A DNA stretch of 48,737 nucleotides, taken from assembly GCA_027492485.1 (NCBI GenBank), contig JAPUER010000016.1, positions 1 through 48,737 on the forward strand. Direction: 5' to 3'. Position 1 is the first letter of the stretch. Every line of letters starts with the position of its first letter. This document shows positions 1 through 48,737 of this stretch, in pieces. The position numbers were made by a program, and so were the translations under genes. A model generated the notes under the pieces. It was given only the letters and a program-made list of their open reading frames with translations. It made no database searches and had not been told where the DNA came from. This DNA is from Betaproteobacteria bacterium. GTDB taxonomy: Bacteria > Pseudomonadota > Gammaproteobacteria > Burkholderiales > Casimicrobiaceae.

Positions 1-2
1 CC

Positions 3-458
3 CCCGGCGTGCCGGCAGCAACGCCCGCTGGGGCGCCAGCGGGCACCGCCGCCAGCGTCGATCTCGAAGTGAAACCCGGCGGCGGCGCCGAGCGCGACGG
101 CATCACCTGGAGTTGGCCGGTCAGCGGTCGGGTCACCAGCAAGTTCAACGACAAGGCGCCGATGAAGGGCATCGACATCCTTGTTGCAGTCGGCGGGCCA
201 GTCGTTGCGGCCGCGACCGGCAAGGTCATCTACGTCGGCAAGGAGCCGCGCGGTTACGGCCAGATGATCGTGGTCAGCCACGCGAAGGAGACGGTTAGCG
301 TCTATTTCCACGCCGACAAGGTGCAAGTGAAAGAGCAGCAGCGCGTGCTGCTCGGCCAGAAGCTGGCCGAAGTCGCCACCGGTGGCGACAACAAGATGCA
401 TTTCGAGGTACGGCGTCAGGGCCGGCCGCTCGATCCCCTGACGCTAATGCCGAAGTAG
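3..458 (+). CDS. nlpD: NlpD-type murein hydrolase activator, C-terminal part (5' end outside window)
   Basis: The reading frame is open from the window edge, so this is the 3' end of a larger gene. The visible part is a LytM/M23 fold (about residues 35-150). The position that carries the first zinc-ligand His in active M23 peptidases reads MKGID, so the metal site is degenerate. This, with the KVQVKEQQRV stretch and the HFEVR motif, matches NlpD/EnvC activators rather than active endopeptidases. In the family these are periplasmic or outer-membrane lipoproteins that switch on AmiC-type amidases during septum splitting. The lipobox and LysM domain expected upstream lie outside the window. It is followed by a convergent gene and a 116-bp dyad repeat. 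Confidence 0.9.
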   Translation, partial: PGVPAATPAGAPAGTAASVDLEVKPGGGAERDGITWSWPVSGRVTSKFNDKAPMKGIDILVAVGGPVVAAATGKVIYVGKEPRGYGQMIVVSHAKETVSVYFHADKVQVKEQQRVLLGQKLAEVATGGDNKMHFEVRRQGRPLDPLTLMPK

Positions 459-600
459 CGTGATCGCCGCGGCCGCCACGCTTGGCGTAGTGACGACTCG
501 GCACCGCCCTCTCCCCGAAGGCATTGGCCGGTGATGGCGAGGCACGCGGCAGGGGTGGCAACGACGTGCCAAGCGATCCAGCTTGGCGGCAAACTATTAC

Positions 601-716
601 AGCTTTTTTGAAAGAACGACTATCGAATGCCGCTTTGCCGAAAGAATTCGGCAAAGTCGACTCCACTATTTTTTTGCCGCCGAGCCCGGATTGAATGCGC
701 AGTGACGCAAAAAGCT
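601..716. repeat. 116-bp GTCGAC-centred dyad repeat, copy 1
   Basis: AGCTTTT at 601-607, GTCGAC at 656-661 and AAAAGCT at 710-716, with exactly 48 nt between core and end on each side. The left arm contains a perfect 10-bp hairpin (CTTTGCCGAA at 633-642, TTCGGCAAAG at 647-656, loop AGAA). The element lies between the convergent nlpD and ornithine cyclodeaminase genes. Nothing else is recognisable in the rest of the 459-800 spacer. It belongs to a family of seven in the window. Confidence 0.75.
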
Positions 717-800
717 ATAGCGGTGGACCAGGCGTCTGTGCCGCAGCAGGCAAATCGGTGCTCGGGCCTGTTGCCGCGAGTCTGGCGACTGCCGCAACGG

Positions 801-1910
801 TCAAACACACTCAAGCACGTCCAAGGGCACGTCGCGCTGCGGCGCCGGGCCGGTGATCAGCGCCAGCAGGTTCTTCGGGTCGTCCTGCGCGGCAATCAGC
901 GGCAGGCTGGCGATGTCGCCCTGGCTGACGGCGAAGCGGTAGAGATACTGCAACGCCGCGAAATCTTCGATCGCGAAGCCGACCGAGTCGAACACCGTGA
1001 CCTGCGCGTCGTCGGTGCGTCCCGGCGCGTTGCCCGTCAACACTTGCCACAACTCCACCACCGGGAAGTCCGCCGGCATCTGCTGGATGTCGCCCTCGAT
1101 GCGCGTCTGCGGCTCGTATTCGACGAACACGCGGGCTTGCGCCAGCACGTCGCGATGCAGCTCCGTCTTGCCGGGGCAGTCGCCGCCGACGGCGTTGATG
1201 TGCATGCCGGGCACGACCATGTCGGCGCTGACGATGGTGGCGTTGGCCTTGTCGGCGGTCACAGTGGTGACGATGTCGGCGCCGCGCACTGCGGCGGCGG
1301 CGCTGTCGTGCGCCGTCGCGCGCAGCCCCTGCGCGGCGAGATTGGCGAGCAGCTTGGCGGTAGCGGCACGGTCGACGTCGAACAGGCGAAACTCGTCGAT
1401 GCCCAGCATCTCGGCGAAAGCCAGCGCCTGGAACTCGCTCTGGGCGCCGTTGCCGATGATCGCCATCACCCGGCTGTCGGGGCGGGCAAGGGCGCGGGCG
1501 GCCAGCGCGGACGCCGCGGCGGTGCGCAGCGCGGTGGTCAGCGTCATCTCCGACAGCAGCAGCGGCATGCCGGTGTCGACGTCGGCCAACACGCCGAATG
1601 CCATCACCGTCGGCAGCGCGCGCCGCGTGTTCTTCGGGTGGCCGTTGACGTATTTGAACGCGTAGCGGGTGGCGTCCGACACCGGCATCAGCTCGATCAC
1701 GCCGTCCGGCGAATGATTGGCGACGCGCGGCGCTTTGTCGAAATCCGGCCAACGCCGAAAGTCGGCGGCGATGGCATCGGTCAGTTCACGCAGCACACGG
1801 CGCACGCCTCGCAAACGAACGAGGCGTGCGACATCTGCCGGCGACAGGAACAGGGGCTGACGGATGGCGGAGACACGGGTGGCGGGTTGGGCGGCGCGGC
1901 GCATAGGCAT
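801..1910 (-). CDS. ornithine cyclodeaminase / mu-crystallin family protein
   Basis: The 369-residue protein belongs to the ornithine cyclodeaminase/mu-crystallin family. True ornithine cyclodeaminases convert L-ornithine to L-proline and ammonia with tightly bound NAD+; relatives are ketimine reductases or opine-like dehydrogenases. Visible features are the substrate-side segment around GVIELMPVSD and KYVNGHPKN, a Rossmann segment MAIIGNGAQSEFQALAF near the middle, and the conserved INAVGGDCPGKTEL stretch. The length is at the upper end for the family. It is transcribed divergently from an Lrp/AsnC gene 122 bp away, the usual arrangement for control by that regulator. ATG 1910 is used; ATG 1904 is an alternative and neither has a good ribosome-binding site. 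Confidence 0.88.
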   Translation of the reverse strand: MPMRRAAQPATRVSAIRQPLFLSPADVARLVRLRGVRRVLRELTDAIAADFRRWPDFDKAPRVANHSPDGVIELMPVSDATRYAFKYVNGHPKNTRRALPTVMAFGVLADVDTGMPLLLSEMTLTTALRTAAASALAARALARPDSRVMAIIGNGAQSEFQALAFAEMLGIDEFRLFDVDRAATAKLLANLAAQGLRATAHDSAAAAVRGADIVTTVTADKANATIVSADMVVPGMHINAVGGDCPGKTELHRDVLAQARVFVEYEPQTRIEGDIQQMPADFPVVELWQVLTGNAPGRTDDAQVTVFDSVGFAIEDFAALQYLYRFAVSQGDIASLPLIAAQDDPKNLLALITGPAPQRDVPLDVLECV

Positions 1911-1984
1911 GAACAGGAAGTTGCGATGCCTGAAATTCTGGCAACAAGCGGCGTCAATTCATATCGGCAACAATGTGCAAAAAA

Positions 1985-2032
1985 CGTCAAATAACTGACG
2001 AAATGACAAGCATAATTGAATAAAATGACAAG
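1985..2032. promoter_or_regulatory. candidate Lrp/AsnC operator region
   Basis: This AT-rich stretch between the divergent genes holds an inverted repeat, CGTCA (1985-1989) - 6 nt - TGACG (1996-2000). It also holds a 10-nt direct repeat AAATGACAAG at 2001-2010 and 2023-2032, offset by 22 bp (two helical turns). The second copy abuts the ATG at 2033. CATAAT at 2011-2016 could be a -10 hexamer, which would leave a very short leader. Phased repeats are typical of Lrp-family sites; the assignment is inferred. Confidence 0.5.
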
Positions 2033-2458
2033 ATGGACGAAACAGACCACAAGCTGATCGCGCTGCTGCGCACCGATGCCCGTGCCAGTGTGGCCACGCT
2101 GGCACATCGTCTGGGGGTGTCGCGCGGTACCGTGACCAATCGCATCGCGCGGCTCGAAGCGCAGGGCGTGATCGTGGGCTACACCGTGCGTCTGCGGCCC
2201 GACGTCAAGCAGGATCAGATCAACGCCTGGATGAGCATCGCGGTGGAGGGCAACCAGACGCGGCGGGTGATCGCCGAGCTAATGGGCGAGCCGTCGGTGG
2301 CGATCCTGCACGACACCAACGGCCGCTGGGACTTGCTGGCGCAACTGCGCGCCGGCGATCTGGCCGAGATGTCGCAGGCGCTGGAGCGCATCCGCCTGAT
2401 CAAGGGCATCAGCAACACCGAGACCAGCATTCATCTGGTCACCTACCGCACGTCATAG
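2033..2458 (+). CDS. Lrp/AsnC family transcriptional regulator
   Basis: The 141-residue protein has the standard Lrp layout. An N-terminal AsnC-type winged helix occupies about residues 1-60 (MDETDHKLIALLRTDARASV, then LAHRLGVSRGTVTNRIARLE). A C-terminal RAM ligand-binding domain follows (about 65-140), with the family's GYTVRLRPDV opening. It is a DNA-binding protein expected to respond to an amino acid. Its divergent position beside ornithine cyclodeaminase suggests it senses ornithine, arginine or a related amino acid and controls that gene. The ATG directly follows a direct repeat, so translation may start from a near-leaderless mRNA. Confidence 0.93.
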   Translation: MDETDHKLIALLRTDARASVATLAHRLGVSRGTVTNRIARLEAQGVIVGYTVRLRPDVKQDQINAWMSIAVEGNQTRRVIAELMGEPSVAILHDTNGRWDLLAQLRAGDLAEMSQALERIRLIKGISNTETSIHLVTYRTS

Positions 2459-2480
2459 CGTGGTCAAGCCTGTCCGGCCG

Positions 2481-2993
2481 CTATGGCTGCGCGCTGCGTC
2501 GCATCGGCGCGCGGCTTTGCTCGTTGTTGTGCTGCACCAGCTTGGCCAGCAGGCGACAGAACACGGCCTGCTCGTCGGCACTCAAGGGCGCCAGGATGCG
2601 CGTCTGCGCGGCGGCGACCGCAGGCACGATCTTCGCCAACTGGGCGCGGCCGCGGCGGGTGATGGCGAGGCGCTTGCGCCGACGGTCGTCGGCGTCCGCT
2701 GCGCGCGCCAGCAGGCCGCGCTGCTCCAGCCGCAGCACCACCTGGCCGAGGGTGGCGACGTCCACCGCGATGTGGGCGGCGAGCGTCACTTGATCGACTG
2801 TCGGGTGGCGCGACAATTCCGCAAGCAGGGCGAACTGCACCGGCGTCAATTCCTGCCCGCCGGTCTCCTCGGCGAAGATGGCGACGGCGATTTGCTGCGC
2901 GCGGCGGATCAGATGGCCGGGCGCCGTCTGCAAGTCGTACTCCGCCGCCGGCTTGCGGGCGGTATCGCCATGTTTCTGCGCAGCGTTGGCCAT
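2481..2993 (-). CDS. MarR family transcriptional regulator
   Basis: A 170-residue winged-helix protein starting at the ATG of MANAAQKHG. The longer reading frame up to 3098 would run through the operator-like palindrome and is not preferred. The MarR fold is seen in LTPVQFALLAELSRHP (helix 2/3), the recognition region around DQVTLAAHIAVDVATLGQVV, and the wing DADDRRRKRLAITRRGR. MarR proteins are dimeric repressors, often released by aromatic acids. The gentisate catabolism genes lie immediately downstream of its divergent promoter, so control of gentisate ring cleavage is the likely role. It converges with the Lrp gene (22-bp gap). Confidence 0.9.
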   Translation of the reverse strand: MANAAQKHGDTARKPAAEYDLQTAPGHLIRRAQQIAVAIFAEETGGQELTPVQFALLAELSRHPTVDQVTLAAHIAVDVATLGQVVLRLEQRGLLARAADADDRRRKRLAITRRGRAQLAKIVPAVAAAQTRILAPLSADEQAVFCRLLAKLVQHNNEQSRAPMRRSAQP

Positions 2994-3022
2994 TCGTTCT
3001 GCCCTCTTGTGTTTATGCCATG

Positions 3023-3040
3023 TAATAAGTATGCTTATTA
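3023..3040. promoter_or_regulatory. inverted-repeat operator upstream of marR-type gene
   Basis: TAATAAG (3023-3029) - TATG - CTTATTA (3034-3040) is a perfect 7-bp inverted repeat with a 4-bp spacer, in a locally AT-rich patch 30 bp upstream of the MarR-family start. MarR operators are typically 16-20-bp palindromes of this kind. It probably serves autoregulation and possibly control of the divergent gentisate genes. Confidence 0.65.
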
Positions 3041-3148
3041 TAATGTTTGCCGGACCGATGCCAAGCGCAAGTGCAATGGCAGCCGGCACGGTCTGCACGG
3101 CAAGCGGCGGGAGGAGTCATGACCAATAGGGAAGCGCTGAACAAGTCC

Positions 3149-3228
3149 CCGTTCACCCTGAACGAAGTGAAGGGTTTGACGATTGGATCCGGGTTTCAGA
3201 CCCTTCGCCGGCGGCTCAGGGTGAACGG
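3149..3228. repeat. CCCTGA-type interspersed inverted repeat
   Basis: The outer arms are perfect 13-bp inverted repeats, CCGTTCACCCTGA (3149-3161) and TCAGGGTGAACGG (3216-3228). A second inner pair, GAAGGGT (3169-3175) and ACCCTTC (3200-3206), continues the stem. This resembles a widespread proteobacterial intergenic repeat built on the TTCACCCTGA/GAAGGGT core. It lies between the MarR operator and the gentisate dioxygenase start. Confidence 0.7.
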
Positions 3229-3261
3229 AACCTATTTAGTTTCCCTAGCAGGGACAAACCG

Positions 3262-4326
3262 ATGAACGCCGTCGGCAAGCACGCCGCCGTCGCAGCGGAA
3301 CGCGCGGCGCTGTACGCCGAGATGTCGCCGCTGCACCTGACGCCGCTGTGGGAGGTGCTGCACGCGCTGGTGCCAGCGCAGCCGAACACGCCGTGTGTGC
3401 CGGCGCTGTGGCGCTACGACGAGGTGCGTCCGTATCTGCTGCGCGCGGGCGCGGCGATCACCGCCGAGGAGGCCGTGCGCCGGGTGCTGATCCTCGAAAA
3501 CCCGGCGTTGCGCGGCCAGAGCTGCGTGACGCAATCGCTCTATGCCGGGCTGCAACTGATCCTGCCCGGCGAGGTGGCGCCCAGCCATCGCCACACGCAG
3601 AGCGCGCTGCGTTTCGTGGTCGAGGGCCAGGGCGCGTTCACCGCGGTCAACGGCGAGCGCACCACCATGCAGCCGGGCGACTTCATCATCACGCCGCAAT
3701 GGACCTGGCATGACCACGGCAGCGAGGCCGACGGCCCGGTGGTGTGGCTCGATGGTCTCGACATTCCGATGATCCGCTTTTTCGATGCCGGCTTTGCCGA
3801 AAGCGGCGGCGCCGCGCAGCAGCAGATCGTGCGCCCCGAGGGCAACAATTTCGCGCGCTACGGTGCCAACATGCTGCCGCTGCGCCATGATGCGCCGCAC
3901 GGCAGCACCTCGCCGATCTTCAGCTACCCCTACGCGCGCAGCCGCGAGGCGCTGGCGCGGCTGACGCGCGACGGTCCGGTCGATGCCCATGACGGCTGCA
4001 AGCTGCGCTACGTGAATCCGGCCACCGGTGGCTCGCCGATGCCGACGATGGCGACCTTTCTGCAGCTCCTGCCGCGCGGTTTCGCCGGCCGGCCGTACCG
4101 GCAGACCGACGGCACCGTGTTCAGCGTGGTCGAGGGGCGCGGTCGCGCCACGATCGGGCGCGGCGACAGCCAATGGCACTACGATTTCGGTCCGCGCGAT
4201 CACTTCGTGGTGCCGTCGTGGCATACGCTCTCGCTGTCGGCAGCCGACGAATGCGTGCTGTTCAGCTATTCCGACCGGCCGGTGCAGCAGGCGCTCTCCA
4301 TCTGGCGCGAGGAGCGGCTGGCCTGA
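3262..4326 (+). CDS. gentisate 1,2-dioxygenase
   Basis: The 354-residue bicupin protein opens the gentisate (2,5-dihydroxybenzoate) ring with O2 to give maleylpyruvate. The N-terminal cupin carries the Fe(II) ligand region [14 protein letters not shown], followed by [16 protein letters not shown] second cupin near the C-terminus ([22 protein letters not shown]) completes the bicupin. The length is the family norm. Spacing to the next gene, a fumarylacetoacetase-family hydrolase, is 43 bp, so the two probably form one transcript. Maleylpyruvate isomerase, the usual third gene, is not in this window. The divergent MarR regulator is the likely controller. Confidence 0.93.
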
Positions 4327-4369
4327 CTTCGCGGCACTACTTCCGTTTATCGATATTTGTCTGGACATC

Positions 4370-5065
4370 ATGAACTACGTCTTTGCTCCCGCCCCTGTCA
4401 CCTCGCTGCCCGTCGTCGGCTCGGACCAGCGCTTCCCGGTGCGGCGCGTCTACTGCGTCGGCCGCAACTATGTCGAACACGCGCAGGAGATGGGCTTCAG
4501 CGGCCGCGAAGCGCCGTTCTTCTTCATGAAGCCGGCCGATGCCGTGATCCCCTGCGCGGCAGGCGCCACCGCCGAGATCGCCTATCCGAGCCTGACCAGG
4601 AATTTCCATCACGAGGTGGAGCTGGTCGTCGCCATCGGCAAAGGCGGCAAGAACATCGCGCAGGCCGATGCCGCGAAGCACATCTTCGGCTACGCCATCG
4701 GGCTCGACATGACGCGCCGCGATCTGCAGGGCGAGGCCAAGAAGCAGGGCCGGCCGTGGGAGGTGGGCAAGGCGGTCGATCAATCGGCGCCGATGGGGCC
4801 GATCACGCCGATTACCAGGTCAGGCGCAATCGACAAGGGCGCTATCACCCTCACCGTGAACGGCAAGACCACGCAGTCGAGCGACATCGGCAAACTGATC
4901 TGGAACGTCAACGAAGTGATCGAGCATCTCTCGGCGGCATGGGAGCTGCAACCCGGCGACCTGATCATGACCGGCACGCCGGAAGGCGTCGCCGCGGTCG
5001 TCGCCGGGGACGTGATGGTGGCAAGCTGCGCGGGTGTTGAGCCGATGACGGTGAAGGTGGTCTAG
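4370..5065 (+). CDS. fumarylpyruvate hydrolase (fumarylacetoacetate hydrolase family)
   Basis: A 231-residue FAH-fold enzyme starting at MNYVFAPAP; the longer open frame upstream is only the shadow of the dioxygenase gene. Conserved features are CVGRNYVEHAQEMG, the FFFMKPADAV loop, the metal-ligand segment NFHHEVELVVAIGKGG, GYAIGLDMTRRDLQ, and the C-terminal GDLIMTGTPEGV. In the gentisate pathway it hydrolyses fumarylpyruvate (or maleylpyruvate directly) to fumarate/maleate and pyruvate. Its position behind gentisate dioxygenase supports this over the other reactions of the superfamily. Confidence 0.9.
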   Translation: MNYVFAPAPVTSLPVVGSDQRFPVRRVYCVGRNYVEHAQEMGFSGREAPFFFMKPADAVIPCAAGATAEIAYPSLTRNFHHEVELVVAIGKGGKNIAQADAAKHIFGYAIGLDMTRRDLQGEAKKQGRPWEVGKAVDQSAPMGPITPITRSGAIDKGAITLTVNGKTTQSSDIGKLIWNVNEVIEHLSAAWELQPGDLIMTGTPEGVAAVVAGDVMVASCAGVEPMTVKVV

Positions 5066-5107
5066 GAGTCTGCGCGAGGACGAAAACGCAAACTCACCCG
5101 CCGTTAT

Positions 5108-5223
5108 GGCTTTTTGCGGAAATGCCCAATTGGACGGGGCAAAGCGCTGAATTTGCGGGTAAGTCGACTCCCGATTGGCAAGTTGGCTCCGCAGCCGAGC
5201 GCGGAAGGACTGGGTAGCGGCCC
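5108..5223. repeat. GTCGAC-centred dyad repeat, copy 2 (left arm clear, right arm degenerate)
   Basis: GGCTTTT at 5108-5114 and GTCGAC at 5163-5168 are separated by exactly 48 nt, with GAAA, CCAATT and GGGGC at the positions used in other copies. On the right side no AAAAGCT is found at the expected 5217-5223, so the second arm is lost or strongly diverged. The element lies between convergent genes. Confidence 0.6.
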
Positions 5224-5263
5224 TCCCCCGGCGAGCGGGGAAGGAGTCGCGAATCGGCCGGCA

Positions 5264-5803
5264 CTACTGCTGCCGGTCTTCCGCCTTGAAGCTGCCGCCG
5301 GTGATGCTCAGTTTTGCCTTGGTCTTCACTTCCACCAGATCAAAGCTGAAGCTGCCTTCGATGACCTTGCCTTTGACCGAGGTGATTTCCAGCTGATTTT
5401 TGCCGTCGGCCAGCCGGTAGTTGGCTTGCGGTTCGCCGAACGGCTGTTTGCTGACGCCTTTGACAAAGCTGACCTCGCAACTGCGGCTGCCGCTGCCGGC
5501 AAACGTGAACTTGACCGGTTTGCCGTCGTAGTTGCGACAATTGATGGAGAGTTTGTCGACCGGCGTCTTCGGCGGCGGATAAGCGGCCGCGCCTTTGCTG
5601 CTGGCGATCAGGTTGAGCACGCCCTTGGTCGGAACCAGATACAGGATGGTGTCGTCGTCGCCCTCGAATGGCTTGCCGTCGACGGTGGCGCTCAGGCGCT
5701 GTGTTTCGGCCTGCGCCGCGACGGGCAGCACGAGGCCCGCGAGCGCGGCGGCAAGGGTGAGCGCGCGGGCGCGGCGAAGGGCGAGGGATGGTGCGTTGTG
5801 CAT
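5264..5803 (-). CDS. secreted protein of unknown function
   Basis: A 179-residue protein starting at MHNAPSLALRR. The first about 30 residues form a Sec signal peptide: basic n-region, hydrophobic ALTLAAALAGLVLPV, then VAAQAETQ as the likely cleavage site. The mature part is beta-rich and starts as an exposed edge, LSATVDGKPFEGDDDTILYL. It has two Cys residues (INCRNY and SRSCEV) that could form a disulphide, and it ends in KLSITGGSFKAEDRQQ. I do not recognise the family; the overall look is of a periplasmic beta-sandwich. It is in the same direction as, and 83 bp downstream of, the haem-linked diguanylate cyclase. Confidence 0.75.
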   Translation of the reverse strand: MHNAPSLALRRARALTLAAALAGLVLPVAAQAETQRLSATVDGKPFEGDDDTILYLVPTKGVLNLIASSKGAAAYPPPKTPVDKLSINCRNYDGKPVKFTFAGSGSRSCEVSFVKGVSKQPFGEPQANYRLADGKNQLEITSVKGKVIEGSFSFDLVEVKTKAKLSITGGSFKAEDRQQ

Positions 5804-5886
5804 GATGCTCCACGGATTGCGCGACGGGGATTTCCACTGACCAGGCAAACACGCGCATCGGCGCCTGGACTCATGACGGGGCGTGC

Positions 5887-7137
5887 TCAGGCGCTTGCGG
5901 CTTCGGTGGCTGCATCGGCACGGACGACGCGGTTGCGACCGGTCTGCTTGGCAACGTAAAGCGCGCGGTCCGCCCGGTTGATCAGGGTGCGGGCATCTTC
6001 CTTGGTGTCCCACTCGGCAACGCCAAAGCTCGCGCTGACGGCGCCGACCAGATCGTAGGGCACGTTGGCGATCTTGGCGCGCACCGCCTCGGCGATGGCC
6101 AGGGCGGCGTCGATGCGCGTCTCGCGCAGCAGGATGATGAACTCCTCGCCGCCGAACCGTGCTGCGCAGTCGGACCCGCGCAGCAGTTCGCGCACTCGCA
6201 GCGCCGTGTTCTTCAGCACCACGTCGCCGCTGTCATGACCGAAGGTGTCGTTGATCCGTTTGAAGAAATCGAGATCGAAGATCACCACCGACATGCCGGT
6301 GTGGTGAATGCGCGCATCGGCCATCGCCGATTCCAGATGCTCGAAAAAGCGCCGCCGGTTGACCAGATCGGTGAGGAAGTCCTTGGTCGCCAGCTCCTCC
6401 AGTTGCCGGTTCACCCGCGCCATCGGCTCGATCACCAGGCCCGACATCGCCAGATTCAGCGCCAGAAACATCAGCCCAAAAATCGTCAGCAGCGACCACA
6501 TGAAACTGTAGAACGTCCGCCGCGCCTTCTCCAGCGGATAGAGCATCGGCAGCTTCACCACCTGCATGCCGACCGTCTCGTTCATCTGCCAGCCGAAACC
6601 GTTCTTCTCGCCGTAGATTTGCAGCATCGAGGCAGGCGCGACGCCCGGCACGCTGTGGCAAGTCAGGCACTGCGCCTGCTTGATGACGATCGGCCGCGCC
6701 ACGTATACCGAGCGCTGTACACCTTCGCCCTGAATGCCGGTCAGCTCGGTCTGCGTGCCGTCGGCGCGAAACTGCTCGATCAGCGAACGCTCCCAGTCAC
6801 TGGCGCGGTCGCGCGGATTGGTCGGGTTGAGCACCGCCTCCTTGTATTCGTACGCCGGAAAGCGGTCGCGCAGGCGGCGCAGCGTCTCGGTCGCGGCGAA
6901 CGCCGGCACCGTCTGCGGCAGAAATCGCCTGTCGTTCAGCGGGTCGAGATGCGGCTTGATCTCGTCGGTGGTGTAGCTGCGGATCGCCAGCGCAGTCTCC
7001 ATCAGCACCTGCGAGTTTTGGCGAACGTCGCTAACGGCATCGCTTTCCAGTGCGTGGTGGTAATACCAGGCAGCACCGAGCAGGCTCAACGCAAAGATCG
7101 CCACCAGCAGCAGATTGAATTTGATCCGTATCGACAT
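5887..7137 (-). CDS. haem-c sensor diguanylate cyclase (DUF3365/Tll0287-like domain + GGDEF)
   Basis: A 416-residue membrane protein predicted to make c-di-GMP. An N-terminal transmembrane helix (about 7-25) leads into a periplasmic Tll0287-like/DUF3365 domain with a single haem-c motif CLTCH (C157, C160, H161). A second transmembrane helix (about 211-232) precedes the GGDEF domain (about 250-405). The active loop is GGEEF (329-333). An intact RxxD inhibitory site, RGSD (320-323), sits five residues before it, so product inhibition is expected. The metal-binding FDLDFFKRINDTFGH segment is complete. The domain order implies that periplasmic redox state, NO/CO or O2 acting at the haem modulates cytoplasmic c-di-GMP output; that link is inferred. 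Confidence 0.9.
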   Translation of the reverse strand: MSIRIKFNLLLVAIFALSLLGAAWYYHHALESDAVSDVRQNSQVLMETALAIRSYTTDEIKPHLDPLNDRRFLPQTVPAFAATETLRRLRDRFPAYEYKEAVLNPTNPRDRASDWERSLIEQFRADGTQTELTGIQGEGVQRSVYVARPIVIKQAQCLTCHSVPGVAPASMLQIYGEKNGFGWQMNETVGMQVVKLPMLYPLEKARRTFYSFMWSLLTIFGLMFLALNLAMSGLVIEPMARVNRQLEELATKDFLTDLVNRRRFFEHLESAMADARIHHTGMSVVIFDLDFFKRINDTFGHDSGDVVLKNTALRVRELLRGSDCAARFGGEEFIILLRETRIDAALAIAEAVRAKIANVPYDLVGAVSASFGVAEWDTKEDARTLINRADRALYVAKQTGRNRVVRADAATEAASA

Positions 7138-7311
7138 AAAGCATCGCGATGGCGGTCAGGCTCGCTGAACATCCCGCGTCGGGAAGGCAGGTACGCCGCG
7201 CCCCGAGAACGGGCCGGGGCCGATGATATAGGCGAATGCCGCCGACGAAAAGCCCGGCTGCGGCTGGCGAGCTGGCCACCGCGCGCGATGGTCGCGTGCC
7301 GAGCGCAGAAA

Positions 7312-9036
7312 TCAGCGCGGTCCGGCGCTTTCCCGCTCCTGCAGTGCTCGCCACATGACCTTGCCGGAGCCGCTCTTTGGCAAGGCGTCGGCAAACTCGA
7401 CGATGCGCGGCACCTTGTAGGCGGCCATGTTGTCGTGCGCCCAGTCGATGATTTGCTGCGCCGTGGTGTCCCTGGCGTCATGGCGCAGCACGATCACTGC
7501 CTTGACCGTCTCGCCGCGATAGGCGTCGCGGGTCGAGATCACGCAGGCTTCCGCCACCGCCGGATGGCGAAAGAGCAGGGCTTCCACTTCTGCCGGCCAT
7601 ACCTTGAATCCGCTCGCGTTGATCATGCGCTTGAGGCGGTCGGTCATGAAGAAGTAGCCGTCTTCGTCGACCCGGCCCATGTCGCCGGAGCGGAAGAACG
7701 GCTTGCCGTCGATCTCGACGAATGCCGCTTCGGTCGCGGCGCGGTTCTGCCAGTAGCCCTTGAACACCTGCGGACCATGAATGACGATTTCGCCGGATTC
7801 GCCGACGGCGCAGGGCGCCAGCGTGTCGGGGTTGACCACCCGCGCGTCGGTGCTCATGTAGGGCACCCCAAGGCATTGCTGTTTGGGCGCGTCGGGCGGA
7901 TTGGAATGCGACGGCGCGGCGGTCTCGGTAAGACCGTAGCCCTCGACGAACTTGAGGCCGAATTGATCAAGCAGTTTCTGTGCGACGGCCTGCGGCATCG
8001 CCGCGCCGCCGCCACCGATGTATTGCAGACTGCTCAGGTCGTACTGCGCCGCGTTCGGGCTGGCGAGCAGGTCGATCATCATGGTCGGCACCATCGTCCA
8101 CGACGTCACGCGGTAAGTCGAGATCAGCCGCCCGGCGACATCGCGGTCCCAGCGCGGCATGATCACCGCGCAGGAGCCAAGATAGATCGGCACGTGCAGG
8201 CCGTACAGCATGCCGGTGATGTGGAACATCGGCACCACCGCCAGACTGACCGCGGCTGAACTGCCGTTGGCCCAGACCGCGCCGCTCACCACGTTGTGCA
8301 TGATGCTGCGATGGGTATGCATGCAACCTTTCGGCAGACCGGTGGTGCCCGAGGTGTAGGGCAGCACCGCCAGATCGTCGGCACCGGCCGTCGGCGCCGT
8401 CGCGGCATGGCCGGCGGCCATTGCGTCACGCCACACGCTCGCGTAGGCAGGCATGTCGACCGCCTGGTCGAGCCATGCGCGCCAGGCGTCCGGGAAGCCG
8501 GCGGCAGGCAGCGTGCCGCCGTTCATTTCATCCGTGTAGCGGGTGACCAGCAGGTGACGTAATGCCAGATCGGGTTGCGCCGCGGCAACCTCGCGGTTGG
8601 CGGCGATCCATTCGGCGGCCAGATCGCTGCCCACGATTGCCACCCGTGCCGCCGGATCGGTGATGTAGTGGGTCAGTTCGGCCGCCTTGTTCATCGGATT
8701 GACCGGCACCACCACCGCATCGGCGCGCAACACGGCGTAGTAGGCGATGACGAATTGCGGTGAGTTCTGCAGACAGACGGCGACGCGGTCGCCCTTGTTC
8801 ACGCCGGCAACCCGTTGCAGCCAGCCGGCGAGCTTTTCTACCGATGCATGCAGTTCGCGATAGCTGATCGCGCGGTCAAAGAAGACGAAGGCGGCGCGAT
8901 CGGCGTAGCGGCGGCAGGTGATGTCGAGGTTCGCCCACAGCGACGTATCGGGCGTGTCCAGCTCGCGCGGCAGCCGCTTGGGCCAGAACGCGAAGTGGCG
9001 GGTTGGATCGGCGGGTAACGCCGCTGCGGTCGACAT
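7312..9036 (-). CDS. long-chain-type acyl-CoA synthetase (AMP-binding)
   Basis: A 574-residue ANL-superfamily enzyme that activates a carboxylic acid with ATP and CoA. The P-loop-like motif TSGTTGLPKG, the A5 motif EGYGLTET, the aspartate motif FRSGDMGRVDEDGYFFMTDR and the C-terminal catalytic lysine region PKSGSGKVMWR are all present. The length and the GFKVWPAEVEALL hinge match fatty-acid/aryl-CoA ligases of the FadD class. The substrate cannot be read from sequence. It stands alone, transcribed from a spacer that holds a 163-bp palindromic repeat. Confidence 0.9.
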   Translation of the reverse strand: MSTAAALPADPTRHFAFWPKRLPRELDTPDTSLWANLDITCRRYADRAAFVFFDRAISYRELHASVEKLAGWLQRVAGVNKGDRVAVCLQNSPQFVIAYYAVLRADAVVVPVNPMNKAAELTHYITDPAARVAIVGSDLAAEWIAANREVAAAQPDLALRHLLVTRYTDEMNGGTLPAAGFPDAWRAWLDQAVDMPAYASVWRDAMAAGHAATAPTAGADDLAVLPYTSGTTGLPKGCMHTHRSIMHNVVSGAVWANGSSAAVSLAVVPMFHITGMLYGLHVPIYLGSCAVIMPRWDRDVAGRLISTYRVTSWTMVPTMMIDLLASPNAAQYDLSSLQYIGGGGAAMPQAVAQKLLDQFGLKFVEGYGLTETAAPSHSNPPDAPKQQCLGVPYMSTDARVVNPDTLAPCAVGESGEIVIHGPQVFKGYWQNRAATEAAFVEIDGKPFFRSGDMGRVDEDGYFFMTDRLKRMINASGFKVWPAEVEALLFRHPAVAEACVISTRDAYRGETVKAVIVLRHDARDTTAQQIIDWAHDNMAAYKVPRIVEFADALPKSGSGKVMWRALQERESAGPR

Positions 9037-9115
9037 TGCTTCAATCCTCCTGGTCGGCTTGCGGCCCTGCGCACGCTTCGACTGCGCATTGTCGCCCGAA
9101 GGCAGGGTCGAATCC

Positions 9116-9278
9116 TAGTGTCCTGATTTGGAAATTCGTTGATGAAATCGCCCGAGTATCAACGCCATGCAGCATTGCCAATCCTCGCCATAGCTACGGC
9201 TATGGCTGCGGTTGGCGCCTTGCCTGACATTGATATCGGCCGATTTCATATTCAACGAATTTCCAAATCAGGACACTA
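9116..9278. mobile_element. 163-bp MITE-like palindromic element with perfect 27-bp terminal inverted repeats
   Basis: Bases 9116-9142 and 9252-9278 are perfect 27-bp inverted repeats beginning TAGTGTCCTGATTTGG. The symmetry continues inward with interruptions (TGAAATCG..CGATTTCA; TTGGC/GCCAA). It ends in a central hairpin, GCCATAGC-TACG-GCTATGGC. There is no room for a transposase, so this is a non-autonomous element or a relic. A CTAG is formed at both outer edges, possibly a target-site preference. It lies between the divergent acyl-CoA synthetase and ModE genes. Confidence 0.8.
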
Positions 9279-9378
9279 GTGTGCCTTTTCCAGTTTGTAT
9301 CCTATGTGCGGAAACTGTACGCCGAGCGTTACCGTCTATATTGCCGAAACACGCCGCATTCCTGTTTTCCGGCAAACC

Positions 9379-9762
9379 ATGAGTCGCCGCCCGTCGCAGC
9401 GCAAGGACACCGACACGATCGCGCCCCGCGAGCTGCGTCTGCGCGTGTATGCCGGCGAGGCCATTGCTATGGGGCCGGGCAAGGCGGATCTGCTGGAGGC
9501 CATCGACCGTACCGGCTCCATCTCCGGGGCCGGCCGCGAGCTCGGGATGTCCTACAAGCGCTGCTGGGATCTGGTGGAGACGATGAACGCCAGCTTTGTC
9601 GATCCGTTGGTGGCGACCGCTGCCGGGGGCAGTCACGGTGGTGGCACCGTGCTGACCGAATGCGGTCGCCAGGTACTCGCGCAGTATCGCCGCATGGAAG
9701 AACACGCGCGGCGAGCGGTGGTGGGCGACATGAGCCGCTTTCGCGAATTCCTGCGCGATTGA
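9379..9762 (+). CDS. ModE-type molybdenum-responsive regulator, DNA-binding domain only
   Basis: A 127-residue protein, starting at MSRRPSQRKD, consisting only of the ModE N-terminal LysR-like winged helix. The core is KADLLEAIDRTGSISGAGRELGMSYKRCWDLVETMN, followed by the wing and GGTVLTECG. Full-length ModE (about 260 residues) carries two C-terminal molbindin domains, which are absent here; one-domain forms are known in proteobacteria. Without the molbindin it cannot bind molybdate in the classical way. It precedes modABC in the same direction, and a ModE-like box lies between it and modA. A start 28 codons upstream (9295) is possible but gives an atypical extension. Confidence 0.85.
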   Translation: MSRRPSQRKDTDTIAPRELRLRVYAGEAIAMGPGKADLLEAIDRTGSISGAGRELGMSYKRCWDLVETMNASFVDPLVATAAGGSHGGGTVLTECGRQVLAQYRRMEEHARRAVVGDMSRFREFLRD

Positions 9763-9801
9763 TCCGGCCCGGCGTCGGTCGAATCGTTGGTGCCACCCAA
9801 G

Positions 9802-9825
9802 CGCTATATACTGAAAAATATCGCG
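9802..9825 (+). promoter_or_regulatory. candidate ModE box upstream of modA
   Basis: CGCTATATA (9802-9810) - 6 nt - AATATCGCG (9817-9825) has the half-site and 9-N6-9 geometry of the known ModE operator, with CG..TATAT half-sites facing each other. It lies about 40 bp upstream of the modA start, where a molybdate-loaded repressor would block transcription. The right half is imperfect. Confidence 0.6.
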
Positions 9826-9867
9826 AACATGAAATGGCCGGATGGCCAGCAACGACAGGAGTACCGC

Positions 9868-10665
9868 TTGAAATCGCAATTTTTCTCATGGACCGGCCGC
9901 ATCGCGCAGGGTCTGGCCGTCATCGCGCTTGGTGTCGGTGTTGCGGCGGCCGCTGCTGCGGAGTTGACCGTGTTCGCGGCTGCCTCGCTGAAGGAGTCGC
10001 TTGACCGGCAGATTCAGGTCTTCACCGGCAAGACCGGGCACGTCGTCCGCGCCTCCTATGCCGGCAGCAACGCGCTGGCGAAGCAAATCGAAAACGGCGC
10101 CCCGGCGGATCTGTTCCTGTCGGCCGACGAGGAATGGATGGACTATCTGGCGACGCGCAAACTGGTGGTAACCGCAACGCGTCGCGATCTGGTCGGCAAC
10201 GAGCTGGTGCTGATTGCGCCGGCGCAGAGCAGCGCCAACGTCACCTTGACTACCTCCGGCGCCGCGGCGTCGCTGGCGCTTGCGCTGGGGCAGGGGCGTC
10301 TCGCCGTCGCCAACCCGGACAACGTGCCGGCCGGCAAATACGCGCGGACGGCGCTGACCGCGCTGGGCGCCTGGACCGAGGTGGAGCCGAAACTGGCCCG
10401 CAGCGAGAACGTACGTGCCGCGCTGGCCTTCGTGGCGCGCGGCGAAGCACCGCTCGGTATCGTCTATCGCACCGACGCCAGTGCCGAGCCCAAGGTGCGC
10501 GTGGTGGCTGCCTTCCCGGCCGGCAGCCATGCGCCCATCGTCTATCCGGGCGCGGTCGTCAGCGGCCACGACAGCGCCGCGGCGCGCGCCTTGCTCGACC
10601 ATCTTTCCAGCGAGGAAGGGGCCACTGTCTGGCGTCAGTTCGGTTTCGTGCCCAAGTCCAAGTAA
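9868..10665 (+). CDS. modA: molybdate ABC transporter substrate-binding protein ModA
   Basis: A 265-residue periplasmic binding protein. The start chosen is TTG 9868, with AGGAG (9857-9861) six bases before it; it places a signal peptide (WTGRIAQGLAVIALGVGVAAAAAA) at the N-terminus. The mature protein opens with the ModA signature ELTVFAAASLKESLD. It has the oxyanion-site segments YAGSNALAKQIENGAPADLFLSAD and RSENVRAALAFVARGEAPLGIVYRTDA. It binds molybdate/tungstate and delivers it to ModBC. A GC-rich hairpin separates it from modB, and a ModE-type box precedes it. Confidence 0.92.
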   Translation: MKSQFFSWTGRIAQGLAVIALGVGVAAAAAAELTVFAAASLKESLDRQIQVFTGKTGHVVRASYAGSNALAKQIENGAPADLFLSADEEWMDYLATRKLVVTATRRDLVGNELVLIAPAQSSANVTLTTSGAAASLALALGQGRLAVANPDNVPAGKYARTALTALGAWTEVEPKLARSENVRAALAFVARGEAPLGIVYRTDASAEPKVRVVAAFPAGSHAPIVYPGAVVSGHDSAAARALLDHLSSEEGATVWRQFGFVPKSK

Positions 10666-10727
10666 TCGCGGGATAGTGGGATAGCGGGCGTCTGTCGCCA
10701 CGGTCGTCGCGGGTGCGAACGAAACGC

Positions 10728-10765
10728 GCGCTGCGGCGCCGCGGTGGAACGGCGCCCCGCAGCGC
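10728..10765 (+). other. GC-rich intercistronic hairpin between modA and modB
   Basis: GCGCTGCGG-CGCCG (10728-10741) pairs with CGGCG-cc-CCGCAGCGC (10750-10765), a 14-bp stem with a 2-nt bulge. No U-tract follows, so it is more likely an mRNA-stabilising or partial-attenuation hairpin favouring the abundant binding protein over the permease than a full terminator. Confidence 0.5.
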
Positions 10766-10793
10766 CTCTTAGTGGAACGGCGACAATCGGCGA

Positions 10794-11489
10794 ATGATTT
10801 CTGCAGACGAACTCGGCATCATCCTGCTCAGCCTGAAGGTCGCGGGCGCCAGCGTGGTGTTCAGCCTGCCGCTGGCGCTGGGCTGTGCGCTGCTGCTGGC
10901 GAGGGCGTCGTTCCCCGGCAAAACGCTGTTCGACGCGTTCGTGCATCTGCCGTTGGTGCTGCCGCCGGTGGTGATCGGCTACGCGCTGCTGGTGTTGTTC
11001 GGCCGCAAGGGGGCCATCGGGGCGCCGCTCGACGACTGGTTTGGCATCACGCTGGCATTTCGCTGGACGGGCGCCGCGCTGGCGGCGGCCGTGATGGGCT
11101 TTCCGCTGATGGTTCGCGCCATGCGGCTGTCGATCGAGGCGGTGCCGCCACGACTTGAGTGGGCGGCTCGCACGCTGGGTGCATCGCGCTGGCGGGCGTT
11201 CTATTCGGTCACACTGCCGCTGGCGTTGCCGGGCATTGCGGTCGGCGTGCTGCTCGCGTTTGCGCGTTCGCTCGGCGAGTTCGGCGCCACCATCACCTTC
11301 GTTTCCAACATTCCGGGCGAAACGCAGACGCTGCCGCTCGCGATCTACGGCCTGACGCAGAGCCCCGGCGGCGATGCCGCGATCCTGCGGCTGTGCGCGG
11401 TGTCGGTGTTGCTGTCGATCGCGGCGCTGGCGACCTCGGAGTGGATCAATCGCCGCGCGCGGCAGGCGCGGCAGGCGGAGGCCGCTTGA
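10794..11489 (+). CDS. modB: molybdate ABC transporter permease ModB
   Basis: A 231-residue inner-membrane permease with five or six hydrophobic segments (for example IILLSLKVAGASVVFSLPLAL and LPLVLPPVVIGYALLVLFG). The cytoplasmic EAA loop for coupling to the ATPase is seen as EWAARTLGASRWRAFYSVTLPLALPG. LARSLGEFGATITF is typical of ModB/CysU-type permeases; here it reads FARSLGEFGATITFVSN. Its stop overlaps the TTG start of modC, indicating translational coupling. Confidence 0.93.
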   Translation: MISADELGIILLSLKVAGASVVFSLPLALGCALLLARASFPGKTLFDAFVHLPLVLPPVVIGYALLVLFGRKGAIGAPLDDWFGITLAFRWTGAALAAAVMGFPLMVRAMRLSIEAVPPRLEWAARTLGASRWRAFYSVTLPLALPGIAVGVLLAFARSLGEFGATITFVSNIPGETQTLPLAIYGLTQSPGGDAAILRLCAVSVLLSIAALATSEWINRRARQARQAEAA

Positions 11490-12670
11490 TCGAAATCGAC
11501 ATCGAGAAGCGCTTCGCGCGGCGCGGCAGCGATGCCGCGGCAGATGCAGGTTCGGCGCGGGATGCGACCGCGGCGCCACGCGCGGTGACCGGCATCGCGG
11601 CGCAAATCCGCAGCGACGCCCGGGTGCTGGCGTTGTTCGGGCGCTCCGGCTCGGGCAAGTCGACGGTCATCAACGTCATTGCCGGGCTGCTGCCGGCCGA
11701 CCGTGGCCGCATTGTGGTGGATGGTGAGACCTGGTTCGATAGCGAGCGCGGCACCCAGCTACCGGTCGAGCGGCGCGGCGTGGGCTACGTGTTTCAGGAC
11801 GGGCTGCTGTTTCCGCATCTGGACGTCGAACGCAATCTGCGCTACGGCGCAAAGAGCCGATCCGCGACGCAGTGGGCGAAGGCTGGCGTTCCGTTCGAGC
11901 AGGTGATCGAGCTGCTGGGCCTGGCGCCGCTGCTGCGTCGCGCCACGCCGAGCCTGTCTGGCGGCGAGAAGCAGCGGGTGGCGATCGGGCGTGCCTTGCT
12001 GGCACAGCCGCGGCTGTTGCTGATGGATGAGCCGCTCGCCTCGCTCGACACCGCGCGGCGCAGCGAAATCCTCGGCCTGATCGAGCGGGTGCGCGACGAG
12101 TTTCGCGTCCGCATCGTCTATGTCAGCCATTCGATCGGCGAGGTTTCCCGCCTCGCCGACGACGTTGTGGTGATGAACGACGGCCGCGCCATCGCCTGCG
12201 CCAGCACCGAGGAGATCTTCAACCGCGACGATCTGCGGCCATACACCGGGCGCTTCGAAGGCGGCATGCTGATCGAGGCGGTCGCGCTCCGCCACGACAT
12301 GCGTTACCTGTTGACGAGCTACGGTTTTGCCGGCGGCGAACTGGTGGCGCCGGGCGTGGACACGCCGCCGGGCACGCGGGTGCGCATCCGCATCCGCGCC
12401 CGCGACGTCGCGCTTGCCGTCGAGCGGCCGCACGGCCTGAGCATTCGCAATGTGCTGGCCGGCACGGTGATGGCGATCGCCGACGGCGGTGGCGCCATCG
12501 TCGAGGTGCGCGTGCGTCTGCAGGCGAGCGACGGCAGCGCCGGTCGCGACCTGCTGTCGCGCATCTCGCGGCAGGCGCTGGAGGAGATGCAGCTCGCCGT
12601 CGGGCAACCCGTGTTCGCGTTGATCAAGGCGATCGCCTTCGACAAGCGCAGCATGGGTTTTTCGGCCTGA
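11486..12670 (+). CDS. modC: molybdate ABC transporter ATP-binding protein ModC
   Basis: A 394-residue ATPase starting at TTG 11486, which overlaps the modB stop and has GGAGG at 11477-11481. Walker A is GRSGSGKS (residues about 52-59), the signature is LSGGEKQR (from about 157), Walker B is LLLMDEP, and the switch His lies in YVSHS. The C-terminal part (about 265-394) is a TOBE/molbindin domain with RVRIRIRARDVALA. It drives molybdate uptake with ModA and ModB. An alanine-rich insertion (about residues 12-30) lengthens the first beta-sheet region compared with the usual family form. Confidence 0.93.
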   Translation: MIEIDIEKRFARRGSDAAADAGSARDATAAPRAVTGIAAQIRSDARVLALFGRSGSGKSTVINVIAGLLPADRGRIVVDGETWFDSERGTQLPVERRGVGYVFQDGLLFPHLDVERNLRYGAKSRSATQWAKAGVPFEQVIELLGLAPLLRRATPSLSGGEKQRVAIGRALLAQPRLLLMDEPLASLDTARRSEILGLIERVRDEFRVRIVYVSHSIGEVSRLADDVVVMNDGRAIACASTEEIFNRDDLRPYTGRFEGGMLIEAVALRHDMRYLLTSYGFAGGELVAPGVDTPPGTRVRIRIRARDVALAVERPHGLSIRNVLAGTVMAIADGGGAIVEVRVRLQASDGSAGRDLLSRISRQALEEMQLAVGQPVFALIKAIAFDKRSMGFSA

Positions 12671-12680
12671 ACGGATTGAC

Positions 12681-12795
12681 AGCTTTTCGTCGAAAGCGTT
12701 CATTTAATTAGGCAAAAAGCGTAAAAAACTGAAAGTCGACTTTCGGAAAAATCGCGCTGCTTGTCCAATGCGGATGCGCGTCGCACGGAAAAGCC
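12681..12795. repeat. GTCGAC-centred dyad repeat, copy 3
   Basis: AGCTTTT at 12681-12687, GTCGAC at 12735-12740 and AAAAGCC at 12789-12795, with 47 and 48 nt between core and ends. It begins 10 bp after the modC stop, so it could help end that transcript. The rest of the spacer to the carbonic anhydrase start at 12954 shows no other structure. Confidence 0.7.
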
Positions 12796-12953
12796 AAACA
12801 CGGAGCGAACCGGTCGCTGCCCTCGACCGCTGCCGGTGCGATGCGCCATATCACCCCGCGCACGGCGATGGCGAGCGGATTCGGGTCAAAATGGCGGCGA
12901 CACATGGGCGCCGACCACCGGACGCGCCATCAACACATCGCACAGGGAAGCAC

Positions 12954-13478
12954 ATGGCAATTTACGAGCTCGACGGCGTCCGCCCGAGCATTCACGAAAC
13001 GGCGTGGATCGCCGAATCCGCCGAGGTGATCGGCAATGTGCACATCGGCGCCGATTGCAGCATCTGGCCCGGCGTGGTGATCCGCGGCGACAACGAGCCG
13101 ATCCATATCGGCGATGGCAGCAACATCCAGGACAACTCGGTGCTGCATTCCGACCACGACATGCCGCTCACCATCGGCCGCCGCGTCACGGTGGGGCACA
13201 AGGTCATCCTGCACGGCTGCACGGTGGGCGACGGCTCGCTGATCGGCATGGGCGCCACCGTGCTCAACAAGGCCGTGATCGGCAACGACTCGCTGGTCGG
13301 CGCCGGCGCGCTGGTCACCGAAGGCAAATCGTTTCCCGATCGCTCGCTGGTGGTGGGCAGTCCGGCCGCCGCCAAACGCGAACTAACGCCGGAAGCGATC
13401 GCCGGCCTCGGCCGCAGCGCCGACGGCTACATCGAGAACGGGCGCCGCTTCCGCAAGGGCCTCAAGCGCGTCGGCTGA
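12954..13478 (+). CDS. gamma-class carbonic anhydrase family protein
   Basis: A 174-residue left-handed beta-helix protein built from hexapeptide repeats (for example VIGNVHIGADCSIWPGVVIR). The three metal-ligand histidines of the gamma class are in place: H65 (in LHSDHD), and H82 and H87 in GHKVILHGC. Members are trimeric Zn/Fe enzymes or non-catalytic homologues (YrdA/PaaY type). Start ATG 12954 has CAGGGAA before it; the longer open frame upstream has no homology. It converges with the DUF924 gene, 9 bp apart. Confidence 0.9.
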   Translation: MAIYELDGVRPSIHETAWIAESAEVIGNVHIGADCSIWPGVVIRGDNEPIHIGDGSNIQDNSVLHSDHDMPLTIGRRVTVGHKVILHGCTVGDGSLIGMGATVLNKAVIGNDSLVGAGALVTEGKSFPDRSLVVGSPAAAKRELTPEAIAGLGRSADGYIENGRRFRKGLKRVG

Positions 13479-13487
13479 GCGCCGCCG

Positions 13488-14048
13488 CTACCCGGCAAAG
13501 CCGCCGTCGTCGAGATACTTCTGCTCCTCTGCCGTCATGGCGCGGCCGAGGTTTGGGTTGCGGTGCGGGAAGCGGCCGAAGCGGGCGATGGCGTCGCGAT
13601 GAATCTCCGCGTAGCGCAGGCCGTCGCCGCCGAGCGGGCGAAAGAGTTCGACGCAGCGCTCCTGATCGGCCAGCCGCTCGCTGTGCATGAACGGCAGGTA
13701 GAAAAAGCTCCGCAGGTCGTCGCCCACGTCGCGATCGTAGCCGCGTGCCAGTGCCGCTTCGGCAATCGCCACTGCGTGGGCATCGGTTGCAAACATCCGC
13801 GGCGTGTTGCGAAAACAGTTGCGCGGATACTGGTCGAGCAGGATCAGGAGCGCCAGCGCGCCCTCGGCAGTTGCCTGCCAGTCGTCCAGCGCGCCGCGCG
13901 CTGCGGCCTCGTGTGCAGCGGCGAAACGCTCGCGGAACAGCGTGTCGAAGGCGGCGTCCTTGCGGAACCAGCGCTCCGGCCCGGCATCGCGCCAGAAGGC
14001 GACGACGTCGGCGGCGGAACATAAAGCGGGGTTCGTGGTCATGGTCAT
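13488..14048 (-). CDS. DUF924 family protein
   Basis: A 186-residue, mostly helical cytoplasmic protein. Family hallmarks are the opening VVAFWRDAGPERWFRKDAAFD, the ILLDQYPRNCFRNTPRMFATD core, FFYLPFMHSE, and RFGRFPHRNPNLGR near the end. The fold is TPR-like and the function is unknown. It lies 18 bp downstream of rnr on the same strand and is probably cotranscribed with it. Confidence 0.9.
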   Translation of the reverse strand: MTMTTNPALCSAADVVAFWRDAGPERWFRKDAAFDTLFRERFAAAHEAAARGALDDWQATAEGALALLILLDQYPRNCFRNTPRMFATDAHAVAIAEAALARGYDRDVGDDLRSFFYLPFMHSERLADQERCVELFRPLGGDGLRYAEIHRDAIARFGRFPHRNPNLGRAMTAEEQKYLDDGGFAG

Positions 14049-14066
14049 GTCGCAGCGTTGCCGGCG

Positions 14067-16313
14067 CTAGGCGTCGGCCCGGCCCACGTACTGAAAGTCC
14101 ACCTTCGCGTTCGCGGGATTCACGGCGGCGATCTTCACCCGCACGCGCTCGCCGAGCGAGAGCGTGAAGCCGCTGCGCTGGCCGACCAGGGTGACCTTGT
14201 CGCGGCCCAGCTCGTAGTAGTCGCGCGGCAGCGTGGTGGCGTGGATGAGGCCGTCGGCGAAGGTTTCGTCGAGCGTGACGAAGGCACCGAACGGCACCAC
14301 GCCGGACACCGTGCCGTTGAATTCCTCGCCGAGATGGGCTTCGAGGTATTTCGATTTCAGGAACTGCGTCACTTCGCGCGAGGCGATGTCGGCGCGGCGC
14401 TCGTTGGCGCTGCAAATGTCGCCAAGCTGCTGCCAGTCCTCGTTCGAATACTTCTTGCCCGCCAGCACCGCCTTGATGCCGCGATGCACCAGCAAGTCCG
14501 GGTAGCGCCGAATCGGCGACGTGAAATGCGCGTAGTGATCGTAGGCGAGGCCGAAGTGCCCGGCATTCTTCGGTGTGTAAATTGCCTGCGGTAGCGAACG
14601 CAGCAGGACGGTGTGCAGCGCCGGCGCGTCGATGCGGCCGCGCGTTTGCTCGATGAGCAGCGCGTAATCCTTTGGAGATGGTCGTTCGCCGCCACCCAGC
14701 GTCAGGCCGCGTAGCGACAGCGTTTCGCGCAGTGCGGCGAGTTTTTCCGGCAGCGGAATGTCGTGCACACGGTAGAGCAGCGGCTGCTTGGCGCGGGCGA
14801 GGTACTGCGCGGTGCAGACGTTGGCCGCCAGCATCATCTCCTCGATCAGTTTGTGTGCGTCATTGCGCACCGCCGGGCGGATGCTGGCGACGCTGCCGTC
14901 GTCGTTGAACGAGAAGACGGCTTCCTGTCCTTCGAAATCCAGCGCACCGCGGCGCTCGCGGACTTCGCGGAACAGTTTGTACAGCGTGTACAGCGTCTTC
15001 AGCGAGGCTTCGATGCTGCCGGCCTTCGGCTTCGCCGTCTCCAGCGCTGGCAGTTGCGCGGCGACTTCGGTGTAGGTCAGCCGCGCCTTCGAGTTCATCA
15101 CCGCCGCGTAGAACTCGAAGCCGGTGATGTGCCCGGCCGCGCTGACTTTCATGTCGCAAACCATGCACAGGCGGTCGACGTTCGGCCGCAGGCTGCACAG
15201 CTCGTTGGACAGCGCCTCCGGCAGCATCGGAATCACGCGGCGCGGAAAGTACACGCTGGTGGTGCGTTCGCGCGCATCGGCATCGAGCGCCATCGTCGGC
15301 TTCACGTAATGCGAAACGTCGGCAATGGCGACCACCAGCCGGTAACCGCGACCGGATTTCTCGGCGTAGACCGCGTCGTCGAAGTCCTTCGCTGTTTCGC
15401 CGTCGATGGTGACCAGTGCCATCTCGCGCAGGTCAACACGGCCCTTGCGGTCGGCCGCGGCCACCTTGTCGCCGTAGGCCGCCGCTTCCTTCAGCGTCGC
15501 CGGCGAGAAGCGGTAAGGCAGGTTGTGCTTGCGAATCGCGATTTCGAGCTCGATGTCCGACGAATCCTCGTCGCCGATCACCTCCACGATCTCGCCGATG
15601 GCGTCGTCGTAGGGCGTCGGCTGGCGCGTGATTTCGGCCACCACGATCTGGTTGACCGTGGCGGTGGCGAGCTTGTTGCGCGGGATCACGATGTCCTGAT
15701 TGATCCGCCGCTCCGAGGCGACCAGAAACCATACGCCGTCCTTGCTGCGCAGCTTGCCGACCACGCGATGGTTGGCGCGCTGCAGGATGCCGACGATTTC
15801 GCCGGTGGTTTTGCCGTCGCGCGTGCTGCCGGTGGCCTGCACCGCCACGCGATCGCCATGCAGCACGGCGCGCATGGCGTCTTCGGTCAAAAAGATGTCG
15901 TCGCCACCCTGGTCGAGCTTGACGAAGCCGTAGCCATCGGGGTGGCCGATGATGGTGCCGACGAGCGCATTGGGCGGCACCAGCGGCGTGGCTGCGGGAG
16001 TGGCTGCCGGCGTTGCGGCTTTGATGGTGGCCTGTTTGCGCTTGCCAACTGCTGCCGGTGCCGTCGCAGTGGTCACTGCCGTCTGCTGGCGCGCAGCGCG
16101 CGACACCGGCCTGGCGGCGGGTTTTGCGGTAGCGGTGGAAGATTTCGGCGCCACGCCGGACTTGGTGCGGGTTTTGGCGGCGGTGTTCTTCCGGTTGTTG
16201 TCCGCCGGCTTCGGTGCCTTGCTGGACGCGGTTTTTTGCGTTTTTCGGGAACTGGTTTTACCCGTATTTTGGGCAGTTACGACAGGTTGTTTTGCAGTTT
16301 TTTTCGTTATCAA
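14067..16313 (-). CDS. rnr: ribonuclease R
   Basis: A 748-residue 3'-5' exoribonuclease that degrades structured RNA. A Lys/Ala-rich N-terminal tail precedes the cold-shock domains (GTIIGHPDGYGFVKLDQGGD, from about 115). The RNB domain carries the catalytic aspartates in DGETAKDFDDAVYAE and ADVSHYV, and an S1 domain closes the protein (SGVVPFGAFVTLDETFADGLIH). The open frame runs to 16430, but that part overlaps tRNA-Leu. TTG 16313 is the only credible start downstream of the tRNA, without a strong ribosome-binding site. The protein lacks the long basic C-terminal tail of the E. coli enzyme. Confidence 0.92.
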   Translation of the reverse strand: MITKKTAKQPVVTAQNTGKTSSRKTQKTASSKAPKPADNNRKNTAAKTRTKSGVAPKSSTATAKPAARPVSRAARQQTAVTTATAPAAVGKRKQATIKAATPAATPAATPLVPPNALVGTIIGHPDGYGFVKLDQGGDDIFLTEDAMRAVLHGDRVAVQATGSTRDGKTTGEIVGILQRANHRVVGKLRSKDGVWFLVASERRINQDIVIPRNKLATATVNQIVVAEITRQPTPYDDAIGEIVEVIGDEDSSDIELEIAIRKHNLPYRFSPATLKEAAAYGDKVAAADRKGRVDLREMALVTIDGETAKDFDDAVYAEKSGRGYRLVVAIADVSHYVKPTMALDADARERTTSVYFPRRVIPMLPEALSNELCSLRPNVDRLCMVCDMKVSAAGHITGFEFYAAVMNSKARLTYTEVAAQLPALETAKPKAGSIEASLKTLYTLYKLFREVRERRGALDFEGQEAVFSFNDDGSVASIRPAVRNDAHKLIEEMMLAANVCTAQYLARAKQPLLYRVHDIPLPEKLAALRETLSLRGLTLGGGERPSPKDYALLIEQTRGRIDAPALHTVLLRSLPQAIYTPKNAGHFGLAYDHYAHFTSPIRRYPDLLVHRGIKAVLAGKKYSNEDWQQLGDICSANERRADIASREVTQFLKSKYLEAHLGEEFNGTVSGVVPFGAFVTLDETFADGLIHATTLPRDYYELGRDKVTLVGQRSGFTLSLGERVRVKIAAVNPANAKVDFQYVGRADA

Positions 16314-16321
16314 TCTATAAT
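16292..16321 (+). promoter_or_regulatory. tRNA-Leu promoter inside the 5' end of rnr
   Basis: TTGCAG (16292-16297), an 18-bp spacer and a perfect TATAAT (16316-16321) lie 17 bp before the tRNA-Leu 5' end. The proposed TTG start of rnr (16311-16313, opposite strand) falls inside the spacer, so the two genes share the same DNA for promoter and coding start. Confidence 0.65.
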
Positions 16322-16338
16322 CTCGGTTTGCCTGAATT

Positions 16339-16423
<85 letters not shown>

Positions 16424-16511
16424 ATCGCAAATGAGCGAATTGGGTAGGTTGTTAGGCCAGACGAGGTTGTAACCCAGCGCTGGCAACAAAGCAAAGTCAA
16501 GGCAACCAGAC

Positions 16512-16540
16512 AAAACCGGCGCAAGCCGGTTTTTGTTTTT
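16512..16540 (+). terminator. rho-independent terminator downstream of tRNA-Leu
   Basis: AAAACCGGC-GCAA-GCCGGTTTT forms a stem that runs into a T-rich tract (TTTTTGTTTTT), about 90 bp after the tRNA 3' end. No gene lies between. Confidence 0.85.
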
Positions 16541-16649
16541 GGGCAACGGCCGGACGCTGCCGCCGGCGACGAAACCGGCGTGCTGTGCGCAGCGACCAAC
16601 GTCGTCGGCCGCCAGATCGCGTCACCGTCGCGGCGGACGGGATAGCGAT

Positions 16650-16765
16650 ACCTTTTTAGTGAAACCCGCATTCAGTATGGGCTAAACACCTACAAAACGC
16701 GTAAGTCGACTTGGACAAATTTCGTCGTTCAAGCCCAAATAAAATGGGCCTTCCAGCCAAAAGCT
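16650..16765. repeat. GTCGAC-centred dyad repeat, copy 4
   Basis: ACCTTTT at 16650-16656, GTCGAC at 16705-16710 and AAAAGCT at 16759-16765, with exactly 48 nt on both sides. GAAA, CATT and GGGC occur at the shared positions in the left arm. The outer part of the right arm doubles as the terminator of the minus-strand gene at 16860. It lies between the tRNA and that convergent gene. Confidence 0.75.
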
Positions 16766-16775
16766 GAAAGGCCCA
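16737..16775 (-). terminator. rho-independent terminator for the small membrane protein gene
   Basis: TGGGCCTTCCAGC and GCTGAAAGGCCCA (16745-16775) pair with one mismatch. On the minus strand the stem is followed by TTTTATTT. It overlaps the right arm of a GTCGAC dyad repeat. Confidence 0.75.
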
Positions 16776-16859
16776 TCGAGGAGGAGGGCGCCGCCGTCGT
16801 TGCGGTGGCTTGTCCCTTTTTGTTGCCGTCGATGACGCGACGGCGCCGTTTTCCTGCGG

Positions 16860-17366
16860 TTAGTAGTAACGGGTCAACTGGTGCCATGGTGCCAGCGGCG
16901 CCAGTCCGTCGTCGCGCACGCTCATGCTGGTGCGCATCGCGCGCGCGGCCTCGTCGCGCAGCGCGTCGGCGCGGCCCTGTGCCACGAGGATGTCGTTCAT
17001 CACCCGCGGGTCGCGCAATGCGGTGTCCCACAGCTTGCGGTCCGAGCGTTCGGCGCGCGATGCCGCGGCGCGGGCGGCGAGCCAGCTCTGGCTGGTGCGG
17101 GTGCCGCGCAGGATGACACCGGCGAGCAGACCGAAGCTGAGCAGCGCAACTGCGCTCAGAATCGCCCATTCCAGGGCGAAACCGGTGCTCACGGCGTCGA
17201 GCGCACGCTCGGTGGCGGTGACCACGGCCATGATGGTGACGCCGAGCACATAGGTCGGCAGCCGTTTGGCCGAGAAAATTTCAGAGAGGACGCTCCTTGT
17301 GGCGCTGGCGCTCTCAATGACGCGCTCGACTCCGCCGTGGGTAGTGGGGTGGGATGGGATAACCAT
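16860..17366 (-). CDS. small inner-membrane protein of unknown function
   Basis: A 168-residue protein starting at MVIPSHPTTHGG, with AAGGACA before the ATG; the longer frame to 17459 lacks a ribosome-binding site. Two hydrophobic segments, LPTYVLGVTIMAVVTATERA (about 36-56) and AILSAVALLSFGLLAGVIL, predict a hairpin in the membrane. A charged Arg/Ala-rich cytoplasmic tail follows (ARAAASRAERSDRKLWDTAL). I do not recognise the family. It is divergent from a LysR gene (104-bp gap), which may regulate it, and it ends at a clear terminator. Confidence 0.75.
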   Translation of the reverse strand: MVIPSHPTTHGGVERVIESASATRSVLSEIFSAKRLPTYVLGVTIMAVVTATERALDAVSTGFALEWAILSAVALLSFGLLAGVILRGTRTSQSWLAARAAASRAERSDRKLWDTALRDPRVMNDILVAQGRADALRDEAARAMRTSMSVRDDGLAPLAPWHQLTRYY

Positions 17367-17470
17367 TTTTGTGTCCTTTCGTTGCGTCGCTTGTGGCGAC
17401 ATCGGCAATCTAGGGTATCCCCTGATATATTGCAAATTGATGTTTATGATGTTTGTCATTCAACTTGTGA

Positions 17471-18466
17471 ATGTATTGGTGGCGTATGGCTCGTAGCGAC
17501 GTCAATTTCCGCACCTTCGATCTCAACCTGCTGCGCGTTTTCGACGAGGTGATGGCGGCCCGCAACCTCACGCGGGCCGCGCAATCGCTGGCGATGACCC
17601 AGCCGGCGGTGAGCAACGCGCTGCGCCGTCTGCGCGATGCGCTCGGCGACGAACTGGTGGTGCGCGCCGGCTATGGCGTCGCGCCGACGCCCCGAGCAAT
17701 TGCTCTATGGCCTGTGGTACGCGAGGCACTCGCCAGCCTGCAGGCGAGCGTGGCGCCGGATGTGTTCGACCCGGCCGCCTCACGGCAGAACTTCGTACTG
17801 GCGATGGCCGATGCCACGGCGGCGATTCTGGTGCCGCCGCTGGTGCGCAACATCGAGGCCACCGCGCCGAACGTCAGCCTGCGCGTGCTGCCGCTGACCA
17901 CCCGCGACCCGCGGGCGCTGCTCGAGGCCGGCGAGGTGGACATGGCGGTCGGCTACTTTCCGGCGGTGGTCGCCGCCATCGGTCTGCAGACGATGCAAAG
18001 CGGCACGCCGGACAATTTTTCGCACACGCTGCTCTACAGCGGCGAATACGTCTGCGTGATGCGGCGCGGGCATCCGCTGGCGCGCGATCTGGCCCGCCAG
18101 CCGCTGACGCTGGACGCCTATTGCGCCGCGCATCACCTGCTGGTGAGTTTTTCCGGGCGGCCGTTCGGCTTTATCGACGAAGCGCTGGCGGCGATCGATC
18201 GTGCCCGCCGGGTGGTGATCACGGTCAACCAGTTCTTCACCGCCGGGCGCGTGGTGGCCGGCTCCGACCTGCTCACCGTATTGCCGCGGCACTTTCTGCC
18301 GTCGACCGGCATGCAGCACGAATTGCAGGTGGTGGACTTGCCGTTCGAGGCGCCGCCGGTGCGCGTCGACATGGTCTGGCACCGGCGCACGCAGATGCAG
18401 GCGGCGCAGCGCTGGTTGCGCGACGCCGTCAGCGCCGCCGCGCAGTCGGTCACGCCCGCCGCGTGA
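17471..18466 (+). CDS. LysR family transcriptional regulator
   Basis: A 331-residue LTTR. The N-terminal winged helix covers about residues 12-75 (FRTFDLNLLRVFDEVMAARN, then LTRAAQSLAMTQPAVSNALR). A periplasmic-binding-protein-like effector domain follows, of the NodD/NahR/LinR type (FVLAMADATAAILVPPLV; HHLLVSFSGRPFG). ATG 17471 is used; ATG 17486 gives MARSDVNFR, five residues shorter and equally plausible. The target is unclear. The divergent gene encodes a small membrane protein and the convergent downstream gene a TonB receptor. Confidence 0.92.
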   Translation: MYWWRMARSDVNFRTFDLNLLRVFDEVMAARNLTRAAQSLAMTQPAVSNALRRLRDALGDELVVRAGYGVAPTPRAIALWPVVREALASLQASVAPDVFDPAASRQNFVLAMADATAAILVPPLVRNIEATAPNVSLRVLPLTTRDPRALLEAGEVDMAVGYFPAVVAAIGLQTMQSGTPDNFSHTLLYSGEYVCVMRRGHPLARDLARQPLTLDAYCAAHHLLVSFSGRPFGFIDEALAAIDRARRVVITVNQFFTAGRVVAGSDLLTVLPRHFLPSTGMQHELQVVDLPFEAPPVRVDMVWHRRTQMQAAQRWLRDAVSAAAQSVTPAA

Positions 18467-18486
18467 ATGGCGTCGGGCGTCATCGT

Positions 18487-20589
18487 TCAGTAGTACGCCG
18501 TCACGCCGAGGAACAGGCTACGTCCGGGCAGCGGCGCGAAATCCTTCAGAAACGAGGTGTGCACGCGCATGTCGCGGTTGCCCAGGTTGCGGCCGAGCAG
18601 ATAGAGATCGGCGCTGCGGTTTGCCGCAGAACGCAGCCGGTAACGGACCGAAGCATCGAGTCGCGTGTAGCCCGCGGTTTCGCTCTCGAAGGCGGCGACC
18701 TGCCGCTGCGTGAAGACATGGGTGGCGCCGAGATCGGCGTACCACGCGCCATCGGCGCCGCCGCGCCAGGTCAGCTTGCCGCCGATGCGCGGCGGGCCGA
18801 TGCGCGGCAGATTGCCGTTGCGCCCGCCGCTGTCGGCGGCGTCGGTCAGCACGCCGCGCACGCTGTCGGCCATCGCGCTGAAGCCGATGCCCTGCGCCGG
18901 CGTGTAGGCGAGCGTGAGCTCGGCGCCGGTGAAGCGCGCGTCGACGTTGCGGAATTCGCGTTTGAGCAATGCCGCGTCCGGCGCCGCTGCACCGCTTTCG
19001 TCGACACGGTCGGCGCTGCCGTCGCCGTTGGCATCGACGCTGGCGCCGTAGATGTAATCCCGGACGCGATTGTGAAAGACTGCCGCGCGCACGCTCCAGG
19101 CCTGGCGCTGCAGCTTGTACGACAGCTCGACGTTCTGCGAATGCTCTTTCGCGAGCTGCGGGTTGCCGAGGTCGTAGGTGAGGGTGGCGAGGTGGGCGCC
19201 TTGCGAATACAGCTCCTCGATGCCCGGCGCCCGCTCGGCGTGGGTGAACGAGGCGCTGAGTGTGCTGCTGCCGTCGATCTGCCATTGGTAGGCGATGGCG
19301 CTGCTGGCCAGCGCGAAACGGCGCGACGGCAGGGTCGATCCGGCGTCCGGCACGTGCTGCACGCGTTCGATGCGGCCGCCGATCTCGATGCGACCCGGCC
19401 CGAGCGCTCGTTCGCTGACTGCGAACAGCGCGTGGCTGCGGGTGGCGGTCGGCGGTACGATGGTTTCTTCGCCGATGGCGGAGAACTTCGCCTGCTCGAG
19501 GTCGGCGCCGAGCACCGTGCGAAAACCCGCGATGGGCCGCGTCTGCAGATCGAAGCGCGCGCTGCTGCCGCGGTTGCTGAACACGGTGCCGACGTTGCCG
19601 TCGGCTTCGATTTCGGCGTGGCGATACTGGTTGCCGGCGGCCGCAAAGCGGATGCGTTCGAGGCCGGCCACCTGGTTGAATTCGCCGTTCGCCTCGACGC
19701 GGTTGCGCGCCAGGTCGATGCGTGGCCGCTCCGGGGACGGAATGCCGTAGTTGCTCTCGAAGCGGTTGCCGCCGAGGCCGATGTAGCCGTTGTCGAGAAT
19801 CCACGATGCGCCGACGCTGCCGTTGCGGGCGGCGGTGTCGGAGTTGGCCAGACGGCCGCCATGCGCCGTCTCGTAGTCGTCGCTGCGGCGATCGGAGAAC
19901 TCGCCGGTGAACGCCATCGCGCCCGCGCTGCTGCGCAGTTGCAGGCCCAGATCGCGGCTGCGCTCCGCCGTCGAGCCGCGCAGGTCGGCGAGCAGGCGGG
20001 TGCCGTCGCTGTGCGTCTGCGGGATGCGGTCGGTCACGATGTTGACCAGGCCGCCGATGGCGCCGGAGCCATAGAGCAGGGTCGCCGGGCCGCGCAGGAT
20101 TTCGATTTGCCGCGCGCCGAGCACTTCCGACGACACCGCGTGATCGGGGCTGATGGCGGCGACGTCGAGCGAGCCGACGCCGTTCTCGGCGGTCTTGATG
20201 CGCGGGCCGTCGAGACCGCGGATGACTGGCCGCGAGGCGCCGGGGCCGAACGCCGTGGATTGCACGCCGGCCTGCGTGGCGAGCGTATCGCCAAGGCTGG
20301 CGGCGCGGTCCCGGGTCAGCGCCTCGCGGCCGACGATCACGCTGGCCTGGGTGGCCTGCAGTTCATCCTGTCCGGCGAACGGCGAGGCGCTGAGCAGCAC
20401 GCGCTCGACCTTGTCGACGACCGGCGCCGGTGGTGTCGGCGGCGTCGATGGGGCAGGGGTGGACTGCGCCACGCAGACGCCGCAGCCGGTCGCCGCAGCA
20501 ACGGCGATCCGCAACAACCAGCTCGCGCCTCGGCCGCGCGGTAGTGCGCGAGAGCGGCGGGGGTTGGGCGCGGTGCGTTGGCGGCTCAT
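18487..20589 (-). CDS. ZnuD-like TonB-dependent outer-membrane receptor
   Basis: A 700-residue receptor starting at MSRQRTAPNPRR; the frame runs to 20667 but the extra part crosses a palindrome. An N-terminal signal region is followed by a plug domain (GDTLATQAGVQSTAFGPGAS, then RPVIRGLDGPRI, SPDHAVSSEVLGARQIEILRGPATLLYGSGAIGG). These plug motifs are those of the ZnuD zinc-piracy branch. The barrel ends in LPGRSLFLGVTAYY. The His-rich zinc-capture loop seen in neisserial ZnuD is not evident, so the metal is uncertain. It converges with the LysR gene, 20 bp apart. Confidence 0.88.
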   Translation of the reverse strand: MSRQRTAPNPRRSRALPRGRGASWLLRIAVAAATGCGVCVAQSTPAPSTPPTPPAPVVDKVERVLLSASPFAGQDELQATQASVIVGREALTRDRAASLGDTLATQAGVQSTAFGPGASRPVIRGLDGPRIKTAENGVGSLDVAAISPDHAVSSEVLGARQIEILRGPATLLYGSGAIGGLVNIVTDRIPQTHSDGTRLLADLRGSTAERSRDLGLQLRSSAGAMAFTGEFSDRRSDDYETAHGGRLANSDTAARNGSVGASWILDNGYIGLGGNRFESNYGIPSPERPRIDLARNRVEANGEFNQVAGLERIRFAAAGNQYRHAEIEADGNVGTVFSNRGSSARFDLQTRPIAGFRTVLGADLEQAKFSAIGEETIVPPTATRSHALFAVSERALGPGRIEIGGRIERVQHVPDAGSTLPSRRFALASSAIAYQWQIDGSSTLSASFTHAERAPGIEELYSQGAHLATLTYDLGNPQLAKEHSQNVELSYKLQRQAWSVRAAVFHNRVRDYIYGASVDANGDGSADRVDESGAAAPDAALLKREFRNVDARFTGAELTLAYTPAQGIGFSAMADSVRGVLTDAADSGGRNGNLPRIGPPRIGGKLTWRGGADGAWYADLGATHVFTQRQVAAFESETAGYTRLDASVRYRLRSAANRSADLYLLGRNLGNRDMRVHTSFLKDFAPLPGRSLFLGVTAYY

Positions 20590-20651
20590 TGCTCTCGACA
20601 TTCCTCGGCGGCGCCCCGGCGGCGGCCGGCATTCGACGCTTGTCCATTTGT

Positions 20652-20666
20652 TGCAACTGTATTGCA
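20652..20666. promoter_or_regulatory. inverted repeat upstream of the ZnuD-like receptor
   Basis: TGCAA-CTGTA-TTGCA sits 62 bp upstream of the chosen start, in an AT-rich patch where a metal-responsive repressor could bind. It does not match the classical Zur box closely, so the regulator is unassigned. Confidence 0.4.
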
Positions 20667-20770
20667 TTATAGGCGTTGGGCGACATTAAATGCATCTGGG
20701 TTGCATCAATGGCTGTTCGGCACGTGCTACGCCGGCTGACGCGACAAGAAGCGCCGTCGACATAAGTTTT

Positions 20771-20867
20771 GTCATGTTGAGCGCAGCGAAACATCATGCT
20801 GCACGCGCCGAAACGCGCAATGAGCCGCGATGGATGGCTACCGATCCTTCGCTTCGCTCAGGATGAC
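20771..20867. repeat. CTGAGCG-type interspersed inverted repeat
   Basis: The 25-nt arms at 20771-20795 and 20843-20867 are inverted repeats matching at 20 of 25 positions. The cores are GTTGAGCGCAGCGAAACATC and its counterpart built on CCTTCGCTTCGCTCAGG. It belongs to the same general class as the element at 3149-3228. Its right arm overlaps the expected outer end of dyad repeat copy 5. Confidence 0.65.
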
Positions 20868-20961
20868 AATCCGGGTGGTGAGCCATCTTTCAAATTGGCG
20901 GTCGACTTTAGTGAAAAACGCCGCCAACGCCCATATCTCACGGGTGTTTCAGCAAAAAGCC
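20846..20961. repeat. GTCGAC-centred dyad repeat, copy 5 (right arm clear, left end overwritten)
   Basis: GTCGAC at 20901-20906 and AAAAGCC at 20955-20961 are separated by exactly 48 nt, and the arm carries the GAAA and GGGC positions. The left outer end falls inside another inverted repeat, and only an inner CAATCCGGG stretch resembles other copies. The following 300 bp to the porin start contain no recognisable gene. Confidence 0.6.
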
Positions 20962-21266
20962 ATTACGCACAAAACATCCCCCATCGGCAACATCGCCGCC
21001 CGCCTCGTGCCTTTCGTGCAACCCGGATTTCCGCTTCGCGCCGATTGAAACGCACCGGGGTTGCGGGGTCGCAACAGCGGGCGGGCGAAGGTCCGTCGGC
21101 ACCACACGGAAATCCCCCGACCGGGAAGGTTTCAGTACACAATTGCTGGCAATCAGGCCGCCGCCGAGCCGCCGCCGGAAAGTTACCCGTTCACCGTCGC
21201 GTGAGGTAACGACCGGCTGGCAAGCGCCCGCGCGAATGGCCTCTCGCCATGCAACAAGGAGGATTC

Positions 21267-22517
21267 ATGATTCGCAACGCTCAATTCGTCCGCACGTCGC
21301 GCGCGCTGGCCGCTTTCGCGGTGCTGCCGCTGTCACTGGCGGTATCGCAGGCGCTGGCGCAGACGGCCAATGTCACGCTCTACGGCATCGTGGACGTCGG
21401 CGTGCAGCACGTCACCGGCGTCAAGGGCGGCGATCACACCAGCCTCGCCAGCGGCATCATGGAAGGCTCGCGCTGGGGCTTGCGTGGCACCGAAGACATG
21501 GGCAACGGTTACAAGGCGATGTTCGTGCTCGAAAACCGTTTCGAGGCCGACACCGGTGGCCTGAGCAACCGTCCGATGTCCGGCACCCAGTTGCCCGACC
21601 GTCTGACCGCCGGTCTGCCGCCCGCCGTGCAGGCGGCGCTGAACTCCGCCGTCGGCAGCCAGTTGGGCGTCAACCTGCCCGGTCGGCTGTTCGATCGCCA
21701 GGCCTTCGTCGGGCTGGTCACGCCGTTCGGCGCGATCCTCGCCGGGCGCCAGTACACGCCGGCGTTCGAAATCAGCAATCGCTACGACGCCTTCGCCAAT
21801 GCCTCCGCCGCATCGCCCGGCCAGCTCGTCTCGATCCCGGCCGGCATCGACATTCGCGAGAGCAATTCGGTGATGTATCGCGTCGAGTTGAACAACTTCT
21901 ACGGCTCGGCCTACTACGCCTTCGGCGAGCTGAATTCCGGCACCAAGAATGGCCGCCTGGTCGGCATCAACGGCGGCTATCAGACCGGCAAGTGGGGCGC
22001 CGGCATCGGCTACAACGAGCGCACCAACAGCGCCGGGCAAAAATCGCTCAACACACTGGCGGCGGGCGCCAATTTCGACTTCGGGCTGGCCAATCTGTTC
22101 GCGCTGTACGCCGTGATCAAGGAGCCGAACGGCTCCTCGGCGCCGGAACTGCGCGCCGGCCTGATTGCCGGCGGCGTGCCCGCGGTGCTGGTGGACACCG
22201 GCGTGCTGCCGCGCTTCCTGCAGGATGCGCGCCTCTATCACGTCGGCGCCCGTATCCCGCTCGGGGTCGGTACGCTGATCGCGGGCTATTCGCACGTCGA
22301 CGACCGCCGCGCCACCAACGCGGACGTCAGCTCGTATGGCATCGCCTACACCTATCCGCTGTCCAAGCGTACCGACCTTAACCTCGCTGTCACACAGGTC
22401 GACAACAATGCCAACGCGCAGGTGCTGCCCGGCGGCAATGGCTATCTCGGCGGCGTGACGGCGTATGGCGGCAAGGATGCGACCTCGTTCCAGTTCTCGC
22501 TGCGTCACAAGTTCTGA
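21267..22517 (+). CDS. Gram-negative porin (betaproteobacterial type)
   Basis: A 416-residue outer-membrane beta-barrel starting at MIRNAQFVR, with a strong AAGGAGGA just before it. The signal peptide (about 1-32) ends in SQALAQTA. The mature protein opens with NVTLYGIVDVGVQHV, the family's first strand. It contains SRWGLRGTEDMGNGYKAMFV and the FVGLVTPFGAILAGRQYTP segment that folds into the pore, and it ends in FQFSLRHKF with the C-terminal Phe read by the BAM complex. It forms a trimeric channel for small hydrophilic solutes. A terminator follows. Confidence 0.93.
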   Translation: MIRNAQFVRTSRALAAFAVLPLSLAVSQALAQTANVTLYGIVDVGVQHVTGVKGGDHTSLASGIMEGSRWGLRGTEDMGNGYKAMFVLENRFEADTGGLSNRPMSGTQLPDRLTAGLPPAVQAALNSAVGSQLGVNLPGRLFDRQAFVGLVTPFGAILAGRQYTPAFEISNRYDAFANASAASPGQLVSIPAGIDIRESNSVMYRVELNNFYGSAYYAFGELNSGTKNGRLVGINGGYQTGKWGAGIGYNERTNSAGQKSLNTLAAGANFDFGLANLFALYAVIKEPNGSSAPELRAGLIAGGVPAVLVDTGVLPRFLQDARLYHVGARIPLGVGTLIAGYSHVDDRRATNADVSSYGIAYTYPLSKRTDLNLAVTQVDNNANAQVLPGGNGYLGGVTAYGGKDATSFQFSLRHKF

Positions 22518-22560
22518 TGTTGTCCGGTTGATTTCTCCCAGTTAGGCACACACCTTCAAG

Positions 22561-22594
22561 GCCGCGATCGCAATAGCGACGCGGCTTTTTCTTT
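22561..22594 (+). terminator. rho-independent terminator after the porin gene
   Basis: GCCGCG-a-TCGC (22561-22571) pairs with GCGACGCGGC (22576-22585) around the loop AATA, followed by TTTTTCTTT. Confidence 0.85.
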
Positions 22595-22647
22595 GTGGCG
22601 GGCGCCAGCTTCCGGCGCCGCGCGCATGGCCCCGTAAAATCGGCTCA

Positions 22648-23268
22648 ATGGACAACATCATCTACGTGCTCGCGGTGAACGCGATTCCACTGCTGCTCGC
22701 GATCACGCTGCACGAAGCGGCGCATGGTTACGTGGCGCGCATTTTCGGCGACCGTACCGCCGAAATGCTGGGGCGCATCTCGCTCAACCCGATCCGCCAT
22801 ATCGATCCGATGGGGACGCTGCTGGTGCCGGCACTGACGCTGGCGATCGGCGGCTTCTTCTTCGGCTGGGCGAAGCCGGTGCCGGTCAATTTCAACAACC
22901 TGCGCAATCCGAAGATCGACATGATCTGGGTGTCTGCGGCCGGACCGCTGGCCAATTTCGCGATGGCGCTCGGTTGGGCGATTCTGCTCAAGGTGTCGGA
23001 TGCCTCCGCTATCGGCGCGATTGCCAAGGCCGGTGTCGCCTGGAACGTCGGTCTGATGGTGCTTAATCTGCTGCCAATCCTGCCGCTCGACGGCGGGCGC
23101 ATTCTGGCGGGGCTGTTGCCCGGCCCGCTGTCGTACAAGTATTCGCGCCTTGAGCCGTATGGTCTGTTCATCGTGCTCGGACTCGCCGTGGTCGGTGTGC
23201 TCGGCACCATCATGTATCCGCTTTATCGCATCGTTTACTCAACGCTCGGCGCGTTGGTTGGTCTCTAA
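22648..23268 (+). CDS. site-2 protease family membrane metallopeptidase (M50)
   Basis: A 206-residue multi-spanning intramembrane zinc protease. The zinc motif LHEAAHGY lies in the first membrane segment (H22, E23, H26) and the third-ligand motif is NLLPILPLDGGRI. Four to five hydrophobic segments are visible. This compact S2P/Rip class lacks a PDZ domain, unlike RseP. Its TAA overlaps the trpS ATG by one base, so the two genes are translationally coupled; the substrate is unknown. Confidence 0.9.
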   Translation: MDNIIYVLAVNAIPLLLAITLHEAAHGYVARIFGDRTAEMLGRISLNPIRHIDPMGTLLVPALTLAIGGFFFGWAKPVPVNFNNLRNPKIDMIWVSAAGPLANFAMALGWAILLKVSDASAIGAIAKAGVAWNVGLMVLNLLPILPLDGGRILAGLLPGPLSYKYSRLEPYGLFIVLGLAVVGVLGTIMYPLYRIVYSTLGALVGL

Positions 23269-24470
23269 TGTCAAAAGATCGCGTCCTCTCCGGCATGCGC
23301 CCGACCGGGTTCATGCACCTCGGCCACTATCACGGCGCCCTCAAGAACTGGGTGGCGTTGCAGGCGAAGCATGAGTGCTTCTACTTCGTGGCCGACTGGC
23401 ATGCGCTGACCAGCCACTACGACGATCCGCGGGTGATCGAGCAGTCCACCTTCGACATGGTGACCGACTGGCTCGCCGCCGGTCTCGACCCGGAGCAGTC
23501 GACGATCTTCCTGCAAAGCCAGGTGCCGCAGCATGCCGAACTGACCGTGCTGCTCGGCATGATCACGCCGCTCGGCTGGCTGGAACGGGTGCCGACCTAT
23601 AAAGAGCAGCAGGAGAACCTGAAAGAAAAGGATCTCACCACCTACGGTTTCCTCGGCTACCCCCTGATGCAGGCAGCGGACATCCTGATCTATCGCGCCC
23701 AGCACGTGCCGGTCGGCGAGGATCAGGTGTCGCACCTCGAAATCACCCGCGAGATCGCGCGCCGCTTCAACCACATCTACGGCCGCGAGCCGGGCTTCGA
23801 GGAGAAGGCGGCGGCCGCCGCGAAAAAGCTGGGAGGCAAGCTCGGCAAGCAGTACGAGGCGATGAAGACCGCCTACAACCAGGACGGCAACGCCGAGGCG
23901 CTGGCGCAGGCCAAGGCGCTGGTTGCAGCGGCGGGATCGCTGTCGAACGCCGAAAAGGACATGCTGCAGGCCTTCCTGACCGGAGCCCGCAAGACCATCC
24001 TGCCGGAGCCGCAGGCGCTGCTGACGCCGACTTCGAAGATCACCGGCCTCGACGGCCGCAAGATGAGCAAGAGCTACGGCAACGGCATCGATCTGCGCGA
24101 AACCCCGGCAGCCGTGGAGCAGAAGATCAAGCGGATGCCGACCGACCCCAGGCGGGCGCGCCGTAGCGACCCCGGCAACCCCGACGATTGCCCGGTGTGG
24201 ACGCTGCATCAGGTTTACTCGACCGACGAGACGAAAGCCTGGGTCCGTCAGGGTTGCACCACCGCGGGCATCGGCTGTCTCGAATGCAAGCAGCCGGTGA
24301 TCGATGCCATCAACGCCGAGCTGGCGCCGATGCAGGCGCGGATCCGCGAGATCGAAGCGAAGCCGGGCTACGTGAAGGACGTGCTCGCCGCAGGCTGCGT
24401 GCGCGCCCGCAAGGTGGCGGAAGAGACTATGCTTGAAGTGCGGCAGGCAATGGGGCTGGCGAAGGTCTAG
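23268..24470 (+). CDS. trpS: tryptophan--tRNA ligase
   Basis: A 400-residue class I synthetase that charges tRNA-Trp. The HIGH-like motif is HLGH at residues 17-20 and the KMSKS loop is at residues 265-269 (GRKMSKSYGNG). Compared with the about 335-residue E. coli enzyme it carries an insertion of about 60 residues before KMSKS, rich in Ala and Lys (EEKAAAAAKKLGGKLGKQ onward), which I associate with betaproteobacterial TrpRS. It overlaps the upstream protease gene by one base and is followed by a REP-type hairpin. Confidence 0.95.
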   Translation: MSKDRVLSGMRPTGFMHLGHYHGALKNWVALQAKHECFYFVADWHALTSHYDDPRVIEQSTFDMVTDWLAAGLDPEQSTIFLQSQVPQHAELTVLLGMITPLGWLERVPTYKEQQENLKEKDLTTYGFLGYPLMQAADILIYRAQHVPVGEDQVSHLEITREIARRFNHIYGREPGFEEKAAAAAKKLGGKLGKQYEAMKTAYNQDGNAEALAQAKALVAAAGSLSNAEKDMLQAFLTGARKTILPEPQALLTPTSKITGLDGRKMSKSYGNGIDLRETPAAVEQKIKRMPTDPRRARRSDPGNPDDCPVWTLHQVYSTDETKAWVRQGCTTAGIGCLECKQPVIDAINAELAPMQARIREIEAKPGYVKDVLAAGCVRARKVAEETMLEVRQAMGLAKV

Positions 24471-24476
24471 GCAAGT

Positions 24477-24538
24477 TGTAGGCGCGGGCTCGACCGCGCT
24501 TGGCCGACCGGGAGAGCGCGGGCGAGCCCGCGCCTACA
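24477..24538. repeat. REP-type palindrome downstream of trpS
   Basis: TGTAGGCGCGGGCTCG (24477-24492) and CGAGCCCGCGCCTACA (24523-24538) are perfect 16-bp inverted repeats with a GC-rich inner extension. The GTAGGCGCGGGCT core is typical of REP elements of proteobacteria. It starts 7 bp after the trpS stop and probably protects or ends that transcript. Confidence 0.75.
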
Positions 24539-24629
24539 GGCTAAGCGAACCGTATTGCGTCAGGGCCAGCAAAAACGCCGCCATCGTACAGTTCCCGCTA
24601 TCCGCACAACAAACAACAAGGAGGTTCTC

Positions 24630-25154
24630 GTGAAATCGTTTGTTGACTACCTGAGCCAGTACGCCGCCTACCATCGCGACAAACGCAACATTGCGACGCA
24701 TTTTGTCGGCATCCCGATGATCGTGGTCGCCGTGGCGATGCTGCTGTCGCGGCCGGTGTTCATGCAGGTCGACGGCGTGGCGTTGTCGCCCGCGCTGATC
24801 GTTGTCGCGCTGACCGCGTTGTTCTATCTGCGGCTCGATATCCGCTTCGGCGTTGCGATGACAGTGTTTTTGCTGGCCTGCCTGTGGCTTGGGCAACGGG
24901 TAGCGCAGTTCGACACCCAGGGCTGGCTGGCGTGGGGCATCGGTCTGTTTGTGGTGGGCTGGGTGTTCCAGTTTGTCGGCCATTACTACGAAGGCAGGAA
25001 GCCGGCGTTCGTCGACGACCTGATCGGCCTGATCGTCGGCCCGCTGTTTGTCGCCGCCGAGTTTGCGTTTGCGATGGGGCTGCGCAAGGACGTGCAGCAG
25101 GCCGTCGAGGCCCGCGTCGGCCCCACGCTGATCCGGCAAATGAAAGCAGCGTGA
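24630..25154 (+). CDS. Mpo1-like (DUF962) membrane protein
   Basis: A 174-residue protein starting at GTG 24630, preceded by a perfect AAGGAGG. The family motif LSQYAAYHRDKRNIATHFVG is followed by several hydrophobic segments and the second His motif, VFQFVGHYYEGRKPAF. Homologues include yeast Mpo1, an Fe-dependent dioxygenase that shortens 2-hydroxy fatty acids, and bacterial YGL010w-like proteins. The conserved His residues suggest the same chemistry here; the bacterial substrate is not known. Confidence 0.88.
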   Translation: MKSFVDYLSQYAAYHRDKRNIATHFVGIPMIVVAVAMLLSRPVFMQVDGVALSPALIVVALTALFYLRLDIRFGVAMTVFLLACLWLGQRVAQFDTQGWLAWGIGLFVVGWVFQFVGHYYEGRKPAFVDDLIGLIVGPLFVAAEFAFAMGLRKDVQQAVEARVGPTLIRQMKAA

Positions 25155-25203
25155 GCGGCAGCGAGCGACGATCCGATTTGATTTTGCGGCAAGAAACGAC
25201 TTG

Positions 25204-26103
25204 ATGGATGTAGTAACCGAATCTCCGGCGCCCGGCGGGCCGGACGCGACCGCAGCGGTGGTGGCGGATCATGCGCTGGCCCGCATCTATGGCCAGCCGA
25301 TGGCCGAGATGCCGAAGGATCTCTACATCCCGCCGGAGGCGCTGGAGGTATTTCTCGATGCCTTCGAAGGCCCGCTTGACCTGCTGCTGTACCTCATCCG
25401 CAAGCAGAACCTCAATATCCTCGACATTCCGATGGCGGCGCTGACGCACCAGTATCTGGAATACGTCGAGAAGATGAAATCCTCGCAGCGCTTCGAGCTG
25501 GCGGCGGAGTATTTGCTGATGGCCGCGATGCTCATCGAGATCAAGTCGCGCATGCTGCTGCCGCGGCCGCCGCAGACCGAAGCGGTGGAAAGCGACCCGC
25601 GCGCCGAGCTGGTGCGCCGTCTGCTCGAATACGAGCAAATGAAGCTCGCCGCCGCCGGGCTCGACGAACTGCCGCAGGCCGAGCGCGACTACGCCATCGT
25701 GCAGGTGATCTTCGACAAGCAGGCGTCGCTGCGGCTGCCGGACGTCGAACCGGAGGACCTGCGCCGCGCCTGGGCGAGCATCCTGGCGCGGGCGAAACTC
25801 AACAAGACGCATCTGATTTCGCGCGACGAGCTGTCGGTACGGGCGCGCATGAGCCACCTGCTGCGCCGGCTGAAACCCGGCCTGCATGTAGAATTCACGC
25901 AACTGTTCGAGGAAACGGCCACCGTATCGCTGGTAGTCGTCACCTTCCTCGCGATTCTGGAGTTGGCGCGCGAACGACTGATCTCGGTCGCGCAAACTGA
26001 ACCCTACAGCCCCATTTATGTGCAGCTCGCCAGCGATGGCGGGGTGATGGTTGCGGCCTCACCCGAGCAGGGCACCGATGCGGCCAACGACGAAGTGCTG
26101 TAG
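25204..26103 (+). CDS. scpA: segregation and condensation protein A
   Basis: A 299-residue kleisin subunit of the SMC-ScpAB complex, which compacts and segregates the chromosome. The N-terminal SMC-neck-binding region is clear (EVFLDAFEGPLDLLLYLIRK, ILDIPMAALTHQYLEYVEKM, LAAEYLLMAAMLIEIKSRML). The C-terminal winged helix carries VVTFLAILELARERLISVAQ. A TTG three bases upstream could also be used. It is followed 35 bp later by scpB. Confidence 0.94.
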   Translation: MDVVTESPAPGGPDATAAVVADHALARIYGQPMAEMPKDLYIPPEALEVFLDAFEGPLDLLLYLIRKQNLNILDIPMAALTHQYLEYVEKMKSSQRFELAAEYLLMAAMLIEIKSRMLLPRPPQTEAVESDPRAELVRRLLEYEQMKLAAAGLDELPQAERDYAIVQVIFDKQASLRLPDVEPEDLRRAWASILARAKLNKTHLISRDELSVRARMSHLLRRLKPGLHVEFTQLFEETATVSLVVVTFLAILELARERLISVAQTEPYSPIYVQLASDGGVMVAASPEQGTDAANDEVL

Positions 26104-26138
26104 CAACAAGGCTTTCGCGCTTTTTTGTTGATGAGGCC

Positions 26139-26915
<777 letters not shown>

Positions 26916-26916
26916 G

Positions 26917-28872
26917 ATGAACGACATGCAAGACAGCAACTACGACGACCACGAGCCAGGCGACGTCAATGGCAACATCGATCCCGCCTACGCGCGCAAG
27001 CAGAAGCAGCAGGCGCGCAGCGATACGCGGCGCGATGCCCGCTCGCAGCAGCGCCGGACACGGGCGCCAAAGCCCGATGCAAGCCAGACGGGCAATGCCG
27101 ACGCCGCGCCGCCACGGCCGGTGGGCGCCGATACGGGCGAGCGCAGTGGCCGCGTAGCCGCCGATGCACCACAGCAGGTACAGCGGCTCGAGGGCGCGGA
27201 CGGCGACGCCGGCGCTGGCGGTGAGCAGCATGGCCAGCAGCGCTCGCGTGGCCCGCGCCGCAACCGCCGCGGTGGCCGCGGCCGCAACAACGGCGAGCGC
27301 AGTGCGCCGCCGGAAGCAGTGTCGAGTGAGGGCGACGCGGCCAACGCCAGCGACGGCGAGCGCGAACTCGCGGCCGGACTCGGCGCTGGCGCCGATGGCG
27401 ATGGCGGTGACGCCGGGTCGGGGCCGAACCCCGGCGCCTTCGGCGATCCCAACCGTCCGATGGATCGCTCGGCACGACGCAATCGCAACCGTCGCGACAA
27501 ACGCAGCAATCCGCGCGATCGCAAAGCCCAGCGCGCACCGCAATTCGCAGCGCCGCAACTCGATGCCGACGGCAACCCGTTGCCGTTGCCGGAGGGCGCC
27601 GCGGTTGACGCGCCAGTCTCGGGCGTCAACGAACACGGCGAACGCGACGGCGAACGCCTGCACAAGGTGCTGGCGCAGCACGGCCTCGGCTCGCGGCGCG
27701 ATATGGAAGCGCTGATCGAGGCCGGCGAGGTCGAAGTCAACGGCGTCAAGGCACACGTCGGTCAGGTGGTCAACGAGAAGGACCGCGTGCACGTCAAGCG
27801 GCGCAAGGTTGCCGTGAAGCTGGGCGACGACAAGCCGCGCATCCTGATCTATCACAAGCAGGCCGGCGAGATCGTCAGCCGCGACGACCCCGAGCAGCGC
27901 GACACCGTCTTCGACCGCCTGCCCAAGCCCGATCACGGCAAATGGATCGCCATCGGACGCCTCGACTACAACTCGGAAGGCCTGCTGCTGTTCACCACCT
28001 ATGGCGAGCTGGCCAATCGCTTCATGCACCCGCGCTACGAGATTCTGCGCGAGTACTCGGTGCGTGTGCTCGGCGAGCTGACGCCGGAGCAGGAAGACCA
28101 GCTGATGGATGGCATCGAGCTCGAAGACGGCCCCGCGCGCGTGCTCTCGCTCGACCGCATCGACCGCGACAGCGACGCCGCCAACCACTGGTATCGGCTG
28201 ACGCTCAACGAGGGCCGCAACCGCGAAGTGCGGCGGATGTTCGAGCACCTCGGTCTGACCGTGAGCCGGCTGATCCGCACCAGCTATGGCTGCGTGCAGA
28301 TGCCGTCGTGGCTGAAGCGCGGCCAGTTCAAGCAGCTCGACGAAGCCGAAACCTTCAACGTGCTGGAGTCGGTCGGCCTGCGCTCCAAGAAAAAGCTGGA
28401 AAAGGCAGCCCGCTTTGGCGGTCGCAACAAGTTGCCGCAACAACCGCTGGGGCCGATGCGTTCGGCGACCGAGCACGAAGCGATCTGGACCGGCGCGCCG
28501 GCCGACGCCGGCATCGGGCAGGGGCGGCGCAATCGCAATGGCGGCGCGGCGCAGGGTGGACGCAACAAACGCGGTCGCGGCGGTGCGCCCGGTCCGGCGG
28601 CTTCGCTGACGCAACAGCAGTTCCCGGGCTTTGGCGGCGCCACCGAAATGCCGGCCACCACCGGGCGCCGGCAACGGACTCCCGGCAACAAGGTGAAACG
28701 CGGTCGCAACGGCGAGGTCAACGGCAACGTGGCGCCGGGCTATCAGGCGCCGTCGGGTCAGGGGCAGGGCAATCGCGGCAACAACCGCAACCGCCGTCGC
28801 CGCGGCCGCAGCGGCGCTGCCAAAGGCGGCGAGGCCGGTGCCGGCGCGCCACCGCCGTCCGAGCACGAGTAA
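26917..28872 (+). CDS. rluB: 23S rRNA pseudouridine synthase RluB with long disordered extensions
   Basis: A 651-residue protein, more than twice the usual RluB length. The enzyme core is central: an S4 RNA-binding domain from residue 246 (LHKVLAQHGLGSRRDMEALI) and a catalytic domain with GRLDYNSEGLLL, whose nucleophile is D350, ending at about residue 495. RluB makes pseudouridine 2605 in 23S rRNA. The first about 240 residues and the last about 130 are low-complexity and rich in Arg, Gly, Asn and Gln (GRRNRNGGAAQGGRNKRGRG and similar). They probably act as an RNA-binding or condensate-forming tail. It is operonic with scpAB. Confidence 0.9.
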   Translation: MNDMQDSNYDDHEPGDVNGNIDPAYARKQKQQARSDTRRDARSQQRRTRAPKPDASQTGNADAAPPRPVGADTGERSGRVAADAPQQVQRLEGADGDAGAGGEQHGQQRSRGPRRNRRGGRGRNNGERSAPPEAVSSEGDAANASDGERELAAGLGAGADGDGGDAGSGPNPGAFGDPNRPMDRSARRNRNRRDKRSNPRDRKAQRAPQFAAPQLDADGNPLPLPEGAAVDAPVSGVNEHGERDGERLHKVLAQHGLGSRRDMEALIEAGEVEVNGVKAHVGQVVNEKDRVHVKRRKVAVKLGDDKPRILIYHKQAGEIVSRDDPEQRDTVFDRLPKPDHGKWIAIGRLDYNSEGLLLFTTYGELANRFMHPRYEILREYSVRVLGELTPEQEDQLMDGIELEDGPARVLSLDRIDRDSDAANHWYRLTLNEGRNREVRRMFEHLGLTVSRLIRTSYGCVQMPSWLKRGQFKQLDEAETFNVLESVGLRSKKKLEKAARFGGRNKLPQQPLGPMRSATEHEAIWTGAPADAGIGQGRRNRNGGAAQGGRNKRGRGGAPGPAASLTQQQFPGFGGATEMPATTGRRQRTPGNKVKRGRNGEVNGNVAPGYQAPSGQGQGNRGNNRNRRRRGRSGAAKGGEAGAGAPPPSEHE

Positions 28873-28938
28873 TTCCATTTCCGGTGAATAATGCGGAGGT
28901 TCGATCGCAATCGGGCCAACGCAATCCGGGAGGGTGGA

Positions 28939-29610
28939 ATGGCGGGCAATTCAAAATCGGGGTCGAGTTCGGCGCTGGGAACTGCGCTGGCGGTCATGCG
29001 CACGGCGACCGATCTCGCCGCCAATGCCAGCAACGCGCTGAAAGTCGCGCAGGGCATCGGCAGCACGATCAAGACGACGCGCGAGCTGCAGCAGCTTTCG
29101 CTGTCCGATCTGGCCAAGCGGGCCGGGGTGTCGAAATCGGTGGTCAGCCGCATCGAGGCGGGGCTGACCAGCCCGACCGCCGTCATGCTGGCCAAACTGG
29201 CGGAAGGAATGACCGTCTCGCTGTCGTCGCTGTTGCGCGGCGACATGGGGCCGCCGGTGCATATCCAGCAAGCGGCCGAGCAGCCCATTTTCAAGGATCC
29301 GAAGAGCGGACTGGTGCGCCGCACCTTGTCGCCGGTCAGCCCCGATGCGCTGGTCGAAATCGTGCATAACAGCCTGCCGCCGCGCAAGACCACCGGCCAC
29401 TTTCCGGCGCATGGGACCGGTACGCAGGAACACATCGTCGTACTCGGCGGCAAGATTGACGTCACCGTCGGCAAGCGCGAGTTCAAACTGGCCACGGGCG
29501 ATGCCGCGCAATTTGGCGCCGACGTCGAACACGCAATCCACAATCCCGGCCCGAAGCGTGCGGAATGGCTGCTGGTCATCCACTCGCCGCCGCGTGCGGC
29601 GAAACGTTAG
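28939..29610 (+). CDS. XRE family regulator with C-terminal cupin
   Basis: A 223-residue protein starting at MAGNSKSGSS with GGAGGG upstream. A helix-turn-helix of the Cro/C1 type covers about residues 40-100 (LSDLAKRAGVSKSVVSRIEAGLTSPT). It is followed by a cupin barrel (FPAHGTGTQEHIVVLGGKIDV, then VGKREFKLATGDAAQFGADVEHAIHNPG). Proteins of this architecture sense a small ligand and often regulate adjacent catabolic or transport genes. No obvious target gene is beside it. The Ala/Ser-rich N-terminal extension of about 40 residues is unusual. Confidence 0.9.
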   Translation: MAGNSKSGSSSALGTALAVMRTATDLAANASNALKVAQGIGSTIKTTRELQQLSLSDLAKRAGVSKSVVSRIEAGLTSPTAVMLAKLAEGMTVSLSSLLRGDMGPPVHIQQAAEQPIFKDPKSGLVRRTLSPVSPDALVEIVHNSLPPRKTTGHFPAHGTGTQEHIVVLGGKIDVTVGKREFKLATGDAAQFGADVEHAIHNPGPKRAEWLLVIHSPPRAAKR

Positions 29611-29716
29611 CGGCGTTTTGCGGCTGTCGATTGCCAAGCCGGTATATTGCGCATGACACTGTCGACCAGCCCAACAGATGAGTAGCATTTGCATGAGTAG
29701 CTGCTAGGGAACTATT

Positions 29717-29760
29717 CGGGACGACCGCGGCCGCATCGTTTGATGGCCGCTGTCGTCCCG
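29717..29760. repeat. GC-rich hairpin downstream of the XRE-cupin gene
   Basis: CGGGACGAC-c-GCGGCC and GGCCGC-t-GTCGTCCCG pair into a 15-bp stem with one internal mismatch around a 12-nt loop. No T-tract follows, so it is not a classical terminator. It sits just before the lipoprotein start. Confidence 0.6.
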
Positions 29761-29775
29761 GTCTAACCGGGATTG

Positions 29776-30762
29776 ATGCAAGAAATGCGGCAAGCTGCCA
29801 GAGTTGTGCCACTTATTGCGACAGTTGCAGCTTTTGCGGCCAGTCTGGTGCTGACGTCATGCGCCACACGGATTGATGCGGGCGAGCCAGCAGAGTTGTC
29901 AACGTTGGTCGCGCGTATCAACAAGGCCGCAACTGAAGGCACGCATCGTGCGAAGGTCGAACAAATTGAGCGCGAGTTGGCAGAAAGCCGCTTGGGCGAG
30001 TATTCACCGTTGCAACTTCGCGGCTGGTCGAGCGGCGATTTGCGGTTCGCATCAGCAGCCTACCATGCGGTCGTCTTCATGAGCGCTGCAGCACTGGCGC
30101 CCCGCGCGCTGCCGACCATGAGGCGGATCGTGAGTGAATTGGAGCAGCGCGGCGAAGATGTCGGCGAGCCGCTCCGCGCGTTGTACAAAAGCTATGTTTT
30201 GGCACGTGAGTTTGCCGGCGCGAGGGCGCTGGTAGCACGCTATCCGACGCTCTCTGGGCTTGAGCTTGTACCTCCGATTGTGCCGACCGTAGGGATGCCG
30301 GAAACAGTCAGCGCGACGACGGCTGAAGCAAGCTCAAGGGCAACGTGGCGATTGACATCGGAGGCAGCCCTGGCACGCACAAACAGGGCCATTCCCAATG
30401 GATTCTTCGTCGTGGCGATCGTGGCGCCACAATGCCATTTCTCGACCCGCGCGATGAATGCAATCGTTCGCGATGCGGAGCTTGGTTCCATCTTTGCAAA
30501 CGCAATCTGGCTGGTGCCGCCCGCAGAATCGCTCGACACTGCGCTCGTTCAGCAGTGGAACACGGCGAACCCGCGTTATCAATTCGAGCATGTGAACAGC
30601 GTGTCGGAATGGCCCGAAGTCGAGTACTGGGATACGCCGCAGTTCTATTTTCTGGCGAATGGCCGCGTCATCGACACGGTCGTTGGTTGGCCGCGCGAAG
30701 GAAGGAAAAATGCACTTCGCGCTGCCTCCGAAAAGACAAATGCGGTACTAAACAACCGTTGA
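29776..30762 (+). CDS. thioredoxin-fold lipoprotein of unknown function
   Basis: A 328-residue protein. A signal peptide ends in the lipobox LTSC (Cys29), so it is probably membrane-anchored. The middle part (about 35-190) is helical and unassigned. The C-terminal third looks like a thioredoxin fold: a strand FFVVAIVAPQ leads into C220-H-F-S223 in place of CxxC, and a cis-Pro-like segment YWDTPQFYFLANGRVIDTVVGWP closes it. A CxxS site suits a monothiol, reductase-like or chaperone role. Base and codon usage look less GC-rich than neighbouring genes. ATG 29785 is an alternative start. Confidence 0.7.
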   Translation: MQEMRQAARVVPLIATVAAFAASLVLTSCATRIDAGEPAELSTLVARINKAATEGTHRAKVEQIERELAESRLGEYSPLQLRGWSSGDLRFASAAYHAVVFMSAAALAPRALPTMRRIVSELEQRGEDVGEPLRALYKSYVLAREFAGARALVARYPTLSGLELVPPIVPTVGMPETVSATTAEASSRATWRLTSEAALARTNRAIPNGFFVVAIVAPQCHFSTRAMNAIVRDAELGSIFANAIWLVPPAESLDTALVQQWNTANPRYQFEHVNSVSEWPEVEYWDTPQFYFLANGRVIDTVVGWPREGRKNALRAASEKTNAVLNNR

Positions 30763-31014
30763 ATTGACTCTCGAAACTAAAGCGAAATTATCGGGGTCGA
30801 GGTCGATCTGAGCTGCTCTCCGTTTTTCGTCTTCCAAGGGCCGATGAATAGCATCGAGATCTGAAGGAGGAGAAGTGAAGGCAATGGCTTTTCTCGGTGA
30901 GTACATGAAGGTCGAAGAATTCGCGCCGCGCATACGCCCTGCGGGCTGCCCTGGAAGTCTTTGAGATACTGCTGGTGATGCGCGAATGGCATCAGCGCCC
31001 GCTTTGACGTATAG

Positions 31015-31034
31015 TTGTTCGATATATCGAACAA
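31015..31034. promoter_or_regulatory. perfect 20-bp palindromic operator
   Basis: TTGTTCGATA-TATCGAACAA is a perfect 20-bp palindrome 27 bp upstream of the transporter start, in the position of a promoter. It is a strong candidate binding site for a dimeric repressor, but no regulator gene is adjacent. The remainder of the 30763-31060 spacer shows no gene that I can support. Confidence 0.6.
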
Positions 31035-31060
31035 TCTTGCGCTGACGGGCATCACCAACC

Positions 31061-31927
31061 GTGAATCCACAATCCTCCGGCCTCGTGCTCGGCCTGATCG
31101 GCGTGCTGATCTTCAGCCTCACCATGCCGATGACGCGCATCGCGATGGCGGGCGACGTGCTGTCGCCGTGGTTCGTCTGGGCCGGGCGCGCGGTGCTGGC
31201 GGCGCTCGCCGGCATCGGCTATCTGCTGGCGACCCGTGCGCCGTGGCCCTCGCGGCGGGCCTGGTTGCCATTGGCCGGCGCCACCGCCGGCATCGTATTC
31301 GGCTGGCCGCTGCTGAACACCATCGCCTTGCAAACTGTACCGGCGAGTCACGCCGCAGTGGTCAACGGCATCCTGCCGCTGGCGACGGCGGTGATCGGTG
31401 CCTGGCTCAACCGCGAAATGCTGTCGCGCGCCTTCTGGGCGTGCGCGGTGGCCGGCACGCTGCTCGTCTGTGGCTACGCGTGGCTGCGGGCGCATGGCAG
31501 TTTGCACGTGGAAGACAGCCTGATGCTGGTCAGCGTGCTGCTCGGCGGCCTTGGCTACGCCAGCGGCGCGATCGCGACGCGCTACCTGAGCGGCCCCCAG
31601 GCGATTTCGTGGGCGCTGGTCCTCGGCCTGCCCGGCACGCTCGCCATCGCGTGGTGGTCGTCTCCCGCCGACCCGGCGCGGGCCGGCGCCGCCGCGTGGA
31701 GCGCGTTCGCCTATCTTGGCCTGATGAGCCAGTGGATCGGCTTTTTCTTCTGGTATCGCGGTCTGGCGCGCGGCGGCATTGCGCGGGTGAGCCAGGTGCA
31801 ATTGCTGCAATTGTTTTTCACGCTCGCCTTCGCCGCTTTGTTGCTCGGCGAGACGATTGAGCCGTCGATGGCGGTGGTCGCCTTGCTGACGGTCGCGCTG
31901 ATCGCCGTCGGCCGGCGGGCACGCTGA
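31061..31927 (+). CDS. EamA/DMT family transporter
   Basis: A 288-residue inner-membrane protein of the drug/metabolite transporter superfamily with about ten transmembrane helices in two EamA repeats. The first repeat opens with SSGLVLGLIGVLIFSLTMPM. The second ends in VQLLQLFFTLAFAALLLGE, the usual family signature. It probably exports a metabolite such as an amino acid. The start is GTG 31061 without a strong ribosome-binding site. A perfect palindrome lies in the promoter region. Confidence 0.88.
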   Translation: MNPQSSGLVLGLIGVLIFSLTMPMTRIAMAGDVLSPWFVWAGRAVLAALAGIGYLLATRAPWPSRRAWLPLAGATAGIVFGWPLLNTIALQTVPASHAAVVNGILPLATAVIGAWLNREMLSRAFWACAVAGTLLVCGYAWLRAHGSLHVEDSLMLVSVLLGGLGYASGAIATRYLSGPQAISWALVLGLPGTLAIAWWSSPADPARAGAAAWSAFAYLGLMSQWIGFFFWYRGLARGGIARVSQVQLLQLFFTLAFAALLLGETIEPSMAVVALLTVALIAVGRRAR

Positions 31928-31980
31928 CCACAGGTGTTCAGGCCACACTGGTGCGGCGCCCGATGCGCTAAGCTCGCGGC

Positions 31981-32592
31981 ATGTACCTGCCCAAGCACTT
32001 CGAGAGCCCCGACCGCGCGTTGACGCTGGCGGCGATGCGCGAGCACAGCTTTGCGACGCTGACCACGACCGGCGCCGATGGCGCGCCGTTGGCCACCCAT
32101 TTGCCGGTGGTGGTGAGCGACCGCGATGCCGCAGTGACGCTGCACTTCCATCTGGCGCGCGCCAATCCGCACGTGGCATTGCTGCGCGAAGGCCGTCCGT
32201 CGATGATGGCCTTTCTCGGGCCGCATGCGTACCTCTCGCCCACGGTCTACCCCGACCGGAAGCGGGTTCCGACCTGGAACTACATCGCGGTGCACGCCTA
32301 CGGAACGGTCGAGGAAATCGTCGAGCCCGCGCGCAAGGATGCCCTGCTGAAATCGCTGATCGCGCTGCACGAGCCGTCCTACGCGCAGCAGTGGATGGAT
32401 CTTGACGCGCAGTTCCAGGAGACCATGCTTGGCGCCATCGCCGCGTTTCGCATGACGGTGACGGCGCTGCAAGGCAAATTCAAGCTCAACCAGCACCGCA
32501 GGGAAGCGCATGCCGCGATGAAGGCCGGCTATGCCGCCGGCACCCCCGACGAACGGGCGCTCGGGCAGTGGATGCAGCGGCTGGGCCTGTGA
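31981..32592 (+). CDS. PaiB family FMN-binding protein
   Basis: A 203-residue protein of the PaiB (FMN-binding split-barrel) family. Motifs are the opening MYLPKHFESPDRA, FATLTTTGADGAPLATHLP, HFHLARANPHV, and the signature YLSPTVYPDRKRVPTWNYIAVHAYG. In Bacillus, PaiB is a negative regulator of sporulation and protease genes; in proteobacteria the role is unclear and a flavin-binding function is possible. Its TGA overlaps the likely GTG start of the next gene, so they are coupled. Confidence 0.92.
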   Translation: MYLPKHFESPDRALTLAAMREHSFATLTTTGADGAPLATHLPVVVSDRDAAVTLHFHLARANPHVALLREGRPSMMAFLGPHAYLSPTVYPDRKRVPTWNYIAVHAYGTVEEIVEPARKDALLKSLIALHEPSYAQQWMDLDAQFQETMLGAIAAFRMTVTALQGKFKLNQHRREAHAAMKAGYAAGTPDERALGQWMQRLGL

Positions 32593-33518
32593 CGTCGTCG
32601 CCGTTGCCGGCGGGTGCGACTGCCGAGGACCAGCGCTTCATGCGCGATGCGCTGGCGCTGGCCGACGAGGCGGCGGTGGCCGGTGAAGTGCCAATCGGCT
32701 CGGTGGTCGTTGTTGCGGGGCAAATTGTGGGACGCGGCATGAATCGCGTGATCCGCGACGGCGACACCACGGCCCATGCCGAGATCGTGGCGCTGCGCGA
32801 CGCCTTTCGCCGGATCAACAATTACCGCGCGCCGGGCGCGACCGTCTACACCACCGTCGAGCCCTGCGCGATGTGTGCCGGCGCGCTGCTGCACGCGCGC
32901 GTCGGCCGCGTGGTGTGGGGCGCGCCCGACCCGAAGTTCGGCGCCGCCGGCAGCGTGACCGATCTGTTCGCCAACGAACGCCTGAATCATCATGCGCGGC
33001 AGGTGCTCGGCGGCGTTGGCGCCGATGCCGCCGCCGCCCGGCTCAAACAGTTTTTTTCCGACAAACGCATTTCCGGCTGCCCAATGAAATCCCTGCCCGC
33101 CACCGTCAAAGTCAAAACCGCTTCCTGGCCGGACGACGCGGCGACGCTGAAGGCGATCCGCTTCGAGGTCTTCGTGACCGAGCAGGGCGTCCCGGCGGAG
33201 TCCGAAATCGACGACAACGATCCGCGGTCGTTGCATGCCATCGCGTGGTCGGACGGCCAGGCCGCCGCCTGTGGTCGTTTGCTGCCGGACGGCCACATCG
33301 GGCGCATGGCGGTGCGCCAGCCGTTTCGCGGGCAGGGCGTCGGCGCGCTGGTGCTCGAACACTTGATCGGGCGCGCACGTCAACGCGGCGACCGCGAGGT
33401 CGTTCTTTCCGCGCAGACCCACGCCGTCGGCTTCTACGAAAAATTCGGATTTATCGCAGAGGGCAGCGAGTACCTGGACTGCGATATTCCCCATCTCGAT
33501 ATGCGAAAGGTGTTGTGA
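32589..33518 (+). CDS. tadA: tRNA adenosine(34) deaminase TadA fused to a GNAT acetyltransferase
   Basis: One 309-residue reading frame holds two enzymes. The N-terminal part (about 1-160) is TadA, which converts A34 to inosine in tRNA-Arg(ACG). It has the HAE zinc/proton-relay motif (TTAHAEIVALRDA) and PCAMCAG. The C-terminal part (from about 166, MKSLPATVKVKTASWPDD) is a GNAT domain of the ElaA/YjcF type, with IGRMAVRQPFRGQGVGALV as the acetyl-CoA loop and GFYEKFGF near the end. No stop or ribosome-binding site separates them. GTG 32589 overlaps the paiB stop; ATG 32568 is an alternative start. Confidence 0.88.
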   Translation: MTSSPLPAGATAEDQRFMRDALALADEAAVAGEVPIGSVVVVAGQIVGRGMNRVIRDGDTTAHAEIVALRDAFRRINNYRAPGATVYTTVEPCAMCAGALLHARVGRVVWGAPDPKFGAAGSVTDLFANERLNHHARQVLGGVGADAAAARLKQFFSDKRISGCPMKSLPATVKVKTASWPDDAATLKAIRFEVFVTEQGVPAESEIDDNDPRSLHAIAWSDGQAAACGRLLPDGHIGRMAVRQPFRGQGVGALVLEHLIGRARQRGDREVVLSAQTHAVGFYEKFGFIAEGSEYLDCDIPHLDMRKVL

Positions 33519-33521
33519 CTC

Positions 33522-34034
33522 ATGAACCTGACTGCCGGTGCCATCAAACGGGGAATCGCTGTGAGCCTTTTGTCGAGTCTGCTGGTATTGGTCGGCTGCG
33601 ATCGCGTCGCGACGGGCGAATTGCAACCGGGGCAATCGACGGTCGCCGACATGAAGCAGAAGATGGGCGAGCCGGCCAACGTCTATCGCGAAGGCGACCG
33701 CGAGGTCTGGGAATATCCGCTTGGCCCCGAAGGCGTGCGCACCTACATGATGACGGTGAACGCGCAGGGCACGCTGGAGAAGATCGAGCAGGTGCTGACC
33801 GAGGCAAATTTCAAACGCATCCAGCCCGGCATGACGATCACCGAAGTGCGTCGCATCCTCGGCCGCAACAGCAAGGAGCAGCGCTTCGGCATGACGCCGA
33901 CGGAGCTGACGCACAAGTACAAGTTCAACAACGGCAGCGAAGACCTCTACTTCGACGTCACCTACGCCGCCGATGGCCGGGTCAAGGAAACCGGCTACGA
34001 CCAGTTCAGCCTGCAGAAGGGCTCGGCACGGTAA
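33522..34034 (+). CDS. BamE/SmpA-type outer-membrane lipoprotein with two repeats
   Basis: A 170-residue lipoprotein. The signal peptide ends in LLVLVGC (Cys at about residue 26). Two SmpA/OmlA-like units follow, LQPGQSTVADMKQKMGEP (about 35-52) and IQPGMTITEVRRILGR (about 101-116); E. coli BamE (113 residues) has only one. Each unit is the helix-pair opening of a BLIP-like fold. It starts 3 bp after the TadA-GNAT stop. A role in outer-membrane protein assembly is likely but inferred, since the duplicated form could have another job. Confidence 0.82.
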   Translation: MNLTAGAIKRGIAVSLLSSLLVLVGCDRVATGELQPGQSTVADMKQKMGEPANVYREGDREVWEYPLGPEGVRTYMMTVNAQGTLEKIEQVLTEANFKRIQPGMTITEVRRILGRNSKEQRFGMTPTELTHKYKFNNGSEDLYFDVTYAADGRVKETGYDQFSLQKGSAR

Positions 34035-34056
34035 GCGATCGTGCTGTTGGCGATAC

Positions 34057-34171
34057 AGCTTTTCGTTGAAAACGGCGATTCCATCGGCGCTTTGGCCGAA
34101 AAAGTAGTCTGGTCGACTATTGCCTTTTTGGCGTCATAACCCTTGCGGAATATGCGTTCCCTTGAAAAGTT
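34057..34171. repeat. GTCGAC-centred dyad repeat, copy 6
   Basis: AGCTTTT at 34057-34063, GTCGAC at 34112-34117 and AAAAGTT at 34165-34171, with 48 and 47 nt between core and ends. GAAA and the A-tract fall at the shared positions, and the upstream flank GATAC matches copy 4. It lies between convergent genes. Confidence 0.75.
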
Positions 34172-34201
34172 GAAGGGTTCGGATCGATCTTGGCGGTGAT
34201 C

Positions 34202-35017
34202 CTAATCTGCGCAGGGTAAGGACCGGCGCATGTCGGCGAGCCGCTGCCGCAGCCCCGCCCGTGCCTGCCTGGCGCCGGGCTCGGGGACCACGCCTTTCAT
34301 CGCCGCCGCCAGCGCTGCTTCGATGCGATCGTCCGATCGATGGTCGCGTATCCGGCTGGCGATCGCGCGGGCCTCCTCGTCGCGCCGGCCCAGCACCAGC
34401 AAAGCCACCAGCGTGGCGCTTTGTTCGCGGAAGCTCTTCTCGGCATAGGACAGCAAATGATCGTCGGCGACGTGGCCACCGCGCGCAAGTTCGCGCTGCA
34501 GATCGTCGACCTGGATCAAGTGGTCGAGATCGGTCTCCGGCCGTAGGTAGGGCAGGACGCGGTCATACAGCCGCAACCGCAGCAGCGTCGCCCGGCAGAA
34601 AATGAACGCAGTCCGGCGCACGAGATCCGGTTGCTCACGCTCAATACGGTCGAATACTTCCATGGTGTTTTCGTCGTCGCCCAGCGTTTCGTTGATGGCG
34701 ACGAGGTCATGCATCGCGTGGCTGCCGAAGCGTTCGGTAGTGGGCTCGGCGGCGGCGTCGTCGCGCATCGCAAGCAGCCTGGCGAGGGCGGGTGGATACT
34801 GCTCGGCAAGGTCCGCCCAGTCACTGAGCGCATAGGAGAGCCGAACCCCCGCAAACGACCGCTGATGCAGCAGCGCGTTCTCGTGAAACCACACCTGCAT
34901 CGCCAGCGCGTCGGCGTAACGGCCGGCGACGAACGCTGCACGCGCGTCCTTGAGAATTGCGTCGGGGTCGGGATTGCTGCCGGCGGCCCATGTCGATGTC
35001 ATGCGCATAGTATGCAT
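34202..35017 (-). CDS. tetratricopeptide-like helical protein, unknown function
   Basis: A 271-residue, soluble, mainly helical protein. It has TPR-like helix pairs, for example ILKDARAAFVAGRYADALAM near the N-terminus, then repeated Leu/Ala/Tyr-rich amphipathic helices. The C-terminus is Arg/Ala-rich. No signal peptide or catalytic motif is visible and I do not recognise a named family. The start is uncertain: ATG 35017 is used, ATG 35002 gives MTSTWAAGSN, and the frame opens with TTG at 35038. Directly upstream on the same strand is a DUF2269 gene remnant. Confidence 0.72.
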   Translation of the reverse strand: MHTMRMTSTWAAGSNPDPDAILKDARAAFVAGRYADALAMQVWFHENALLHQRSFAGVRLSYALSDWADLAEQYPPALARLLAMRDDAAAEPTTERFGSHAMHDLVAINETLGDDENTMEVFDRIEREQPDLVRRTAFIFCRATLLRLRLYDRVLPYLRPETDLDHLIQVDDLQRELARGGHVADDHLLSYAEKSFREQSATLVALLVLGRRDEEARAIASRIRDHRSDDRIEAALAAAMKGVVPEPGARQARAGLRQRLADMRRSLPCAD

Positions 35018-35027
35018 CGCTCGTTGG

Positions 35028-35216
35028 TCACCACGCAATCGCCGGCCACCTGAGCATCAGCCAGACGATGGCCAGCACCGCCGCGAACGCCGGGGCGCCG
35101 CAAGCGAGCCAGATGCGGAACAGGCGTTCGTACTGCGGCGGCAGCGCCGCGTAGCACGGCCGGCACGAAGATGGTTTACCGGGATGCTCATGGTTTGACT
35201 TCTCTAGCGGGCGTGG
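35028..35216 (-). pseudogene. remnant of a DUF2269-type integral membrane protein gene
   Basis: In one minus-strand frame about 60 codons are open before a TGA at 35028-35030, with no usable start codon and a TAG at the upstream edge. The translation contains LPPQYERLFRIWLACGAPAF and then AAVLAIVWLMLRWP, which reads like the last membrane helix and C-terminal end of DUF2269 proteins. The rest of the gene is missing; the following 160 bp to the peroxiredoxin stop hold nothing recognisable. It looks like a deletion relic. Confidence 0.6.
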
Positions 35217-35380
35217 CTAAAGTGGCATCTTGATCGCCTGACAACTGGGAAAACCTTGCTCTTTACGGAGCTAAATTCGCCGGTCCAGTTTGGTGCCCAC
35301 CGCTCGCGGCGGCCACTGTTACGCGTAGGCAAGGCGTTGCGCCTGGCGATCATCCCAGCACTCTCACCAGCGCGCCTCAG

Positions 35381-35869
35381 TCAGTCAGCCGTCGCCAGGC
35401 CTTTCACAAAGTCCAGCACTTCCTGTGCGTGCCCGGCCACTTTGACGCCGCGCCATTCGCGCGCCAGCTTGCCGTCGGCGCCGATGACGAAGGTGCTGCG
35501 CACCACGCCGCGCACCTGCTTGCCGTACATGTTCTTCATGTGGATCACGTCGAACTGCGCGCAGAGCTTTTCCTCGCTGTCCGAGATCAACGGAAACGGG
35601 AAGCTCTGTTTTGCGCAAAAGTTGTCGTGCGACTTGACGCTGTCGCGCGACACGCCCGCCACCACGGCATTGACCGCAAGGAATTCTGGGTAAAGCGCTG
35701 CGAAATCAAGCCCTTCCGTGGTGCAGCCTGGCGTGCTGTCTTTTGGGTAGAAATACAGCACGACAACGCGGCCACGATAGGCGGAAAGCGCAAATTGCCC
35801 GCCACCGGAGGTCGGCAGCGCGATGTCGGAAAGTGCGGCGTTGGTATTCACTCGCCAAGTTTGCCACAT
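35381..35869 (-). CDS. bcp: thioredoxin-dependent peroxiredoxin, PrxQ/BCP type
   Basis: A 162-residue peroxiredoxin that reduces hydrogen and organic peroxides using thioredoxin. The peroxidatic cysteine is C49 in YPKDSTPGCTTEG. There is no cysteine five residues on, the usual BCP resolving position. C85, in HDNFCAKQSFPFPLISD, lies 36 residues away, the spacing of the PrxQ subtype whose resolving Cys is in helix 3. GTG 35851 (VNTNAALSD) is an alternative start. It is a single gene, divergent from the secreted metzincin-like gene. Confidence 0.92.
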   Translation of the reverse strand: MWQTWRVNTNAALSDIALPTSGGGQFALSAYRGRVVVLYFYPKDSTPGCTTEGLDFAALYPEFLAVNAVVAGVSRDSVKSHDNFCAKQSFPFPLISDSEEKLCAQFDVIHMKNMYGKQVRGVVRSTFVIGADGKLAREWRGVKVAGHAQEVLDFVKGLATAD

Positions 35870-35981
35870 GAATGGGTAGGGCTGCAGACTCGTAATTCCT
35901 GCCGCCGCGCTCTACACTGCGCCTGCGGTGAATCGGCTCAGACTATTCTTTGGTTGGCGTCGGGCGCTGCGAGGGGGTTGT

Positions 35982-38594
35982 ATGAACAAGAACAGAAGAT
36001 ACTGGCCAAGGCGCCTCCGCGGCGGCGTTACCGTGCTGGGGCTGTCGTTGACCTTGCTGTCGACCGGGGCGATGGCCTACAGCGCCAAGCCGGTGTCTCT
36101 GGAGGCGTTAACAGCTATGTCTCAGTGTCTGGTCGAAGGTCGTGTTGCAGAGGCTGTTGCCACGCCGGTCGGTGTGGGCATCGCGACCTCCTACCTGCTT
36201 CGCAACGCGTCGGTATATGGCGACTGTGGCGGGCTGAGCGATGTGGCCCGATTTGATATGGCCGGCGGCGTTCTGCCGTCCGGCGAGTCGATCACGATCG
36301 CCGGGATACGTGCTCCTGCCGTGGGTGAGCAGATCGTGGTGTTGCTGGCAGCATCAGGCGCCTGGTCGGACGGGCAGGTGCGCTGGCTGCCCGTGGAGGG
36401 GCCGCAAGGCGTATTTCGTGTCGAACCATCCGCTGCCACCAGCGGCGTGACGGAGGCCGTGCGAATCGTTGACGCGTCGGGGATGAGTGTCGGGCGGGTC
36501 GCGGATGCGGCGCTCTCTGGTGCAGGCGCGTTCGGCAAACGCTCGGTGAGCGCGGTCGAGCGAAAAATTCGCCTCGCCGAATCAACGCAGGCAACCACCT
36601 GGCGATTCACGGAGGACGTGCCGCTCCGTGAGTTCATCGGCGCCCTGGCGTTGGCGACGACTGCGACGACCGGAGCCTCGCGCGCCGCGGCCTTTGACGC
36701 CGTCGCGGCCGATGGGCGGCGGCCTGCCGACGCGTCGGCGTGGCCTGCTGGACAGCCCGAGGTCGTCGAGCGGCAAACGCAGGTACGCGCCATCGATTGC
36801 GCAACCCATCCCGATACGTCTCAAGGCAACGCGCAGGCTGCAAGGACGCCGTGCGCGGGCACCGTCCGACTGTCCTCGGCTGTGCCAGCAGCGACGGGCG
36901 ATGGCCTCAAGTACAACTTGCTGGACAACGGCGACCAGCTCTGGAACCCCTATCCGGCAAGTTTTGGCAGTCTCTACCAGCTGGATACCGCACTGATGGC
37001 GGAGTGGAACAAGTACGCCGATCACTTTCGTTATGGCGCACCCACCGGGAGCTGGGGACGCAACAGCCGCAACGACATGGGCGGATTCCCGACGACCGCG
37101 CAGTTGGTCGGCATGTATGGCGATGGCGCGGCCTGGGGCGCAAGCACGCTCGGAGTCACCATCAATCACACCTTCTGCGCGGAGGAGACGACCGAGTATT
37201 TTCTCGGTATCCCGATCCGCACCTATTGCTCCCGTTACAGTCACGAATCGGATGTGTTCCTGAACCCCGACAAGTCCTTCACCTTGTCGGACTACGACGT
37301 TCGCTACGGCCTCGTCAGCTCGTCGACGCAGTCGGTCCGCGAAGTGCTTTTGCATGAGCTTGGCCATGCCTTTGGTCTTGATCACTCCAACGAGCCCGCC
37401 TTGATGCAGCCTTACGTTCGCCAAAAAGGCTGGCTGGCGTGGCCGGACGATGTGGCCGGCGCTCGCGCGAAGTGGCCGGGGCAGGCGCGATATGCGAAAA
37501 ACGTAAGCATTCGCGCCGTTCAGCTCTATACGCCGGCGCAGAATGGCGGTTCGCTCTGGGGTATCAACGACGCGTATCCCTACCGCACGGGGCAAAGCAT
37601 TCGCCTGCCCAGCTACGTGCTAAACAACTTCAACAATGCTGCGGAAAGCAATTTTCCGGTCGAGTGGTATCTCACCGAAGCGCCCGGAACCTTTTCTGGC
37701 GCTTATCACTACCTTGGGACGGTGAATCACGCGGTGGTGAGTCCGGGAGTCAACCAGGTCGCGCCGGGCCAGTTGTTGCCATTGCCAACTGGCGTGACCG
37801 GCACGTGGTTCGTGACGGCCTACTTGCGCTACGCGGGGGAGTCGGCGGGCATTATCGAGGGCTATCCGGATTCCGTGACGCTGGTCTACATCGATGACCA
37901 TGGCGATTCAGCATCCGCCGCGACCACATTGGCGTCAAATAGCGCGGTGATCGGCGTGATCGGAATCGTTGGCGACGCGGACTGGTTCCGCGTGACAACC
38001 TCCGCAAGCGGGACGCTGACGCTGCAAAGTACCGGCAGCACCGACGTGGCGGGTACGTTGTACGCCAGCGATGGCACGTCGATCATTGCCTACAACGATG
38101 ATGATCCGCCTCCCAACTTTCGCGTCAGCAAGTTGCTGGCGGCCGGAACGTACTACCTGAAAGTCGAGCACTACGCCAATAGTGCTGTCGGCGCCTACGG
38201 GGTGACGTCGCAGTTTGCGCCGCTCGGATGTTCGCTCAGCCTGTCGACATCGTCCACGACAGTGACGGCGACGGACACCGGTAGAAACATCGTCCGCCTG
38301 ATGCAAGGGAGTACGCCGGCCAATGTGGGGCTCACTGGCGACGACGCGAACCGCGCGACCCTGCTTGTCGCTGACCGGGTCTGGGACCTTGATGGCGACG
38401 GCCTCGTGACGCCAGAGCGGGATGGCGTGATTTTGTTGCGGGCATTGCTTGGCCTGAAAGGTTCCGCGGTCACCCAGGGGCTGGCGCAAGGCGGCGCGAC
38501 ACGGACGAGCTGGACCGCGTCGATCTCGCCAACGTCAAGCAATTCAATTCAGCTATATCTGAACAACGTCTGCGGTGGTGCGTTTGCCCCGTAG
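35982..38594 (+). CDS. secreted metzincin-like metalloprotease with PPC and dockerin-like C-terminal domains
   Basis: An 870-residue protein starting at MNKNRRYWPRRL, preceded by GAGGGGG. A signal peptide ends in TGAMAYSA. After an N-terminal domain of unknown type (about 40-250) comes a metallopeptidase region with HELGHAFGLDH (H458, E459, H462, H468) and a Met-turn M475, the matrixin/metzincin pattern. A PPC-like beta domain follows (about 646-745, containing DADWFRV). The last about 110 residues hold one EF-hand/dockerin-type loop, DLDGDGLVTPERDG (802-815). It is probably exported and calcium-binding. Its base composition looks lower in GC than the flanking genes. Confidence 0.82.
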   Translation: MNKNRRYWPRRLRGGVTVLGLSLTLLSTGAMAYSAKPVSLEALTAMSQCLVEGRVAEAVATPVGVGIATSYLLRNASVYGDCGGLSDVARFDMAGGVLPSGESITIAGIRAPAVGEQIVVLLAASGAWSDGQVRWLPVEGPQGVFRVEPSAATSGVTEAVRIVDASGMSVGRVADAALSGAGAFGKRSVSAVERKIRLAESTQATTWRFTEDVPLREFIGALALATTATTGASRAAAFDAVAADGRRPADASAWPAGQPEVVERQTQVRAIDCATHPDTSQGNAQAARTPCAGTVRLSSAVPAATGDGLKYNLLDNGDQLWNPYPASFGSLYQLDTALMAEWNKYADHFRYGAPTGSWGRNSRNDMGGFPTTAQLVGMYGDGAAWGASTLGVTINHTFCAEETTEYFLGIPIRTYCSRYSHESDVFLNPDKSFTLSDYDVRYGLVSSSTQSVREVLLHELGHAFGLDHSNEPALMQPYVRQKGWLAWPDDVAGARAKWPGQARYAKNVSIRAVQLYTPAQNGGSLWGINDAYPYRTGQSIRLPSYVLNNFNNAAESNFPVEWYLTEAPGTFSGAYHYLGTVNHAVVSPGVNQVAPGQLLPLPTGVTGTWFVTAYLRYAGESAGIIEGYPDSVTLVYIDDHGDSASAATTLASNSAVIGVIGIVGDADWFRVTTSASGTLTLQSTGSTDVAGTLYASDGTSIIAYNDDDPPPNFRVSKLLAAGTYYLKVEHYANSAVGAYGVTSQFAPLGCSLSLSTSSTTVTATDTGRNIVRLMQGSTPANVGLTGDDANRATLLVADRVWDLDGDGLVTPERDGVILLRALLGLKGSAVTQGLAQGGATRTSWTASISPTSSNSIQLYLNNVCGGAFAP

Positions 38595-38644
38595 ATCGCC
38601 GTCCCGACCTATTGCAACCGGGCACGGCCGAATGCAGTGTTGCT

Positions 38645-39622
38645 TCAGTTGCGCGATACGGTTGCGCCGGTCGCAGCATCAGTTCTGAACTGCGCTTGCG
38701 AGAGATAGCGCTGCCCCTGCTGCATGAGCTCGCCTGACCGCCCCGCAAGCGCACCCCAGTACACCTCGCAGAACGGCAACGATTGCAGGTTCAGGCCCGA
38801 AAAGTAGTCCCCAGTGCTGCACAAGGTGTAACCCTGATCGCGCCACCCGGAAATCAGGCGTTCCATCACGGGCAGCAACGCCATGCCTTCGAGTTCTGCG
38901 TGCAGGGTGAATACGTGATCACGCGGCGCCACGGTGTACTGCAGCAAACGCTGATGAACATTGTCTGCCGTGCAGTCGTCGATCCCGATAAGTTCGTCAA
39001 GCGTGGGCAGTGTGGTCGGCACCTGAGGAACCGGCATCGCCTCGCCGCGGACCAGCGGCCAGAACGGACCGATATCGCCCGTGCGAGCGGCGTCGACCCG
39101 CGCATCGCTGGCGTAGTGATAGCCGAGCGTGCCCTGCGCGCGCAGCGCGTCGCGGCTCATCTGCCAGCCGGCGGCGCCGCAGGTTTGCGCCGCTGCGCCG
39201 AACACCTCGGCGAAGCGGTCGTGCGCCCGCTGCATCTGCGTGCGCGCCCAGGCGTCCGGTTTGTCCATGACCCCATCCTGCCAGCCCACATGGTCCCAGC
39301 AGTGAATGCCGCATTCGAAGCCGGCGTCGCGCGTGGCGCGCATGACGTCGGCGCCGCGGCGGCCGATGTCCGGTCCCGGCAGCAGGGTGCCGTAAAGCAG
39401 GGTCTTCAGACCGTAGTTGCTGCGCACCGAAGTGCGCCGCACCTTGGCCAGAAAGCCGGGACGAAAAATCCGCTTCAGCGCGCGGCCGGTGTGATCCGGT
39501 CCCATCGAGAACAGGAAGGTGGCGCCGACGTTTTCGCGGCGGAACAGCTCGACCAGTCGCGGCGTGCCTTGCAGCGTGCCGCGCAAGGTGTCGACGTCGA
39601 CCTTGAGACAGAGACGCGCCAT
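38645..39622 (-). CDS. arnD: 4-deoxy-4-formamido-L-arabinose-phosphoundecaprenol deformylase ArnD
   Basis: A 325-residue polysaccharide-deacetylase-fold enzyme. It removes the formyl group from undecaprenyl-phosphate-L-Ara4FN, making that step irreversible. It opens with LCLKVDVDTLRGT, the ArnD form of the metal-binding Asp region. It also has VGATFLFSMGPDHTGRALKR, GIHCWDHVGWQD and the late FTLHAELEG motif. It is the last gene of the arn operon. Its start overlaps the dehydrogenase stop by one base. Confidence 0.93.
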   Translation of the reverse strand: MARLCLKVDVDTLRGTLQGTPRLVELFRRENVGATFLFSMGPDHTGRALKRIFRPGFLAKVRRTSVRSNYGLKTLLYGTLLPGPDIGRRGADVMRATRDAGFECGIHCWDHVGWQDGVMDKPDAWARTQMQRAHDRFAEVFGAAAQTCGAAGWQMSRDALRAQGTLGYHYASDARVDAARTGDIGPFWPLVRGEAMPVPQVPTTLPTLDELIGIDDCTADNVHQRLLQYTVAPRDHVFTLHAELEGMALLPVMERLISGWRDQGYTLCSTGDYFSGLNLQSLPFCEVYWGALAGRSGELMQQGQRYLSQAQFRTDAATGATVSRN

Positions 39623-40665
39623 CAGGACTGCGCGGCGAGCATCGCGCGCGCCTCAGGCCGGCTGGCGTCGAGGATTTTGCGCAAACTTTGCGCCAGGGTC
39701 ACGCGTGGCAACCACTCCAGGTCATCGACCGTGTTGCTGATCTTCGGCGTGCGATTTTGCACGTCCTGATAGCCCGCACCGTAATAGGCGTCGGAGGATG
39801 TTTCGATGATCGTGGATTGCGCGGCACCCGCCCGATACTCCGCGTACTCAGGCGCCAGCTGCAACAACGTGTCGGCGAGATCGCGGATGGAGTGATTGTT
39901 GGCCGGGTTGCCGATGTTGTAGATCTTGCCGCTCGCGATATTGCCGGGATTGCGCAGAATGGTCATCAACGCTGCGATGGCGTCGTCGATGTCGGTGAAG
40001 CTACGCCGCGCGTGGCCACCGTCGACGAGTTGAATCGGTTCACCGCGAATGATGTGGCCCAAAAACTGCGTGATCACGCGTGCGCCGCCCGGTCCGGCGG
40101 CGGCAAGCGAATCGAGTCCCGCACCAATCCAGTTGAACGGCCGGAACAGGGTGTAGTCCAGCTCGCCCTTGATGCCGTAGGCGTGAATGATGCGATCCAT
40201 GAGCTGTTTCGAGGTCGAATAGATCCAGCGCGGCTTGTTGATCGGCCCGACCACGAAGTTCGATTGTTCCGGGTCGAATTCCGCGTCCGGGCACATGCCG
40301 TAAACCTCGGAGGTCGACGGAAAGATCAGCCGCTTCTTGTGCTTCACGCACATGCGCACGATCGGCAGGTTGGCTTCGAAATCGAGCTCGAACACGCGCA
40401 ATGGATCGCGCACATAGGTCGCCGGCGTAGCAATCGCCACCAGCGGCAGGATCACATCGCAGGCGGCAACCTGCCGGTCGATCCACTCGGTGCTCGCGAG
40501 CATGTCGCGCTCGTGGAAGTCGAAGCGCGGATGATCGAGCAGCGGCTTCAGGCGATGGCTGCCGAGGTCCATGCCGACGATCTGCCAGTCGGTATTGGCG
40601 AGGATGGCGCGACTCAGGTGGTGGCCGATGAAGCCGTTGGCGCCGAGGATCAGTATTTTTTTCAT
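39622..40665 (-). CDS. arnA: UDP-glucuronate 4-keto decarboxylase (ArnA C-terminal half as a separate protein)
   Basis: A 347-residue SDR that oxidatively decarboxylates UDP-glucuronate to UDP-L-Ara4O, the first committed step of L-Ara4N synthesis. The NAD-binding motif GANGFIGHH is at residues 8-16. The catalytic residues are seen in STSEVYG (Ser, Glu) and YSTSKQ (Tyr, Lys), and the decarboxylating Arg lies in HARRSFTDIDD. In E. coli this domain is the C-terminal half of ArnA; here it is its own gene directly behind the formyltransferase gene. Confidence 0.93.
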   Translation of the reverse strand: MKKILILGANGFIGHHLSRAILANTDWQIVGMDLGSHRLKPLLDHPRFDFHERDMLASTEWIDRQVAACDVILPLVAIATPATYVRDPLRVFELDFEANLPIVRMCVKHKKRLIFPSTSEVYGMCPDAEFDPEQSNFVVGPINKPRWIYSTSKQLMDRIIHAYGIKGELDYTLFRPFNWIGAGLDSLAAAGPGGARVITQFLGHIIRGEPIQLVDGGHARRSFTDIDDAIAALMTILRNPGNIASGKIYNIGNPANNHSIRDLADTLLQLAPEYAEYRAGAAQSTIIETSSDAYYGAGYQDVQNRTPKISNTVDDLEWLPRVTLAQSLRKILDASRPEARAMLAAQS

Positions 40666-40705
40666 GGTGTTTTCTGGCCGGTCCGCCGGTGCGGACGGCG
40701 GATTG

Positions 40706-41626
40706 CTATTGTTTCACGGTGGCCAGCCACGTCTGGCAGGCCGTGGCGTCGAGCGTCGCGCCGTCGACGAGCAAACGCAGTGGGACCAGCAGACGGCCGT
40801 CGCCGCAGGCGAAGCCGAGCGCGCCGTCCGCGGCATCTGCAACGGCACCGGCCACGGTGCACTGCCCGGCCGTGCCAGCCGCGACGCGAGCCTTGGCGAC
40901 GATCATGCGACCGGTGCCGACATCGGCGAATGCGCCGGGATAGGGCGGTGCCACCGCGCGCACCAGATTGCCGACGACGGCCGCCGGCTGCGTCCAGTCG
41001 ATGCGGCCGTCCTCCGGTTTGCGGCCGGAGAAATAGGAGCCGGCCCGAAGATCGAGCGGCACGCTGACGGCGATGCCGGCTACCAGTTGCGGCAGCGCCC
41101 GCGCCAGCGTCAGTTCGGCGGCGACGGTGACCTTCTGGAACACCTCGAACGCGGTGTCGTCGCCGAGAATCGGCACCGCCGTTTGCGCGACCAGATTGCC
41201 GGCATCGGGTTTGATCGCCATGTAGTGCAGTGAGGCGCCGGTTTCGCGCTCGCCATGCAGCACCGCCCAGTTCACCGGAACGCGCCCGCGGTACTTCGGC
41301 AGCAGCGAGCCGTGCATGTTCAGCGCGCCGCGCGCCGGGATGCCGAGCAATTCGGCGCCCAGCATCTTGCGGTAGTAGAACGAGAAAAAGAAGTCCGGCG
41401 CCAGCGCCCGGATTTGCACCACCACGTCCGGCGCGTTGGCGTCGTCGGGCGTGATGTAACGAATGCCGCGCTCGGCGCACACCTGCGCAACCGAGTCGTA
41501 CCAGATGGTTTCGCCGGGCGAATCTTCGTGCGTCAGCACCAGCGGTACGTCGATGCCCTGATCGAGCAGCACGCGCAGGCAGCGCACGCCGACGTTGTGA
41601 TACGCGAAGACGACGGCGCGGGTCAT
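40706..41626 (-). CDS. arnA: UDP-L-Ara4N formyltransferase (ArnA N-terminal half as a separate protein)
   Basis: A 306-residue formyltransferase starting at ATG 41626 (MTRAVVFAYHNVGVR), which overlaps the arnC stop as ATGA. The frame is open further upstream, but that part is the shadow of arnC. The catalytic N-x-H is in GALNMHGSLLPKYRGR and the Asp in YMAIKPDAGNLV; the C-terminal FMT barrel follows. It formylates UDP-L-Ara4N with 10-formyl-THF before transfer to undecaprenyl phosphate. ArnA is fused in enterobacteria and split here. Confidence 0.92.
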   Translation of the reverse strand: MTRAVVFAYHNVGVRCLRVLLDQGIDVPLVLTHEDSPGETIWYDSVAQVCAERGIRYITPDDANAPDVVVQIRALAPDFFFSFYYRKMLGAELLGIPARGALNMHGSLLPKYRGRVPVNWAVLHGERETGASLHYMAIKPDAGNLVAQTAVPILGDDTAFEVFQKVTVAAELTLARALPQLVAGIAVSVPLDLRAGSYFSGRKPEDGRIDWTQPAAVVGNLVRAVAPPYPGAFADVGTGRMIVAKARVAAGTAGQCTVAGAVADAADGALGFACGDGRLLVPLRLLVDGATLDATACQTWLATVKQ

Positions 41627-42624
41627 GCCAGATTGCGCGCGCTGGCGATGTCGCTGGCGCCCGCCGGGAAGGCCGGAATCTCCTCGACCACGCGGTCGAT
41701 CACGTAGCGCGGCCGGTCGCGCACCTGAAGGTAGATGCGGCCGACGTATTCGCCGACCAGACCGAGGCCGAACAACACCATGCCAATCAGGAAAAATTCG
41801 AGAATGTCGCGGTCGAGCATGGCGAGCAGCGCCTCGCGCAGCGGCAGCGTCGTCATGCGATAAACCATCAGCGCGATGTAGGTCAGCACCGAGCCCACCG
41901 CAACCAGCATGCCGAGCAGCGAGAACATCTGCAGCGGCATCAGCGAGAAGCCGGTCATCAGGTCGAAATTGAGCCGCAGCAGCTGGTAGAACGAATACTT
42001 CGACTCGCCGGCGGCGCGTTCGGCATGGGCCACCACGACTTCGGTCGGATTCATTGCGAAGGTGTAGGCGAGCGCTGGGATGAAGGTGCGCACCTCGCGT
42101 GTCTGGTTGATCAGCTCGACGATGCGGCGCGAATAGGCGCGCAGCATGCAGCCCTGATCGGTCATCTTGATGCGGGTGGTCTTCTCGCGGATGCGGTTGA
42201 GCAGCTTCGACGCCGCGCCGCGCCACCAGGCGTCGCCGCGGCGCAGGTCGCGGATCGAGCCGACGTAGTCGTGCCCTTCGCGATACGCCGCGAGCAGCTT
42301 GTGGATTTCTTCCGGCGGGTTTTGCAGGTCGGCGTCCAGCGTGACTGCGATTTCGCCGCGCACATGCGCGAAGCCGGCCAGAATGGCGCTGTGCTGGCCG
42401 AAGTTGCCGGAGAACAGGATGACCCGCGTCACGTCGGCGCGTTTGCCCTGCTGGTCGAGCAGCAGCGCGGCGGAGCGGTCACGGCTGCCGTCGTTGATGA
42501 AGATGACCTCGTAGCTCGTGTTCAGCGCATCGAGCGCCGGATAGAGCCGCGCGAACAGTTCGGCGAGCACGGCTTCCTCGTTGTAGACCGGAATGACAAC
42601 GGAGAGCGTCGGATGCTGGTTCAC
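41623..42624 (-). CDS. arnC: undecaprenyl-phosphate 4-deoxy-4-formamido-L-arabinose transferase ArnC
   Basis: A 333-residue membrane glycosyltransferase of family GT2. Residues 1-220 form the GT-A domain, with LSVVIPVYNEEAVLAELFAR, the DXD-like LDADLQNPPEEI and GCMLRAYSRRIVE. Two C-terminal membrane helices (SLLGMLVAVGSVLTYIALMV; FFLIGMVLFGLGLVGEYVGR) anchor it. It transfers L-Ara4FN from UDP to undecaprenyl phosphate. It overlaps arnB upstream by four bases and the formyltransferase downstream by four. Confidence 0.94.
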   Translation of the reverse strand: MNQHPTLSVVIPVYNEEAVLAELFARLYPALDALNTSYEVIFINDGSRDRSAALLLDQQGKRADVTRVILFSGNFGQHSAILAGFAHVRGEIAVTLDADLQNPPEEIHKLLAAYREGHDYVGSIRDLRRGDAWWRGAASKLLNRIREKTTRIKMTDQGCMLRAYSRRIVELINQTREVRTFIPALAYTFAMNPTEVVVAHAERAAGESKYSFYQLLRLNFDLMTGFSLMPLQMFSLLGMLVAVGSVLTYIALMVYRMTTLPLREALLAMLDRDILEFFLIGMVLFGLGLVGEYVGRIYLQVRDRPRYVIDRVVEEIPAFPAGASDIASARNLA

Positions 42625-43799
42625 TGCAGGCCGCCTTCCTTGAGCACGGCGACCAGCGCGGCGCAGACGTAGTCGACATCGCGCTCGCTCAGCCCGGCGT
42701 GCAGCGGCAGCGTCAGCGTGGTGTTGGCGATCAGCTCGGTATTGGGCAGATCGCCCGCCTGCCAGCCCTGCTTGCGGAACAGGGTGGTCAGATGCGGCGA
42801 CTCATAGGAAACGCTGGTCGCGACCTGCCTTGCCTTCATCACGTCCATCACCTGCGGCCGCGTCATCGTCAGCCGCTCCAGCGGCAGGCGGATGGCGAAC
42901 AGGTTCCAGCTATGGCCGGCCTCGTCGCCGGCGTGGCCCGGATGCGGCAACAAGTCTTCCGCCAGCACGCCGCGCAGCCTGGCAAGGTAGCGTTGCGCCA
43001 GCCGGCGGCGGTGGTCGCAGAAGCGGTCGAGCTTCGCAAGCTGTGCGCGGCCGATGGCGGCGTTGACGTCCGGCATGTTGAACTTGCCGCCGGGGAAATC
43101 GACGTCGCGCGTCTGGTCGGGCAATCGCGAAATGCCGTGAAAGCGCAGCACTTCGACGCGCCGGGCATCGGCAAGATCGTTACAGACCAGCGCACCGCCT
43201 TCGATGGTGGTGATGTTCTTGTTCGGGTGAAACGAGAACAGCGCGATGTCGCCGAAGCTGCCGATCGCCTTGCCGCGCCAGCGCGAACCGACGGCCAGCG
43301 CGGCGTCCTCGATCACGCGCAGTTTGTGCTGTTGCGCGAAGGCGTAAAGCGCGTCCATATCGCAGGCGAGCCCGGCGTAATGGGTCGGGATGATCGCCCT
43401 GGTGTGCGGCGTCAGACGGCGCGCAGCGTCGGTCAGATCGATGTTGCGGCTGCGGAGGTCGACGTCGACGAACACGGCTTTGGCGCCGACTTTCGCGACC
43501 ATGTTGCCGCTGGAGAAAAAGGTCTGCGCGCCGATCAGCACTTCGTCGCCGGCGCCGATGCCGAGCAGTTGCAGCGCGACCTCGAGCGCCGCCGTTTCGC
43601 TGGTCAAGACGCGCGTCGGGCGGCCACCGAAATACGCCGACAGCTCGTTCTCCAGCGCGGCGACGTTGGGGCCGGAGGCGATCCAGCCGGAACGCAGCAC
43701 GGCGTCGGCGGCGGCGAATTCCTCCTCGCCGAGCAGCGGCGCGGCAAAGGCGATCGGTTTGGCGGGCGGCGTCAAATCGAAGGCAGGGTCACGAGTCAT
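42621..43799 (-). CDS. arnB: UDP-4-amino-4-deoxy-L-arabinose aminotransferase ArnB
   Basis: A 392-residue PLP-dependent aminotransferase of the DegT/DnrJ/EryC1 family that converts UDP-L-Ara4O to UDP-L-Ara4N with glutamate. Visible are PTHYAGLACDMDAL, IEDAALAVGSRWRGKAIGSF, and the PLP-lysine segment FSFHPNKNITTIEGG. The start is ATG 43799, overlapping the flippase-subunit stop as ATGA; five extra upstream codons are possible. Confidence 0.94.
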   Translation of the reverse strand: MTRDPAFDLTPPAKPIAFAAPLLGEEEFAAADAVLRSGWIASGPNVAALENELSAYFGGRPTRVLTSETAALEVALQLLGIGAGDEVLIGAQTFFSSGNMVAKVGAKAVFVDVDLRSRNIDLTDAARRLTPHTRAIIPTHYAGLACDMDALYAFAQQHKLRVIEDAALAVGSRWRGKAIGSFGDIALFSFHPNKNITTIEGGALVCNDLADARRVEVLRFHGISRLPDQTRDVDFPGGKFNMPDVNAAIGRAQLAKLDRFCDHRRRLAQRYLARLRGVLAEDLLPHPGHAGDEAGHSWNLFAIRLPLERLTMTRPQVMDVMKARQVATSVSYESPHLTTLFRKQGWQAGDLPNTELIANTTLTLPLHAGLSERDVDYVCAALVAVLKEGGLQ

Positions 43800-44176
43800 T
43801 TCGAAAAGTTCCACGAGAGCAGGACGACTCCAATTACGATGAAGCCGATGCCGACGATCTTTTGCATCGTCAGCGATTCACCGAACAGCCAGTACGCGAT
43901 CAGCGCATTGACCACATAGCCGACCGACAGCAGCGGGTAGGCCACGCTCACCGGCGCCCGCGACAGCGTGGCAATCCAGGTGAACAGACTGATGCCGTAG
44001 CAGGCGAAGCCGGCCCAGAACCACGGCACGCGGGCGATCTGCATGAGCGTCTGCACGGTGTCGGCGCCGCCGAAGCTGACCGTGCCGACCACATTGGTGC
44101 CAGCCTTCAGGAACAGTTGCGCCGCGGCGTTGAGCAGCACGCTGGTGATGGCAATGGCGAAGGCGGTGGCAGTCAT
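43796..44176 (-). CDS. SMR/EamA-type membrane protein, ArnE/ArnF-like flippase subunit
   Basis: A 126-residue protein with four hydrophobic segments (ITSVLLNAAAQLFLKAGTNV; WFWAGFACYGISLFTWIATL; a helix around YPLLSVGYVVNALIAYWLFG; VGIGFIVIGVVLLSWNFSK). The length and the SVLLNAAAQLFLK opening match ArnE/ArnF, which flip undecaprenyl-phosphate-L-Ara4N to the periplasm. Enterobacteria need two subunits; only one is present here, so it may act as a homodimer or have a partner elsewhere. It sits between arnT and arnB. Confidence 0.85.
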   Translation of the reverse strand: MTATAFAIAITSVLLNAAAQLFLKAGTNVVGTVSFGGADTVQTLMQIARVPWFWAGFACYGISLFTWIATLSRAPVSVAYPLLSVGYVVNALIAYWLFGESLTMQKIVGIGFIVIGVVLLSWNFSK

Positions 44177-44254
44177 GCCGTGGATTTTCCTATGAGCGCC
44201 GGAAAACCGACGGTGGCGATGTGCGGGACGACGCAGCCGGTGCGCAGGCAGTAT

Positions 44255-46024
44255 TCAGGGCCGGGTATGGCGGGCGACGATCACGCGGCGCAGATCGGCG
44301 GCGACGACGTGGTACTCCAGCCCGTGCAGGTCGAAGCGCGGCAACTGGTCGAAATCGGTGATCGCGTAGCCGCGTTCGAGCGCCTGCCATTCCTCGGCAA
44401 AATCGGTGAAGTTGAAGCGCACCTTGTCCGGCTCGGCGGCAGCGCCGAGGCCCAGTTCGTCGAGATAGTCGACCAGCGTTGTGGTGCGTTCCAGATACGG
44501 CTGCAGGGTTTGCTCGAACAGACCGACCGAATAGAAGCGGTCCATCTTGCTGTACTCCGGCTCGGCGGCGAGGAAGTCCTGCACCAGTTGCTTGCTTGAG
44601 GTGCTGGGCGCCAGCGTTTCGTAGCCGCTGGCGGCGATGCTGCCAGCCACGGTGGCGAGCACGGCGGCGAGCAGCATGGCGTCGAGGCGGCGGCCGCGGC
44701 GGTTGATCTGCCAGGCAGCCAGCACGGCCAGCGCAAAGCAGATGGCGCTGGCGATGATGTACAGCGCAAAACCGTCGATCATGCCCGCGGTGTAGGCATC
44801 GTTGACAAATTGCCCGCGTAGCAGCGGTAGGGCGAGCAGCAGCAGCGGCACGATGGCGAACAGCAGCAGCAGGCGGCGGAACGAGCGATCCGACCCTGAC
44901 AGCATGACCGGCGTCAGCAGCAGGGCCGCGGCGGGCGTGATCGGCAGCAGGTAGGACGGCAGTTTCGACTTCGACACGCTGAAAAAGAGGAAGATGAACA
45001 CGCACCAGATGACGAGAAACAGCGGCACGTTAAGCGTCGCCCCGGCGTAAGTCTGGCGCAGCGTGCGCCAGCCGTCGCGGTGCAGCAGCTTGATCAGCGC
45101 CGGCGTCCACGGCATCAGGCCCACGATCACCAGCGGCACGAAGTAGAACAGCGAGCCGATGCGGTCGTGCTCCTCGTTGGCGAAACGGCCGAAATGCTCG
45201 TAAATGAAGAAGAAGTTGGCCCACTCGGGGTTGCGCGACTGCACCAGGATCGGCCACGGCGCGGCGATCAGCAGGAACACCAGCGGCCCCCAGACCCACT
45301 CCAGCCGGGTCAACAGCCGCCACTGCCGGGTGACCAGCAGGTAGATGACGAAGATGGCGCCGGGCAGCACGATGCCGATCAGGCCCTTGGACAGGAAGGC
45401 CAGCGCCGCGCCCGCCCAGGCCGCCACCATCCAGCCGCGGGCGACGCCCGGCGATTGCCCCTGCACGCCAAAGCCGCGCAGCATGCCGACCAGGGTCAGC
45501 GTCATGAACGCGCTCAGGCCCATGTCGAGCGTGTTGATGTGGGCGATCAGGAAGTAGTAGCACATGGCGCCGAGCACGGCGGTGGTGACCAGTGCGGTGT
45601 CGCGGCCGGCGAGGGCGCGGGCGGCGCACCAGGTGAACAGCAGGCCGAGCAGGCCGGTGAACGCCGGCCACCAGCGACCGGTGAAATTGTTGAGGCCGAA
45701 ACTGTCGATCGCCAGCGCGGTGGCCCAGTATTGCAGCGGCGGCTTCTCGAAATACTTGAGGTCGTTCAGCCGCGGCGTCACGTAGTCGCCGGAGACGGCC
45801 ATCTCGCGCGCGATTTCGGCGTAGCGGCCTTCGTCCGGGCGAACCAGGGTGCGGTAGGCGGACGGGATCAGCCAGGCGGCCAGGAACAGCGCGGCGAGCA
45901 GCGCCAGCAGGGGGGAAGGCAGTTTCACGGCGGACGATGCTAACAGAGGGGTGGCGCCTCGTTGCGGAGCGCTTCCGGTAGCCGTCGCGGTGGTGGACGA
46001 GGGGCTTGGCGACGTCTGATTCAT
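44255..46024 (-). CDS. arnT: lipid A 4-amino-4-deoxy-L-arabinose transferase ArnT
   Basis: A 589-residue GT39/GT83-type membrane enzyme with about 12 transmembrane helices. It moves L-Ara4N from undecaprenyl phosphate to the lipid A phosphates, lowering negative charge and giving resistance to polymyxin and cationic peptides. The first periplasmic loop holds the catalytic acid region RTLVRPDEGRYAEIAREMA. YFEKPPLQYWATALA follows, as in ArnT. The first about 35 residues are Ser/Thr-rich and unstructured. It is the first gene of the arn operon, just downstream of a dyad repeat. Confidence 0.92.
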   Translation of the reverse strand: MNQTSPSPSSTTATATGSAPQRGATPLLASSAVKLPSPLLALLAALFLAAWLIPSAYRTLVRPDEGRYAEIAREMAVSGDYVTPRLNDLKYFEKPPLQYWATALAIDSFGLNNFTGRWWPAFTGLLGLLFTWCAARALAGRDTALVTTAVLGAMCYYFLIAHINTLDMGLSAFMTLTLVGMLRGFGVQGQSPGVARGWMVAAWAGAALAFLSKGLIGIVLPGAIFVIYLLVTRQWRLLTRLEWVWGPLVFLLIAAPWPILVQSRNPEWANFFFIYEHFGRFANEEHDRIGSLFYFVPLVIVGLMPWTPALIKLLHRDGWRTLRQTYAGATLNVPLFLVIWCVFIFLFFSVSKSKLPSYLLPITPAAALLLTPVMLSGSDRSFRRLLLLFAIVPLLLLALPLLRGQFVNDAYTAGMIDGFALYIIASAICFALAVLAAWQINRRGRRLDAMLLAAVLATVAGSIAASGYETLAPSTSSKQLVQDFLAAEPEYSKMDRFYSVGLFEQTLQPYLERTTTLVDYLDELGLGAAAEPDKVRFNFTDFAEEWQALERGYAITDFDQLPRFDLHGLEYHVVAADLRRVIVARHTRP

Positions 46025-46028
46025 ATAC

Positions 46029-46144
46029 AGCTTTTTATTGAAACGTCCATTGGAAAAGGGCTACGGGCTGAATATCGCTAAAACTCGACTTATTGCATTT
46101 TCGTGTCGTGAGCCCAATGAGATAGGCGTTTAACGTAGTAAGTT
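46029..46144. repeat. GTCGAC-centred dyad repeat, copy 7
   Basis: AGCTTTT at 46029-46035 and a core reading CTCGAC at 46084-46089 are separated by exactly 48 nt. The left arm shows GAAA, CCATT and GGGC at the shared positions. The right end at 46138-46144 (GTAAGTT) is degenerate but at the expected distance. It lies between the divergent arnT and TetR genes, 4 bp from the arnT start. Confidence 0.65.
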
Positions 46145-46153
46145 GATCGAAAA

Positions 46154-46173
46154 ATTTGGTTTTAATACCAAAT
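46154..46173. promoter_or_regulatory. TetR operator 1
   Basis: ATTTGGT-N6-ACCAAAT is a perfect inverted repeat. A second copy with the same spacing lies 42 bp downstream, four helical turns away on the same face of the DNA. Confidence 0.75.
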
Positions 46174-46195
46174 ACCTCGTCGTTGTCGCGCAGGC

Positions 46196-46215
46196 ATTTG
46201 GTACGATAACCAAAA
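46196..46215. promoter_or_regulatory. TetR operator 2
   Basis: ATTTGGT-N6-ACCAAAA matches operator 1 in all but the last base and ends 1 bp before the GTG start of the TetR gene. Occupancy would block both transcription and access to the start. Confidence 0.75.
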
Positions 46216-46216
46216 C

Positions 46217-46879
46217 GTGAACATCAAACTTTGCATCCCCGGTTTCGCGCAGTTGAAACCCACGGCACCCAAGCGCGAGAAGATTCTCGCGGCAGCGGCT
46301 GAATTGCTGCTGACCGAGGGTTTTCACGCGCTGACGCAGCACGCCGTTGCCGCGCGGGCCGGTATCCGGCAAAGTCATCTCACTTATTACTTCCCGACGC
46401 GCAACGATCTGCTGCGGGCGACCGCGCAATACGGCGTCGAGACGCTGCTGGCGCCGCTCGGCGCCAGGGCGGCGCCGCTGGCTGGGCTCGCCGCCGGCGG
46501 CAGCATGACGGTGGCGCAGTTCCGGCAATTGCTGACGCCGGAGAAGTCGGATCGGCAGTGGTTCCGGCTGCTGCTCGGTCTGCTGGTCGCCAGCGACGAG
46601 GACGCCGGCATCCGCCAGTGGTTGCAGCAATTCGACGCCCGCGTGATGGGCATTCTGGCCGGCGGCGCCGCGGCGGTCGGCACCCCGCTGAGCGCGGAAC
46701 AACTGCACTTCCTGCGCTGCGCCTTCACCGGTGCGCTGCACCTGGACATGAAGGAGCAGACCGACGAATCCTTCGCCCGCGTCGTGCGCAGCGTCGAGAT
46801 GGCGCTCGACGCCGTGTTGCCGCGCGCGGCTGGCGAGCCTCCTACCGAACCCATTCCAACCAGCGAGTTCACGCCATGA
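46217..46879 (+). CDS. TetR/AcrR family transcriptional regulator
   Basis: A 220-residue repressor starting at GTG 46217. The N-terminal TetR helix-turn-helix is at about residues 20-65 (REKILAAAAELLLTEGFHAL, then QHAVAARAGIRQSHLTYYFP). The C-terminal ligand-binding domain is helical. Two identical operators directly upstream indicate autoregulation. Its stop overlaps the start of the efflux lipoprotein gene as ATGA, so it is the first gene of an efflux operon that it probably controls. Confidence 0.93.
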   Translation: MNIKLCIPGFAQLKPTAPKREKILAAAAELLLTEGFHALTQHAVAARAGIRQSHLTYYFPTRNDLLRATAQYGVETLLAPLGARAAPLAGLAAGGSMTVAQFRQLLTPEKSDRQWFRLLLGLLVASDEDAGIRQWLQQFDARVMGILAGGAAAVGTPLSAEQLHFLRCAFTGALHLDMKEQTDESFARVVRSVEMALDAVLPRAAGEPPTEPIPTSEFTP

Positions 46880-48351
46880 CAGCGAGACATCCTGCGCGGG
46901 CCAGCCGCCTGCAACCTCGGGGCCGGCGACCGCGATGGCGGGCGGCGACGGCCAGCGCGCTGACGGCGACATTGCTGCTGACCGCCTGCGCCGTCGGCCC
47001 GCAGTACGCGCCACCGGCAACCAACCTGGCCACCGCCGCCACCGCCTGGCAGGCGCCGCTGCCGCACGACGGCGACGGCCAGTCGCTGCAACGCTGGTGG
47101 GCGCAATGGAACGACGCCACGCTGACGCGGCTGATTGCCGCCGCGCAGCAGAGCAGCCCCGGCCTCGCGCAGGCCAGCGCCCGCATCGCGCAGGCTCGGG
47201 CGACGCAGGGCATTGCCGGCAGCAGCGCGTTGCCGGCGCTGAACGGCAGCGCTGCGGCGACCCGTGGCGACAGCGGCGATGGCCTCGGCGCGGTCAGCCG
47301 CGCGCTCGCCTCGGCACAGGCGGCCTGGGAGGTCGATCTGTTCGGCGGCAATCGCCGCGTCCGCGACGCCGCCGACGCCCGCTTTGCCGCGCGCAACGCC
47401 GACTGGCATCAGGCGCGCGTCGCGCTTGCCGCCGAGGTGGCGGCGGCCTACGTGAACCTGCGCGTCGGCGAAGCGCTGCTCGGCGGCTATGAGCGCGATG
47501 CCGCCAGCCGCGCTGAGACCTCGCGGCTGACCGCATTGAAGACCAGCGCCGGCTTCGAGGCACCGGCCAACGCCGAGCTGGCCAGGGCGAGCGCCGCCGA
47601 AGCCGCCGCCCGCCTGTTGGCGCAACGCGCGGAGGTCGACCTCGGCGTCAAGGCGCTGGTGGCGCTGACCGCGCTGCCGGAATCCGAACTGCGCACGCTG
47701 CTGGCGGACGGCCGCGCGACGTTGCCCAGCCCCGTTGCACCGGCGGTGGGCACGGTGCCGGCCGGGGTGCTCAGCCAGCGGCCCGATCTTGCCGCCGCCG
47801 AGCGCGAACTGGCGGCGTTGACCGCCGAGATCGGTGCCGCGGAGGCCGATCGCTATCCGCGCCTGTCGCTGACCGGCAACATCGGCTATGGCGTCGGCCG
47901 TGTCGCCGGCGCTACCGTAAGCGGCGCCACCTGGGGCTTCGGGCCATCGCTGATGGTGCCGTTGTTCGACGCCGGCCGGCGCACGGCTGCGGTGGCGCTG
48001 GCGCAGGCGCGCTACGACGAGGCGCTGGCGGGCTGGCGGGCGACGGCGGTGCGCGCCGTGCGCGAGGTGGAGGAGGCGCTGACGCAACTCAACGCCGCAC
48101 GGCATCGCGCGCCGCAGTTGCAGACGGCGCTCGGCGGCTATCGGGCGTTCGAGAAGGCAGCCGAGGCGCGGCTTGCAGCCGGTGCCGGCAGCGTGCTCGA
48201 ACTGGAGGACGCCCGCCGCGCGGTGCTCGCGGCACAGGTCGCCGTGCTCGCGCTGGAGCGCGAACGCCTCAACGCTGCCATTTCGCTCTACCGCGCCGTC
48301 GGCGGCGGCTGGGAGCAGACGCAAGTACAAGTTTCGGAGAATCGTCCATGA
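46876..48351 (+). CDS. RND efflux outer-membrane lipoprotein, NodT family
   Basis: A 491-residue TolC-like outer-membrane factor starting at ATG 46876; the longer frame upstream is the shadow of the TetR gene. The signal peptide ends in the lipobox LLTAC. CAVGPQYAPPA follows, typical of NodT/OprM-type lipoproteins. Two structural repeats contain the coiled-coil tunnel helices (for example AWEVDLFGGNRRVRDAADAR and LMVPLFDAGRRTAAVALAQA). It forms the exit duct for an RND pump whose adaptor gene follows, overlapping by four bases. Confidence 0.93.
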   Translation: MTARHPARASRLQPRGRRPRWRAATASALTATLLLTACAVGPQYAPPATNLATAATAWQAPLPHDGDGQSLQRWWAQWNDATLTRLIAAAQQSSPGLAQASARIAQARATQGIAGSSALPALNGSAAATRGDSGDGLGAVSRALASAQAAWEVDLFGGNRRVRDAADARFAARNADWHQARVALAAEVAAAYVNLRVGEALLGGYERDAASRAETSRLTALKTSAGFEAPANAELARASAAEAAARLLAQRAEVDLGVKALVALTALPESELRTLLADGRATLPSPVAPAVGTVPAGVLSQRPDLAAAERELAALTAEIGAAEADRYPRLSLTGNIGYGVGRVAGATVSGATWGFGPSLMVPLFDAGRRTAAVALAQARYDEALAGWRATAVRAVREVEEALTQLNAARHRAPQLQTALGGYRAFEKAAEARLAAGAGSVLELEDARRAVLAAQVAVLALERERLNAAISLYRAVGGGWEQTQVQVSENRP

Positions 48352-48737
48352 GTTTCGCTAACCTCTTTTTGCAACGCAAGACGCTGGTGCTCGCCCTTGC
48401 GGTTGCATGCGGCCTGGGTGTCATCGGCGCAGGCAGCGTGCGCGCCGCCGACGACAAGAAAGCCGCCGTTGCCGTCGCCAAGCCGGCATTGACAGTGACC
48501 ACGGCGCGGGCGACGCAGTCGGAATGGCCGGTGAAGCTCGCCGCCAACGGCAACATCGCGCCGTGGCAGGAGGCGATCGTCGGCGCCGAATGGGCCGGAC
48601 TGCGGCTAAACGAGGTGCGGGTCAACGTCGGCGACGTGGTCAAGCGCGGGCAGGTGCTCGCCACCTTCGCGCCGGAAACGATGCGCGCCGATCTGGCGCA
48701 ACAGACGGCTGCGGTCGCCGAGGCCGAGGCGGCGCTC
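48348..48737 (+). CDS. RND efflux periplasmic adaptor, N-terminal part (3' end outside window)
   Basis: The first 130 residues of a membrane-fusion protein. ATG 48348 overlaps the upstream stop as ATGA. A signal peptide or N-terminal membrane anchor (LVLALAVACGLGVIGAG) ends near VRAADDKK. The half-lipoyl segment WPVKLAANGNIAPWQEAIVGAE is followed by VNVGDVVKRGQVLATFAP and the start of the coiled-coil hairpin. It links the inner-membrane RND pump, expected next, to the NodT-type outer-membrane protein. Confidence 0.9.
   Translation, partial: MSFANLFLQRKTLVLALAVACGLGVIGAGSVRAADDKKAAVAVAKPALTVTTARATQSEWPVKLAANGNIAPWQEAIVGAEWAGLRLNEVRVNVGDVVKRGQVLATFAPETMRADLAQQTAAVAEAEAAL

Follow-up and report, generated by a model that had tools for sequence, protein, structure and literature searches.

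The window, the whole stretch of 48,737 nucleotides analysed here, contains seven copies of a dispersed dyad element. We consider there to be an even chance that these elements are composite docking sites for a sequence-specific protein complex, which would act as nodes of chromosome architecture or insulation. All seven elements described in a first-pass annotation were found at their positions, five with two arms and two with one, and the core variant CTCGAC reported for the last copy was present. Arm scores in the window were between 42.5 and 67.5 bits, based on a species PWM derived from arms of the source genome (G000), with the window arms among the training set. The elements, with the lateral dyad boxes of element 4 as an example, are:

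Element 1: 601..716, no strand assigned; two-armed, 116 bp; core GTCGAC at 656-661; convergent gap; arms of 43 and 46 bits.
Element 2: 5108..5168, forward strand; single clear arm and core GTCGAC at 5163-5168; convergent gap; 53 bits.
Element 3: 12681..12795, no strand assigned; two-armed, 115 bp; core at 12735-12740; tandem gap; arms of 61 and 56 bits.
Element 4: 16650..16765, no strand assigned; two-armed, 116 bp; core at 16705-16710; tandem gap; arms of 55 and 68 bits.
Left lateral dyad box of element 4: 16664..16684, no strand assigned; arm positions about 15-35, from the consensus of arms.
Right lateral dyad box of element 4: 16731..16751, no strand assigned; from the consensus of arms.
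Element 5: 20901..20961, reverse strand; single clear arm and core at 20901-20906; divergent gap; 47 bits.
Element 6: 34057..34171, no strand assigned; two-armed, 115 bp; core at 34112-34117; convergent gap; arms of 42.5 and 42.5 bits.
Element 7: 46029..46144, no strand assigned; two-armed, 116 bp; core CTCGAC at 46084-46089; divergent gap; arms of 66 and 52 bits.

That these copies belong to a larger family was borne out genome-wide. The pattern AGCTTTT-N42..52-GTCGAC occurred 220 times (112 + 108) in the source genome against 2 for the reversed pattern, and the exact two-armed pattern 45 times against 0 in the control. No arm scored above 14 bits in the Markov shuffles, three for each species, whereas the real sequence of four species gave 326 peaks above 8 bits, of which 312 were also above 30 and none lay between 14 and 20 (one 18-bit peak, from an earlier scan with a different matrix, was left out of the element count). 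Given these counts and shuffles, a chance origin of the family is excluded. In 813.6 kb of the source genome 73 elements were counted, which extrapolates to about 370 per genome. Two-armed elements were 114–117 bp long as counted with an arm detector admitting only 46–49 nt per arm, and looser searches (arms of 42–52 nt; elements of 110–122 bp) left the sizes unchanged with few exceptions. One-armed elements accounted for 23 of 171 (~13%) in four species; full symmetry is therefore not always needed, a point against the docking-site reading.

The initial proposal of a multi-contact protein-binding site is the reading we favour, based on unpaired arms and on boxes that are kept amid near-random filler at orthologous sites. 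The kept boxes comprise TWAY-AGCTTTT ends, present as terminal inverted repeats (AGCTTTT/AAAAGCT), a lateral dyad in each arm with its centre ~33 bp away from that of the core, tracts of A and T only, and a core mostly centred on TCGA, the core part common to most species sets seen; the whole has two-fold symmetry. Identity in boxes and filler was 0.76 and 0.37, respectively, at orthologous sites (14 G000–G005 arms), and 0.68 and 0.33 for non-orthologous arms. As judged from these sequence comparisons, purifying selection for protein contacts would explain the kept boxes. A spacing of one box per helical turn, also put forward initially, did not hold: the top period of the information profile was 13.5–14 nt for five of the seven species sets, ~10 in G018 and ~24.5 in G016, and the lack of a strict 10.5-bp repetition of box centres counts against the docking-site reading.

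A simple hairpin or cruciform was rejected, in line with the first-pass annotation, as the arms of one element do not pair together: partner swap left folding as it was (z −0.8, −0.1, 0.5 and 0.4), likeness within elements was weak and no long stems between arms were seen. Arms in G000 were slightly more alike within than between elements (0.426 vs 0.398, P=0.0035), also without two elements that have both arms of the ACGAC type (0.425 vs 0.405, P=0.028). No such excess was found in G005 and G018, and in G012 the test gave P=0.08. The larger excess in pooled other species is put down to species mixing, with which the single-species tests of G018 and G005 agree. Arm type scores were correlated within elements (r 0.48), which together with the slight arm likeness indicates that some element-level history persists in the G000 arms and counts against the docking-site reading.

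Folding also bears on an RNA-level element, in which transcribed arms would be paired terminators or processing or stability signals at the ends of transcription units. Whole elements gave mean z values of −1.8, −2.4 and −1.8 against dinucleotide shuffles (30 each from G000, G012 and G018), yet box symmetry alone yields some folding. Arms of G000 and G012 were more stable than column-shuffled arms by ~1.2 kcal/mol (z −2.9 to −4.7), an effect not clear in G018 and G005 and one that also speaks against docking sites; however, most of it disappeared on a half swap, after which z lay between −0.3 and −2.1 in G000 and G012, with G018 in the opposite direction, and partner swap was without effect on stability. 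Elements tend to come after stop codons, as this explanation would have it, but they are also found in divergent gaps, and position-locked covariation inside arms was at noise level. Rfam searches identified only tRNA in the window and, in ten element loci, one match with E=0.3, far below the gathering score. With no robust covariation found, an RNA element is improbable and was rejected, less firmly than the mobile repeat considered below.

The family recurs in related genomes: 16 of 17 genomes of the genus were positive, against none of 21 others in the same search. The genus consists mostly of uncultured bacteria. One small genome of the genus, G015, gave no match with either profile, and the other, G020, has few elements. 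In 80 kb of G043, from another genus, there were no elements and instead clustered REP-like GTCGGGCT...AGCCCGAC repeats. A viral contig (L327) had no box match, and a match in Microvirga lupini (L150), judged by eye to be due to chance, was kept out of the models. A de novo dyad search was weak, recovering the ends from G018 (80 kb) and missing them in G000 (80 kb) and in G010 and G006.

Within the genus, of nine G000 elements located in gene gaps shared with G005, eight have a counterpart there; in this comparison of gaps of at least 100 bp, eight gaps were occupied in both genomes, one in G000 only, none in G005 only and 71 in neither (Fisher 5.8e-6). Element 3 precedes a hexapeptide-repeat (gamma-carbonic-anhydrase-like) gene, with ~159 bp between it and the called start; the orthologue of this gene in G005 has an upstream element at a matching distance. 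The gap orthologous to that of the one-armed element 5 carries a two-armed element in G005, and the gap of element 7, between genes for an ArnT-type transferase and a TetR-type protein, is occupied in both G005 and G018. Element 6, downstream of a BamE-domain gene, has counterparts at matching places in G005, G014, G018, G016 and G013 (neighbouring gene checked in G018 only). At this site the box type is ATAT-GGGC in G005 and ACGAC-GTCGT in G013, in the same place. Boxes thus differ by species while site positions persist, and they are therefore probably coevolving with a factor in trans.

This persistence of positions argues against a miniature mobile repeat of the MITE or REP type, which a transposase would have spread by way of the AGCTTTT ends. 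The many copies, the inverted ends and the intergenic sites fit such a repeat, as does the weak arm likeness within G000 elements. Convergent and divergent gaps, otherwise normal, are lengthened by ~116 bp, about the length of an element, where one is present, so that elements may once have been inserted. Nevertheless, the highest arm identity (0.70–0.73) did not leave the range spanned by 200 column shuffles in any of the six species, exceeding the 95% value of the shuffles in two (JAEUPL, 0.73 vs 0.71; JAKPSO, 0.71 vs 0.67). No target-site duplication was detected in 148 two-armed elements at offsets of 0–6 on each side and lengths of 2–9, the best-scoring excess being 3 against 0.7 expected. 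Y1_Tnp loci were not flanked by elements, with one element in 20 loci (58.7 kb; 20 of the more than 20 matches listed) where ~5 were expected from density alone, the detector being weaker on the G006–G010 variants; moreover, G020 has elements and no Y1_Tnp match. A structured mobile repeat, the other reading offered initially, was thus rejected for want of clear recent copies, target duplications and RAYT association, and we regard it as very improbable.

The elements had been described as all intergenic, which is nearly so: two of 171 in four species were inside genes as called for this analysis. A preference for convergent genes, as the first-pass annotation's count of four in seven would suggest, was not supported, elements being present in 40/224 convergent, 34/217 divergent and 86/1166 tandem pairs (convergent vs divergent, P=0.61). 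An apparent convergent bias in gaps of 100 bp or more (39/95, against 34/168 divergent and 86/415 tandem) arose because the element itself lifts short gaps past the cut-off; the difference was gone over all gene pairs. Density was nearly equal in four species, with one element per 11.1, 11.5, 11.7 and 11.9 kb, and the CV of spacing was 0.63, 0.61, 0.62 and 0.53 against 0.90, 0.92, 0.85 and 0.78 under a gap-length-weighted null. Spacing was thus more even than if the sites had been placed at random among intergenic regions (P 3.6e-7 for the four samples combined; these share ancestry and some positions, so that independence of their P values is incomplete). On the single contig of G005, 4.47 Mb long, exact arms numbered 85 (control 0) and were spread between 20 kb and 4.42 Mb.

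Even spacing is unexpected for dispersed operators, at which a wrapping global transcription regulator on three dyads, behaving like Lrp/AsnC, would control the flanking genes. Dyad boxes and A/T tracts do resemble multi-dimer operators, and divergent and tandem gaps do contain elements, the median distance from element to start codon being 111 bp; stop codons, however, are nearer (median 33 bp), and convergent gaps are occupied as often as divergent ones. Operators are therefore an unlikely explanation. We give still less credence to a dedicated, gyrase-like topoisomerase site for docking and cleavage, with a central four-base cut at TCGA and symmetric wrapped arms. The shared TCGA core and a total extent and symmetry that we take to be similar to those of a gyrase footprint speak for it, but the core presumably does not match the gyrase consensus, the lateral boxes vary by species, unlike gyrase, which is conserved, and the family was recovered from a single genus.

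In the open-licence literature searched we found no description of such an element family. The BIME/REP sequences of Escherichia coli are likewise intergenic, palindromic and present in hundreds per genome, and are described as proposed barriers to supercoil diffusion and as gyrase targets (PMC6907758, PMC3733652), the latter being a further point for the topoisomerase alternative. REPs, however, are palindromes of 20–40 bp (PMC3733652), often linked to RAYT genes, whereas our elements showed no RAYT link, have only boxes in common among copies and unpaired arms, and are evenly spaced at conserved positions. ERIC, Correia/NEMIS and other bacterial MITEs share a size of ~100–200 bp, inverted ends and intergenic location (PMC2229807). 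As described there, most MITEs are marked by target duplications, TA ends, A+T-richness and long stem-loop transcripts; the elements differ in being without target duplication, alike copies or long inter-arm stems. A third parallel is with matS/MatP and similar organiser sites, which are scattered, are bound by proteins and give the chromosome its structure. The matS motif is 13 bp long, with 23 copies in one macrodomain, on average ~1 per 35 kb (PMC6907758), compared with 116 bp, three dyads and ~370 copies per genome here, and with exact arms along nearly the whole G005 contig. A non-random chromosomal distribution is found here too, as the even spacing in four species indicates.

For the docking sites, we envisage that each of the three dyads, the central one and the two lateral ones, would be loaded with a dimer, whether of a single protein or of several, and that the AT tracts may help to bend or wrap ~116–134 bp. 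The wrapped site would form a node, acting as a loop anchor or as a barrier to the diffusion of supercoils or the spread of transcription. Since a site falls between transcription units roughly once per 10 kb, with a regularity beyond that of random intergenic placement, a role in chromosome architecture is the most likely one on grounds of spacing and location. The cognate protein should itself evolve, because the boxes that it recognises differ between species. More tentatively, the lattice of ~370 three-dyad, 116-bp sites ~10 kb apart may represent DNA-encoded domain boundaries for a bespoke protein complex, with sites fixed and with boxes that changed along with the protein at hundreds of loci. 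The small genomes G015 and G020 are natural controls. Dedicated sites that are evenly spaced and conserved in position would render sequence-specified partitioning of the chromosome testable, and the change of boxes between orthologous loci would offer a remarkable example of coevolution of a trans factor with hundreds of sites.

The first-pass annotation had proposed a family of seven spaced dyads in the window; all seven were confirmed at their positions, and a genome-wide search returned the exact arm (AGCTTTT-N42..52-GTCGAC) 220 times in the window's own genome (G000; 4.12 Mb in 83 contigs, with the window at C16:1-48737) against twice for the reversed pattern. The exact two-armed pattern was present 45 times, against none in the reversed control. 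Genes were called with our own hexamer model; the element scan used a position weight matrix that had been retrained on the hits it gave. In 813.6 kb of G000, including the window, 73 elements exceeded 20 bits, of which 60 had two arms; in an initial 442.7-kb sample the count had been 41, with one 18-bit peak excluded. The G000 score distribution was bimodal (135 peaks above 8 bits: 130 above 30, three at 20–30, none at 14–20 and two at 8–14), and three Markov shuffles produced one value above 8 bits and none above 14. Extrapolation from density gives about 370 elements per genome.

Two-armed elements measured 114–117 bp in 148 of 148 cases (detector range 112–118 bp; looser searches gave concordant sizes). 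A typical G000 arm reads AaC|AGCTTTTtg.tgaAA.cccCaTT..AattGGGCt.a.agcc..attTt...aAAAGTC, with positions 44–46 nearly always A or T, and the second arm is its mirror image. A lateral dyad is present in each arm; its centre is at about position 25, roughly 33 bp away from the centre of the core. The lateral box differs in other congeneric genomes, being AACGACCGCC..GGCGGTCGTT-like in G012, G013 and G019 and GCCCAATTTAATTGGGC-like in G010. The core of G006 is TTTTCGAAAA-like; ends, size and arrangement are constant across these variants. One-armed elements made up 23 of 171 in four species. Both arms were of the ACGAC-GTCGT type, dominant in G012 and G013, in 2 of 57 G000 elements (for example, locus L032), and arm type scores correlated within G000 elements (r 0.48). 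In two cases a close pair, separated by about 65 bp, resembled an element with an extra arm (G012 C15:88843/88908; G005 stretch b:30757/30823).

The exact two-armed pattern was found in 11 of 64 genomes of the family, every one in the same genus, and across the order in 3 of 399 genomes, all three from that genus (7 members in the sample). Profile R1 matched 14 of the 64 family genomes, all in the genus. Profile R2, built on the G006, G009 and G010 variants, matched every genome of the genus but one (16 of 17), the exception being G015 (2.6 Mb), and none of 21 others. Among the 80 of 90 stretches listed from a species-genome scan, 79 came from Burkholderiales or unplaced Pseudomonadota/Proteobacteria MAGs, and a Microvirga stretch was taken as a chance match. 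These stretches overlap the genome set (JAEUPL, G012; JANXNI, G018; JANXUB, G016; JAGNQL, G013; JAKPSO, G019; JAFEDD, G014; JANXNO, G017), and JACMNN can be linked to G011 through the sequence of its elements. The patterns also found two viral contigs, of which L327 held no true element and L269 held one next to phage-type genes:

L269:8843-8957 (IMGVR_UViG_3300049488_000082, 12.5 kb), element on a contig encoding a phage minor tail protein and a primosomal-type protein

L269 has one clear element; the site may be borrowed by a phage or prophage of the genus.

Only 2 of 171 elements lay inside called genes. Elements occupied 40 of 224 convergent, 34 of 217 divergent and 86 of 1166 tandem gene pairs. 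The element edge lay at a median of 33 bp from a flanking stop codon and 111 bp from a start codon (start calls being rough). After subtraction of 116 bp, gaps with an element were about equal to those without in convergent (60 versus 46) and divergent pairs (216 versus 179) and longer in tandem pairs (165 versus 43), which fits transcription-unit boundaries rather than operon interiors. Separately, a tRNA gene (Rfam; window 16339-16420) falls within the RNase R frame 14067-16430, in its upstream portion; the real start of this frame probably lies closer to 16076, the position chosen by our gene model.

Spacing was more even than under either null model.

Spacing of elements in four genomes of the genus (three close pairs, 65–200 bp apart, counted as separate elements)
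Genome; kb per element; median spacing (kb); CV; CV and P, random intergenic-gap null; CV and P, gap-length-weighted null
G000; 11.1; 10.2; 0.63; 0.91, 0.0003; 0.90, 0.0002
G018; 11.5; 9.8; 0.61; 0.94, 0.0047; 0.92, 0.0050
G012; 11.7; 10.8; 0.62; 0.88, 0.0090; 0.85, 0.0080
G005; 11.9; 10.1; 0.53; 0.83, 0.0067; 0.78, 0.0167

The combined P for the weighted null, 3.6e-7, is optimistic because the species are related by descent and have some sites in common. Spacings below 3 kb amounted to 4–6%, against 15–21% in the weighted null (P 0.0005, 0.014, 0.032, 0.086).

Position was compared in gaps between gene pairs adjacent in both species.

Orthologous gaps with an element in both species, first only, second only, neither
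G000-G005 (median protein identity 90%); 8, 1, 0, 71 (17 with both gaps >=100 bp; Fisher 5.8e-6)
G000-G012; 3, 1, 1, 68 (12 long; P=0.02)
G000-G018; 2, 0, 0, 12 (2 long)
G018-G005; 1, 0, 0, 11
G012-G005; 0, 0, 0, 32
G018-G012; 0, 1, 0, 0 (unreliable because median identity is 25%)
Earlier two-armed-only detector, G000 with G005; 4, 0, 1, 52
with G012; 1, 1, 0, 27
with G018; 3, 0, 0, 13
with G014; 0, 0, 0, 9
with G010; 0, 1, 0, 16

In the single G005-only gap of the two-armed-only count, the G000 side holds the one-armed window element at 20901-20961. In 14 orthologous G000-G005 arms, identity reached 0.76 for box positions, 0.37 for filler and 0.45 for the outer flank; the corresponding values for non-orthologous arms were 0.68, 0.33 and 0.26. 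An element lies downstream of a deaminase-BamE gene pair in at least 6 of 17 loci (G000, G005, G014, G018, G016, G013), a lower bound because GTCGAC-type arms had served to train the scan model and some loci are incomplete. There the G005 arms are CCATTATCGAATATGGGCT-type and the G013 arms clearly ACGACTGCATGGCGGTCGT-type, indicating that the site stayed while its boxes altered with the species.

As regards hairpins or structured RNA, no pairing was found between the two arms of an element, covariation inside arms was at noise level, and an Rfam search gave no match for the elements. The folds of G000 and G012 arms were more stable than those of column shuffles by about 1.2 kcal/mol (z -2.9 to -4.7), and swapping halves between arms reduced z to only -0.3 to -2.1; no clear excess was seen in G005 (z -1.7, -1.2) or G018 (z 0.7, -0.7). 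A terminator-like GC hairpin inside one arm at G000 C16:127093-127207 is, by eye, kept in G005.

The two arms of an element were hardly more similar than partner-shuffled arms: 0.426 versus 0.398 in G000 (P=0.0035; 0.425 versus 0.405, P=0.028, without the two elements having both arms of ACGAC type) and 0.462 versus 0.445 in G012 (P=0.08), with no excess in G005 or G018. In all six species the top arm identity fell inside the range spanned by 200 column shuffles; it exceeded the 95% shuffle value in two (JAEUPL, 0.73 versus 0.71; JAKPSO, 0.71 versus 0.67). These effects are small and consistent with low weight for a mobile origin. No target-site duplication was seen among 148 elements, 20 retrieved Y1 (RAYT-type) transposase loci contained one element, and the element carrier G020 had no Y1_Tnp match. 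Other repeats were seen in passing: an inverted repeat at window 9115-9279 (CTAGTGTCCTGATTTGG...), perfect over 28 bp and with 109 nt in its loop, dissimilar to the elements and possibly a small IS-derived repeat; a tandem array of 66-bp period containing TAGCTA at about 268.7 kb of G000 C16; and many clustered REP-like GTCGGGCTGAAGCCCGAC repeats at about 25–46 kb of C1 (L324, L325) in G043, from a sister genus without elements.

At fixed sites the spaced boxes are conserved and the filler is near-random; together with the equal density and the change of boxes across whole species, this points to a putative protein complex that would recognise the elements and coevolve with its sites. Closest in function are BIMEs, for which a role as supercoil-diffusion barriers is proposed (PMC6907758); the likeness is one of proposed role, not of membership. 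A putative role of the elements in chromosome architecture is suggested by their even spacing and by their location between transcription units.
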